Assembly (NCBI GenBank): GCA_016931365.1
Contig: JAFGEY010000466.1
Coordinates: 1-42,231, forward strand
Reading direction: 5' to 3'
Length of the DNA stretch: 42,231 bases
Source: Anaerolineae bacterium
GTDB taxonomy: Bacteria; Chloroflexota; Anaerolineae; JAFGEY01
A program made the position numbers and the translations under genes. The notes beneath the pieces were generated by a model, which ran no database searches, was not told the DNA's origin, and saw only the letters and a program-made list of their open reading frames with translations. Shown one piece after another: positions 1-42,231 of this stretch (positions are counted from its first letter, which is position 1; every line of letters starts with the position of its first letter).

Positions 1-2012
1 CGCAGCACCAGCTCGCCGCCGCACTGGGGGCAGGCCCGACCGACCGGCTGAGGTGCTTCACGTTTTGCTTTCTGGATATACTTGCATTTGGGATAATTGG
101 CGCAGCCGACAAAGTATCCATATTTGCCTTTGCGCCGCACCAGGTCGCTGCCGCAGTCGGGGCATTTTTCGCCCGTCGGCTGCGGCGCTTCTTTTTCGAT
201 TTTCACCGTGGGCATTTCGGTTTTGGCCTGCTCGACGTGCGGAGCCAGGTCTTTCCAGAATACGTCCAGCGTCGGCACACGTTTGGCCCGCCCATTGGCG
301 ATCTCGTCGAGCTGATCTTCCATCTGCGCGGTAAAGCCGTAATCGAACAGGTCGGCAAAAGCCTGCACCAGCATATCGCAGACGGCAAATCCCAACTCGG
401 TCGGCATGAGCACTTTGCCCTCGCGGCGCACGTAATCGCGTTCCCTGATCAGTGTCACCATCGCCGCATAGGTGGAGGGGCGGCCAATGCCGCGCCGCTC
501 CAGCTCTTTGATCAGCGAGGCCTCGGTGTAGCGCGGCGGCGGCTGGGTAAAGTGCTGCTTGGGCAGCAATTGGAGCAGTTCGAGCCACTCGCCGGCGGTC
601 AGCGGCGGCAGCGCCTGTTCCTGTTCCTCCTCTTCGCCGACGTCTTTTTCTTCCTCGTACACCTTGAGAAAGCCGTCGAATATGCAGACGCGGCCCTGCG
701 CGCGAAACAGATAGGGCAGCGGATCATCTTGGCGTTCCTTTGCAGTAGGGATTTCGGCGGTGGTCACGTCATAGAGGGCGGGCTTCATCTGGCTGGCGAT
801 AAAGCGCCGCCAGATCAGGGTGTACAGCTTGAACTGTTTGTCGTCTAGGTAGGGCTCGATGCTCTTGGGCGTGCGGCGGGGATCGGTGGGGCGGATCGCT
901 TCGTGCGCCTCCTGCGCCGATTTGACTTTGGTTTTGTACTCGGGCGGCCGCTCCGGCAGGTAGCCTTCGCCCCAGAATTTGAGCACCACCTCGCGCGCGG
1001 CAGCCTGAGCGTCGGGGGCAACATAGGTCGAGTCGGTACGCATGTAGGTGATCAAGCCCACGCTACCTTCCTCGCCCAGCTTGACCCCTTCGTAGAGCTG
1101 CTGGGCGATGCTCATGGTCAGGCGCGGCGCAAAACCGAGCACCTTGGAAGCGGCCTGCTGGAGGGTGCTGGTGGTAAAGGGCGGCCAGGGATAGCGCGGC
1201 TTGCGCTCCGTCTCGACCTTGTCGATCCAGTACGCGGCGTCTTGCAACGCGTCGACGATGGCCTGCGTGTCATCGCGGTTTTTCAGGTCGGGCTTGTGCC
1301 ACCGCCCTTCGGGATCACGGATGCGCCATAGCTGCGCCCAAAAGGGCACCGGTTCGGCGGGCGGCGCGAGGCCAAGCGGGTTTTCGTCGCTGCGCATCAC
1401 TTGCTGGAGCAAGGCTTCGATGCTCCAGTATTCCTCGGGCACAAAGGCGGCGATCTCGCGCTCGCGATCGACGACCAGGCGCAGGGCGGCTGTCTGCACT
1501 CGTCCCGCCGACAGCCCGCGCGCACCCCGGATATGCCGCCACAGCAGCGGGCTGATTGTATAGCCGACCAGCCGGTCGAGGATGCGCCGGGTTTGCTGCG
1601 CTTCGATCAGGTCGTGGTCGAGCGAGCGGGCGTGCTCAAAGGCAGTGCGGATCGCGCTGGGGGTGATCTCGTGAAAGGTCACCCGCCGCACGGGAATGCC
1701 CCTGGGCAGCGTGCGCTTGAGCGATTCGAGCACGTGCCAGCCGATGGCTTCGCCTTCGCGGTCGAGGTCGGTAGCCAGATAGAGCGTGTCGGCGCTTTCG
1801 GCGGCCTTTTTGAGCTGGTCGATCGTCTTTTTCTTGCCCGTGGCGGTGACGTACTGCGGATGAAACCCGGCCTCAATCTCAACACCGAGCGTTTTGCGTG
1901 GCAGATCGCGCACGTGGCCCATCGAGGCCAGCACGCGATACTCGCCGCCCAGGATGCCGGCGATGGTTTTCGCCTTGGCCGGCGATTCGACGATAACCAA
2001 CTTTATACTCAC
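1..2012 (-). CDS. topA: DNA topoisomerase I (3' end outside window)
   Basis: Type IA topoisomerase that relaxes negative supercoils by cutting one DNA strand. The frame starts at a GTG (2012-2010) preceded by a GGAG ribosome binding site and opens with the TOPRIM signature VIVESPAKAKTIAGIL. A second TOPRIM motif (DLDREGEAIGWHV) lies near nt 1750. The catalytic region LITYMRTDST carries the active-site tyrosine at about residue 321, and RYTEASLIKELE...GIGRPSTYA follows. The visible C-terminus holds topoisomerase zinc ribbons: a full CPDCG...CANYPKC unit, then the start of another (CPQCGGE) cut by the window edge. About 670 codons are visible, so little is missing. It lies 60 nt downstream of the RqcH-like gene on the same strand and is probably cotranscribed with it. 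The identification is secure; only the C-terminal length is unknown. Confidence 0.95.
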   Translation of the reverse strand, partial: MSIKLVIVESPAKAKTIAGILGGEYRVLASMGHVRDLPRKTLGVEIEAGFHPQYVTATGKKKTIDQLKKAAESADTLYLATDLDREGEAIGWHVLESLKRTLPRGIPVRRVTFHEITPSAIRTAFEHARSLDHDLIEAQQTRRILDRLVGYTISPLLWRHIRGARGLSAGRVQTAALRLVVDREREIAAFVPEEYWSIEALLQQVMRSDENPLGLAPPAEPVPFWAQLWRIRDPEGRWHKPDLKNRDDTQAIVDALQDAAYWIDKVETERKPRYPWPPFTTSTLQQAASKVLGFAPRLTMSIAQQLYEGVKLGEEGSVGLITYMRTDSTYVAPDAQAAAREVVLKFWGEGYLPERPPEYKTKVKSAQEAHEAIRPTDPRRTPKSIEPYLDDKQFKLYTLIWRRFIASQMKPALYDVTTAEIPTAKERQDDPLPYLFRAQGRVCIFDGFLKVYEEEKDVGEEEEQEQALPPLTAGEWLELLQLLPKQHFTQPPPRYTEASLIKELERRGIGRPSTYAAMVTLIRERDYVRREGKVLMPTELGFAVCDMLVQAFADLFDYGFTAQMEDQLDEIANGRAKRVPTLDVFWKDLAPHVEQAKTEMPTVKIEKEAPQPTGEKCPDCGSDLVRRKGKYGYFVGCANYPKCKYIQKAKREAPQPVGRACPQCGGELVL

Positions 2013-2072
2013 GCTGCTCTCCTGCGCCAATCGGAACGATGCACGAATTGCACCTATCTTGACCATGTCTCA

Positions 2073-3758
2073 TCACGGCCTGGGTTTTACCAGGATCGTC
2101 TGTTCGTTTCGGTACGTCACCTGCCCCGGTTTGCCCTGCCGGATTTTGCGCACCCATTTGCGCAGCGTGCAGGCCACGAGGACGCTGCCTTTCTCCCGGC
2201 CGGCCGAATAATAGGCCGCGAGTTCGGCGGACCGGCGCAGCGTCTCCTCCGGCGCAGGCCGTCCCTCGCACTTGACGATCACATGCGATCCTGGCACGTC
2301 TATCGCATGCAGCCACAAATCGTCGGGCGCGGCGCGGCGAAAGGTGATTTCCTCGTTTTGCCGCGCGCTTTTTCCTACCCAAATCACAAATCCTGCTTCG
2401 GATACCACGCGCAGCGGCCGTCCGCGCTGGATGTTGCGCCGGGGGCCGCTCGCATATCCCGCGTCAGTGAGTGCGCTCTGGACTTCTTGAATCTCCGGCC
2501 AGTTGGCAGCCAGTTCCAGGTCGGTGATGAGCTGATCGAGATACGCCAACTCTAACCTGGCCTGGGTCAGACGGCGGGGCGCGCCGGCATTGGCGGCCCT
2601 GGCTTTGTCGTAGCGTTTGAAATAGGCTTGCGCGTTTTCCACCGGAGTCAAGTGCGGATCAAGGTCAATTTGAAGCGGCGGACGTTCGAAATCGACCGGC
2701 GCTTCGAGTCTGGTCTGCCTACGCTCGACCGTGTGGGCATAGGCCAGAATCATCTCCCCGCTGAGGCGCAGCCTTTCGATCTCGTCTTCGGGCACCATCT
2801 GCCGCCGCAGCGCATCGTATCGGTCCTGCACGCGCTGTCGCGCCTCTTCCAGCAGGGGACGCACGCGTGCCCTGGCCGGTTTGTAGGCGTCGATGTCGTT
2901 CAGGCCAGCCTCATAACTTTCAATCGCGGCGCTGATCGACGATGCCGGGCGGTATTCTGGGTAATGGGTCAGTGCGTACGGGGCATACGCGGCGATAATG
3001 TCTTCTTCAACAGCCAGGCAGGGCGTCCAGCGGTGTTCGAGCGCGCCGGACAGCAGTCTCTCAAGGGCTGACAGCAGCACAGCCGGATCGGTGATCTGGC
3101 TGGCGTTAGTCTGAGCATTTCCGCTGGCGCGATAGATCACCTCGCGCGCGAGCAGCGGGCTGATCCCACGCACGGTGCCGACCAACACCCGCCACAACAT
3201 ATCGCCCGGTGCGGCGTCGCCGACAACGTCCCGGAGGTCGGCGAGAGTAAGGGCAGTTGGATCCAGTTTGGCTTGCTGCGGCGGAGGCGAGTAGGGCCGT
3301 CCGGGTAAGATGGGGCGCACGCGACTCATCTGCGGGGTGACGCGCTTGATCGCGTCCATCACCCGGCCTTCCTCGTCGACCAGGATCAGGTTGGCGTGGC
3401 GGCCCATGACCTCGGCGATCAGGGTATACGTGCTCGCATCGTTTTCGATCTCGATTTCGACAATGCGTTCCCAGGCGGGTTGATCGATCAATGAGATGCG
3501 CGCATTTTGGGCATATTTGCGCAGCAAAAGCAAAATGGGCGATGGCGTATCAACGCCGCGACGGAGTTTGTCGCCACACAGATGCACGCGCGCATGTTGG
3601 GCGTGCGCGGAGGTAACCAGGTAATGGCGCTGGTGCTGGGCGTAAATCTCAAAGCCGAGGGTCAGTTCATCGATCTGGACAATGGTCTGGATGCGTCCGC
3701 CGACCAAGACCTGGCATTCGTCGGCGACGGCGGCAGCAGTCAAGGCGTCGAAATACAT
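2073..3758 (-). CDS. rqcH: RqcH/NFACT-family ribosome quality control protein
   Basis: Bacterial homologue of Rqc2/NEMF (formerly FbpA-like). It is known in Bacillus to bind the stalled 50S-peptidyl-tRNA complex and direct C-terminal alanine tailing. The 561-residue product has the NFACT-N domain at the N-terminus (MYFDALTAAAVADE..., GRIQTIVQID, EVMGRHANLILVDEEG), a long helical middle (about 280-440) and a C-terminal NFACT-R domain (VIWVGKSARQNEEITF, DLWLHAIDVPGSHVIV, GSVLVACTLRKWVRK, VTYRNEQTILVKPRP). Its length matches the family. Residues 97-98 are Glu-Arg where Bacillus RqcH has Asp-Arg. The gene starts 13 nt after the stop of the upstream membrane-protein gene, so it is in an operon with it. 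The start ATG follows a GAGAGG-like site. Confidence 0.92.
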   Translation of the reverse strand: MYFDALTAAAVADECQVLVGGRIQTIVQIDELTLGFEIYAQHQRHYLVTSAHAQHARVHLCGDKLRRGVDTPSPILLLLRKYAQNARISLIDQPAWERIVEIEIENDASTYTLIAEVMGRHANLILVDEEGRVMDAIKRVTPQMSRVRPILPGRPYSPPPQQAKLDPTALTLADLRDVVGDAAPGDMLWRVLVGTVRGISPLLAREVIYRASGNAQTNASQITDPAVLLSALERLLSGALEHRWTPCLAVEEDIIAAYAPYALTHYPEYRPASSISAAIESYEAGLNDIDAYKPARARVRPLLEEARQRVQDRYDALRRQMVPEDEIERLRLSGEMILAYAHTVERRQTRLEAPVDFERPPLQIDLDPHLTPVENAQAYFKRYDKARAANAGAPRRLTQARLELAYLDQLITDLELAANWPEIQEVQSALTDAGYASGPRRNIQRGRPLRVVSEAGFVIWVGKSARQNEEITFRRAAPDDLWLHAIDVPGSHVIVKCEGRPAPEETLRRSAELAAYYSAGREKGSVLVACTLRKWVRKIRQGKPGQVTYRNEQTILVKPRP

Positions 3759-3771
3759 CTCTAGCCTCTCA

Positions 3772-5187
3772 TCAGGGCGCGAACACAGAAAGCGTGGACA
3801 GAGCGTTTTCGAGTAACATCTGCCACACCGGGGCGTTCAGCAGCAGCGCGCCGACCATCCATAGGGCGAGCAGGCCAAATGCAAAAGCAATCGTCTCCTC
3901 CCAGCGCTGCCCCTCTATCTTGGGATCGGGTTTGCCCAGACAGGCGAGCAGTCCCACCACCGCACTAACGGCCACGCCGATTCCGGCCAGGATGATGATC
4001 CACACTATTTGCGGATTGGTGTCTACCAAATAGGGGATCAATGCCCAGCGCCCGGCAACGCCAAAAGGGGTTGGCAGCCCGGCGAGCATCAACAGGCCCA
4101 GCAACAAGGCCAGCACGTTCAGCGGTCGGTGGAAAAGCAGTCCCCTGCATTGATCGAGGTCGTCCTTTTTGCCAGCGGCCTGGAACAGCGGGGTCAGTCC
4201 TGCGCCGCACAGCAGCAGCGCCAGCGACCGGCCCACAAGCATATTCACGGCAAGGGCCATACCCTCCGGCGAGCCCTGGCCCAGGGCGATCATGCTGATC
4301 CCCCAGTCGATCAGCATGGCGTATCCAATCAGGGATCCCCAACGACGTTGTCCTGGCGCGGCCAGCCCGCCCAGGATGACCGCGCCCAGGCCCAGCCAGC
4401 GGCACAGGTCAAGGATCGATCCATCCTCAAGGATCGTGGGATAGGTTTCGACAAGCTGGAAAAAGATATGGAGCATAGATACCGGCAAGATCGACAGGAT
4501 GAACGCGGGCGGCATAGGCGCGCTGAACGCCGCTGCGCCGACCAGAGCGCCGTGAAAAGGCGGCATCATCAATAACACGCTCAACCCGAGGATGCCCAGC
4601 ACCACACCCGCGCGCTGCGTCGAGGGATCGGCGTCGGACTGGAGAAAGGTGGGCAGCAAGAGCAGAAGCATCGCGGCCAGCGTGCTAGAGATGATCAACC
4701 GCAGCGCCCCCATTGTGGTACCCGGTCGCCCACCGGCAAGGACAAAGCCGGTCAGCACTGTGCCCAGCCAGAAAAAAAGGATGACATAGATGACCTGCTC
4801 TGCGGTCGCCGACAGGTTCAAGACGCCGAGCACAGCCAGTCCAAAGGGGTAAAATGCCCATCCCTGCGAGGCAGGCAGGGCCAATAAAAAGCACAGCCCG
4901 CCGACGATCAGACCAAAGACCACGATCACCGCCGAGGCAGCAGTCAATGCCCAAGGACGCCCTAAAAAGACAAAATCCGGGGTCAAGATCAGGCTGCGCC
5001 CCAGCAGCGATATCGGCTTGTCGAGCAGCCAGTACAAGGCGATCCAGCCCAAGCCCAGGCTTCCGATCGCAGCGACCAGCCCACTCAACGCCGTCCAGCG
5101 GTGAAGCAGATAAGCCAATACGGCCAAAGCCAGCGGGACAGCGAAAAAAAGCAAGGGTCCGGGGACTGTGAAGGGTGAGGCGCTCAC
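3772..5187 (-). CDS. NuoN/NuoM-like polytopic membrane protein
   Basis: A 471-residue, almost entirely hydrophobic protein with about 12-14 predicted membrane segments. Its layout resembles the proton-antiporter-like subunits of complex I, Mrp and group 4 hydrogenases. Recognisable relics include FFWLGTVLTGFVL (complex I has FWELM here), PPFHGALVGAAAFSAPMPPAF (usually PFHFWLPDAxxxAPTPVSA) and GLPTPFGVAGRW (usually GLPPLxGFxGKF). The charged residues normally used for ion transfer, the TM5 Glu and the Lys after the APTPVSA segment, seem to be absent, so transport activity is doubtful. The GTG start at 5187 overlaps the previous stop (GTGA) and has a GGAG site. It belongs to a three-gene membrane block with the next two genes upstream. 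The family-level call is an inference by eye; an unrelated polytopic protein is possible. Confidence 0.6.
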   Translation of the reverse strand: MSASPFTVPGPLLFFAVPLALAVLAYLLHRWTALSGLVAAIGSLGLGWIALYWLLDKPISLLGRSLILTPDFVFLGRPWALTAASAVIVVFGLIVGGLCFLLALPASQGWAFYPFGLAVLGVLNLSATAEQVIYVILFFWLGTVLTGFVLAGGRPGTTMGALRLIISSTLAAMLLLLLPTFLQSDADPSTQRAGVVLGILGLSVLLMMPPFHGALVGAAAFSAPMPPAFILSILPVSMLHIFFQLVETYPTILEDGSILDLCRWLGLGAVILGGLAAPGQRRWGSLIGYAMLIDWGISMIALGQGSPEGMALAVNMLVGRSLALLLCGAGLTPLFQAAGKKDDLDQCRGLLFHRPLNVLALLLGLLMLAGLPTPFGVAGRWALIPYLVDTNPQIVWIIILAGIGVAVSAVVGLLACLGKPDPKIEGQRWEETIAFAFGLLALWMVGALLLNAPVWQMLLENALSTLSVFAP

Positions 5188-5855
5188 AGCACTTCTCCGG
5201 TCAGAGCGTCGACGGTGATCAGGTAAGCAATAGTCAGCCCCAGCGACAGGTTGATTGCGGCCAGCACGCCCGTACCGGCCAGGCCAGGATGGGTCACATC
5301 AAAATAGAGCTCAAAGCCGGAGACAAGGGTGAGCAAACCCAATCCCGCTGGGAGCGGATTGGCGGTCAGCACCAGAGTCAGCAGGCCGATTAAACCCAGC
5401 CAGACGCAGGCCGGAGCGATGTCGGCAGCAATGAGGGGCAGCGGAAACGAGGTTGACACACTGTACAGCACCATGCCGAGCAGCAATACGACCAACAGGC
5501 GAAAGACCCAGCTTGTGGGGCGGAGCGGCCAGGACAGCGGCGGCAGCGGGACCTGTCCCTGTTCGCGGGCGATCTTTTGCCGTTCGATCTCAGCCTTGTG
5601 CGTGCGTTCGCTTTCGACCCAGCGCGCCGACCAATAAATCATCGGGCAGATGAGCAGGCCAACCAATACCTTGACCAAGGCCAGTTCGGGTGGGATCATA
5701 CGCAGATGGAGCACGCCGAGCAGCACGTATTGCACGAGCAACGCCCAGAGGCCAAACCGCCAGTCGCGGACAATGGCGATGATCGAGGCAGTGATCACCA
5801 GGCCGATGACAATGGGGATGCCGGAGAGATTGGCCAGTTGGGTGAGAAATGCCAT
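5184..5855 (-). CDS. Integral membrane protein of unknown function
   Basis: The likely product has 223 residues. I chose the ATG at 5855 (MAFLTQLANL) because an AGGAGAGG site lies 7 nt upstream; the ATG at 5861 is too close to that site. It has about 6-7 hydrophobic segments split by one charged cytoplasmic-looking loop at about residues 75-100 (ARWVESERTHKAEIERQKIAREQ). The C-terminal part (FELYFDVTHPGLAGTGVLAAINLSLGLTIAYLI) is small-residue rich. I recognise no family. Its position between two NuoM/N-like genes, 13 nt after one and overlapping the next by 4 nt, suggests the three proteins form one membrane complex. A NuoJ/K- or MrpC-like accessory role is only a guess from context. Confidence 0.7.
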   Translation of the reverse strand: MAFLTQLANLSGIPIVIGLVITASIIAIVRDWRFGLWALLVQYVLLGVLHLRMIPPELALVKVLVGLLICPMIYWSARWVESERTHKAEIERQKIAREQGQVPLPPLSWPLRPTSWVFRLLVVLLLGMVLYSVSTSFPLPLIAADIAPACVWLGLIGLLTLVLTANPLPAGLGLLTLVSGFELYFDVTHPGLAGTGVLAAINLSLGLTIAYLITVDALTGEVL

Positions 5856-5868
5856 CAACATTCCTCTC

Positions 5869-7662
5869 CTAGCGCGAAACCACAAAGAGCAGGACAACCA
5901 GGCAAACCAGAACAACCCAGGCCATATATCCTGCACCTTCGATGACAAGCGTCGTTCCCCAGATCAGTCCGCGCAGTTGGCCCAACGCCTTTTGCAGAGC
6001 GCGATAGAGCCAATCCAACCCAAAGAGTCGTTCGATCAGCGGCCACCAGTTTTGAAACAGATCCAGGATCGCCGCTTGTCGTCGGTAGGCAACGATGCCA
6101 CCGACGGCTGGCAGTAACAGGGCGGCCCATACGGGCAGCCTGGGAACGCTCAACCAATAGGACAAGCCAGCAAAAGTGCGTTCCTGGCTCAACAGATTGG
6201 GGAACAGACCCAGAACCAAGAGGCTCAAGGCCGGAATCGCACCGGCCAAATAAGCGAGATCGACTTGGGCGCTCATACTGCGAACGGCAGGCAGCCAACG
6301 GTAGGTAATCTGGTCGCGTGCAGCGTCGATCCGCCGGGCAATGCGGGGATACGAGGCCAGACGGCGCATCCATGCATCAGGTAGCGTCAGACCGAGTGGC
6401 GCGGAAACGCGATCGGACTCGGTTTCGGATGCGGTCCGATCGGGTGCTGTGTCGGGCATGCTTTCCAGGTCAAGCAAAATGCGCAGCAGCGCGCCCAAAA
6501 AGAGCACCTCAGAGGTCATCATCAACAGCAAAGCGAGCCATTTTTGTCCTTGAAAAATGGCCGCATAGATGGCGATCCGTACTGGAAAGCCCAGGGTCAG
6601 TGGCAGGCCGATCTGAGCGCCCAGGGCGAGGACGAGCGGCAAAGCGCGCCACCAGGTATGCAGATCGGCGAGTTTCAGGTGTTGGCATTGACTCCACGCC
6701 AATCGCAAGGTCAGAACACTCACGATAGCATTGACGCCCGCAGCCAACTGGATGGTAGAATCAAGCCCCAACCCGACGGCGCACAAAATCATCCCCAGGC
6801 CATAAAAAATGGTATTGTCGACTAACCGGGCGGGCGTTTCGGCACCCCAGGCGCGCAGCGCTCCGATCAGCAAAATCAGTGCGGCCCAGATCACAACCAG
6901 GGTCTGCCGCATGCCGTCGAGGGTGAACGCGTTCCATGCGAGGAGTTTTTGACCCAAGGCAACGGCCAGCATCGACGGCAAGAAAAAGGCCATCATCTGC
7001 AAAGAGGGCGGCGTTCGAACCGTTGAGGCGCTGGCAGCGGCTTGCCAGGTAGGCAGCGGCGACGGCATCAAACGAAAAGCCAGGGCCAGCATCAACAATG
7101 TGGTTGCGGCAGACTTGAGTTCGATGGATTTCGCAGACGCCTGTCCGGCCGACAGTTCAAGCATCGCGCCGGCCGCGAACAGGGCCGCGCCCAACAGGCT
7201 TCCCAAACCGGTCCAGGTCAGGTGATCGATATCAATCCGGTCATGGGCCAGAAGGTAGAGCAGCGCGACATCAGTCAGCACCCAGGCGATGACCAATAGC
7301 GTACGATCGTGGCCCAGGATCAAGATCAGCGCGCTACCCAGCGCGGCCAGCCGGCCGGCCCGGCCTCGAGGCGGCCGACCCCAGGTGGCGAGCGAGGTTG
7401 CCAACGCGCCGATCAGCAGAATAAAGGCCAGCGTCCAGGCTGGTTTGTCAGCGCTCAGTGCAACATCGGACAGCCGGCTTGGACGGACAGCCTCGCCGAT
7501 GTGGGGAATGCTGATCAGCAGAAAAACGATCGCCAGGACAAGGACGACGGTTTCGGCCTGGCCTTTATCTTGCGAACGTAAGAACCGATCTGAAATGTAC
7601 AAGACCACAGCCCCGAGCCCTAGCACGATCAAGGGAGCCAGGATGGTCGAAAAAACGCTCAT
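5869..7662 (-). CDS. NuoM/NuoL-like polytopic membrane protein
   Basis: A 597-residue multi-spanning protein with about 14 or more hydrophobic segments, first gene of the minus-strand block. The start ATG at 7662 follows a strong GGAGG site. Internal similarity to antiporter-like complex I subunits is weak but visible: LLVIAWVLTDVALLYLLA sits where the FWELM segment is expected, and AFRLMPSPLPTWQAAASASTVRTPPS sits where PFHxWLPxAxxxAPTPVS is expected. A soluble, acidic loop (about residues 400-440, DLESMPDTAPDRTASETESDR) separates the core from a C-terminal bundle. The key Glu and Lys residues of ion-translocating members are not evident. A promoter lies just upstream at 7685-7713. No NADH- or quinone-module genes are nearby, so this is not a canonical complex I operon. 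Confidence 0.6.
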   Translation of the reverse strand: MSVFSTILAPLIVLGLGAVVLYISDRFLRSQDKGQAETVVLVLAIVFLLISIPHIGEAVRPSRLSDVALSADKPAWTLAFILLIGALATSLATWGRPPRGRAGRLAALGSALILILGHDRTLLVIAWVLTDVALLYLLAHDRIDIDHLTWTGLGSLLGAALFAAGAMLELSAGQASAKSIELKSAATTLLMLALAFRLMPSPLPTWQAAASASTVRTPPSLQMMAFFLPSMLAVALGQKLLAWNAFTLDGMRQTLVVIWAALILLIGALRAWGAETPARLVDNTIFYGLGMILCAVGLGLDSTIQLAAGVNAIVSVLTLRLAWSQCQHLKLADLHTWWRALPLVLALGAQIGLPLTLGFPVRIAIYAAIFQGQKWLALLLMMTSEVLFLGALLRILLDLESMPDTAPDRTASETESDRVSAPLGLTLPDAWMRRLASYPRIARRIDAARDQITYRWLPAVRSMSAQVDLAYLAGAIPALSLLVLGLFPNLLSQERTFAGLSYWLSVPRLPVWAALLLPAVGGIVAYRRQAAILDLFQNWWPLIERLFGLDWLYRALQKALGQLRGLIWGTTLVIEGAGYMAWVVLVCLVVLLFVVSR

Positions 7663-7684
7663 ACATATCCTCCAAGGCAGAGCG

Positions 7685-7713
7685 ATTCTACCACAACCAT
7701 ATCAAAAGCACAA
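7685..7713 (-). promoter_or_regulatory. Promoter for the minus-strand membrane protein/rqcH/topA unit
   Basis: On the minus strand, TTGTGC (7713-7708) and TAGAAT (7690-7685) are separated by 17 nt. The initiation site would fall about 15 nt before the gene's GGAGG ribosome binding site. It is back-to-back with the lipoprotein promoter at 7737-7765. Confidence 0.6.
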
Positions 7714-7736
7714 TCTGGGCATCTGGGCGGTTCTGA

Positions 7737-7765
7737 TTGACTTTAGGCCAAAGTTGCACTATACT
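7737..7765 (+). promoter_or_regulatory. Sigma-70-type promoter of the NBR1-domain lipoprotein gene
   Basis: TTGACT (7737-7742) and TATACT (7760-7765) are spaced by exactly 17 nt. Transcription would start near 7772, leaving a short leader of about 35 nt before the chosen ATG at 7807. Confidence 0.75.
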
Positions 7766-7806
7766 CCGCCCATGCTGTGCAAAAACTTGAGTTGTCAGGA
7801 AATACG

Positions 7807-8574
7807 ATGCTGAATACATTTCGGAAGCAATTTATGATATTTTTCGTCGGCATGCTGCTGGTCGCTTGCGTATCGAGCTACAGCGATGTGCCGACGATCT
7901 CGATCTCCTCACCTGCAAACGAGGTCGAAGTGAGGCTGGGGGAACGTGTGTTGGTGCAATCGGTGGCCCAAGATGATCGGGAGATCGCCAAAATCGAATT
8001 GTGGGGCAACGGGCGACTCTACCAGGTGAACAGACCGGGTAAGAACGACAATCTCACCTCTTTTGACGTGATTCAGATTTGGGATGCCTCTTCTTTGGGC
8101 GCGCACACACTGATGGTCAAAGCGCACGATGTCGATGGGCAGGTCAGCTTGCCTTCCAGTGTGGTGGTCAATGTGCTGCCCCCGCTCCCCACGCCGACGC
8201 CCGCACCCACCGTCGAGCCGACATCAGTCGTCGATCCTGAATGCAAGCCATCGGCGCGTTTTGTCGAAGACGTGACCGTTCCAGACGATTCGTTGTATAA
8301 CAGCGGCGTTCGTTTTACAAAGACCTGGCGTCTGCGCAACGATGGTGAGTGCTTTTGGGAGCCGGGCACCGAATGGGTGTTCATCTCGGGGATGTCGATG
8401 AACGCGCAGTCGCCGACGGCCGTCGAACTTGCCGAGCCGGGCCGGATCGTGGACGTAAGCGTGGACATGGTCGCGCCCGATGCGCCGGGGTCCTATACAG
8501 GCTATTGGCGGCTCCGACGTCCCAATGGCGATTTTTTCGGCGACCAAGCCTATGTGCGGATCATCGTTCCCTGA
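7807..8574 (+). CDS. Lipoprotein with Ig-like and NBR1-like (FW) domains
   Basis: A 255-residue exported lipoprotein. The start is placed at ATG 7807 (MLNTFRKQFM) because it gives a clean lipoprotein signal peptide ending in the lipobox LVAC, and an AGGAAA site lies upstream. An upstream GTG at 7777 would bury the signal. Residues after the lipidated Cys form an Ig/cadherin-like domain (PTISISSPANEVEVRLGERV...IAKIELWGNGRL...HTLMVKAHDVDGQVS). A Pro/Thr linker (PTPTPAPTVEPT) leads to a C-terminal NBR1 'four tryptophan' type domain: FTKTWRLRNDGECFWEPGTEWVF...GSYTGYWRLRRPNGDFFG. This arrangement is common in Chloroflexota surface lipoproteins, where it probably mediates protein-protein contacts outside the membrane. 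It is transcribed divergently from the membrane-protein operon. Confidence 0.82.
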   Translation: MLNTFRKQFMIFFVGMLLVACVSSYSDVPTISISSPANEVEVRLGERVLVQSVAQDDREIAKIELWGNGRLYQVNRPGKNDNLTSFDVIQIWDASSLGAHTLMVKAHDVDGQVSLPSSVVVNVLPPLPTPTPAPTVEPTSVVDPECKPSARFVEDVTVPDDSLYNSGVRFTKTWRLRNDGECFWEPGTEWVFISGMSMNAQSPTAVELAEPGRIVDVSVDMVAPDAPGSYTGYWRLRRPNGDFFGDQAYVRIIVP

Positions 8575-8662
8575 TCAATACATCGCTGTCGTGATTACGC
8601 ATCTGTAATTGAATCGTAACAGCATAGCAACCATTTTATGATATGATCAAGAGGAAAGATTT

Positions 8663-8854
8663 ATGTCAGACCGGTTTCGTTCAGTGCTCGTCCAAATTGA
8701 TACTGACAAGTCCAAGGCTGGCCCGTGCATGAGACTTGCGTATCAAATCCAGCTTGGCAGAGTACTAGCGCAAACGCACTATGCTCTTTACCAAATGAAT
8801 CATATATCTGGTAGCTGTGATAACTTTAGATCGGCATGTGACGGTTCTGGTTGA
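8663..8854 (+). CDS. Possible small protein of 63 residues (doubtful)
   Basis: Within the 360-nt stretch 8575-8934 this is the only plausible short frame. Its ATG is preceded by an AGAGGAAAG ribosome-binding-like site at a good distance. The peptide (MSDRFRSVLVQIDTDKSK...) has no recognisable motif, signal or membrane segment. Its end overlaps the -35 element of the next promoter. The stretch could equally be a non-coding leader or spacer. Nothing else was found in the interval apart from the promoter at 8851. Confidence 0.25.
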   Translation: MSDRFRSVLVQIDTDKSKAGPCMRLAYQIQLGRVLAQTHYALYQMNHISGSCDNFRSACDGSG

Positions 8855-8879
8855 CTTGCTCGACAAGACAAGGTATAAT
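8851..8879 (+). promoter_or_regulatory. Strong sigma-70-type promoter for the PATAN/GTPase/hydrolase operon
   Basis: TTGACT (8851-8856) and a perfect TATAAT (8874-8879) are separated by 17 nt. The start site would be near 8886, about 50 nt before the PATAN gene. This is probably the main promoter for the gene train up to 14405. Confidence 0.82.
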
Positions 8880-8934
8880 AAATACGTGCTTTTTGGCATG
8901 GCAGGCCGTGTCTTTCGGTGTAAGAGGATAAAAG

Positions 8935-9768
8935 ATGGCATTGAAGGGAAATTTACAGGATTTCAGCACAACCCAGCTCCTGAATCTGGTCCATCTTGCG
9001 CGCAAATCGGGCGCACTGCAAGTGGATCAAGATTCACAAACTGCCGAACTCTTTTTCCAAGAAGGCAAGATTATTTTCGCCAGCCTGACTGGTTTTGACG
9101 GTCTACTCACCGCGATGCTGGCCAGGGCTGGCAAGTTGTCTCCAGGGCAGGCAAAAGCGATCCAGTCGCGGACTCAAGAAAGAGACGATAAACGCCTGGC
9201 GATGATCTTGATCCAGAACGGGTACGTCTCCAAGGAAGACGTGGTGCAAAGTGCTACACAATACGTTCTAGATGTCGTCTACCGCCTTTTTACCTGGACG
9301 TTTGGCGAGTTCTTTTTTGAGCCGAGCAAGCAACCGGACAGAAATCGTCTGGTCGTGCCCATTGACCTGGGAAATGTGATTATGGAAGGCAGCCGCCGCG
9401 TTCAAGAGTGGGAGCGGCTGCAAGATGAACTGCCAGACCTCGACATGGCCCTCAAGTTTACTGACCGCCCCGACGCCAAATTGCGCAACATCAGTTTGAG
9501 TGCCGAAGAGTGGAAAGTTATTTCATACGTCAAGCCTGCAAATTCGATTCGCCGCATTGCCCAAGCCAACAATATGAACGACTTTCAAATTCGACGTATT
9601 GTGTATGGGATGTTACAAGCAGGGCTGGTCGAACTGATCAGACCGCCTGGTATGCCAGTGGAGCAAAAAGCGCCCGAGTCACGCACGGCTCGGGCCCCGC
9701 AAATCACAACGCCAACCGTCAAACGCGGTATCGTGAACAAGTTGATCTCTCGCATCAAGAGCATGTAG
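8935..9768 (+). CDS. PATAN (DUF4388) domain regulatory protein
   Basis: A 277-residue soluble protein starting MALKGNLQDFSTTQLLNLVHLARKSGALQV, the typical opening of DUF4388/PATAN domains. The motif continues AELFFQEGKIIFAS...DGLLTAML (residues about 1-65). A helical segment (LAMILIQNGYVSKEDVVQSATQYVLDVVYRLFTWTFGEFFFEP, about 95-140) is the usual continuation. The C-terminal part (LSAEEWKVISYVKPANSIRRIAQANNMNDFQIRRIVYGMLQAGLVELI) looks like a winged helix, and a basic tail follows (KRGIVNKLISRIK). PATAN proteins are thought to be protein-interaction modules of two-component and GTPase signalling. The gene has an AGAGGAT site, lies just behind a strong promoter and is followed after 13 nt by the GTPase gene, which is the probable partner. 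Confidence 0.87.
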   Translation: MALKGNLQDFSTTQLLNLVHLARKSGALQVDQDSQTAELFFQEGKIIFASLTGFDGLLTAMLARAGKLSPGQAKAIQSRTQERDDKRLAMILIQNGYVSKEDVVQSATQYVLDVVYRLFTWTFGEFFFEPSKQPDRNRLVVPIDLGNVIMEGSRRVQEWERLQDELPDLDMALKFTDRPDAKLRNISLSAEEWKVISYVKPANSIRRIAQANNMNDFQIRRIVYGMLQAGLVELIRPPGMPVEQKAPESRTARAPQITTPTVKRGIVNKLISRIKSM

Positions 9769-9781
9769 ACGGGGGTTAAAG

Positions 9782-10330
9782 ATGCAGACAGTAAAAATGG
9801 TTGTCACAGGCCCTTTCAGCGCCGGAAAGACACAGTTCATCCGCACGATCAGCGAGATCGACGTGGTGTCGACTGAGCGCCGCATCAGCAGCGACTCGGA
9901 GAAAACGAGCAAAGATGAGACCACGGTAGCGATGGACTTTGGCCGGATCACGGTGGACGATGAGTTGATCCTCTATCTGTTCGGCACGCCCGGCCAGAAG
10001 CGGTTTGACTTTATGTGGGAGATTCTGTCTGAGGGCATGCTGGGGTTTGTGGTCGTGATCGACAGCGCCCGTCCTGAAACATTTCGCGAGGCAAGGCGCA
10101 TTCTGGAAGTCTTTCGCGGCTATGCACCGACACCGTATGTGGTCGCAGCCAACAAGCAAGATTCCCCAGATGCCTGGGCGCCCGACGATTTGCGCATCGC
10201 ACTTAAAATATCCCAAGATATCAAAGTGCTCCCCTGTGTGGCCGTTGACAAAGAGTCGGTCAAAAACGTGCTGCTCGAATTGCTCTATTCGATTCTCGAA
10301 GAAATGGATGCTGAAGGCATTGAGGCATAA
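9782..10330 (+). CDS. Ras/MglA-like small GTPase
   Basis: A 182-residue single-domain GTPase. Motifs in order: P-loop GPFSAGKT (residues 10-17), switch I threonines (DETTVAMDFG, about 45-54), switch II FGTPGQKRF (67-75) with a Ras/Arf-like Gln, base-specificity motif NKQD (124-127), and a final helix ending EEMDAEG. This fits the prokaryotic Ras-like family (MglA/Rup/CvnD type) that acts in polarity or sensory switching, usually with a Roadblock/LC7 partner. No Roadblock gene is present here; the neighbour is a PATAN protein instead. GGGG lies 6 nt before the ATG. No lipidation motif or membrane segment is visible. Confidence 0.9.
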   Translation: MQTVKMVVTGPFSAGKTQFIRTISEIDVVSTERRISSDSEKTSKDETTVAMDFGRITVDDELILYLFGTPGQKRFDFMWEILSEGMLGFVVVIDSARPETFREARRILEVFRGYAPTPYVVAANKQDSPDAWAPDDLRIALKISQDIKVLPCVAVDKESVKNVLLELLYSILEEMDAEGIEA

Positions 10331-10391
10331 TCTGCCGGCTGGCGGTGCGATGGGGAAGCTTGAAGAGATGTAAGAGCGGGGAGGCCTTGCG

Positions 10392-11186
10392 TTGAGTTCG
10401 ATTGTCACCAGTGAGGGGATTGTCCATTACGAAATGGACGGCCGTGGGCAACCGGTGTTGCTTTTACACGGCTGGATCAACTCTTGGGATGTCTGGCGCG
10501 AAACGATGATCGACATTGCTGATCAGCATCGGTTCCGGGTCTATGCGCTGGACTTTTGGGGCTTTGGCGAATCAGCAAAAGAGAAAACGTCACCCTTCAG
10601 GCTTGACTCATATATTTCGATGGTCGAACAGTTTATGGAGATCATGGGCATTCAGAGCGTCCCGGTGATCGGCCACTCAATGGGCGGTACAGTCTCTTTA
10701 CGCCTTACCCTGGAACATCCCGAACGGGTCAGCAAAGTAGCCATCGTTGGTTCTCCGATTGTTGGCACTTCACTGCATCTATTTTTACAGTTGGCCGGTG
10801 TGGGCTGGATTGCCAGCACACTGTTTCGATTGCCCTTTATGCTCAAGTTTGTCGTCTGGATGGTGCTGGCGCAAGACTCGCAAAAAGTACAGCGCATGAT
10901 TTTCCGCGATGTGTCCAAGACCAGCACGGAATCTTTTTTCAAGAGCATCGGCGACCTGCGCAATACCGATCTGCGCGGTCGCATTGGGCAGATCAGTGTG
11001 CCCGCATTGGGCATTTTTGGCGCTCACGACAATATTGTCAACCCCAACCAATCCAAAGAATTGCTCAAGGGCGTGCCGCATGCCCAAATCGCACTGATGA
11101 ATTATTCGCGGCACTTTCCGATGCTTGACGAGCCAGAATTGTTTCGTCAAAAGATACTGGAATTTTTGTTGAAAGACACCCCATAG
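10392..11186 (+). CDS. Alpha/beta hydrolase (triad intact)
   Basis: A 264-residue alpha/beta-hydrolase fold protein. The TTG start at 10392 is supported by a GGGGAGG site 7 nt upstream. The oxyanion HGW motif is at residues 26-28, and the nucleophile elbow GHSMGG has Ser96. The acid is probably Asp213 (GAHDNIV), and the general base His241 lies in SRHFPMLDEP. The lid (about 125-185) is hydrophobic (LHLFLQLAGVGWIASTLFRLPFMLKFVVWMVLA), which suggests a lipophilic substrate or membrane contact. The nearby V4R and acyl-reductase-like genes make a fatty-acyl or ester substrate plausible, but this is inference. A paralogue with the same layout but lacking the serine lies at 30433. Confidence 0.87.
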   Translation: MSSIVTSEGIVHYEMDGRGQPVLLLHGWINSWDVWRETMIDIADQHRFRVYALDFWGFGESAKEKTSPFRLDSYISMVEQFMEIMGIQSVPVIGHSMGGTVSLRLTLEHPERVSKVAIVGSPIVGTSLHLFLQLAGVGWIASTLFRLPFMLKFVVWMVLAQDSQKVQRMIFRDVSKTSTESFFKSIGDLRNTDLRGRIGQISVPALGIFGAHDNIVNPNQSKELLKGVPHAQIALMNYSRHFPMLDEPELFRQKILEFLLKDTP

Positions 11187-11228
11187 CGGTGCAGGCGTGA
11201 GCAGCAATCCGGATCAAGGAATGGCACA

Positions 11229-11882
11229 GTGAGCAAAGAACCGACAGGATTGACGCCCCAAGAGCATAAAACTTTTTTCTGGCCCAATAAGATGGGGCGA
11301 ATGCTTCTGCTTGCCCTCGAAGATGTGATGGGACGCAATGGCGTCAATGCGACACTGAACCTGGCCGGGTTGGGGTATCTGGTCAACAACTATCCGCCCA
11401 ACGATTTGGAGCTGGGATTCAAGTTTGAAGAATTGAGCGCGATTATGAAAGCGCTTGAAGATATGTACGGCCCCCGCGGCGGACGAGGTTTGGCCGTTCG
11501 AGCGGGTCGGGCCGGGTTCAAGTATGCACTCAAAGATTTCGGCTCGTTGTTAGGGATGGCCGACTTGGCCTTCCGGTTGTTGCCTTTGGGGATGAAGCTC
11601 AAAATCGGCCTCAACGCAATGGCGGACACATTTAACAACTTTACCGACCAACGCGTCCGCGTCCAGGAAGAGCTTGACCGCTTCATCTATATCATTGATC
11701 GCTGTCCGGTGTGCTGGCAACGACAATCCCAAACGCCATGCTGCCATGCGGCGCTCGGATTGTTGCAAGAGACACTGTCCTGGATCAGCAGCGGCAAGGA
11801 TTTCGACATTCAAGAAGTGTCTTGTATCGCTGCCGGCGATGAGACATGCACGTTTGACATCAATAAACGGCCTTTTAATTAG
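11229..11882 (+). CDS. V4R-domain (4-vinyl reductase type) protein
   Basis: A 217-residue protein. The start is a GTG at 11229 with an AAGGAA site upstream. The C-terminal part (about residues 145-213) ends EVSCIAAGDETCTFDI, the hallmark of V4R domains, which bind small hydrophobic molecules. The cysteines C159, C162, C171, C172, C199 and C207 could hold a metal. The N-terminal 140 residues (NKMGRMLLLALEDVMGRNGVNATLNLAGL) resemble the helical part found in other V4R proteins and in BchJ-like proteins. It is the fourth gene of the region-c operon. A sensory or carrier function for a lipid-like ligand is more likely than enzymatic reduction, but neither can be shown from sequence. Confidence 0.85.
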   Translation: MSKEPTGLTPQEHKTFFWPNKMGRMLLLALEDVMGRNGVNATLNLAGLGYLVNNYPPNDLELGFKFEELSAIMKALEDMYGPRGGRGLAVRAGRAGFKYALKDFGSLLGMADLAFRLLPLGMKLKIGLNAMADTFNNFTDQRVRVQEELDRFIYIIDRCPVCWQRQSQTPCCHAALGLLQETLSWISSGKDFDIQEVSCIAAGDETCTFDINKRPFN

Positions 11883-11929
11883 TACTCTCAAACCTGGTTG
11901 CGGCCCGGTGAGGGTTGTGGAATACAAAT

Positions 11930-13192
11930 ATGAGGCGAGTTGCCCTTTTAGACAATCGACCCATCTTTCCCTTTAACGAGCCGGCGCGCGAACTGCGGGT
12001 GCTGAACAAACCGCTCAAGGTGCATCAGCAGGATGTGTTGGTCCAATATTGTGACTCGATGAGCGAGTGCGAGAGCTTGGACCGGATTCTGCGCCACGAC
12101 CAATCCGAGATGATCGTTTATCGCGACAATCTGTTCTTTGATCAATCCTTCATCGATGCGTTCATCAAGGAGGCGAGAAAACGCCAGAAACCATGTCGTG
12201 TAGCGTTTTCTACGAGCGATCTGGCGATTACCAAGCACGCTATCTACCTACAAGACGGTATTGTACGACAAGACAATCTTTACATTGCCGATCTGTGGTA
12301 TTTTCCAAACGGTGTTCAGGACAAAGCCGAGCCATTGGTGATCGATACCGGGGCACGGGAGATTGGCTATTACCACGTACCCACCTATATGGCCAGCGAC
12401 CGGGGCGAGATCGTCTATTACGTGCCGATCAAGGCGTTTCTGTCCATTGAGCACTGGATGCACGTCTTTATGGCCAACACGCCCTTTGGCATTTTTGCCG
12501 AAGGCGCGCGGTTCGAGGTCAAGGCGCACAAAGTGTCCACCCGACTCCGCGTGCTGCTACAAGGGATGTGGGAGCGCAAGCAGGTGTTGGGCTCATCCCA
12601 GGTGGTGGTAATTGGCAAAAACACGCACATCAACCCCGATGCGGTGATCCAGGGGCCGGCGTACATCGGGGACAACTGCTACATCGGGCCGGGTGTGGTG
12701 ATTGAAAACTGTATCATCGGCAACAATGTCACCCTCGATCAAGGGGTCCAGGCGATGCTCAGCGTGATCAGCGACAACTGCTATCTGCCCTTCCGGGCGG
12801 CATTGTTCATGACCACGCTGATGGAACGATGTATTGTCGCACAGAATGCGTGTCTGCAAATGTGTGTACTGGGGCGCAACACGTTTGTCGGCGCGGGAAC
12901 GACATTTACAGACTTTAACCTCGTGCCCAAGCCGATGATGGCCTTTCGTAACGGCAGGCTGGAGCCAACCGGGCTTGAGATCATCGGCGGATGTGTGGGG
13001 CACAACTGCCGGATCGGCGCGGGGCTGGTCATCTATCCGGCGCGGGCGATCGAATCGGATACAATCTTGGCCCGGACCGAAGAGCGCAGCATTGTTGCCA
13101 AAAACGTGCTCTATGAAGAGAGCGATCATCACAAAATGGGCAAGAGCGCTGTTTTGCACAAGCCTATGTATCACACCGATTCGCAAGAGTGA
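11930..13192 (+). CDS. Left-handed beta-helix protein, GlmU-like (alternative-bacterial type)
   Basis: A 420-residue product from ATG 11930 (MRRVALLDNRPIFPF). An upstream TTG at 11915 directly abuts the AGGG and is unlikely. The N-terminal third (PARELRVLNKPLKVH) distantly recalls the 'alternative bacterial GlmU' family, whose members begin with a similar LTRPVAELRVG-like segment. From about residue 225 the sequence shows hexapeptide repeats of a left-handed beta helix: VIGKNTHINPDAVIQGPAYIGDN, then IGPGVVIENCIIGNNVTLDQGV, interrupted by a loop and resumed at CVLGRNTFVGAGTTFTDFN and IGGCVGHNCRIGAGLVIYP. Such proteins are acyltransferases or sugar-nucleotide enzymes. The substrate here is unknown, and no classical nucleotidyltransferase Rossmann motif is visible. 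Confidence 0.75.
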   Translation: MRRVALLDNRPIFPFNEPARELRVLNKPLKVHQQDVLVQYCDSMSECESLDRILRHDQSEMIVYRDNLFFDQSFIDAFIKEARKRQKPCRVAFSTSDLAITKHAIYLQDGIVRQDNLYIADLWYFPNGVQDKAEPLVIDTGAREIGYYHVPTYMASDRGEIVYYVPIKAFLSIEHWMHVFMANTPFGIFAEGARFEVKAHKVSTRLRVLLQGMWERKQVLGSSQVVVIGKNTHINPDAVIQGPAYIGDNCYIGPGVVIENCIIGNNVTLDQGVQAMLSVISDNCYLPFRAALFMTTLMERCIVAQNACLQMCVLGRNTFVGAGTTFTDFNLVPKPMMAFRNGRLEPTGLEIIGGCVGHNCRIGAGLVIYPARAIESDTILARTEERSIVAKNVLYEESDHHKMGKSAVLHKPMYHTDSQE

Positions 13193-13319
13193 GTTCCTAT
13201 CCCGAATAAACCGGAACTGAACAGGGCTTGGCCGCTCGGAAAAATCATTGCTGTTTTGCACAATGATCTTGGGGGATAGGCCCTGATCTCAAAATCAAAA
13301 ATTCAAGGGGGTCAGGGTT

Positions 13320-14405
13320 TTGGATAGCTTTGCTTTTGTCATTCATCCGATCGATCCAAAACGCGATGTGGAACGCAAGTTCCCGTTACTGGGGCGTTAT
13401 TTATCAATTCCATTGATTCATTTTTTGTCTCGATTTTTTCCGCCCCTTTACATCTCACATATTGTAGGCGTTCGTTCGATTCTGGACAAAGAGATTGAAG
13501 GTTGGTTTGTGGCTTGCCCTTTTACGCCCGACCGGATGGTGTCCTTGCCCGCAAGGGTGGTCTATCGCAAGATTGTGCGCACGGGCAAACTGGCGCAAAA
13601 ACTCGGAGCAAAAATTCTCGGCCTGGGCGCGTTCACTTCGGTCATTGGCGACGCGGGGATCACCATCGCCAGCCGACTGGATATTCCGGTGACCACCGGC
13701 AACAGCTACACGGTCGCCGTGGCCACGCAGGCGGCCCGTGCAGCAGCACAGCAGATGGAAATCGATCTGCACAGGGCGACAGTGGCTGTGGTGGGCGCGA
13801 CCGGAGCCGTAGGCAGCGTTAGCAGCCAGTTGTTAGCCCGCGAGTGCGGCAAGATGATCCTTATTGGACGCAAGACAGCGCGGCTTGAAGAAGTAAAGGC
13901 CAAGATCGCGGCCCGGCATAGCGCGCCCACCTACTTGTCTAGTGATGTGTCTGCCATTGGCGAAGCGGACATCATTATCGCAGTAACCAGTTCGCTGGAT
14001 GCGGTCATCGAGCCGCAACACCTGCGTCCGGGCGCGGTCGTGCTCGACGTTGCGCGGCCCAGGGACGTGTCCAAACGGGTGGTTCAGGAACGTGACGATG
14101 TGCTGGTCATCGAGGGCGGCATGGTCAAAGTTCCGGGCCCGGCGCTCGATTTCGGGTTTGATTTTGGGTTTCCGCCGCGTATGGCCTTTGCCTGCATGGC
14201 TGAGGTGATGATTTTGGCTCTCGAACACCGTTATGCAAGTTATACGCTTGGCCGCGATATTACCATCGAGCAAGTAGAGGAGATCGAAGCGCTCGGGATC
14301 AAGCACGGCTTTGAATTGGGCGGATTTCGGTGCTTCGAACGTGCAGTTACGGATCAAGATATTGAGCGGGTAAGACAAGCAGTTCATACTCGTGATCGAT
14401 CATAA
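13320..14405 (+). CDS. Acyl-ACP reductase (AAR)-like NAD(P)-dependent oxidoreductase
   Basis: A 361-residue protein with end-to-end resemblance to cyanobacterial long-chain acyl-[ACP] reductase, which makes fatty aldehydes from acyl-ACP or acyl-CoA. Shared blocks: LGLGAFTSVIGD (AAR: LGGFSSIVFE), TTGNSYT (AAR: TTGNTHT), the dinucleotide-binding motif ATVAVVGATGAVGS at about 153-166, ADIIIAVTSS and PPRMAFACMAEVMILALE. In the last block Cys292 lines up with the acyl-thioester cysteine of AAR (FACFAEAILLEFE). The TTG start at 13320 has an AAGGGGG site about 9 nt upstream. It ends the region-c train and is followed by a terminator. No aldehyde-deformylating oxygenase is nearby, so an aldehyde product would go elsewhere. 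Shikimate-dehydrogenase-like annotation is the main alternative, but the Cys block argues against it. Confidence 0.8.
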   Translation: MDSFAFVIHPIDPKRDVERKFPLLGRYLSIPLIHFLSRFFPPLYISHIVGVRSILDKEIEGWFVACPFTPDRMVSLPARVVYRKIVRTGKLAQKLGAKILGLGAFTSVIGDAGITIASRLDIPVTTGNSYTVAVATQAARAAAQQMEIDLHRATVAVVGATGAVGSVSSQLLARECGKMILIGRKTARLEEVKAKIAARHSAPTYLSSDVSAIGEADIIIAVTSSLDAVIEPQHLRPGAVVLDVARPRDVSKRVVQERDDVLVIEGGMVKVPGPALDFGFDFGFPPRMAFACMAEVMILALEHRYASYTLGRDITIEQVEEIEALGIKHGFELGGFRCFERAVTDQDIERVRQAVHTRDRS

Positions 14406-14444
14406 CCTAGAATTTAAACCAACCTGACTTGTTGCATAGGAGGG

Positions 14445-14481
14445 GGGGAGGGAACGCAGTGCGTGCTTCCCTTCCCCTTTT
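14445..14481 (+). terminator. Likely rho-independent terminator after the AAR-like gene
   Basis: GGGGAGGGAA plus GCA pair with TGC plus TTCCCTTCCCC, with one bulged base on each side and a 5-nt loop (14459-14463). TTTT follows at 14478-14481. It lies 40 nt after the stop at 14405. Confidence 0.6.
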
Positions 14482-14494
14482 CGCACTATATGGA

Positions 14495-14500
14495 TATAAT
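14495..14500 (+). promoter_or_regulatory. Possible -10 element before the signalling locus
   Basis: A perfect TATAAT lies just behind the terminator and about 80 nt before the REC-GGDEF gene. The sequence at the expected -35 position (TTCCCC near 14472) is poor, so activator dependence or an alternative promoter is possible. Confidence 0.4.
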
Positions 14501-14582
14501 ATATCTAGTACGCGATCGTGCACCGAGTTTGACCGAGTACTAGAAAGAATGAAGGCACAGTACGGAAGCAAAGGAGACGATG

Positions 14583-15482
14583 ATGAGCAAAGGGAGAATC
14601 CTGGTTGTAGAGGACGATTTCGACATCTCGAATCTGCTGCGCATCTTTTTCGACTCGCAGGGCTATGAGGTTGCCGTGGCTCCCAAGGGCAACGACGCTC
14701 TCGAAATGTGCCGCCGCAACCTACCCAACATCGTGGTGCTGGATATTCAGCTTCCAGACATCGATGGGTATGAGGTTTGCCGGCGGCTGCGTGGCAATTT
14801 GAGAACCAGTCATATCCCCATCCTCTTTCTCACCCAACGCGATGAGCGCAGTGACAAGATCGCCGGGCTGGAACTTGGTGCAGATGACTATATCACCAAG
14901 CCGTTCGACATCGAGGAGCTCAAGCTGCGCGTTCAAAACGCGATCAAACGCGCCAAGTGGGAAAATCTCACCAGCCCGACGACAGGCCTGCCCAGCGGCA
15001 AGCTGATCGAAGAACAGCTTCGCATGTTGATGCGCCGCCGGGATTGGGCCATTTTGTACGTCGGCATCAATTACATCGAGGGATTCAACGAGGCCTATGG
15101 CTTCGTCGCCGGCGACGATGTCTTTCGATTCACCGCCATGATCCTCGGCGATGGCGTCGACGAGCGCGGCACGACCAACGATTTCATCGGTCACGTCAGC
15201 GCCGATGACTTTATGATCGTCACCGACAAAGATCATGCCAGTGCGATCAGAGACTATGTCACCGAGCGGTTCAAGAATGAGGTGGGGACGTTTTATTCGT
15301 TCCGCGATCGAGAACGTGGATACATTCAGCTCAAAGATAGCGCCGGCGGAGAACGACACGAACCGTTGATGACCCTGGCTGTCGGCCTGGTGACGACAGA
15401 AACGGCAGATTTTGCGGACATTCGCGAGATCACCGAAATCGCCGCGTCCGAACGGCGCAAAGCATCTACTGCTACAGGTTGA
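14583..15482 (+). CDS. Response regulator with degenerate GGDEF domain
   Basis: A 299-residue protein. The second of two adjacent ATGs (14583) is chosen because it is 6 nt from an AGGAG site. Residues 5-120 are a complete receiver: acidic D11/D12, phosphoacceptor D54 (VVLDIQLPD), T84 and K106 (ITKPFD). A linker containing LTSPTTGLPSG, the relic of the DxLTGLxNR entry motif, leads to a GGDEF-like domain (about 130-295). There the signature reads SADDF (206-210) instead of GGDEF, so diguanylate cyclase activity is unlikely. It may bind a nucleotide or a partner. It is the first gene of the signalling locus and a natural phosphotransfer target for the hybrid kinases downstream. Confidence 0.88.
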   Translation: MSKGRILVVEDDFDISNLLRIFFDSQGYEVAVAPKGNDALEMCRRNLPNIVVLDIQLPDIDGYEVCRRLRGNLRTSHIPILFLTQRDERSDKIAGLELGADDYITKPFDIEELKLRVQNAIKRAKWENLTSPTTGLPSGKLIEEQLRMLMRRRDWAILYVGINYIEGFNEAYGFVAGDDVFRFTAMILGDGVDERGTTNDFIGHVSADDFMIVTDKDHASAIRDYVTERFKNEVGTFYSFRDRERGYIQLKDSAGGERHEPLMTLAVGLVTTETADFADIREITEIAASERRKASTATG

Positions 15483-15632
15483 CGATGATCCGGGGGTGTC
15501 TGTCTCATAGTTTGGGGCAGCAGCGGTGATCATATAGACGGGCGGCAGTGATGTGGTAAATGTGCTGATTTTGATCGAGTCAGTATTGGGGGGAGAAAAG
15601 CCGGATCGGCTTGGGGATTGTCTGATCGGAGA

Positions 15633-15660
15633 TTGGCTCGCCCACGACAGTGCGAGCCAA
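15633..15660. repeat. 9-bp perfect inverted repeat before the giant kinase gene
   Basis: TTGGCTCGC (15633-15641) and GCGAGCCAA (15652-15660) flank a 10-nt loop. No T-run follows, so it is not a standard terminator. It lies in the 241-nt gap between the response regulator and the giant kinase (15483-15723), where I see no other gene. It may be an operator or an mRNA structure. Confidence 0.45.
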
Positions 15661-15723
15661 CTCTGAGTGCCTTCATCGTCTCAAAAATAATAGATCTGTT
15701 TGGATCAAGTTGAGGAAATTGTT

Positions 15724-18700
15724 GTGAGCTTTTGGCCCGCTTGTGAGTCAAATAGCCGATCTCATCCCTCCCTGATGATAACAATACTGGTTGTTTTGTG
15801 GGTCGCGACAACTGCCGGGCTGTACATCATTTTAGGGCAGGGAGGTAGTGCCTGGCAGTGGGAACCCACGATAGCCTTAGGATATTTGGTGCCGGTGGGG
15901 CTGGCTGCTTTGGTTTGGGGCATGACCGGCGCGATGGTCACGGCAACGTTCAGTGTTGCCGCGTTGATCGTCGCGGCGGGGTGGCTTTGGTCGGCATCTG
16001 CCGGATCGGGCCTGGTCATTGGACTGGGCATCTATGCATTGATTTTGCTGCCCCTGGCCTACCTGGCAGGAAGGTGGTCTGATTGGCGACATCGCCAAAC
16101 TGCACATTACCAACAGACAATGGCTGCGCTGAACCAGCGCGTCCAGGAACTGTCGGCTATCGAGGAAGTGGATCGCGTTCTGGGGACCACGCTCGATCCC
16201 CAGCAGGTGCTCGATCTGATCCTGGAACACGCTGTGCATTCCGTCGAAGCGACGGTAGGTGTGATCGGTACGCTTTTCGCCGACACGCAACATTTGACTA
16301 TGCGCGCAACTTTGGGCCTCGATCCCCAGCAGGAAAAGGACCTTTTGTCGGCGCCGTGGCCGGTGACACAGGGTGTGATGGGCCGTGCGATCAGCAGCGG
16401 TCAATTCGCACTGGTTTCGGATGTCGCCCTGGATTCCGATTATGTGACCATTGTCCCGGCAGTTCGTTCTGAACTGGCGGTGCCGCTCAAGACCCAGGAT
16501 CGCACGATCGGCATCCTGGATCTGGAAAGCACCCGAGAAAACGCATTTGACGAACGCGCGGTTGGGTTTGTGCAGCATTTGGCCGAACACGCGGCGATTG
16601 CCCTGGAAAGAGCCCAGCTTTACGCAGTCAGTGAGGAACGCAGCCGAGAGGCCCAGGAGTTGTACGATATTGCCACCCTGATCAGTTCGACGCTCGATCT
16701 GGACGAATTGTTGAAAAAGGTCATCACTCGTTCTGCCGAGTTCTTGGGCGTCGACCAAGGTGTGATTCTGCTCATTGATCCGGTCAACCAGGTATTAGAA
16801 CCGCATCCGGCAGGCGTCTATGGCGACGATCCGGCATCGGTGCACATTCGCATCCCGGCCAACGAACAGGTTCGTTCCGGCCCGCTGTTTCGAGGCCAGG
16901 TGCTCACCTCTGACGACGCAATGATTGATTCACGGACTTTGGGCGCGTACCGTCCGCTAGTGGAAGCATTTCAGGTTCATACTTTGCTCTCGCTGCCGCT
17001 TCGACTGGGGGATCGGTATATCGGCGAAATTCATCTGTGCAACAAACGCCGCGGACGATTTACCGACAATGATGTGCGCCTGATGAAGACGATTGCCTCG
17101 CACTCGACCGTGGCCATCGTCAATGCACAGATTTACCAGTTTACGGATCGCCAATTGCGCACGCGCGTCGACGAACTGATGGCAATGCAACGCATCAGCG
17201 GGCAGTTGAACGCCACCCTCAACCTGAATCAGGTTTTGGACGTGGTCATCGGCGAAGCGTTTGCCATCACCGGGGCCACACACGGGTACATTGCGCTGGC
17301 TCAGGAATGGACCGGTGCGTTTCGACCGATTGCCCGGCGCGGTTATACAGATTCAGAGTACGAGAAACTGCAAGATGCCTGGATCGAGTGCGGTGCAGAT
17401 GTCGCGCAGACCGTTGTGCAGGCCAAACGTTCCGAGATCGTGGTCGATGCAGCGCACGAAGGCCGCGAGTTGTGTGTGGTCAAACGGGCGCGCTCGGCGC
17501 TGATTGTGCCCATCTTTTACGAAGATGAGGTGGTGGGGTGGATTCACCTGCTCCATGTCGAGCCAGCAGCATTTGACGAGGCGCATCAGGCATTTGTCGA
17601 ATCGTTGGCTGCGCAGGCCACCCTGGCCATTCGCAATGCACGTTTGTATGAGGCCCAAATCAGGCAGCGCGATCTTTATCTCAGACGCGCGGAACAGATC
17701 GGTCGCCTGTCATCGATCGGCAATGCTTTCCGTCTGGCGAAACCGCTTCACGAGTTGATGCGGATGACGGCCGAGGCGATCAGCGAAGGCGTTGGATTCA
17801 AGGCAGTGTTGATCAGCCTTGTTGATGGGGAGCCGCCGACACTGAGTCGTGTTGCGGCGGTGGGCGTCCCCGATTCGATCTTTAACAAAATGAAACAGGT
17901 TCGTTTGCCCCTGGACACCGTTCGGACGGTGATGCGCGACGAGTTCTTGCTCGGCCAGTCTTACTATATTCCGCACCAGCACAAAGCCGTCTGGGAGAAC
18001 ACGATCGATGTCTACACCTTTACCCAGATCGAGTCAGGACAGGGTTGGCATCCGGAAGATGTGCTTGTAGTGCCGATGTACGGCATCGGGCAGCGCATCC
18101 TGGGGATCATCACCGTCGATCAGCCGCTGGACAATCGCGTGCCCGATTTGTCGGTGGTGGAAACGCTCCAGGTTTTTGCGCAGCAGGCAGCGACGGCAGT
18201 CGAAAATGCCAGGCTGTACCAAGATTTGCAGCGTCGCGTCGAAAACCTGGCGCTGCTCAATCAGTTCGGTCAGGCCCTCGCTACCGGGTTGGAACCTCAG
18301 ACCATTGTGCAAGAGGTCGTTTCGGCGGCAGTCGAGCTGGTGCATTGTGAGTATGGCGCTTTGTGCATCTGGGATGCCGCGACTGATCGAATAACCGTGT
18401 CTGCTGTCCATGGATTTGCCTCTGAAGTCGAATCGGCGTTGCCGAATATGCTGTGTGATGTGCTCAAGCCGTTGGTCATTCACGGGGGAAATGCGGTTGT
18501 TGTTGCCAATGCAGGCAGTGATGCCCGGTTCAGTCGCCTCACGCTCGGGCCGTTCAACCTGCGCTCCATCGCGGCTGCACCGATGGCCGACGGAAAAGCA
18601 GCCAGCGGTATGCTCGTAGTAGCATCGTCATCGCCGGCGGAATTTAGCCGCACCGATCAAGTGCTTCTGTCAACCCTTGCCGATCAGGCGTCGGTGGCGA

Positions 18701-21700
18701 TCCAGAACGCGCGTCTCTATTCTAGCATCGCCCGCCGCGCAACAGATATGGAAACCCTGAACGACATCGGCAAGACGGTGATTTCGAGCCTGGATATGGA
18801 CACCACGCTGAGCCTGATTATGGCCAAAGTGGGCGAGGCTTTCCGCGCCGAGTCGGGCTCGTTGTTCTTGATGCAAGACGGTCTACTCAAACTTCGCGTG
18901 GCATTTGGCCCGGCCAGCGACAAGATCAGTGGTTTAACATTGGAACCGGGGCAGGGGGTTGTCGGTTGGGTAGCTGAGACCGGCCAAAGTACGCTGGTAC
19001 CTGATGCCAAGTCGGATCAACGGCACCTGGTCGACGTGGACCGTTCATCAACGTATCGGACGCGCTCCCTGATTTGCGCGCCGATGAAGGGCCCGGACGG
19101 CCAGATCGTGGGCGTGTTGGAACTGTTGAATCCACTCGGCGGCGGTTCCTTTACGCAGCATGACGTGGAACTGCTCGAATCGGTGGCCACGTTTGCCGTG
19201 GTAGCCATCGAAAATGCCAATCTGTTTGCGCAACGCGAGCGCAAAATCGTCGAGCTGAATATTCTCAACGAGATCGGGCAGGCTTTGAGTGCAACGTTGC
19301 AGCAGGATGATCTGGTTCAATTGATCTACCAGCAGGTTGCCCGGGTGATGCCTGCGGAGAACTTTTACATTGCACTATATGATGCCGAAAGTGACGTGGT
19401 CACTTTCCCGATCGCCTACGAAGCCGGTCAGCAGATGGCTGGACCCAACGTTGAGCACACGCCGCCAGATTGGTTGCCGCGCCAGGGGCGCAAAGGACTG
19501 ACCGAATACATCATTCGTTCCGGTCAGATGGTGTGGCTGCCGGATCGATTCGGCGAACGGCTGGAAGGCTTGGGCCTTGAAAGGATCGGCATACAAGCGC
19601 TCTCCTGGCTGGGCGTGCCGATTCTGTCCGGTGATCAGGCATTAGGAGTGATCGCTGTTCAGAGTTATGACCGCGAGTATGCGTATGACGAGGACCATCG
19701 CGATCTGTTGCGGACTATTGCCGGACACGCTTCAGTCGCAATTCGTAATGCACGCTTGTTCGACCAGATCAATCGCATCACGCAAAACTTGGAGCACCTG
19801 ATCGCCGATCGCACCACAGAACTGGCACAGGCCAACATCGATCTGGTGGCCCAGCGCGATCAGTTGAACACGTTGTATCAGATCACGCGTGAGCTCTCCG
19901 GCAGCCTGGAACCGGATCGCATGCTCAACCGCGCGCTGGTGTTGATCAATCAGGCAATTGGCGTCCATCAGGGTTACATTCTGCTCCACGATTCCGAAGC
20001 AGGCGATCTGGTTTGCAAAGCGGCACTTGGCGAAAAAGGTGCAGCGCTGATGGGACGACCGCTGTCTTTCAAGGAAGCGGAACAAGAAGAATTGATCGGT
20101 TGGTTGATGTCGCACCGCGATTCGATCCGCCTCGGCGATTTGACCGTCAACGAGCAGTGGAAAACGCTCGACGATCTGGAAGGCGAATATCGATCTGTGC
20201 TGGCCACGCAACTGATTTCTTCCGACGAAGTGGTGGGTGCGATCTTGCTCTACCACCAGGATGTCGATCACTTTGAACTTGAGCACCAACGCCTGCTCGA
20301 TGCGATCTCATCTCAGCTTGGGGTCATGGTCAGCAACACCGAAATGTTCCGTCTCTTGCGCGAGGCAACGGGACGCCTGGGTTCGATGTTGCTGGTGCAG
20401 CAGTTGGATGCGGCCAAAAGCCAGGCCATCCTCGAAGGTGTCGCCGATGGTGTGATGGTGATGGATGCCAAAGGCAAAGTGACGCTCTTTAACGCGGCAG
20501 CGGAACGGATTCTACAGACGCCGCGCGCCGAGGTAATCGGGCGGCAGGCCTCCGAGATGTCGGGCTTTTATAACCTGACCGGCACCTCGTGGACCGAGTT
20601 GGCCGAGCGGTGGGCCGGATTCAGCCCACTGAGCCGCTCGTCCGAAGCGCCTGAACCAGCCTACGAAGAGCGCTTTGAGGTTCAACACCGAATGGTGAGT
20701 ATGCGCGTCGCACCAGTGATCCGCCAGGATGTTTTTGAAGGCACAGTAGCTGTATTCCGCGACATTACCAAAGATGTCGAGGTGGATCGGCTCAAGAGCG
20801 AATTTGTGTCGATGGTATCGCACGAGTTGCGCACGCCGATGACCTCGATCAAGGGATACATCGACCTGCTTTACAACCAGATGGCCGGGCCGCTGACCGA
20901 TGCACAAAAGCGGTTCTTGCAGATCGTCAAAGGCAACGCCGACCGCCTGACCGGCTTGGTCAACGATTTGCTCGATATTTCGCGCATCGACACCGGGCGG
21001 ATCAGCCTGTCGGTGCAGCCGACCAGCCTGGTTGCAGTAATCGACAGCGTGGTCGCCAATCTGATGCCCAATGCACGCAACAGAGGACAGCAACTGAAAT
21101 CGCTGGTTCAAGGGCCGCTGCCTTTTGTCCGAGCCGACCCGGCGCGTATAACGCAGATTCTGACCAATCTGATCGCCAACGCGATCAACTATACGCCTAC
21201 TGGCGGAGAGGTCACGGTCGATGCCGAGATGGTCGATGGGATGGTCTGCGTTCACATCACGGATAACGGCATCGGCATCTCGGAGGAAGACCAGAAAAAG
21301 CTGTTCACCCGCTTTTTCCGATCCGAAAACGAACTGGTACAGGCCAGCAGCGGAACTGGACTGGGACTGGCGATTGCCAGATCATTTGTCGAATTGCACG
21401 GCGGCAAGATGTGGTTTGAGAGCGAGTTGGGCAAAGGTACGACGTTCAGCTTTACCTTGCCTGTCTCGAATGTCGAACAGGAAGTTGTCCAAGAGCGTAC
21501 ATTCAAGACAATCAGCTATCGCGCCGAGGACAAACACATTCTGGTGGTCGAAGATGACAACGAATTTGCCAGCCAGATTGCCGATCAACTTCGCAGCCAA
21601 GGGGGGTATCGCATTCACATTGCGCGCACCGGGCTCGAAGCGTTGGACTATTTGGGCGAAAAGAACCGCCGCGTCGATTTGATCACTCTGGACCTGCGTC

Positions 21701-22287
21701 TGCCCGACCTGAATGGATTTGCCGTTCTCGACAAAATCAAGGGAGACAAGGCCCTGGCCGACATCCCGGTGGTGATCGTGTCAGTTTTGCAGCCCGGCAA
21801 AGATGCGACGTATCTGGGCGCGCGGGCTTACCTTCCCAAGCCCATCGCCCGGGGCGAGTTGTTACAGACGATCAACCGCATCCTGTCGCCCGAGTCCACG
21901 GTGCTCTTGGTTGAGGACGACCGGCAATTGTCCGATATGCTGCGTGAAGCTTTGGAGCGCTACGGCTTTGTCGTTCTGGTCGAGTATAACGGGCGACAGG
22001 GATTTAATACAGCCAGGGCCGAACAGCCAGGGATGATCTTGTTGGACATCAATCTACCCGGTCTGGATGGGTATGAGGTTTTAAGTAAACTCAAGAACGA
22101 TCCGGAGACCCGCGACATTCCAGTGATTATGGTCAGCGGCAGCACAGCCAACCTGGAAGACAAGCGCGAGCGCGTGCTCAAAATGGGGGCGGCGCAATTT
22201 CTGCCCAAACCGCTATCCATAGACGATTTGGTACTCGAGATTCGGAATGCAGCAGGACAACAAACAGTCGCAGCATCGGCAAATTGA
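15724..22287 (+). CDS. Giant hybrid histidine kinase: TM, 8 GAF, PAS, HisKA, HATPase, 2 REC
   Basis: A 2187-residue sensor kinase. GTG 15724 is chosen for the GAGGAAA site at 15712-15718. Residues about 18-118 hold about four membrane segments. Eight GAF-like domains follow at about 143-299, 312-473, 486-642, 659-833, 843-999, 1013-1166, 1178-1348 and 1383-1543. Most end with the same (A/V)xxNA(R/Q)LY-type helix, and a coiled coil lies before the last. Next come PAS (1566-1683), HisKA with SHELRTP (His1700), HATPase with NLIANAINYT, DNGIGI and GTGLGLAI, and two receivers with phosphoacceptors Asp1990 and Asp2108. It probably integrates many small-molecule or redox cues at the membrane. Its 3' end overlaps the RsbT-like gene by 41 nt, indicating translational coupling with the partner-switch genes. 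Confidence 0.93.
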   Translation: MSFWPACESNSRSHPSLMITILVVLWVATTAGLYIILGQGGSAWQWEPTIALGYLVPVGLAALVWGMTGAMVTATFSVAALIVAAGWLWSASAGSGLVIGLGIYALILLPLAYLAGRWSDWRHRQTAHYQQTMAALNQRVQELSAIEEVDRVLGTTLDPQQVLDLILEHAVHSVEATVGVIGTLFADTQHLTMRATLGLDPQQEKDLLSAPWPVTQGVMGRAISSGQFALVSDVALDSDYVTIVPAVRSELAVPLKTQDRTIGILDLESTRENAFDERAVGFVQHLAEHAAIALERAQLYAVSEERSREAQELYDIATLISSTLDLDELLKKVITRSAEFLGVDQGVILLIDPVNQVLEPHPAGVYGDDPASVHIRIPANEQVRSGPLFRGQVLTSDDAMIDSRTLGAYRPLVEAFQVHTLLSLPLRLGDRYIGEIHLCNKRRGRFTDNDVRLMKTIASHSTVAIVNAQIYQFTDRQLRTRVDELMAMQRISGQLNATLNLNQVLDVVIGEAFAITGATHGYIALAQEWTGAFRPIARRGYTDSEYEKLQDAWIECGADVAQTVVQAKRSEIVVDAAHEGRELCVVKRARSALIVPIFYEDEVVGWIHLLHVEPAAFDEAHQAFVESLAAQATLAIRNARLYEAQIRQRDLYLRRAEQIGRLSSIGNAFRLAKPLHELMRMTAEAISEGVGFKAVLISLVDGEPPTLSRVAAVGVPDSIFNKMKQVRLPLDTVRTVMRDEFLLGQSYYIPHQHKAVWENTIDVYTFTQIESGQGWHPEDVLVVPMYGIGQRILGIITVDQPLDNRVPDLSVVETLQVFAQQAATAVENARLYQDLQRRVENLALLNQFGQALATGLEPQTIVQEVVSAAVELVHCEYGALCIWDAATDRITVSAVHGFASEVESALPNMLCDVLKPLVIHGGNAVVVANAGSDARFSRLTLGPFNLRSIAAAPMADGKAASGMLVVASSSPAEFSRTDQVLLSTLADQASVAIQNARLYSSIARRATDMETLNDIGKTVISSLDMDTTLSLIMAKVGEAFRAESGSLFLMQDGLLKLRVAFGPASDKISGLTLEPGQGVVGWVAETGQSTLVPDAKSDQRHLVDVDRSSTYRTRSLICAPMKGPDGQIVGVLELLNPLGGGSFTQHDVELLESVATFAVVAIENANLFAQRERKIVELNILNEIGQALSATLQQDDLVQLIYQQVARVMPAENFYIALYDAESDVVTFPIAYEAGQQMAGPNVEHTPPDWLPRQGRKGLTEYIIRSGQMVWLPDRFGERLEGLGLERIGIQALSWLGVPILSGDQALGVIAVQSYDREYAYDEDHRDLLRTIAGHASVAIRNARLFDQINRITQNLEHLIADRTTELAQANIDLVAQRDQLNTLYQITRELSGSLEPDRMLNRALVLINQAIGVHQGYILLHDSEAGDLVCKAALGEKGAALMGRPLSFKEAEQEELIGWLMSHRDSIRLGDLTVNEQWKTLDDLEGEYRSVLATQLISSDEVVGAILLYHQDVDHFELEHQRLLDAISSQLGVMVSNTEMFRLLREATGRLGSMLLVQQLDAAKSQAILEGVADGVMVMDAKGKVTLFNAAAERILQTPRAEVIGRQASEMSGFYNLTGTSWTELAERWAGFSPLSRSSEAPEPAYEERFEVQHRMVSMRVAPVIRQDVFEGTVAVFRDITKDVEVDRLKSEFVSMVSHELRTPMTSIKGYIDLLYNQMAGPLTDAQKRFLQIVKGNADRLTGLVNDLLDISRIDTGRISLSVQPTSLVAVIDSVVANLMPNARNRGQQLKSLVQGPLPFVRADPARITQILTNLIANAINYTPTGGEVTVDAEMVDGMVCVHITDNGIGISEEDQKKLFTRFFRSENELVQASSGTGLGLAIARSFVELHGGKMWFESELGKGTTFSFTLPVSNVEQEVVQERTFKTISYRAEDKHILVVEDDNEFASQIADQLRSQGGYRIHIARTGLEALDYLGEKNRRVDLITLDLRLPDLNGFAVLDKIKGDKALADIPVVIVSVLQPGKDATYLGARAYLPKPIARGELLQTINRILSPESTVLLVEDDRQLSDMLREALERYGFVVLVEYNGRQGFNTARAEQPGMILLDINLPGLDGYEVLSKLKNDPETRDIPVIMVSGSTANLEDKRERVLKMGAAQFLPKPLSIDDLVLEIRNAAGQQTVAASAN

Positions 22288-22666
22288 GGTCCGTGTTGAG
22301 CGTGACGTGTTGATCGCGGCGGCTGCAAGCGCTGCGATGGCGCGCGAGGCGGGCTTTTCGGTAACAGACTGCGCGCGGATCGAGACGGCGGTCTCAGAGT
22401 TGGCACGAAACCAGGTCGTACACGCGAGCGGCGGGGTGCTAGATTTGGCGATCATTTCCAATGGAAGGTTTCTGGGACTGCGCGTTTGCGCCGTCGACTC
22501 GGGGCAAGGCATCCAGAATGTGAGCGCTGCGCTCCAGGACGGGTACACGACCCGGAACACGCTGGGGATCGGGCTGGGCGTGGCCAAACGAATGATGGAT
22601 GATTTTTCCATCCGTTCCCATCTGGGGTGGGGCACGCGGATCACAGCCGTCAAGTGGAAGCGGTAG
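22247..22666 (+). CDS. RsbT-like serine/threonine switch kinase (GHKL ATPase)
   Basis: A 139-residue single-domain GHKL ATPase of the RsbT/RsbW type. N-box ETAVSELARNQVVHA (Asn55), G1 box DSGQGI (84-89) and G2 box LGIGLGVAKRMMDDF (106-120) are all in place. The last matches the RsbT form (GLGxGLxxxKRLMDEF) better than RsbW. RsbT phosphorylates STAS-domain proteins (RsbS, RsbR) to release the stressosome. The start lies inside the 3' end of the giant kinase gene. The RsbX-type phosphatase gene follows after 10 nt. A candidate STAS substrate is encoded at 31325-32167. Confidence 0.9.
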   Translation: MQQDNKQSQHRQIEVRVERDVLIAAAASAAMAREAGFSVTDCARIETAVSELARNQVVHASGGVLDLAIISNGRFLGLRVCAVDSGQGIQNVSAALQDGYTTRNTLGIGLGVAKRMMDDFSIRSHLGWGTRITAVKWKR

Positions 22667-22676
22667 CAGTAGCGCG

Positions 22677-23246
22677 ATGGAATACGGACTGGTGAATCAC
22701 GGCAAGTCTGGCAGGCGCGTTTCCGGCGATGCGTACGCCATCGTCGATTGGGATGAAAATACGCTCATTGCCCTGATCGATGGGCTGGGATCGGGAGAGG
22801 CCGCTCACGAGGCGGCAACGCTGGCTCGTGAGTGCGTGGAAACTCATGCACGAGTTCGCTTGGAGGATCTTTTACGACTTTGTCATGAGGCGTTGCGTGG
22901 CACGCGCGGTGCGGTAATGATGTTGATGCGCATCGATCGCGCGTCGAAGCGAGTTTCCTTTGCCGGCGTGGGCAACATTGGTGTGCGGGTGCTCAGCGAT
23001 GCACCGATCAAGCCAATCTCGCGCAATGGCATTGTCGGGTTCCGAATGAGCAACGTGCGCGAGTTCAGTTACCCGTACACCAAAGGCGACGTGTTCATCC
23101 TTCACACCGACGGAGTTTCGACACGGTTTGTGGTAGATGAACGATGGGCGCGTCACCCAGATACCAATCTGCAACAAGTGGCTGAGGAAATTGTCGAAGA
23201 CTTTGGCAAACAGGATGATGATGTGACCATTCTGGTTGCTCGTTGA
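22677..23246 (+). CDS. RsbX/SpoIIE-type PP2C phosphatase
   Basis: A 189-residue PP2C-like phosphatase. ATG 22677 (MEYGLVNHGKSGRRVSGDAY) is chosen because it matches the usual RsbX-like opening; a longer frame would run into the RsbT gene. Metal-binding acids visible: D18 (SGDAY), D35-G36 (LIDGLGSGEAAHEAA), D145-G146 (LHTDGVS) and D181/D182 (QDDDVTILV). The central ADxKTxxxxFAGVGN-like part reads IDRASKRVSFAGVGN. RsbX removes phosphate from stressosome STAS proteins, opposing RsbT. The two genes are adjacent here as an on/off pair. Confidence 0.9.
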   Translation: MEYGLVNHGKSGRRVSGDAYAIVDWDENTLIALIDGLGSGEAAHEAATLARECVETHARVRLEDLLRLCHEALRGTRGAVMMLMRIDRASKRVSFAGVGNIGVRVLSDAPIKPISRNGIVGFRMSNVREFSYPYTKGDVFILHTDGVSTRFVVDERWARHPDTNLQQVAEEIVEDFGKQDDDVTILVAR

Positions 23247-23280
23247 GCACCAAGATTTCAGGCTTGGGCTAGGATATCGT

Positions 23281-26200
23281 ATGGCTCCAGTAGATGTGCT
23301 GGTTTGGTTGAATCAAAAACAAGAGGCAGTTCTCGAGCGCTGGGAAAAGGCGATTCGCGAGCAAGAGATCGCCGCTTTTGCGGCGTTCGATGATGCCGCT
23401 CTGGGCGAACAGATTTTGCCCTTGTACGAGGCCGTCGTCAAAGCGGTGGCAGCCAGGGCTTCCGTCACAGAAGATGATCTGAACGCCTGGACGCAGTATC
23501 ATCAAAAAGAACGGCAGGTTTCTTTGACCGACATTCTCAAGGTCGCTTTTGCGCTGCGCACGGCGGTTGGCGATATATTAATGGAATCCAGCGATGCGTG
23601 GCACGCAATTGGCACGTGGCAGACGCTGTTTCCCTATTTTGATCAGGCTACGACGATCCTCTCTGAAATCTATACTCGCGCCGTCGGGCAGACGCTGACC
23701 CAGCAGTTGACCGAGGCCCAATATCTGACCGAAAGCCTGACCCTGGCTACAGAAAAATCCGAGCGTGTGGTGGTTCAGTTGCGTTCGGTCTTTGCCGTTT
23801 CGCAGGTACTTGGTTCGTCGCTGGATATGGACGAAATTCTGGGCGAATTGGTGCTCAAACTGGGCCAAGCCCTCCAGGCCCGGCATTGCGCGGTCTGGTT
23901 GAACGATATCGGCCCGATGAATATAGCCGCATCGTATCACCAGGAGGATAAAGCATACGTACCGCCCGAATTGACCCAACTGCCCGAAGTACTGGAAACA
24001 GTGCTCTATTCCGGCGAGTCGCAGGTGCTCGTGCTCGATGATGCCCTGCCGCCAGACGATGCCGCGTTTATGCGCGCGTTTCAGGTCGAGATCGTCCTGG
24101 TCGCGCCTTTGACTATCCAGACGATTCCCATCGGCGCGCTGACGTTGGGCCGCGCTGACCGAAACGCGGTTTTTGACCCGACCGAGATCGAATTGGTCGA
24201 GTCGTTGCTGCGCCAGGCGGGTGTCGCCGTTCAAAACGCCGGCCTGTATGACGAAATCCGGGCGATCAACGACAGCCTGGAAGTGCGCATCGCCGCGCGG
24301 ACCAAAGAACTGGCCCGCGAAAAAGAGCGCATCGAGACCCTGTATGCGATCAGTGGAGAGCTCAGCGCCAGCCTCGACCTGAACCAGGTGCTACAGAAAA
24401 CCCTGCATCTGGTCACTCAGGCGGTCGGTGCCAAGCACGGTTCGATTATGCTCCTCGACCGCTTGCGCAACGTGTTGATTGCTCGCGCCCAACTGGGCGG
24501 GGAGCGTCCGCTGCCGCCGGAAGGCGAAGTGACGCTTTTCAAGCCGGGGATTGGCGTGGCCGGATGGGTGCTCGAACATCGCGAGCCAGTACTGATTCAG
24601 GACGTTTTGGAAGATGAGCGCTGGGTACTCGGTGGCGCACAAACCCGCTCATTGATGGCCGTACCGCTGATGATCGGTGATGACGTGCTGGGCGTGATCT
24701 TGATCTCGGACGCTGAACCCAAGATGTTTGACGAAGACAATTTGCGGCTGCTGATCGCTTCGGCGCAGCAGGTGTCGCAGGCGATCCGCAATGCCCAGTT
24801 GTACAAAGACGTGAACGAGAGCGCCACGCGCAATCAGGCCATCCTCGAATCGATCGCCGACGGGGTCATCGTCAACGATCCGCAGCATCAGGTGATTGTT
24901 TTTAACGCGGCGGCAGAGCGCATTCTGAATATTCGACAGGGGTACGCACTGGCGAGCGATGTTCACAACCTGTTCGATGCCTTTGACAGCGTGGGGCGCG
25001 GCAGCGCCCTGGCCGCGCTCGAAATGGCCGCCGAGTCTGCGGACAAACGGTCCGATCGGGCCGTTGAGATCACGCTCGAATCTGAGGGTTTGATAGTGAG
25101 CGGGCACATCGCGCCGGTAGTCACGCCCGATCATCAGTTCCTGGGCGCGGTGACCGCGCTGCGCGATATTACCCGCGAGGTGGAGGCCGACCGGGCCAAG
25201 ACCGAATTTGTGTCCACGGTATCGCACGAGCTGCGCACGCCACTGACCTCGATCAAGGGCTACACCGATCTGTTGCACGCCGGTGCGGTTGGGCCAGTCA
25301 ACGATGCTCAAAGACGATTTATGGGCATCATCAAAAACAACGCTGATCGGTTGACCCTGCTGATCAATGACCTGCTCGACATCTCACGCATTGAGACGGG
25401 ACGGATCAAGCTCGATATGCAGGCTATCAATCTGGCCGAGGTGGTCAATGAGGTCGTCGAGTCATTGCGCGGGCAAATTGAAGAAAAGGGACTGCGCCTT
25501 GACCTTACGCTGCCTTTGGAGCCTGTCGAAGTGCATGGCGACCGCGCCCGGATGGTGCAAATCGTCACCAACCTGTTGAGCAATGCCTACAAATATACTG
25601 ATGAGGGCTGGATCCACCTTTCGCTGTCCACGATAGAAGAGAACGTTCGCATTGATGTGGCTGACAGCGGCATTGGCATGTCGACCGACGATCAGGCCAA
25701 GATATTCGAGCGCTTTTATCGGGCCGACACTCCCATAGTCGAAGGGCGCGGCGGCACTGGCCTGGGGCTGGCGATCACCAAGGACTTGGTCGAATTACAT
25801 GGCGGGCGCATTTGGGCGCAGAGCGAGCTTGGCGTGGGCAGCACGTTTACGGCCATTTTGCCCTCGCTGCATCGCAAGCTACCGGCCTCTTTGCTGGGAG
25901 ATTTGCCCGTCGGCGTGAAAAAGATTCTCGTCGTCGACGACGACCGCGACATCGTCTCGCTCTTGCGCTACCAGTTACAAACGCGGGGCTATCAAGTTAT
26001 TGTCGCGGCGACGGGCGAACAGGCCATCCGTCGTGCCATCGAAGAAAAGCCCAACTTGATCACGCTCGATATTTTGCTGCCCGATCGCAATGGGTTTGAG
26101 GTGTTACGCGAACTCAAAGAGCGCGATGAAACCGCGCACATCCCAGTGATCGTCCTATCGGTGGTGCAGGATGAGACAAGCGGCTATCGACTCGGCGCGG

Positions 26201-26655
26201 CAGATTACATCACCAAACCGGTCAACGAAGATCGTCTGGTCAAGAGTGTGTCGCGTGTGTTGGGCACCAAGGGGAAAATTCTCATCGCCGAAGATGATAT
26301 CTCGACCGCCGAGATGCTCGTTGCGTTGTTGGAGCGGCACGAATTCCAGGTGCTGCACGCCAAAGACGGGTATGAGGCATTGACCTTTGCACGGCGCGAG
26401 CAGCCCGGACTGATCCTGATGGACCTGAGAATGCCCGGCATGGACGGCTATGAGGCGCTGGCCCGGCTCAAAAAGGACCCGGACACGCGCCGCATTCCGA
26501 TTCTGGCCATGTCGGCCCACACTGTTGATGCCATGCAGGAGCGGATCAAGCTCCAGGAGATGGGCGCCTACGATCTCTTTGCCAAACCGTTTGACCTCGA
26601 CGATCTGGTCGCCGAGATCATCAAGATGCAGGGTGAGACGCAAGAGGACGAATGA
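23281..26655 (+). CDS. Hybrid histidine kinase: RsbRD-like N-domain, 2 GAF, PAS, HisKA, HATPase, 2 REC
   Basis: A 1124-residue soluble hybrid kinase. ATG 23281 is preferred (AGGAT just upstream) over an in-frame TTG that overlaps the phosphatase gene. Residues about 1-165 resemble the RsbRD N-terminal helical domain (VLVWLNQKQEAVLERWEKAIREQE... HQKERQVSLTDILKVAFALRTAVGDIL). Then come GAF (167-324), a coiled coil (IAARTKELAREKERIETLYAI), GAF (354-510), PAS (520-637), HisKA VSHELRTP (His649), HATPase (750-863) with GGTGLGLAITKDLVELHGG, and receivers with Asp930 (TLDILLP) and Asp1048 (LMDLRMP). The segment from the second GAF to the second receiver parallels the C-terminal half of the 2187-residue kinase, so the two are paralogues. 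An RsbR-type sensor domain fused to a histidine kinase links phosphorelay to the RsbT/RsbX pair encoded immediately before it. Confidence 0.92.
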   Translation: MAPVDVLVWLNQKQEAVLERWEKAIREQEIAAFAAFDDAALGEQILPLYEAVVKAVAARASVTEDDLNAWTQYHQKERQVSLTDILKVAFALRTAVGDILMESSDAWHAIGTWQTLFPYFDQATTILSEIYTRAVGQTLTQQLTEAQYLTESLTLATEKSERVVVQLRSVFAVSQVLGSSLDMDEILGELVLKLGQALQARHCAVWLNDIGPMNIAASYHQEDKAYVPPELTQLPEVLETVLYSGESQVLVLDDALPPDDAAFMRAFQVEIVLVAPLTIQTIPIGALTLGRADRNAVFDPTEIELVESLLRQAGVAVQNAGLYDEIRAINDSLEVRIAARTKELAREKERIETLYAISGELSASLDLNQVLQKTLHLVTQAVGAKHGSIMLLDRLRNVLIARAQLGGERPLPPEGEVTLFKPGIGVAGWVLEHREPVLIQDVLEDERWVLGGAQTRSLMAVPLMIGDDVLGVILISDAEPKMFDEDNLRLLIASAQQVSQAIRNAQLYKDVNESATRNQAILESIADGVIVNDPQHQVIVFNAAAERILNIRQGYALASDVHNLFDAFDSVGRGSALAALEMAAESADKRSDRAVEITLESEGLIVSGHIAPVVTPDHQFLGAVTALRDITREVEADRAKTEFVSTVSHELRTPLTSIKGYTDLLHAGAVGPVNDAQRRFMGIIKNNADRLTLLINDLLDISRIETGRIKLDMQAINLAEVVNEVVESLRGQIEEKGLRLDLTLPLEPVEVHGDRARMVQIVTNLLSNAYKYTDEGWIHLSLSTIEENVRIDVADSGIGMSTDDQAKIFERFYRADTPIVEGRGGTGLGLAITKDLVELHGGRIWAQSELGVGSTFTAILPSLHRKLPASLLGDLPVGVKKILVVDDDRDIVSLLRYQLQTRGYQVIVAATGEQAIRRAIEEKPNLITLDILLPDRNGFEVLRELKERDETAHIPVIVLSVVQDETSGYRLGAADYITKPVNEDRLVKSVSRVLGTKGKILIAEDDISTAEMLVALLERHEFQVLHAKDGYEALTFARREQPGLILMDLRMPGMDGYEALARLKKDPDTRRIPILAMSAHTVDAMQERIKLQEMGAYDLFAKPFDLDDLVAEIIKMQGETQEDE

Positions 26656-29600
26656 GTCTGCGATCGTCTGTACAGGCTAGATCATCCGGAGCAGCGATTC
26701 AGATCGGTGCTTTGCCGGATGGTCGATCCCGCGTCGCCGAATTGGAGGTGCTACAACGGATCGGCCGCGCGCTCAACTCGACACTGGATGAAAAAGAAAT
26801 CCTGCACCTGCTGATCGAAGAGACGGTCGATGTGACACCCGCCGAACGGGGCAGCGTGTTTCTGTACGACCTGGATCAGGCATGCCGCCTGCCGCAGGCG
26901 TGGTTCGGCTATACACCGGAGCAAGCGGACGCGCTGATAGGTTTGGGGCAGGACTGTGCGCACGGGATTATCCACCGGGTATTCGACAGCGGACAGATCG
27001 CAGTGACGCAAAATGTCGATCTGGCCCCAGACTATGTGCAGATTGTGCCCGATACCTGCTCAGAGCTGACCGTGCCCATCCGTCACGGCCTCGACGTTGT
27101 CGGCGTGATCGACCTGGAGAGTTCAGAACCGGATGCCTTTGATGAAGGCACGCAGCGCTTTGTGTTGGCGATTGCCGAACAGGCCGGAGTCGCTATCGGC
27201 AATGCGCGGCGATTTGCCGAACAGGTGGCGCGAGAGCAGGCTGTAACGTGGCGCAACGAACAGTTGCGTCATTTGCTCGAAATTTCGCGTATGTTCGGAC
27301 AACAACATGCGCTGGATGATTTGCTCGACATCGTCGTCCAGGCGATCCCGGAAACAGTTGGTTTTAATGTGGCCCTGCTCAGTCTGGTCGGAGGGAACCC
27401 GCCCCTGGTGCACCGGGCGGCCGCAGCGGGCATCCCATTGGCCGATTTTGTGAGCTTGCAGCAGGTCACGCAGCCTTTGGATGTGTTGGAACGCACCTTG
27501 AAAGACAAATATCGGATTGGCCAATCCTACTTTTTTCCACACCAACAGCGCGCCGAGTGGGACGACGAGTATACACATACTGTGCTCGACGATGCGGGTA
27601 ATTGGCAGGAAGGCCATTGGCACCCGGATGATATGCTGCTCGTGCCGCTCAAAGACAGCGCCGGCGCGCTGCTCGGGCTGATCTCGGTCGATGACCCACA
27701 AAATGGCCTGGTGCCCACGCAAGATACAATCCAGACCCTGGAATTGTTTGCCCACGAGGCCGCGCTGGCGATTGAGAACGCGCGTCTGCTCGACCAGACA
27801 CAGCAGCACGTGGCCGAATTGGAATTGCTCCAGCAGGTCGGATTCCAGGTCGCGTCATCGCTTGACTTGACCACTGTTCTGAAGACCATTGTCGCCAGCG
27901 CGTTGCAGCTTGTCCCTGCCAGCGACGTGCGCATTTACCTGTACGATCAGTTGACTGCCAGGTTTGAGTGCGGCACGCAGAAATCGCGCGGCGATGCGGT
28001 TTCCAGACCGATGACCCCGCCGAGGCCTGATGGATTTACGGCTCGCGTAGTCCAGGCGAGTGAGATGCTGGTCATCAACGATGCGCTGAATCACGAATTG
28101 TACACCCGTCCTGAAGCAAAAGGGTGGAATATGCATGCCATCGCCGGATTCCCGCTCAAACGTGCCGGCGAAATCCTGGGCGTGATGGATGTTTCATTCT
28201 TTTACGAGCATCGACTTACACAAAAAGAGTTGGATTTGCTTACCTTATTGGCCAACCAGGCCGCAGTATCCATCGACAATGCGCGGCTGTATGAGCACGC
28301 CAAGCGGCGCGCAAAGCATCTAGAAGCACTGTGGCACATCAATCAGCAGTTGGCGACGATCCGCGACTTTGACGAACTGCTGAGCCAGGTGGTGCAGATC
28401 ATTCGCCGCTACTTTGACTATGATCATATCAACCTCTACCTGGTCGAAGCACCAAACGGTACGCTGATTTTGCAGGCGCATTCCGGCCAAAGTGAGGTGG
28501 ATGCAAGTCAGGCGGCGCACATTCCCGCCGACCGGCCCAAGTGCATCATTGCCTGGGTGGCGACAAACAACAAGCCGCTGCTACTCGAAGCAGAGATGAT
28601 CAGCCCGGTGCCATATCCCTCGCCGATGATGCAGTTGCTCGGCACGCGCTCCGAGTTGGCCGTGCCGTTGCACATTGGCGAACGGGTGGCGGGTGTGCTG
28701 GACGTGCATAGCTATCGCGCAAATGCTTTGGGCCGGGAAGATTTATCCGTCGTCCAGTCGTTGGGCGCGCAGCTCTCGGTGGCCTTTGAAAACGCCCGCC
28801 TTTATGATGAACTGGAGCTGCGCGTGCTCAATCGTACGGCAGAATTGGCCGACGCGCTCAAGCAGCAAGCGCTTCAAGTCGATAAAACGCGCGCTATTGT
28901 AGAAAGCATTTCGGACGCGGTGATCGTCTTTGACCCGCAGGGCAATGTGGTGCTGGTCAATCCGGGCGTTGAGCGCACGTTTGGGGTGTCACATCGTCAG
29001 TGGATGAATTGTAACCTGAACGGTTTCCCAATGCCCAGGCTTGCCAGTCGGGATATCAATACAATGCGCGCCGTATTTGAGGCCGTGCGCAAGGCGCGTG
29101 AAGAACTTGCTGAAGGGAAAGACTTGGTTGTCAAAACCTTTCAAGTGCCGGGGCGTGTGATTGCTGCCAGCTTTGCTTCGGTGGTGTTGCGCGATCTCGA
29201 TCCGCTGAACGTGGTTGCTGTGTTCCGGGACATCACCCGTGAGGTAGAGATCGACCGGATGAAAAGCGAGTTTATCGCGATGACCGCGCACGAACTGCGC
29301 ACACCGATGACGTCGATCACTGGCTATGTTAACTTGCTGACAACTGAAAAGTCTGGTCCGATCAACCATGAACAGCAGCAGTTTTTGCGCATCGTCAGCT
29401 CGAACGCAAACCGGCTGATGACCCTGGTCAACGACCTGTTGGACATTTCCAAGATCGAGGGAGAAGGGCTCAGGCTCAACCTGGCTTCAGAGTCGATGGC
29501 CGATATTGTGGCCGAAGTCGTCGTGGCGCTCCAGCAGCAAGTCGAAGAAAAAGGGCAGGTGTTGGTCTTGGATGTGCCCACCGATCTGCCCGAGATCCAG

Positions 29601-29957
29601 GCCGACCGTGATCGGATGATCCAGGTGGTGATCAATCTAGTCAGCAACGCATCCAAATACACGCCTCAAGGCGGCAAAGTCACGGTGAAGGGCTGGTGTG
29701 AAAACGGCCACCTGATGCTCGACGTGCGTGATACGGGCATCGGCATTTCGCCGCAAGACCGGGAGCGCTTGTTCACACGCTTTTTCCGGGCCGACAATGC
29801 GATCGAGACACAAGAGGGTGGTACGGGTCTGGGATTGGTGATCACGCGCGAGATCGTCGAACGACACGGAGGGCGAATTGAGGTCGAAAGTAGGTTAGGC
29901 GCGGGCAGCACGTTTAGAGTGGTTTTGCCGCTCGATCTGTCTCCACGACTCAACTGA
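26652..29957 (+). CDS. Histidine kinase: 4 GAF, PAS, HisKA, HATPase
   Basis: A 1101-residue soluble sensor kinase. Its ATG overlaps the previous stop (ATGA), so the two are translationally coupled. GAF-like domains lie at about 29-190, 210-375, 390-550 and 565-725. PAS (about 750-865) ends in VVAVFRDITREVEIDRMKSEFI. HisKA has TAHELRTP (His880), with Ala replacing the more usual Ser before His. HATPase (about 985-1095) has NLVSNASKYT, DTGIGI and GGTGLGLVITREIVERHGG. Unlike its two paralogues it has no receiver; a free receiver is encoded 40 nt downstream. The second GAF belongs to the same distinctive subtype as GAF4 of the giant kinase (see findings). Confidence 0.92.
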   Translation: MSLRSSVQARSSGAAIQIGALPDGRSRVAELEVLQRIGRALNSTLDEKEILHLLIEETVDVTPAERGSVFLYDLDQACRLPQAWFGYTPEQADALIGLGQDCAHGIIHRVFDSGQIAVTQNVDLAPDYVQIVPDTCSELTVPIRHGLDVVGVIDLESSEPDAFDEGTQRFVLAIAEQAGVAIGNARRFAEQVAREQAVTWRNEQLRHLLEISRMFGQQHALDDLLDIVVQAIPETVGFNVALLSLVGGNPPLVHRAAAAGIPLADFVSLQQVTQPLDVLERTLKDKYRIGQSYFFPHQQRAEWDDEYTHTVLDDAGNWQEGHWHPDDMLLVPLKDSAGALLGLISVDDPQNGLVPTQDTIQTLELFAHEAALAIENARLLDQTQQHVAELELLQQVGFQVASSLDLTTVLKTIVASALQLVPASDVRIYLYDQLTARFECGTQKSRGDAVSRPMTPPRPDGFTARVVQASEMLVINDALNHELYTRPEAKGWNMHAIAGFPLKRAGEILGVMDVSFFYEHRLTQKELDLLTLLANQAAVSIDNARLYEHAKRRAKHLEALWHINQQLATIRDFDELLSQVVQIIRRYFDYDHINLYLVEAPNGTLILQAHSGQSEVDASQAAHIPADRPKCIIAWVATNNKPLLLEAEMISPVPYPSPMMQLLGTRSELAVPLHIGERVAGVLDVHSYRANALGREDLSVVQSLGAQLSVAFENARLYDELELRVLNRTAELADALKQQALQVDKTRAIVESISDAVIVFDPQGNVVLVNPGVERTFGVSHRQWMNCNLNGFPMPRLASRDINTMRAVFEAVRKAREELAEGKDLVVKTFQVPGRVIAASFASVVLRDLDPLNVVAVFRDITREVEIDRMKSEFIAMTAHELRTPMTSITGYVNLLTTEKSGPINHEQQQFLRIVSSNANRLMTLVNDLLDISKIEGEGLRLNLASESMADIVAEVVVALQQQVEEKGQVLVLDVPTDLPEIQADRDRMIQVVINLVSNASKYTPQGGKVTVKGWCENGHLMLDVRDTGIGISPQDRERLFTRFFRADNAIETQEGGTGLGLVITREIVERHGGRIEVESRLGAGSTFRVVLPLDLSPRLN

Positions 29958-29997
29958 GTGTCTTGTCAGAAAACGTTTATTGATGAGTGAGGAAACT

Positions 29998-30375
29998 ATG
30001 GCCTTGATACTGATTGCAGAAGACGAAAAAGATATCCGAGAACTGATCCAGTTCAGTTTGACCTTTGCCGGGTTTGAAGTAGTAGCGGCCTTGAATGGCA
30101 AAGACCTGGTCGAAAAGGCTAAATCGATGACGGTTAAGCCCGATCTGATCATGTCTGACGTGCGCATGCCCCAAATGACAGGCTATGAGGCCTGTGCCGA
30201 GATCAAAAAAATAGCTGGACTAAAGGACATTCCAGTGGTCTTTTTGTCGGCCAAGGGGCAAGAGTCGGAAATTCAGACGGGGCTGGAGTCTGGCGCGCAT
30301 GAGTATATTCTCAAGCCATTTGCGCCCGACGAATTGATCAGACGCGTGACTGAACTCGTCAAAAAAGCAAAATAA
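29998..30375 (+). CDS. Stand-alone receiver (CheY-like response regulator)
   Basis: A 125-residue single receiver domain. ATG 29998 (MALILIAEDEKDIREL) is chosen because a GAGGA site lies about 5 nt upstream; in-frame starts at 29980 and 29983 are also possible. Acidic pocket E8/D9/E10, phosphoacceptor D54 (IMSDVRMP), S84 and K106 (YILKPFAPDEL) are intact. There is no output domain. It probably takes phosphate from the receiver-less kinase encoded just upstream and signals through protein contact. The hydrolase-like gene follows 57 nt later. Confidence 0.92.
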   Translation: MALILIAEDEKDIRELIQFSLTFAGFEVVAALNGKDLVEKAKSMTVKPDLIMSDVRMPQMTGYEACAEIKKIAGLKDIPVVFLSAKGQESEIQTGLESGAHEYILKPFAPDELIRRVTELVKKAK

Positions 30376-30432
30376 TCCCGAATCGGGTCGGATGACTTGA
30401 TCGGTATTGGGTTTGGCGATTGAGGTTCTGGT

Positions 30433-31218
30433 ATGAGTGCCCTGGTTTTAGATGGTGGCGTCGTACATTATGAATACTTTGGACGCGGCCGCCCGCTCAT
30501 TTTCATTCATGGGTGGTTAGGCTCGTGGCGCTACTGGGTTCCGACGATGGACGAGTTGTCGGAGACCAAACGAGTCTACGCATTTGACCTGTGGGGGTTC
30601 GGCGATTCGGACAAGTCACGGATGCGCTACACGGTGGACAATTACGTCGAATTGTTGCACACCTTTGTCGACGAATTGGGCGTATTTGGGCAGGTTCCGC
30701 TTGTCGGGCACGCACTGGGCGCGACGGTCGCCGTATCCTTTGCCAACACCTATCCCGAATATGTAGATCGGGTGATGGCGGTCAGTCTGCCTCTGGTCGG
30801 AACGGCAATCAACCGCCGGTTCCTGTCTGGCGGCGGCTTTTTGGACAAAATGCTGGGCCGCTCGCCGATGGCCGGATATGACACCGTGGAACAGGAAGCC
30901 GGCCGTGCTTCTCCCGACGCGATCACCCAGAGCGTTCAGTCGGTGATGAGCATCGACCTGAAACCGATCATTGCCTCACTCCAAGTGCCTTTGTTGACCC
31001 TCTATGGCGAGAGTGACAATGTGGTGACGCCGGCCACCGAGCAGGAATTTGCCGGGCTGGATGCGTCCGTGCGGATGATCACGATGCCTGAGGCACGGCA
31101 TTTTCCGATGCTCGACCGCAGCAGCCAGTTCAACCGCTTGCTGCTCGACTTTTTAGAGTGTGGAAATGATGTGAGCAGGTTGGAGCTCAAGGAAGAGTGG
31201 CAGCGCCGCATTCGATAA
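30433..31218 (+). CDS. Alpha/beta-hydrolase-fold protein lacking the nucleophile serine
   Basis: A 261-residue paralogue of the hydrolase encoded at 10392. The two align over their whole length: VHYEYFGRGRPLIFIHGWLGSW against VHYEMDGRGQPVLLLHGWINSW, and ARHFPMLD against SRHFPMLD. The nucleophile elbow reads VGHALGA, with Ala94 (codon GCA) where the paralogue has Ser96. The other triad members are retained (Asp195 in GESDNVV, His223 in ARHFPML). Hydrolysis by the usual mechanism is therefore unlikely. A ligand-binding or scaffolding role is plausible; RsbQ, an alpha/beta hydrolase that works with a PAS-phosphatase in sigma-B control, is a family precedent for such proteins in signalling. It is the last gene before a strong terminator. 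Confidence 0.9.
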   Translation: MSALVLDGGVVHYEYFGRGRPLIFIHGWLGSWRYWVPTMDELSETKRVYAFDLWGFGDSDKSRMRYTVDNYVELLHTFVDELGVFGQVPLVGHALGATVAVSFANTYPEYVDRVMAVSLPLVGTAINRRFLSGGGFLDKMLGRSPMAGYDTVEQEAGRASPDAITQSVQSVMSIDLKPIIASLQVPLLTLYGESDNVVTPATEQEFAGLDASVRMITMPEARHFPMLDRSSQFNRLLLDFLECGNDVSRLELKEEWQRRIR

Positions 31219-31257
31219 TCGAAGAAAACCTGGCTGCGTCAATCCGCGAAACATAGA

Positions 31258-31296
31258 GGCCCGCGCCGGTCGACCGGCGCGGGCCTTTTGTGTTTT
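31258..31296 (+). terminator. Rho-independent terminator with perfect 28-bp palindrome
   Basis: A self-complementary GC-rich sequence spans 31258-31285 (arms GGCCCGCGCCGGTC and GACCGGCGCGGGCC). TTTT, G, TGTTTT follows. It closes the plus-strand signalling locus and lies between convergent genes. On the opposite strand the T-run is poor. Confidence 0.9.
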
Positions 31297-31324
31297 CATG
31301 AGGTGACAGGCATCTGAACTGCTT

Positions 31325-32167
31325 TTATAATGCTTGCGCCGCGTATTCGAGTCCTGCCTGTAAGTTGCTGTGGATGGACAAGGTGCGAAGGTCCAGGTCT
31401 GAACTGCCCAGAGTCTCGGCCACTTGAGCTTGAATACCAGCCAGGATGGGTTCTGCGCCCAGCAAGCACATCGCGTCGATGGCCTGGCGCAGCGCATCGA
31501 CGGCTTCCAACGATAACTGACTGACACCGGTCAGATCGAGGATGACCAGCCGGGCGCGGTGGGCCTTGATCCCACTGAGGAGCGCGTCGGCGATCGCAGC
31601 CATCCGACTCTGATCCAGACTGCCTACCAGCGGCAGCAAAATCGTCTGCCTCATCACCGGAAGCACCGGGCTGGACACCTCGGTCAGAGCAAGTGTAAGC
31701 GCGCGTTGTTCCTGCAGGGCAGCCTCCAGTGCCTCTTCACGGTGTTGGGCAGCAGTGGTGTCCGTCAGTTGCAGCAGGGCGCCCATTTTCCAGCGCCAGA
31801 GGGTATAGATGGCGCTGGCGCGCAGCGTGACGTGTCGATGAACGCCCTCGCCCGTCAGCTCCAGGGCCTGCGTCCAGTCTGAGTGAGTGTCAATATTTTC
31901 AGGTTCCAGAGTGGTTTGCCCGGCAAAAAGGGATGACCAGGGACGGCGAATGACCTGCCGGGGATCGACGCCCAGCAGGTTTGCTGCACTGGTGTTGAGG
32001 TGAAGCACGCGTCCTTTACGGTCGAGGAGAATGATGCCATCAGCAGCATGGTCGATCAGGTGGCGTCCGGCGGCCTCAAGCGGGGCAAACCACAGACGGC
32101 GCGCAGCGCAAACCAACAAGCCAAGGCCAAGGCCTGTCGCTGTAAAAATCAAGAACCTGATGTCCAT
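31325..32167 (-). CDS. Membrane-anchored PAS-STAS (RsbR-like) protein
   Basis: A 280-residue protein. ATG 32167 (MDIRFLIFTATGLGLGLLV) is chosen for the AAAGGAG site upstream; a longer frame would overlap the previous gene. One N-terminal membrane segment (about 4-22) is followed by PAS (about 32-140: HLIDHAADGIILLDRKGRVLHLN...) and a coiled helix (REEALEAALQEQRAL). The STAS domain (about 164-280) is of RsbR type: SSPVLPVMRQTILLPLVGSLDQSR, LVILDLTGVSQLSLEAVDAL, LGAEPILAGIQAQVAETL. Candidate phosphorylation sites for the RsbT-like kinase are Thr213, Ser216 and Ser219 around the DLTGVSQLS loop. A membrane-bound RsbR-like protein is unusual, since RsbR is normally soluble. It lies 46 nt downstream of the AAA-PD40 gene, in the same unit. 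Confidence 0.87.
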   Translation of the reverse strand: MDIRFLIFTATGLGLGLLVCAARRLWFAPLEAAGRHLIDHAADGIILLDRKGRVLHLNTSAANLLGVDPRQVIRRPWSSLFAGQTTLEPENIDTHSDWTQALELTGEGVHRHVTLRASAIYTLWRWKMGALLQLTDTTAAQHREEALEAALQEQRALTLALTEVSSPVLPVMRQTILLPLVGSLDQSRMAAIADALLSGIKAHRARLVILDLTGVSQLSLEAVDALRQAIDAMCLLGAEPILAGIQAQVAETLGSSDLDLRTLSIHSNLQAGLEYAAQAL

Positions 32168-32213
32168 TGCCGGCGAATCTCCTTTGTTGGCTGACTCAGT
32201 GCAAGCTTGACCT

Positions 32214-34358
32214 TTATTGACCGACGTATCGCCAGCAGGGCGAGATGTTATCATAGTCGTCATTGGTCAGGCGGATCAACTCGCGTCCGTCCCGGCGGAC
32301 GCGTAACAGATTGTGGTTGCCATCGGCGGCAGTGTATGAGACAAAGATCAACTCTTCCGAATACTGCGTCCACACCGGTTGAAAATCATTCGCATACCGC
32401 GAGTTGGTCAGATTGGTCTGGGCCGATCCATCAACGCGCATCACAAATATGTCTGACTGTTCGCCGATCAGGGTGGTAAAAGCAATCCACTGCCCATCAG
32501 CCGACCAGGCCGGATCGTATTCATCCATCTCGCTGTGAGTAAGCTGGGTCAGTTTGCGCGTGTCCAGATCGAGGATAAACAGGTCGGCATCGCCGTTACG
32601 GCGTGAAACAAAAAGGATGTGTTTGCCGTCGGGCGACCAGGTCGGCGAGAAATCACTCTCGGGATGCTCGGTCAAGCGGACAAGGTTCGCGCCGTCGGCA
32701 TTGATCGCATAGACTTCCCAGTTTTCGTCTCGATAAGACGAAAAGACCACGCGCGCGCCATCGGGTGACCAGGTAGGCTGCCAATCGTGCGCCGGGTGTT
32801 GAGTCAGATTGACCGACCCACTGCCGTCGGCGTTCATAATGTACACCTCGCGGTTGCCATCACGCTCCGAGGTAAAGAGGATGCGCCTGTCGTCGGGTGA
32901 CCATTTGGGCGTGCGCTCGTTCGAACCAGTTTCAGTCAACCGCAAACGCCGTTTGGTGCTCGAATCAAGAGCATAGATTTGCCATACATCATCTGCCGTT
33001 CGGCGCGACATCAACAGCAGGTCGTATCCGGGCAGGGCGATGGTCGGCCCGGGCGTAGGAGAAGTCGTCGAATTGGCGGCCACCGACGTGCCGGGCAGCG
33101 GCGTTGCTGTCGGCATTGCTGCTGTCACAGCAGATGTCGGCGTCAATGTGCGTCCGAAAACATTTCTCAGCGCCGGCTGCAGGGCCACAATGACGAGTAC
33201 GACCAGGATCGCACCGATGCTGGCCCACAGCGGCCAGCGATCCAGAAAACCCGACGGGGATCGATCTTGGTGTTTTGGTGTCCAAAATCGTCGGCGCAGC
33301 AGGTCTTCGGGCGGATAGTGTGCGCGCAACCACAGCCGGAACAGTTCGAGTTGGAAGCGATAGCTGTTTGTGCCCAGTTTTTCCAAACTCTGCTGCTGCG
33401 CCAGAGCTTCCAGCGTATCGACAACCTGATCCAGAGGGATGGTTTTGCCCCACCGCGCGCAGGCTTTCTCCAGGTCGTACTGGGTGCTGATGCCACCCTG
33501 GCCGCGCAGCGCGCTGAATGCAGCCAGCAGAGCTTGTTGCAGCGGAGAAGCCGCATTCCAGATGCGCTCAAACTCGGGAATAGAGGTATCCAGCAGCTGC
33601 TCAAGCGCTTCCTCGACGTCGGTAGGCACGATCTGGGTGCGCAGCGTGCAGCATTCTAGCAGGTGCTGGCAGAATTGCTGGATGTAATGCGGGTGGTTGG
33701 ACGTGATTTCGAGTATGCGGCGGATCGTCCAGGGATCGACGGGGGATTTGGCCGCGAGCAGATCTTTGACCATCCTTTCCGCAGACTCGTTGTCCAGCGG
33801 GCCCAGCTGGATCGAGGGAGGCAGCGGCTGCCCTTGAGGGAAACGGGAAACAAGCTGGGCGCTTTGATCGACGGCCAGGATGGTCGGCATTTTGGCGGTA
33901 AGCAATGCTGTAATGCCTTCAGGTGGCGCACGATGGGCATGGTCAACGGCCAGCACGATCTGCTTGCCGTCGAGCGACCAGGTTATGGCATTAACATAGG
34001 CATGCCAGGCTGCAAGCGGGTCTTGTTCAAAGGCATCTTGTTGAGGTAGCTCCGGGTCGATGCCAATTTTTTCCCGAATGACACCGCTCACCTGCGCAGC
34101 AAGCCCGGAGAGCAGGTGGGATGTATCCCACCCATCGATGTGTGCCGCATCCAGATAGATACCCAGGTAGCCGTACGGTGGGTGCAGAGCCAAGTGCTGC
34201 AGCAAGGCGCTCTTGCCGATATAGCGCGGGCCATAGATCGCCAGCACGGCCTGGTCGTGCGACAGCCGATCCGCCAGCCAAGCAATTTCGGTCTGCCGGC
34301 CGTAAAATGACGTTTTGTTTTGCGCGGGCGAGTTTGCGCCGTAGTTCGAGCTTGTCAT
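32214..34358 (-). CDS. AAA/STAND-type ATPase fused through a TM segment to a PD40 beta-propeller
   Basis: A 714-residue protein. The N-terminal P-loop ATPase (about 16-270) has a FYGRQTEIAWL opening, Walker A GPRYIGKS (43-50) and Walker B IVLAVDHAH (Asp139). A winged-helix-like part (about 270-345) follows. A single membrane segment (about 376-396) leads to a Pro/Thr-rich linker (TPTSAVTAAMPTATPLPG). The C-terminal propeller (about 440-714) has TolB/PD40 repeats, for example RTPKWSPDDRRILFTSERDG, DWQPTWSPDGARVVFSS, DFSPTWSPDGKHILFVSRRNG and YDPAWSADGQWIAFTT. The topology suggests a cytoplasmic ATPase controlled by an external propeller. A good promoter lies upstream and the RsbR-like gene lies downstream, so it is probably the sensor half of that unit. 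Confidence 0.88.
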   Translation of the reverse strand: MTSSNYGANSPAQNKTSFYGRQTEIAWLADRLSHDQAVLAIYGPRYIGKSALLQHLALHPPYGYLGIYLDAAHIDGWDTSHLLSGLAAQVSGVIREKIGIDPELPQQDAFEQDPLAAWHAYVNAITWSLDGKQIVLAVDHAHRAPPEGITALLTAKMPTILAVDQSAQLVSRFPQGQPLPPSIQLGPLDNESAERMVKDLLAAKSPVDPWTIRRILEITSNHPHYIQQFCQHLLECCTLRTQIVPTDVEEALEQLLDTSIPEFERIWNAASPLQQALLAAFSALRGQGGISTQYDLEKACARWGKTIPLDQVVDTLEALAQQQSLEKLGTNSYRFQLELFRLWLRAHYPPEDLLRRRFWTPKHQDRSPSGFLDRWPLWASIGAILVVLVIVALQPALRNVFGRTLTPTSAVTAAMPTATPLPGTSVAANSTTSPTPGPTIALPGYDLLLMSRRTADDVWQIYALDSSTKRRLRLTETGSNERTPKWSPDDRRILFTSERDGNREVYIMNADGSGSVNLTQHPAHDWQPTWSPDGARVVFSSYRDENWEVYAINADGANLVRLTEHPESDFSPTWSPDGKHILFVSRRNGDADLFILDLDTRKLTQLTHSEMDEYDPAWSADGQWIAFTTLIGEQSDIFVMRVDGSAQTNLTNSRYANDFQPVWTQYSEELIFVSYTAADGNHNLLRVRRDGRELIRLTNDDYDNISPCWRYVGQ

Positions 34359-34432
34359 TAGGCCATCGATCTATCGGGGTTGGGATTCACAAACAGTTTG
34401 GGCCAGCTTGTCGATCACACGTTGGCATAGTT

Positions 34433-34461
34433 AGTATAACCCATCTAGAAGCAATCGTCAA
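34433..34461 (-). promoter_or_regulatory. Promoter of the AAA-PD40/STAS unit
   Basis: On the minus strand, TTGACG (34461-34456) and TATACT (34438-34433) are separated by 17 nt. The start would be about 70 nt before the ATG at 34358. Confidence 0.72.
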
Positions 34462-34500
34462 CTGCTCAAACCTGGCGGGAAAACACCATCAATTTCCGGC

Positions 34501-34528
34501 TTGACAAATCGACAAATATCGATATAAT
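34501..34528 (+). promoter_or_regulatory. Consensus promoter of the arsR-hgcA-hgcB operon
   Basis: Perfect TTGACA (34501-34506) and perfect TATAAT (34523-34528), spacing 16 nt. The -10 element directly abuts the palindromic operator at 34529-34552, so a bound repressor would cover the transcription start. Confidence 0.88.
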
Positions 34529-34552
34529 ATTCATTGATGATCATCAATGAAT
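34529..34552. promoter_or_regulatory. Perfect 24-bp palindromic operator of the ArsR-type regulator
   Basis: Two 12-nt arms (ATTCATTGATGA and TCATCAATGAAT) meet without a spacer. Size, AT-rich dyad and position, immediately after the -10 element of the regulator's own gene, are typical for ArsR/SmtB autorepression. It contains an in-frame ATG at 34547, which is therefore unlikely to be the translation start. Confidence 0.85.
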
Positions 34553-34588
34553 CTGCACAGAGTTGAGTTACAAGCGAGAGAGGCTGTA

Positions 34589-34939
34589 ATGGACGACAAT
34601 TCGGTCGTTTTCGCCAAAGCGCTGGCCGACGGGGCGCGCCAGGAGATCATGCGGCATCTGTGCTGCGTGTGGCTCAACGTGAGCGATCTGGTCGATGCGC
34701 TGGAGGGCAGAATCAACCAGCCTACGGTCAGCCATCACCTGAAAAAGCTGGAAGAAGCCAACCTGGTGCTGGTGCGTCACGAGGGACGGCAGCATTTTTA
34801 CACGCTCAATCAAGAGGTGGTGACGGCGTGCTGCGGGCAACTGCTGTCGGCGTTTGCGCCGGAGCTGGTCGGCCAGGTGTTGTGCGGCGAGGTTGGCGTG
34901 GAGGCGTTATTGCAGGAAACAGAGGATAACACAGAATGA
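34589..34939 (+). CDS. ArsR/SmtB-family transcriptional regulator, cysteine-rich
   Basis: A 116-residue winged-helix repressor. ATG 34589 (MDDNSVVFAKALADGARQEIM) is used because a GAGAGG site precedes it and the upstream ATG sits inside the operator. The helix-turn-helix reads VSDLVDALEGRINQPTVSHHLKKLEEANLVLVRHEGRQHFYTL. Cys pairs C25/C26 (RHLCCVWLNVSDL) and C81/C82 (TACCGQLL), plus C99, could sense thiol-reactive metals such as As(III) or Hg(II). The pair C25/C26 lies near the position of the ELCVCDL motif in classical ArsR. It overlaps hgcA by 4 nt (ATGA), so regulator and methylation genes are one coupled operon. Mercury as the actual inducer is an inference from context. Confidence 0.9.
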   Translation: MDDNSVVFAKALADGARQEIMRHLCCVWLNVSDLVDALEGRINQPTVSHHLKKLEEANLVLVRHEGRQHFYTLNQEVVTACCGQLLSAFAPELVGQVLCGEVGVEALLQETEDNTE

Positions 34940-35922
34940 ATGAACGGCCACAAATTCAAATGACGACCAGCAAATTGGCCCGGGCCGATCGCTGGGATCA
35001 CATCCTGGCGCGATGGGGCGTCCGGCGCGGCGGGCATCGAGTCGAGCCAGGGCTGTATGCGCTGGGCCAACCGACGCCCGACTCGCCGGTGTTTGTGACG
35101 GCCAACTATACGTTAAGTTTTGACGCGCTACGCTCAGCATTGCCGAATATCGACGGATATATCCTTGTGCTCGACACCAAGGGGATCAACGTGTGGTGCG
35201 CGGCGGGCAAGGGCACTTTTGGCACCGACGAGATCGTGCATCGCGTCGAAGTGACGGGACTGGCCGGGACGGTCAACCATCGCACCTTGATTTTGCCCCA
35301 GTTGGGCGCGCCGGGCGTGTCGGCGCACGAGGTCAGGCGGCGGTCGGGCTTTAAGGTCGAGTACGGCCCGGTGCGCGCGCAAGATTTGACCGAATACCTC
35401 AAAACGCACCAAGCCACGCCCGAAATGCGCCAGGTGCGCTTTGATCTGCGGGATCGCATGACCCTGGTTCCGGTCGAGTTGGTTCACCTGTTCTTGCCGA
35501 TGACCCTGGCGGCGCTCGCGCTTTGGCTGCTGGCCGGGCCGCTGGCCGCATTGGGCGCGGCAGCAGCTGTCCTGGCCGGAGCGGCCTTGTTCCCAATACT
35601 GCTGCCCTTGCTGCCGACCAGGCAGTTCAGCAGCAAGGGGTTTATCCTGGGCGGGGTGGTGGCGTTGGTCTTTGCCCTGCTGGCCTGGATCGACAACGGT
35701 GGTTTGCCGCTGTGGCGGCGCATTGGCTGGTCGCTGGCCTACCTGCTGGCGATGCCGCCGGTGACGGCATTTTTGGCCCTCAATTTTACCGGTTCGACGA
35801 CGTTCACTTCCAAAACCGGCGTGCGGTGCGAGATGAAAGCCTACATCCCGGCGATGGTCTGGACTTTTGGCATTGGCGTCGCTCTGACCCTGGCCTCGAC
35901 GCTGTTCAAATGGATTGCATAG
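34936..35922 (+). CDS. hgcA: HgcA, corrinoid membrane protein of mercury methylation
   Basis: A 328-residue protein. The N-terminal corrinoid-binding domain carries the diagnostic cap-helix motif NVWCAAGKGTFGT (residues 85-97). Its Cys88 corresponds to the essential Cys93 of Pseudodesulfovibrio ND132 that ligates cobalt. PVFVTANYTLSFDALR before it and LILPQLGAPGVSAHEV after it are also typical. The C-terminal half has about five membrane segments (from LVPVELVHLFLPMTLAALALWLL to AYIPAMVWTFGIGVALTLAS), the HgcA topology. Its acetyl-CoA-pathway relative CdhD/CFeSP lacks both the motif and the membrane domain. HgcA transfers a methyl group from methylcorrinoid to Hg(II). The ATG overlaps the arsR stop. 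The hgcB gene follows after 10 nt. Confidence 0.96.
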   Translation: MNERPQIQMTTSKLARADRWDHILARWGVRRGGHRVEPGLYALGQPTPDSPVFVTANYTLSFDALRSALPNIDGYILVLDTKGINVWCAAGKGTFGTDEIVHRVEVTGLAGTVNHRTLILPQLGAPGVSAHEVRRRSGFKVEYGPVRAQDLTEYLKTHQATPEMRQVRFDLRDRMTLVPVELVHLFLPMTLAALALWLLAGPLAALGAAAAVLAGAALFPILLPLLPTRQFSSKGFILGGVVALVFALLAWIDNGGLPLWRRIGWSLAYLLAMPPVTAFLALNFTGSTTFTSKTGVRCEMKAYIPAMVWTFGIGVALTLASTLFKWIA

Positions 35923-35932
35923 GGAGAAAACA

Positions 35933-36286
35933 ATGAACGTTCAAGTAGCGGCTTGTTGTGGTTCGACGTGCGGCTGTTCGGCAGAAGTGGTGATCGCCGG
36001 CAACCCCTATAACACATTGACCTACGATTCGAGCTTGTGCGTAGGCTGCACGCTGTGCAGCGTCGTCTGCCCGCACGAGGTGTTTGAAATGGGCGCGCGG
36101 GTGGCCGAGTTGGTGCGCCCCGAGGCGTGCATGGAATGTGGCGCGTGCCAGCGCAACTGCCCCACCGGCGCGATCCAGGTCGACAGCGGCGTGGGCTGCG
36201 CGGCGGCCATGATCTCGGCGGCGTTGACCGGCCGGGAACCGACCTGTGGCTGCGGCGGCGATGATTCGGGGAGCTGCTGCTCGTGA
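35933..36286 (+). CDS. hgcB: HgcB, dicluster ferredoxin of mercury methylation
   Basis: A 117-residue ferredoxin. ATG 35933 follows a GGGAG site by 6 nt. Two [4Fe-4S] motifs are visible: C36/C39/C42/C46 (CVGCTLCSVVCPHEVFEM) and C66/C69/C72/C76 (CMECGACQRNCPTGAI). The HgcB-specific CMECGA and SGVGCAAAMI segments are present. A C-terminal vicinal pair C115-C116 matches the conserved terminal cysteines thought to bind or deliver Hg. HgcB reduces the HgcA corrinoid. Unusual here is an N-terminal Cys cluster (C8, C9, C13, C15) and an extra C105-x-C107 near the end, giving more thiols than typical HgcB. A strong terminator follows. Confidence 0.95.
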   Translation: MNVQVAACCGSTCGCSAEVVIAGNPYNTLTYDSSLCVGCTLCSVVCPHEVFEMGARVAELVRPEACMECGACQRNCPTGAIQVDSGVGCAAAMISAALTGREPTCGCGGDDSGSCCS

Positions 36287-36302
36287 TCGGCTGTGAACGC
36301 GA

Positions 36303-36340
36303 AAAACGGGCCTGCGCTTGGGCGCAGGCCCGTTTTGTTT
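36303..36340 (+). terminator. Strong terminator of the hgc operon
   Basis: A perfect 15-bp stem (AAAACGGGCCTGCGC, 36303-36317, with GCGCAGGCCCGTTTT, 36322-36336) has a TTGG loop and a following G-TTTT. The A/T-flanked symmetry would let it work in both directions. It starts 16 nt after the hgcB stop. Confidence 0.92.
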
Positions 36341-36347
36341 TGCTCAC

Positions 36348-36394
36348 CTTCCCGGAAGTTTTGCGGTTTTGCACAAAGAATAACTTCCGGGAAG
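36348..36394. repeat. 13-bp perfect inverted repeat next to the hgc terminator
   Basis: CTTCCCGGAAGTT (36348-36360) and AACTTCCGGGAAG (36382-36394) are separated by 21 nt. There is no T-run. It lies between hgcB and the convergent DHODH-like gene. It may be a second RNA hairpin or the remnant of a small mobile repeat. Confidence 0.6.
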
Positions 36395-36424
36395 ATAGGC
36401 TGAGTTGTCACGCTGAAACAAGCG

Positions 36425-37411
36425 TTATTGGCCGCCGCCGGCGTATTTCATAAACTGGGTGCGCTCGAACGCGGCGGGATTCTCGCTCTCGGCCTGGCTC
36501 ATCTTGCCAACAAACTGCTCCAGTCCGAAAAAGCCGTTGCGAGTCATCCAGGCATCGAGTTCATTGAGCATCGTACCGATGTATTGCGTACCGTTTTGAT
36601 ACAGTGTCGATACGACCTGCACGGCTTGGGCCCCGGCCAAAAGCAGCTTGATTGCCGCCGCGCCATCGTGGACGCCGGTCGAGGCGCACAGGTCGCACTG
36701 GACGCGCCCGGCCATCATCGCCACCCAGCGCAGCGAAATGCCCAGCTCCGCCGGGGTGCTGAGCACGTTGCGTGACACGACCTTGAACTGGTCGATGTCG
36801 AAATCGGGAGTGTAAAAGCGGTTGAACAGCACCAGCCCATCGATGCCCGTCTCGGACAACTGGCGGATCATCAGCGCCAGGTTGGAGAAATGCGGGCCGA
36901 TCTTGAGCGCGACCGGGATGCTCACCTGCGCTTTGACCTTTTTGACCAGGTCGAAATAGAGTTGCTCCTGCTCCGCGCCGCTGCGATTGAGGTCGGAGGG
37001 CAAAAAGAACATGTTGAGTTCCAGCGCGTCGGCCCCCGCCCCTTGTAGCTCTCGGGCAAAGGCGGTCCACTCGTGCGCGTACATGCAGTTGACGCTGGCG
37101 ATCACTGGGATCGCGACCGCCTTTTTCGCCGCGGCGATGAACGCCGTGTGCGCCGCCAGCCTGTCGCTGCGGATTTGCTGGTCAAAGTATTCGTGCTCGG
37201 CGGCATTGTAACCGCGCGCGACGATCTCGCGCATTACCTGCTCGAATTCGAGGGCGATCTCTTCTTCAAAGAGCGACTTGAGCACGACCGCCCCCGCGCC
37301 CTGCGCCTCCAAATCCACAACTTTATCGACCGAGTTGGTCAGCCCGGAGCTGCCGACGATGATCGGATTTTTGAGTTTCAGTCCCAGATAGGTGGTTGAA
37401 AGGTCTGCCAT
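36425..37411 (-). CDS. Dihydroorotate dehydrogenase-like flavoprotein
   Basis: A 328-residue TIM-barrel flavoprotein. Of two adjacent ATGs, 37411 (MADLSTTYLGLKLKNPIIVGSSGLT) is the better spaced (7 nt) from a GAGGAGG site. Typical blocks: LKNPIIVGSSGLTNS at the N-terminus, VIASVNC, ADALELNMFFLPSDLN, IPVALKIGPHFSN, GIDGLVLFNRFYTPDFD, STGVHDGAAAIKLLLAGAQAVQVVSTLYQNG (phosphate/FMN site). The segment where class 1 PyrD has its catalytic Cys (NxSCPN) reads LNMFFLP, so it is probably not the pyrimidine enzyme but one of the 'DHODH-like' proteins of uncertain role. No pyr genes or PyrK partner are adjacent. It is convergent with the hgc operon. Confidence 0.85.
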   Translation of the reverse strand: MADLSTTYLGLKLKNPIIVGSSGLTNSVDKVVDLEAQGAGAVVLKSLFEEEIALEFEQVMREIVARGYNAAEHEYFDQQIRSDRLAAHTAFIAAAKKAVAIPVIASVNCMYAHEWTAFARELQGAGADALELNMFFLPSDLNRSGAEQEQLYFDLVKKVKAQVSIPVALKIGPHFSNLALMIRQLSETGIDGLVLFNRFYTPDFDIDQFKVVSRNVLSTPAELGISLRWVAMMAGRVQCDLCASTGVHDGAAAIKLLLAGAQAVQVVSTLYQNGTQYIGTMLNELDAWMTRNGFFGLEQFVGKMSQAESENPAAFERTQFMKYAGGGQ

Positions 37412-37447
37412 CATTGAGCCTCCTCTGTAAGTATTGGCGAGCAAACC

Positions 37448-37464
37448 CGGTGCGGTTCGCACCG
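37448..37464 (-). other. Small hairpin in the leader of the DHODH-like gene
   Basis: CGGTGCG (37448-37454) and CGCACCG (37458-37464) form a perfect 7-bp stem with a 3-nt loop. It lies in the short 5' leader between the promoter and the ribosome binding site. Confidence 0.45.
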
Positions 37465-37481
37465 AGCTTGAGATGGGGCGG

Positions 37482-37490
37482 ATTATAGCA
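37482..37490 (-). promoter_or_regulatory. Extended -10 promoter of the DHODH-like gene
   Basis: On the minus strand the sequence TGC-TATAAT (37490-37482) gives an extended -10 element. The -35 region is poor, as is normal for this promoter type. The gene starts about 70 nt downstream. Confidence 0.6.
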
Positions 37491-37536
37491 CGTTTTGGCA
37501 AATTTGGGTAGAGTGGGAGAGGATACGAGTTAACCT

Positions 37537-37573
37537 GGTACTCCCGTTACCTGCGGTGGATAACGAGAGTACC
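37537..37573. repeat. Imperfect inverted repeat upstream of the glycoside hydrolase genes
   Basis: GGTACTC (37537-37543) pairs with GAGTACC (37567-37573), and inside them CGTTA pairs with TAACG. It lies in the 327-nt interval 37412-37738 between divergent genes and could be an operator. Confidence 0.4.
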
Positions 37574-37681
37574 GTGATTACCACCTTCCTGCTGCTGCTC
37601 CCGATCGGCATCGTGTTGGCTATGGGATGCCGCTTGAGTGCTCCAACGAACAAATGCACCCTCCACGCGCCCCTGATTTGA
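37574..37681 (+). CDS. Possible 35-residue remnant of a lipoprotein signal peptide (doubtful)
   Basis: A GTG-started frame reads as a signal peptide with lipobox (FLLLLPIGIVLAMGC), then stops after 16 more residues. Its TGA overlaps the -35 element of the next promoter. It may be the 5' relic of a lost sugar-binding lipoprotein gene, or chance. Only a weak GAGAG site precedes it. Confidence 0.2.
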   Translation: MITTFLLLLPIGIVLAMGCRLSAPTNKCTLHAPLI

Positions 37682-37706
37682 CAATCCTGCCAAAATCGGC
37701 TACCTT
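37678..37706 (+). promoter_or_regulatory. Promoter of the glycoside hydrolase gene
   Basis: Perfect TTGACA (37678-37683) and TACCTT (37701-37706), spacing 17 nt. The leader is about 25 nt to the ATG at 37739. Confidence 0.65.
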
Positions 37707-37738
37707 GTCTGTATGAACAACTCGAAAGGAGACAACGA

Positions 37739-39148
37739 ATGAACACCCTATTTCACGGCCTGCTGCGGGCGCATCCCAACAACGGACGCTATTTCACCGA
37801 CGACAGCGGCAAAGCGATCTATCTCACCGGTTCGCACACCTGGGCCAACTTGCAGGACATCGGGCGGCCCGGCGACCCGCCCTTTCCCTACCAGGAATAC
37901 CTCGACTTTATGCAATCCTACAATCACAATTTCATGCGCCTGTGGATGTTCGAGCAGCCGGAGCGCGCCTGCTGGACCAACGAGTTGATCGTCTTTGATC
38001 CGCTGCCCTGGACGCGTACTGGCCCCGGATTGGCCAACGACGGCAAGCCAAGGTTCGATCTGACCGTCTGGAACCAGACCTATTTTGATCGCCTGCGCCA
38101 GCGTGTGGTAGAGGCCGGACAGCGCGGCATCTATTGTGCGGTGATGCTCTTTCAGGGCTGGAGCCTCAGCGTCACCGGCAAGGGCCTCGACCCCTGGCCG
38201 GTGCATCCCTTCAACGCAGAGAACAACGTCAACGGCGTCGGTGTCCCTTTCACCGGCTGGGACGATGACAGCCACCCTTCATTACACAGCATGCACAACC
38301 CGATGGTGCTCCAACACCAGGAAGCTTATGTCCGCCAGGTGATTGACACAATCAACGACCTGGACAACGTGTTGTACGAGATCATCAACGAAGGCGGATC
38401 GCTGGCCTGGCAAATCCATCTGCTTGATTTTGTCCACGCCTACGAACGGAGCAAACCCAAACAGCATCCGGTCGGCATCACTTCGGGTACACCCTGGATA
38501 TGCAACGCGCCAGTGGCAGCCAGCACCGTGGACTGGTTCTCGCCCGTTTCGCAGCCGAACTGGTGGGGGCGTCCAGGCACGCCGCTGGTCGAGGATTACA
38601 AAGAGAATCCGCCGGCCGCTGACGGACGCAAAGTGATGCTGCCGGACACCGACCACCTGTGGGGCCATGGCGGCAACCCGAAATGGGTCTGGAAGTGCTT
38701 CCTGCGCGGCCACAACCCAATCTTTATGGACCCCTGGCAGGGGCTGTATCTCGGTGCGACCGAAGAGGTCGCGGGGTGGTCCTTTACCGGCGGGATCAGC
38801 AAAGATCGGCGCGATTATCCCGACTGGGAGCCGACGCGCCGGGCGATGGGTGACACGCGCCGCTATGCGCAAAAAATGAATCTGGCCGCAATGACGCCGC
38901 ACCCTGACCTGGTCTCGACGCACTACTGCCTGACCAATCCCGGCGAGGAGTATCTGGTTTACCTGCCCGAGGGCGGCAGTGTGACGCTGGACTTGTGCGC
39001 AGCGCAAGGGCAGTTTGCCGTCGAGTGGTTCCTGCCGTCAATTAACCGCACTTTGCCCGGTGCGCGCCCACTGGCCGGCGGCGATTACGCCGTCACTGTC
39101 GCACCCTACACCGGCGACGCGGTGCTGCACCTGAAAAAGGTCGAGTGA
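37739..39148 (+). CDS. Putative glycoside hydrolase (clan A TIM barrel, DUF4038-like)
   Basis: A 469-residue protein without a signal peptide. An AAAGGAG site precedes the ATG. The barrel part begins HPNNGRYFTDDSGKAIYLTGSHTWANLQD, the usual start of DUF4038/GH140-like enzymes, and continues HNFMRLWMFE. The putative acid/base is Glu218 in LYEIINEGG, the NE motif of clan A. The second catalytic Glu is not obvious; HNPIFMDPW and MLPDTDHLWG mark later strands. The C-terminal about 80 residues form a beta-sandwich (EYLVYLPEGGSVTLDL...FAVEWFLPSINRT...), as in the 'putative collagen-binding' appendage of this family. It probably acts on plant-type oligosaccharides in the cytoplasm. The GH105-like pseudogene starts 10 nt later. 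Confidence 0.8.
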   Translation: MNTLFHGLLRAHPNNGRYFTDDSGKAIYLTGSHTWANLQDIGRPGDPPFPYQEYLDFMQSYNHNFMRLWMFEQPERACWTNELIVFDPLPWTRTGPGLANDGKPRFDLTVWNQTYFDRLRQRVVEAGQRGIYCAVMLFQGWSLSVTGKGLDPWPVHPFNAENNVNGVGVPFTGWDDDSHPSLHSMHNPMVLQHQEAYVRQVIDTINDLDNVLYEIINEGGSLAWQIHLLDFVHAYERSKPKQHPVGITSGTPWICNAPVAASTVDWFSPVSQPNWWGRPGTPLVEDYKENPPAADGRKVMLPDTDHLWGHGGNPKWVWKCFLRGHNPIFMDPWQGLYLGATEEVAGWSFTGGISKDRRDYPDWEPTRRAMGDTRRYAQKMNLAAMTPHPDLVSTHYCLTNPGEEYLVYLPEGGSVTLDLCAAQGQFAVEWFLPSINRTLPGARPLAGGDYAVTVAPYTGDAVLHLKKVE

Positions 39149-39157
39149 GAGAAGACA

Positions 39158-39946
39158 ATGAAAGCAAAGGGCATATCTATTGCGCTGGCGGACAGTATTC
39201 TGTCCAGGTTTCCCGATCCGGATGATATCCCCTATCGGCGCTGATGCTACGTGCAAGGGTATGTATTGTCTGGCCTGGAAAAGCTACACCGATTCACCGC
39301 CGACCCCAAATACCTGAACTATATCATCAAGTTCGTTGACCAGCACGTCACTGCCGATGGAGACATCCACGATTTCAAGGGCGATAGCCTCGATGACATC
39401 ATGGCCGGAACAGTAATCGTCGCCGCCTATGAAATGACCGGCCAAGAGAGGTACCACCTGGCAGCGGACAAGATCAGGGAGGCATTTGAGGAATATCCCT
39501 GCAACTCGGATGGAGGTTTTTGGCACGCGCGGTCACTGCCGCATGAGATGTGGATTGATGGGGTGTTTATGGGGCAGATGTTTCTTACCAGGTATGGCAT
39601 CGTGGTTGGCGATCAGGCCTATTGCTTTGATCAAGCCACACGCCAGATATTTACACTGGCCAGTCACTGCCGCCAGGGGGGCACCGGCCTGTTCCTCCAT
39701 GCCTACGACGAAGCCAGGAACGCAGCCTGGGCCGATCCGGTGACCGGCCTTTCGCCGGAGGTGTGGAGTGAAGGGCTGGGCTGCATCGGCTCGACGATCG
39801 CGTACGGTATTGATCCTTGTCCAGGCCAGGCCAATCCCAGTTCGCGAGCCCACACGACAGCCTGGGTGCAGTCGCACAAAATCCGATTTGAGTATTGCTC
39901 AATTCTTGTGCTTCTTGGGCAGATTTTTTCTTTGACCAGGATCTAG
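39158..39946 (+). pseudogene. GH105-like unsaturated glycuronyl/rhamnogalacturonyl hydrolase, broken
   Basis: The frame opens at ATG 39158 (MKAKGISIALADSILSRFPDPDDIPYRR) and hits TGA at 39242-39244. It then continues in the same frame (CYVQGYVLSGLEKLHRF...) to 39946. The TGA stands where this family has Trp (WxYxxG), consistent with a TGG-to-TGA change. Downstream blocks are well preserved: GDIHDFKGDSLDDIMAG, YPCNSDGGFWHARSLPHEMWIDGVFMGQMFLTRYG, with the catalytic-type Asp of the MWIDG segment. After about SPEVWSEGLGCIGSTIAYGID the sequence loses family resemblance and ends about 80-100 residues short. An early nonsense codon plus a missing C-terminus indicate decay, not recoding. Confidence 0.82.
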
Positions 39947-39966
39947 CACCTGCTCGCCATCATACT

Positions 39967-41673
39967 TTACCCATACCCCTCCCACAACAGCGCCGCTGTC
40001 AGCGCCGCCGACCAGTGATAGTCGCGTATGGAGTCCATTTTGCGACGGATGTTGTACGGCTCCCGGTACGGGCCCTTGCGGTCGCAGTGTATGGGCGGCA
40101 GCTCATCCTTGGCGTCGTAAAACTCCAAGATGACGCCGTAGCGGGCGTAATATTTTTCCACAAAAGCGATGACCTTGCCCGCCAGCCGCGCTGCCTCATC
40201 GACACGCCCCTGCTTTTCCAGCCCTTTGACGATGAGATAATCGAAATTGATCCAGGTCGCGCCGCGCCACATATCGGTGCCCCACTCGGGGGCCGAGATG
40301 GCGATGCTGGGCACGGGGAACGGGGCGTCGAACGCCGCCGGATCGTTCAGCCATCCCACCAGCCGCTCGACGCGCTCTGGCGGGATGTCGTCGAGCAGGA
40401 GGGGTAAAAATCCGGTGACGGCCTGGGAGAGAGTCGGTCGGTCATCGAAATCGCGGTCAAAGTAAAAACCCTTTTCCTCGTCCCACAACAGCGCGTGGAT
40501 CGCCCTGCTCATCACCTGCGCTTGGGTCCACCACGCTGTCGCCCGATCTGTCTCGCCCAACACTTTGCAAATCAAAGATAGATAGCGCATATCCAGCGCT
40601 TGAAAAGTCGAAAAATCGACCACGTCGAGCAGCGCGGCCCGGTCGAAACGCGGCGAGTTATCCAGTCCCGATTCGCCGGATCGACAGCACGGGTCGCCCT
40701 CGATGAACCACTCTAGCAGGCCATTGCTATTTTGATCGCGGTGGGTCAGGTTCCACTCCAGATAGCGCTCCAGGCGAGGGCGCGCCCAGCGGAGCGATGT
40801 TGTATCTTTACTCCAACAATAGTTCTCCCACACGCCCCAGGCCAGGATCGGCGGCTGGGTGATTTGGGAATGCCTTCCATCCGGGCGCAGCATGTGCGCG
40901 ATCATGCCATCGTCGCCCTGCGTCTGGAGCACCGAGGCGAGCAGGGCGAACGAGGTGGGCGGCGAAATGTGGTTCATGGTGATCGAGTGAAAGGCCGAGT
41001 CCCACAGCCACATCCAGCGATGGGGCACACGGTCGGGCGTCGACCAGATGCGGGTAAACGCGCCCTCCGGGGCCAGCGTGTTGACCTTGATCACGCCGGC
41101 ACATTTGTTGAGCAAGCGGCGGTGGGCCTCGACCGGGGGCAGTTGTGCGTAAAAGGCCAGCCGCGCCCGCACTGTTTCGCCCAGATCGACCGCCAGCCCA
41201 ACCTGAGCGCGATCCACAGCCTCTTGCGCCGACGTGCCAAAGGCCAGCGAAAAGCACTCTTGGTTTTTTGAAAGGGCCAGCGTCTCGCCTGGCAGCTCGG
41301 AGACGAGACAATCGTCTTGGGCAATCGCAGCATCGCCGTCCTCAATGCGTAGATCAACCGTTATGCCCTGCGGGGCCAAGCCGACCAGGGTGTGCCACGC
41401 TGTCCACGCCACGCACAACAACCCCGCCGCTGTGTCGACGGCGTACACGTCGCCGGTGGCAGCGAGCACCTCACCGTCGATAGGTAGCGTCAGGTCGAGC
41501 AGTCGGCGCGTGGGGGTGTGAAAGAGCAGGCCGTACTTTTCGGCGGCATAGGTGGCGACAAAACCGGAGGAAACATTGGTCGGCCCATCGAGGCCAGAAA
41601 AGGCAAAAAGTGCGCCCTCACCCCACACGTTAGGCAGATCGTCGATCTGACTCAACATCTCTTTTAATGTCAT
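39967..41673 (-). CDS. GH63-like glycoside hydrolase (alpha/alpha barrel)
   Basis: A 568-residue protein with an AAGGAAG site before the ATG. An N-terminal beta-rich part (to about 190) precedes an (alpha/alpha)6 barrel. GH63-type signatures: RWMWLWDSAFHSI, PPILAWGVWE, NGLLEWFIEGDPCCRSGESGLDNSPRFD (Asp338 would be the general acid), WDEEKGFYFDRDFDD, SAPEWGTDMWRGATWINFDYLIVKGL, and YGVILEFYDAKDE (Glu517 as base). The WINFDYL...REPYN...DYHWSAAL end is also typical of mannosylglycerate-hydrolase-like and YgjK-like members. No signal peptide is seen, so it acts in the cytoplasm. It converges on the GH105 pseudogene with 20 nt between. The substrate cannot be named from sequence. Confidence 0.87.
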   Translation of the reverse strand: MTLKEMLSQIDDLPNVWGEGALFAFSGLDGPTNVSSGFVATYAAEKYGLLFHTPTRRLLDLTLPIDGEVLAATGDVYAVDTAAGLLCVAWTAWHTLVGLAPQGITVDLRIEDGDAAIAQDDCLVSELPGETLALSKNQECFSLAFGTSAQEAVDRAQVGLAVDLGETVRARLAFYAQLPPVEAHRRLLNKCAGVIKVNTLAPEGAFTRIWSTPDRVPHRWMWLWDSAFHSITMNHISPPTSFALLASVLQTQGDDGMIAHMLRPDGRHSQITQPPILAWGVWENYCWSKDTTSLRWARPRLERYLEWNLTHRDQNSNGLLEWFIEGDPCCRSGESGLDNSPRFDRAALLDVVDFSTFQALDMRYLSLICKVLGETDRATAWWTQAQVMSRAIHALLWDEEKGFYFDRDFDDRPTLSQAVTGFLPLLLDDIPPERVERLVGWLNDPAAFDAPFPVPSIAISAPEWGTDMWRGATWINFDYLIVKGLEKQGRVDEAARLAGKVIAFVEKYYARYGVILEFYDAKDELPPIHCDRKGPYREPYNIRRKMDSIRDYHWSAALTAALLWEGYG

Positions 41674-41778
41674 ATTTTACTTCCTTTGAGAACGCCTGCG
41701 CTTTTTCCACCACCAACCGGCCAATCCAAGCCCATCCCCACAGGCGGTGACTCGATAGTTTGAACGAGTACCTGGTTC

Positions 41779-41784
41779 ATTATA
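41779..41784 (-). promoter_or_regulatory. Possible -10 element for the GH63-like gene
   Basis: A perfect TATAAT on the minus strand (41784-41779) lies about 105 nt before the gene. No good -35 is seen. The 259-nt interval 41674-41932 otherwise holds only the guaB promoter and leader. Confidence 0.35.
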
Positions 41785-41867
41785 ACGCATGATCGAAAAA
41801 TCCGCACGCATTGCCGCTCATCGCCAGAAATGACGTTGTAATGCGTAAATATGCGTCAGAACAGGCT

Positions 41868-42231
<364 letters not shown>

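Follow-up and report, generated by a model that had tools for sequence, protein, structure and literature searches.

The closest described counterparts of the locus analysed here are stressosomes linked to two-component or cyclic-di-GMP signalling. Vibrio vulnificus is reported to carry RsbRSTX together with the two-component module VvD1/VvD2 (PMC9237108, PMC10014275), histidine kinases with an RsbU_N domain are known next to rsbT (PMC9237108, PMC12143880), and Moorella thermoacetica is reported to pair its stressosome with the diguanylate cyclase MtG (Quin 2012, through PMC12143880 and PMC4976288). Most downstream signalling proteins surveyed in PMC9237108, those of V. vulnificus among them, gave no RsbU_N.

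The locus described here lies on a 42,231-nt contig of an Anaerolineae bacterium (Chloroflexota), whose whole length is hereafter called the window. In it, the genes of an RsbT-like kinase (RsbT2, our own label), an RsbX-like phosphatase (RsbX) and a hybrid histidine kinase (HK2) form a conserved gene unit. The reading that we favour, to which we give slightly better than an even chance, sees in this locus a reduced version of the part through which a Chloroflexota stressosome, coupled to two-component kinases, delivers its output.

Gene content and layout of the locus

An earlier note, made from the sequence alone, had described one locus fusing a phosphorelay with stressosome-type partner switching. 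Its inventory (a REC-GGDEF protein, three kinases, RsbT-like and RsbX-like proteins, a receiver, a hydrolase, a PAS-STAS protein and an AAA-propeller protein) was borne out gene by gene, and the 41-nt overlap that it gave for the RsbT-like gene with the gene of the first kinase (HK1) is exact. The genes do not, however, make up a single unit, being distributed over two convergent transcription units split by a terminator at 31255-31288. The features are as follows:

8935-9768, + strand: DUF4388 protein, conserved upstream neighbour
10392-11186, + strand: alpha/beta hydrolase, conserved upstream neighbour
11229-11882, + strand: V4R protein, conserved upstream neighbour
11915-13192, + strand: hexapeptide protein, conserved upstream neighbour
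13320-14405, + strand: acyl-ACP-reductase-like protein, conserved upstream neighbour
14580..15482, + strand: REC with degenerate GGDEF (SADDF), by profile and motif; 69% identical orthologue in locus L191
15700..22287, + strand: HK1, giant hybrid histidine kinase with GAF repeats, PAS and two REC domains, of uncertain start codon
22247..22666, + strand: RsbT2, GHKL kinase resembling RsbT but placed on a branch of its own, by profile, alignment and tree
22677 (likely start)..23246, + strand: RsbX-like PP2C phosphatase, by PDB matches; 53-56% identical in L122, L190 and L191
23281 (likely start)..26655, + strand: HK2, hybrid kinase of 1124 aa, by profiles and predicted fold
26652..29957, + strand: HK3, GAF-PAS histidine kinase without receiver; 43% relative in L190
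29980..30375, + strand: free receiver; 57-59% in L190 and L191
30433..31218, + strand: alpha/beta hydrolase, nucleophile Ser replaced by Ala; Ser kept in L190 and L202
31255..31288, listed on both strands: terminator-like inverted repeat of 15 pairs between the two convergent operons
31325..32167, - strand: membrane PAS-STAS protein with RsbR-type STAS; start taken as that of the 280-aa form
32214..34358, - strand: ATPase of AAA/STAND type that carries a PD40 propeller and lies upstream of PAS-STAS, by profile

The stressosome core (RsbR and RsbS with Ser/Thr acceptors) is absent from the locus: tblastn with RsbS, RsbR and RsbT queries from seven relatives detected neither RsbS nor a further RsbR in the window, and Pfam detected no RsbS among the 30 ORFs scanned.

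The wider locus is shared by two relatives, G416 and, within the limits of its contig, G442; with G416 the synteny extends upstream to about 8935, the upstream neighbours being in the same order at 52-68% identity. In these relatives a histidine kinase and RsbX flank a stretch with RsbR, RsbS and a second RsbT, and the RsbR and RsbS that both encode within the locus (L190/L191) have the customary acceptor motif. By this comparison, the window locus looks like a reduced form of their arrangement. Two observations on gene order count against the reading that we favour: immediately ahead of RsbX, G416, G442 and contig C425 of G001 carry RsbT1 and not RsbT2, and in G442 the kinase that comes after RsbX is HK3-like and not HK2.

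The RsbT2, RsbX and HK2 gene unit

The window RsbT matches PF13581 (E 4.5e-11) and shows the GHKL ATPase fold, its N and G boxes being intact; E51, N55, D84, G86, G88, G107 and G109 are invariant across the 27 rows of the RsbT alignment. Its gene is preceded by HK1 and not by rsbS, so the arrangement of rsbT after rsbS is not found here. In the tree it belongs to a separate branch, RsbT2 (99/92), apart from the RsbS-linked RsbT1. Forcing the window clade to group with RsbT1 gave a borderline p-AU of 0.048, for groups that were picked after the first tree had been seen. At all 12 of the diagnostic positions listed, the window protein has the residue that prevails in RsbT2. Pairwise scores against the window protein do not separate the copies RsbT-a (106 and 110 bits) and RsbT-b (111 and 105 bits), and the assignment to RsbT2 or RsbT1 is therefore one made from the tree and the diagnostic residues. 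A recombination hybrid of RsbT-a and RsbT-b, suggested by L191, was rejected, given that the diagnostic residues are of RsbT2 type and that the protein places with RsbT-a in the tree. RsbX is a single-domain PP2C phosphatase (PF07228, E 4.1e-14) closest to RsbX, with best PDB matches to 3zt9 (E 1.9e-26), which we take to be the Moorella phosphatase, and to the RsbX structure 3w40 (E 2.8e-19).

HK2 comprises an RsbR-type domain (about residues 1-135), a helical linker, GAF domains, PAS, HisKA, HATPase and two REC domains, and the H, N, G1 and G2 boxes are kept in all three kinases of the locus. The "RsbRD-like" label earlier given to its N-terminus falls short in the window itself, where PF14361 scores 15.0 bits against a cut-off of 24.3 (19.2 bits in the relative P0124), but the HK2 of G416 passes with 25.4 bits. 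The domain is predicted to adopt a globin-like helical fold like that of the RsbR-type non-haem globin domain, in a structural match to the RsbR N-domain that ties with phycobiliproteins and globins. With the first model of the domain, Foldseek gave no match at E <= 0.001, and a PDB sequence search gave nothing at E up to 10. An HMM of the domain matched RsbR in just 4 of the 58 Bacillota loci, among the matches listed. RsbU_N was not listed on HK2 at E up to 1 in a profile search in which weak matches may be lost, and no RsbU_N-type fold was noticed among the fold matches listed, which is no proof of absence. The tied fold match, the Foldseek result, the few RsbR matches of the HMM, the lack of a listed RsbU_N and the overlapping pairwise scores of the two RsbT copies also weigh against the reading that we favour.

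The gene order RsbT-RsbX-HK2 recurs at 14 other loci of Chloroflexota, near none of which RsbR or RsbS was seen, and RsbS-RsbT1 is kept elsewhere in 13 of the 14 genomes. The linkage of kinase and phosphatase with histidine kinases, which the earlier note had proposed to look for, is thus found in relatives. RsbT2 might still be a relic, or one more stressosome kinase of the ordinary sort whose target is an RsbS encoded elsewhere, without any contact with a histidine kinase and with a gene order that is only historical: its ATP-binding boxes are intact, RsbR and RsbS are present in the syntenic relatives, and contact between RsbT and a histidine kinase is putative. We hold this to be rather unlikely, since the persistence of the order in 14 loci argues for a functional unit and since, in 6 rows from other lineages, the kinase next door itself begins with a fused RsbT-like domain.

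Globin-fold sensor domains occur on histidine kinases, and HK2 might instead be a free-standing globin-type ligand sensor, RsbT and RsbX serving an unrelated STAS target. The non-haem globin sensors 3pmc and 3pmd are among the fold matches of the N-domain, which the HMM also found on a kinase outside the locus (in L206), and additional ORFs with a PF14361 match occur in G354, G360 and G310. Nevertheless, the kinases found with this HMM adjoin RsbX apart from the one in L206, an adjacency that is partly by construction because the searched loci were chosen for RsbT, and we regard the free-standing sensor as improbable.

At E <= 1e-20, RsbT was found in 46 of 400 Chloroflexota genomes, none above 48% identity, and a repeat draw from the phylum gave, at E <= 1e-30, a single genome in 383, again G001. 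The NFACT protein of the window matched at E <= 1e-30 in 91 of 201 genomes (best 47%, in G092); in the order of G092, RsbT at E <= 1e-15 was found in 0 of 7 genomes, and in its class in 22 of 396, none above 50%. The order and class of G001 contain G001 alone, the order of G416 contains two genomes, and the close relatives P0005-P0022 are known from proteins alone, without their loci. In a locus search of genome contigs, 58 of 80 loci among the matches listed were of Bacillota, as counted from titles.

Candidate points of convergence

The earlier note had placed the convergence of phosphorelay and partner switching on Ser/Thr phosphorylation of the membrane PAS-STAS protein, by the RsbT-like kinase encoded nearby. 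The protein does have an RsbR-type STAS domain (PDB RsbR chains, best E 6.5e-16), and its gene is the only one in the window matched by tblastn with STAS queries (E <= 1e-3). Additionally, a 51% relative (P0132) and the HK2 relative P0125 each lie on a 65,893-nt contig and are probably linked in one close relative. The proposed sites Thr213, Ser216 and Ser219 are numbered as in the 280-aa form and correspond to 245, 248 and 251 in the 312-aa frame, Thr213 being the Thr of DLTG, but convergence there is unsupported. The positions aligned with Thr171 and Thr205 of RsbR, the canonical acceptors, are Gln and Leu, and all six subfamily members compared (window and P0130-P0134) have Leu, Ala or Pro where RsbR has Thr205. 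In the same six, a Ser is kept just ahead of the canonical acceptor position, by one residue, and it may be a displaced acceptor. In G416 and G442, no PAS-STAS gene was found next to the locus. Because it belongs to a convergent operon behind a strong terminator and both canonical acceptors are replaced, PAS-STAS is a poor substrate candidate; as a canonical RsbT substrate it is disfavoured, and a meeting of the two pathways on it appears improbable. At best, its operon provides an accessory of RsbR type that lacks the usual acceptors, and the comparison with relatives makes it look likely that the window RsbT pairs with another STAS protein.

The REC-GGDEF gene is present as first described, but the motif is degenerate (SADDF, and AANDF in the 69%-identical relative in L191). 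A diguanylate cyclase output was rejected on the loss of the GG(D/E)EF active-site motif, and the protein is probably a non-catalytic response regulator. No HPt family was found among the 30 ORFs scanned, and one could be encoded elsewhere; with a degenerate GGDEF and no HPt found, c-di-GMP synthesis and a complete phosphorelay are therefore both at most putative. The hydrolase described as dead reads GHALG in the window, lacking the catalytic Ser of GxSxG needed for an RsbQ-type alpha/beta hydrolase, but both relatives have GHSLG, and loss of activity as a conserved feature was rejected.

Proposed mechanism and comparison with known systems

On the reading of this locus as stressosome output, the RsbR, RsbS and RsbT1 of the host would be encoded elsewhere in the genome, and in the resting state STAS proteins would hold RsbT2. 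Upon stress, RsbT2 would be freed and would alter the activity of HK2 through the N-terminal domain and helical linker, an action modelled on that of RsbT with RsbU. Phosphoryl groups would then pass to the REC domains of HK1 and HK2, the free receiver and the REC-degenerate-GGDEF protein, and RsbX would reset the switch by dephosphorylating the STAS proteins. RsbT binds RsbU_N and is not known to bind RsbR N-domains, which counts against this model of HK2.

More tentatively, and with a good deal of doubt, a two-kinase stressosome can be envisaged for the Chloroflexota, in which RsbT1 would phosphorylate RsbS and RsbR while RsbT2 would dock on and switch a hybrid kinase bearing a transplanted RsbR sensor domain. 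The window would then be the output half standing alone. The gene unit suggests such a division of core and output roles between RsbT paralogues, of which we found no description in the literature searched, and offers a small three-protein system for direct testing of RsbT-to-histidine-kinase signalling.

As V. vulnificus is described, both systems have stressosome genes with RsbX ahead of a two-component module, and in both a c-di-GMP-type regulator is suspected downstream, with no sigma-B cascade. The V. vulnificus operon, however, has RsbR and RsbS, with one RsbT described, whereas the window lacks RsbR and RsbS, its RsbT is of the second branch, its HK2 bears an RsbR-type domain and its GGDEF is degenerate. 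The RsbU_N kinases resemble HK2 in having an N-terminal stressosome-related helical domain and linker and in being encoded with rsbT, but the HK2 domain is of RsbR/RsbRD type with a predicted globin fold, and RsbU_N is not listed for it. RsbR/RsbRD_N (PF14361; PDB 2bnl, 3zta) and the HK2 N-domain are alike in fold and profile, the former being carried on a STAS domain and the latter on a hybrid kinase. Moorella is likewise reported to have a stressosome adapted to a non-sigma output, and the best PDB match of the window RsbX is 3zt9, but its output is an active cyclase, unlike that of the window. The wiring of stressosomes to two-component systems is already known; what sets the window apart is an RsbT of a separate branch in a locus from which the core genes are missing.

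Gene inventory and catalytic motifs

The gene inventory given for this locus by the earlier note was confirmed, and is listed below together with the terminator-like site between its two convergent units. The RsbX start is likely at 22677, since an ME-G-V start stands at the same place in the relatives' proteins too.

Genes and sites of the window locus
14580-15482, forward: REC-GGDEF protein
15700-22287, forward: HK1, giant GAF/PAS hybrid kinase
22247-22666, forward: RsbT-like kinase (41-nt overlap with HK1)
22677 (likely start), forward: RsbX-like phosphatase
23281 (likely start), forward: HK2, hybrid kinase
26652-29957, forward: HK3, kinase
29980-30375, forward: free receiver
30433-31218, forward: alpha/beta hydrolase
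31255-31288, both strands (15 and 13 pairs): terminator-like inverted repeat between the two convergent units
32167-31325, reverse: TM-PAS-STAS protein, likely 280 aa, after the AAA-propeller
34358-32214, reverse: AAA-propeller, convergent to the RsbT unit and preceding TM-PAS-STAS

The HisKA and ATP-binding boxes are intact in HK1, HK2 and HK3, and no match to the HPt family was found among the 30 window ORFs scanned. The GGDEF domain scores over the Pfam cut-off (28.7 bits vs 23.8) and is conserved, yet its motif is degenerate (SADDF, and AANDF in a 69%-identical relative), so that c-di-GMP synthesis seems unlikely. The hydrolase had been described as dead; its Ser is indeed replaced in the window (GHALG), but both syntenic relatives, the genomes G416 and G442, have GHSLG, and the loss is therefore particular to the window among the three seen. 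Elsewhere in the window, a GH88-family ORF (39251-39946) covers only profile positions 31-218 of 352 and may be truncated or frameshifted.

Conserved linkage and two RsbT branches

RsbT was found at E <= 1e-20 in 46/400 Chloroflexota genomes, and at E <= 1e-15 in 22/396 genomes of the class of genome G092. Linkage was compared in regions around part of the RsbT-bearing genomes (20 + 19 new + 12, plus 3 flanking pieces), and the proposed check for conserved linkage was borne out: the gene order RsbT-RsbX-HK2, its RsbT falling in the same branch as that of the window, occurs in 14 loci (L123, L124, L125, L128, L129, L131, L132, L133, L134, L136, L145, L149, L155 and L157). Neither RsbR nor RsbS is seen in any of them, the DNA compared extending beyond RsbT on its upstream side by 2.0 to 9.9 kb. 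Thirteen of the 14 genomes have a separate locus with RsbS directly before RsbT (L140-L144, L146-L148, L150, L152, L154, L156, L158); in the other, G376, a single RsbT was found. REC-GGDEF relatives with a GGDDF motif (33-34% identity; L125 14955-16535, L129 15701-17020) lie near HK2 on the opposite strand in 2 of the 14 loci, not all of which extend past HK2. In other Chloroflexota, two RsbT genes, mostly in tandem, lie near RsbS and RsbX (L137, L138, L139, L198, L199, L200, L201).

The RsbT tree comprised 117 rows, namely RsbT-like domains (HMM score >= 60) from 68 chosen loci and 26 database rows including the window; the weaker L193 6639 and L198 18479, as well as L002 (a duplicate of L122), were left out. 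One branch, here called RsbT2 (36 rows, 97/89), holds the window, the database proteins P0005-P0022, the RsbT-a copies of the syntenic loci L190 (G442) and L191 (G416), and 15 Chloroflexota copies without RsbS directly upstream. Another branch (RsbT1), within a 26-row branch (98/90), unites RsbT-b of L190/L191 with the copies of Chloroflexales-type genomes that are RsbS-linked. Having RsbS directly upstream is not a trait of one branch: it requires 11 changes on the tree, and four such rows fall in the branch beside RsbT2, among tandem and fused RsbT. In a 51-row tree (RsbT2 99/92, 27 rows; RsbT1 99/94, 16 rows), forcing the window clade with RsbT1, the groups being named after the first tree, cost 16 log-units (p-AU 0.048), so that this grouping would be rejected at a borderline level, on trees of few columns (134) with long branches flagged. 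Position 46 is Glu in 36/36 RsbT2 vs Ala in 22/22 RsbT1, and the GLP-to-GLG change (111) is seen in the window clade, L190/L191 and 1/15 other RsbT2. Pairwise BLAST leaves the affinity of the window RsbT undecided (106 and 110 bits to RsbT-a, 48% over 126 aa; 105 and 111 bits to RsbT-b, 42-44% over 133-135 aa). The catalytic boxes are intact in RsbT2, and so is Asp98, which by residue count probably corresponds to Asp92 of B. subtilis RsbT. This residue has no discriminating value, as it is nearly invariant in all aligned RsbT. Asp92 of RsbT contacts the RsbU linker (PMC12143880).

The syntenic relatives have a fuller gene plan; by its synteny and homologues the window probably comes from a Chloroflexota. 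In G416 (L204, L191, L202), DUF4388 (59% identity to the window), hydrolase (52%), V4R (66%), hexapeptide protein (59%), acyl-ACP-reductase-like protein (68%), REC-GGDEF (69%), HK1 (38%) and a further kinase are followed by RsbT-a, RsbR, RsbS, RsbT-b, RsbX (56%), HK2 (48%), a large HK1/HK3-like kinase, receiver (59%), hydrolase (53%) and V4R. G442 has a kinase end, RsbT-a, RsbR, RsbS, RsbT-b, RsbX (54%), an HK3-like kinase (43%), receiver (57%), hydrolase (53%) and V4R; HK2 does not follow RsbX there, and the region upstream of the kinase end lies beyond the contig. The RsbR-RsbS-RsbT-b stretch is missing from the window. A contig of G001, the sole representative of its class in the comparison, ends with kinases-RsbT2-(GAF-rich protein with RsbR-type STAS)-RsbS, and another starts with RsbS-RsbT1-RsbX-HK2, with an exact 141-nt end common to both. 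Their adjacency is ambiguous because a third contig end has the same 141 nt, inside an RsbS gene (C237, C53 and C425: two ends and one start); a repeat of the stressosome cassette leaves the assembly ambiguous here, but the adjacency would fit the plan of G416/G442. Since the full plan RsbT2-RsbR-RsbS-RsbT1-RsbX-kinase occurs in G416 and G442, and perhaps also in G001, which belongs to another class, we infer that the window locus may be a reduced form of it. Regulation would run from RsbT2 to HK2, a putative direction; the RsbT immediately before RsbX is RsbT1 in L191, L190 and L122, which counts against a simple story.

The five genes at 8935-14405 (DUF4388, alpha/beta hydrolase with a GHSMG motif, V4R, hexapeptide protein, acyl-ACP-reductase-like protein) match G416 in their order upstream of REC-GGDEF and may belong to the same regulon as the signalling locus; the last matches PDB 6jzq (E 2.5e-33) and TIGR04058 (144.8 bits, under cut-off). 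Both relatives close the locus with a second hydrolase-V4R pair (L190 8070-8741, L202 886-1629), unlike the window, where the hydrolase stands without V4R. G416 has a second kinase with an RsbR-type N-domain (107.5 bits) outside the locus (L206 898-2754).

The PAS-STAS protein

Phosphorelay output and Ser/Thr phosphorylation of the PAS-STAS protein (Thr213/Ser216/Ser219) had been proposed to converge in one sensory complex. Its gene lies outside the RsbT operon, since the inverted repeat at 31255-31288 parts the two convergent units; the window has 27 terminator-like sites (17.6 +/- 4.3 in shuffles), the longest stems among the others being 7 pairs. A window tblastn with the relatives' RsbS, RsbR and RsbT (E <= 1e-3) found no other STAS gene, and the RsbT query also matched the ATPase domain of HK1. 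The STAS domain is RsbR-type, and the protein has 12 database matches, including the window's own. In the window and P0130-P0134, listed in that order, the acceptor Thr205 of RsbR aligns with Leu, Leu, Ala, Ala, Ala and Pro, and Thr171 with Gln, Gln, Gln, Glu, Ala and Ala. P0135, as well as RsbR and RsbS of L190/L191, retains Ser or Thr in the VD(S/T) motif. Ser219 (280-aa numbering) lies one residue before this canonical acceptor position, is conserved in 6/6 (the window and P0130-P0134) and may be an unusual acceptor. The position of the gene and the replaced canonical acceptor positions speak against this protein as the convergence point. The contigs of P0132, a PAS-STAS relative, and P0125, an HK2 relative, are both 65,893 nt long, which makes linkage in one close relative likely. 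These findings favour an accessory role over that of a classical substrate. Of the proposed single locus fusing two-component and stressosome-type switching, the conserved linkage of RsbT, RsbX and HK2 (14 loci) stands, with the PAS-STAS gene outside the RsbT operon.

Relation to known stressosome systems

Six further loci, one cyanobacterial (L080), one planctomycete (L011) and four from Chloroflexota (L192, L194, L196, L197), share the order RsbR-RsbS-RsbT-(RsbT.RsbX fusion)-(RsbT-like domain.kinase). The RsbT-like domains of these six kinases, N-terminal on a histidine kinase in three phyla, form one branch (100/100). The existence of such fusions suggests that RsbT-like domains and histidine kinases may act together somewhere, and does not prove RsbT-kinase contact in the window locus.

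In a search covering few subscription papers, no literature joining RsbT with Chloroflexi/Chloroflexota, or stressosome with Chloroflexus, was found, while two papers came up for stressosome with Chloroflexi; the phrase "two RsbT" did not occur in 12 papers listed. Surveys of 2005 and 2017, which the sources below cite and which are perhaps outside this search, may cover Chloroflexota. RSTX modules have eleven downstream architectures, RsbU_N being present in some downstream proteins and lacking in most, V. vulnificus included (PMC9237108); V. vulnificus mutants lacking RSTX and those lacking the sensor kinase VvD1 downstream of it have similar phenotypes (PMC10014275); RsbT activates RsbU via its N-domain and linker, and rsbT operons hold histidine kinases with RsbU N-domains (PMC12143880); and the Moorella stressosome is linked to a cyclase (PMC4976288). 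The window locus is real, conserved and of this known general kind, a stressosome-type switch wired to two-component kinases; what is new in it is the separate RsbT branch, the missing core genes, the RsbR-type domain on a kinase and the degenerate GGDEF.
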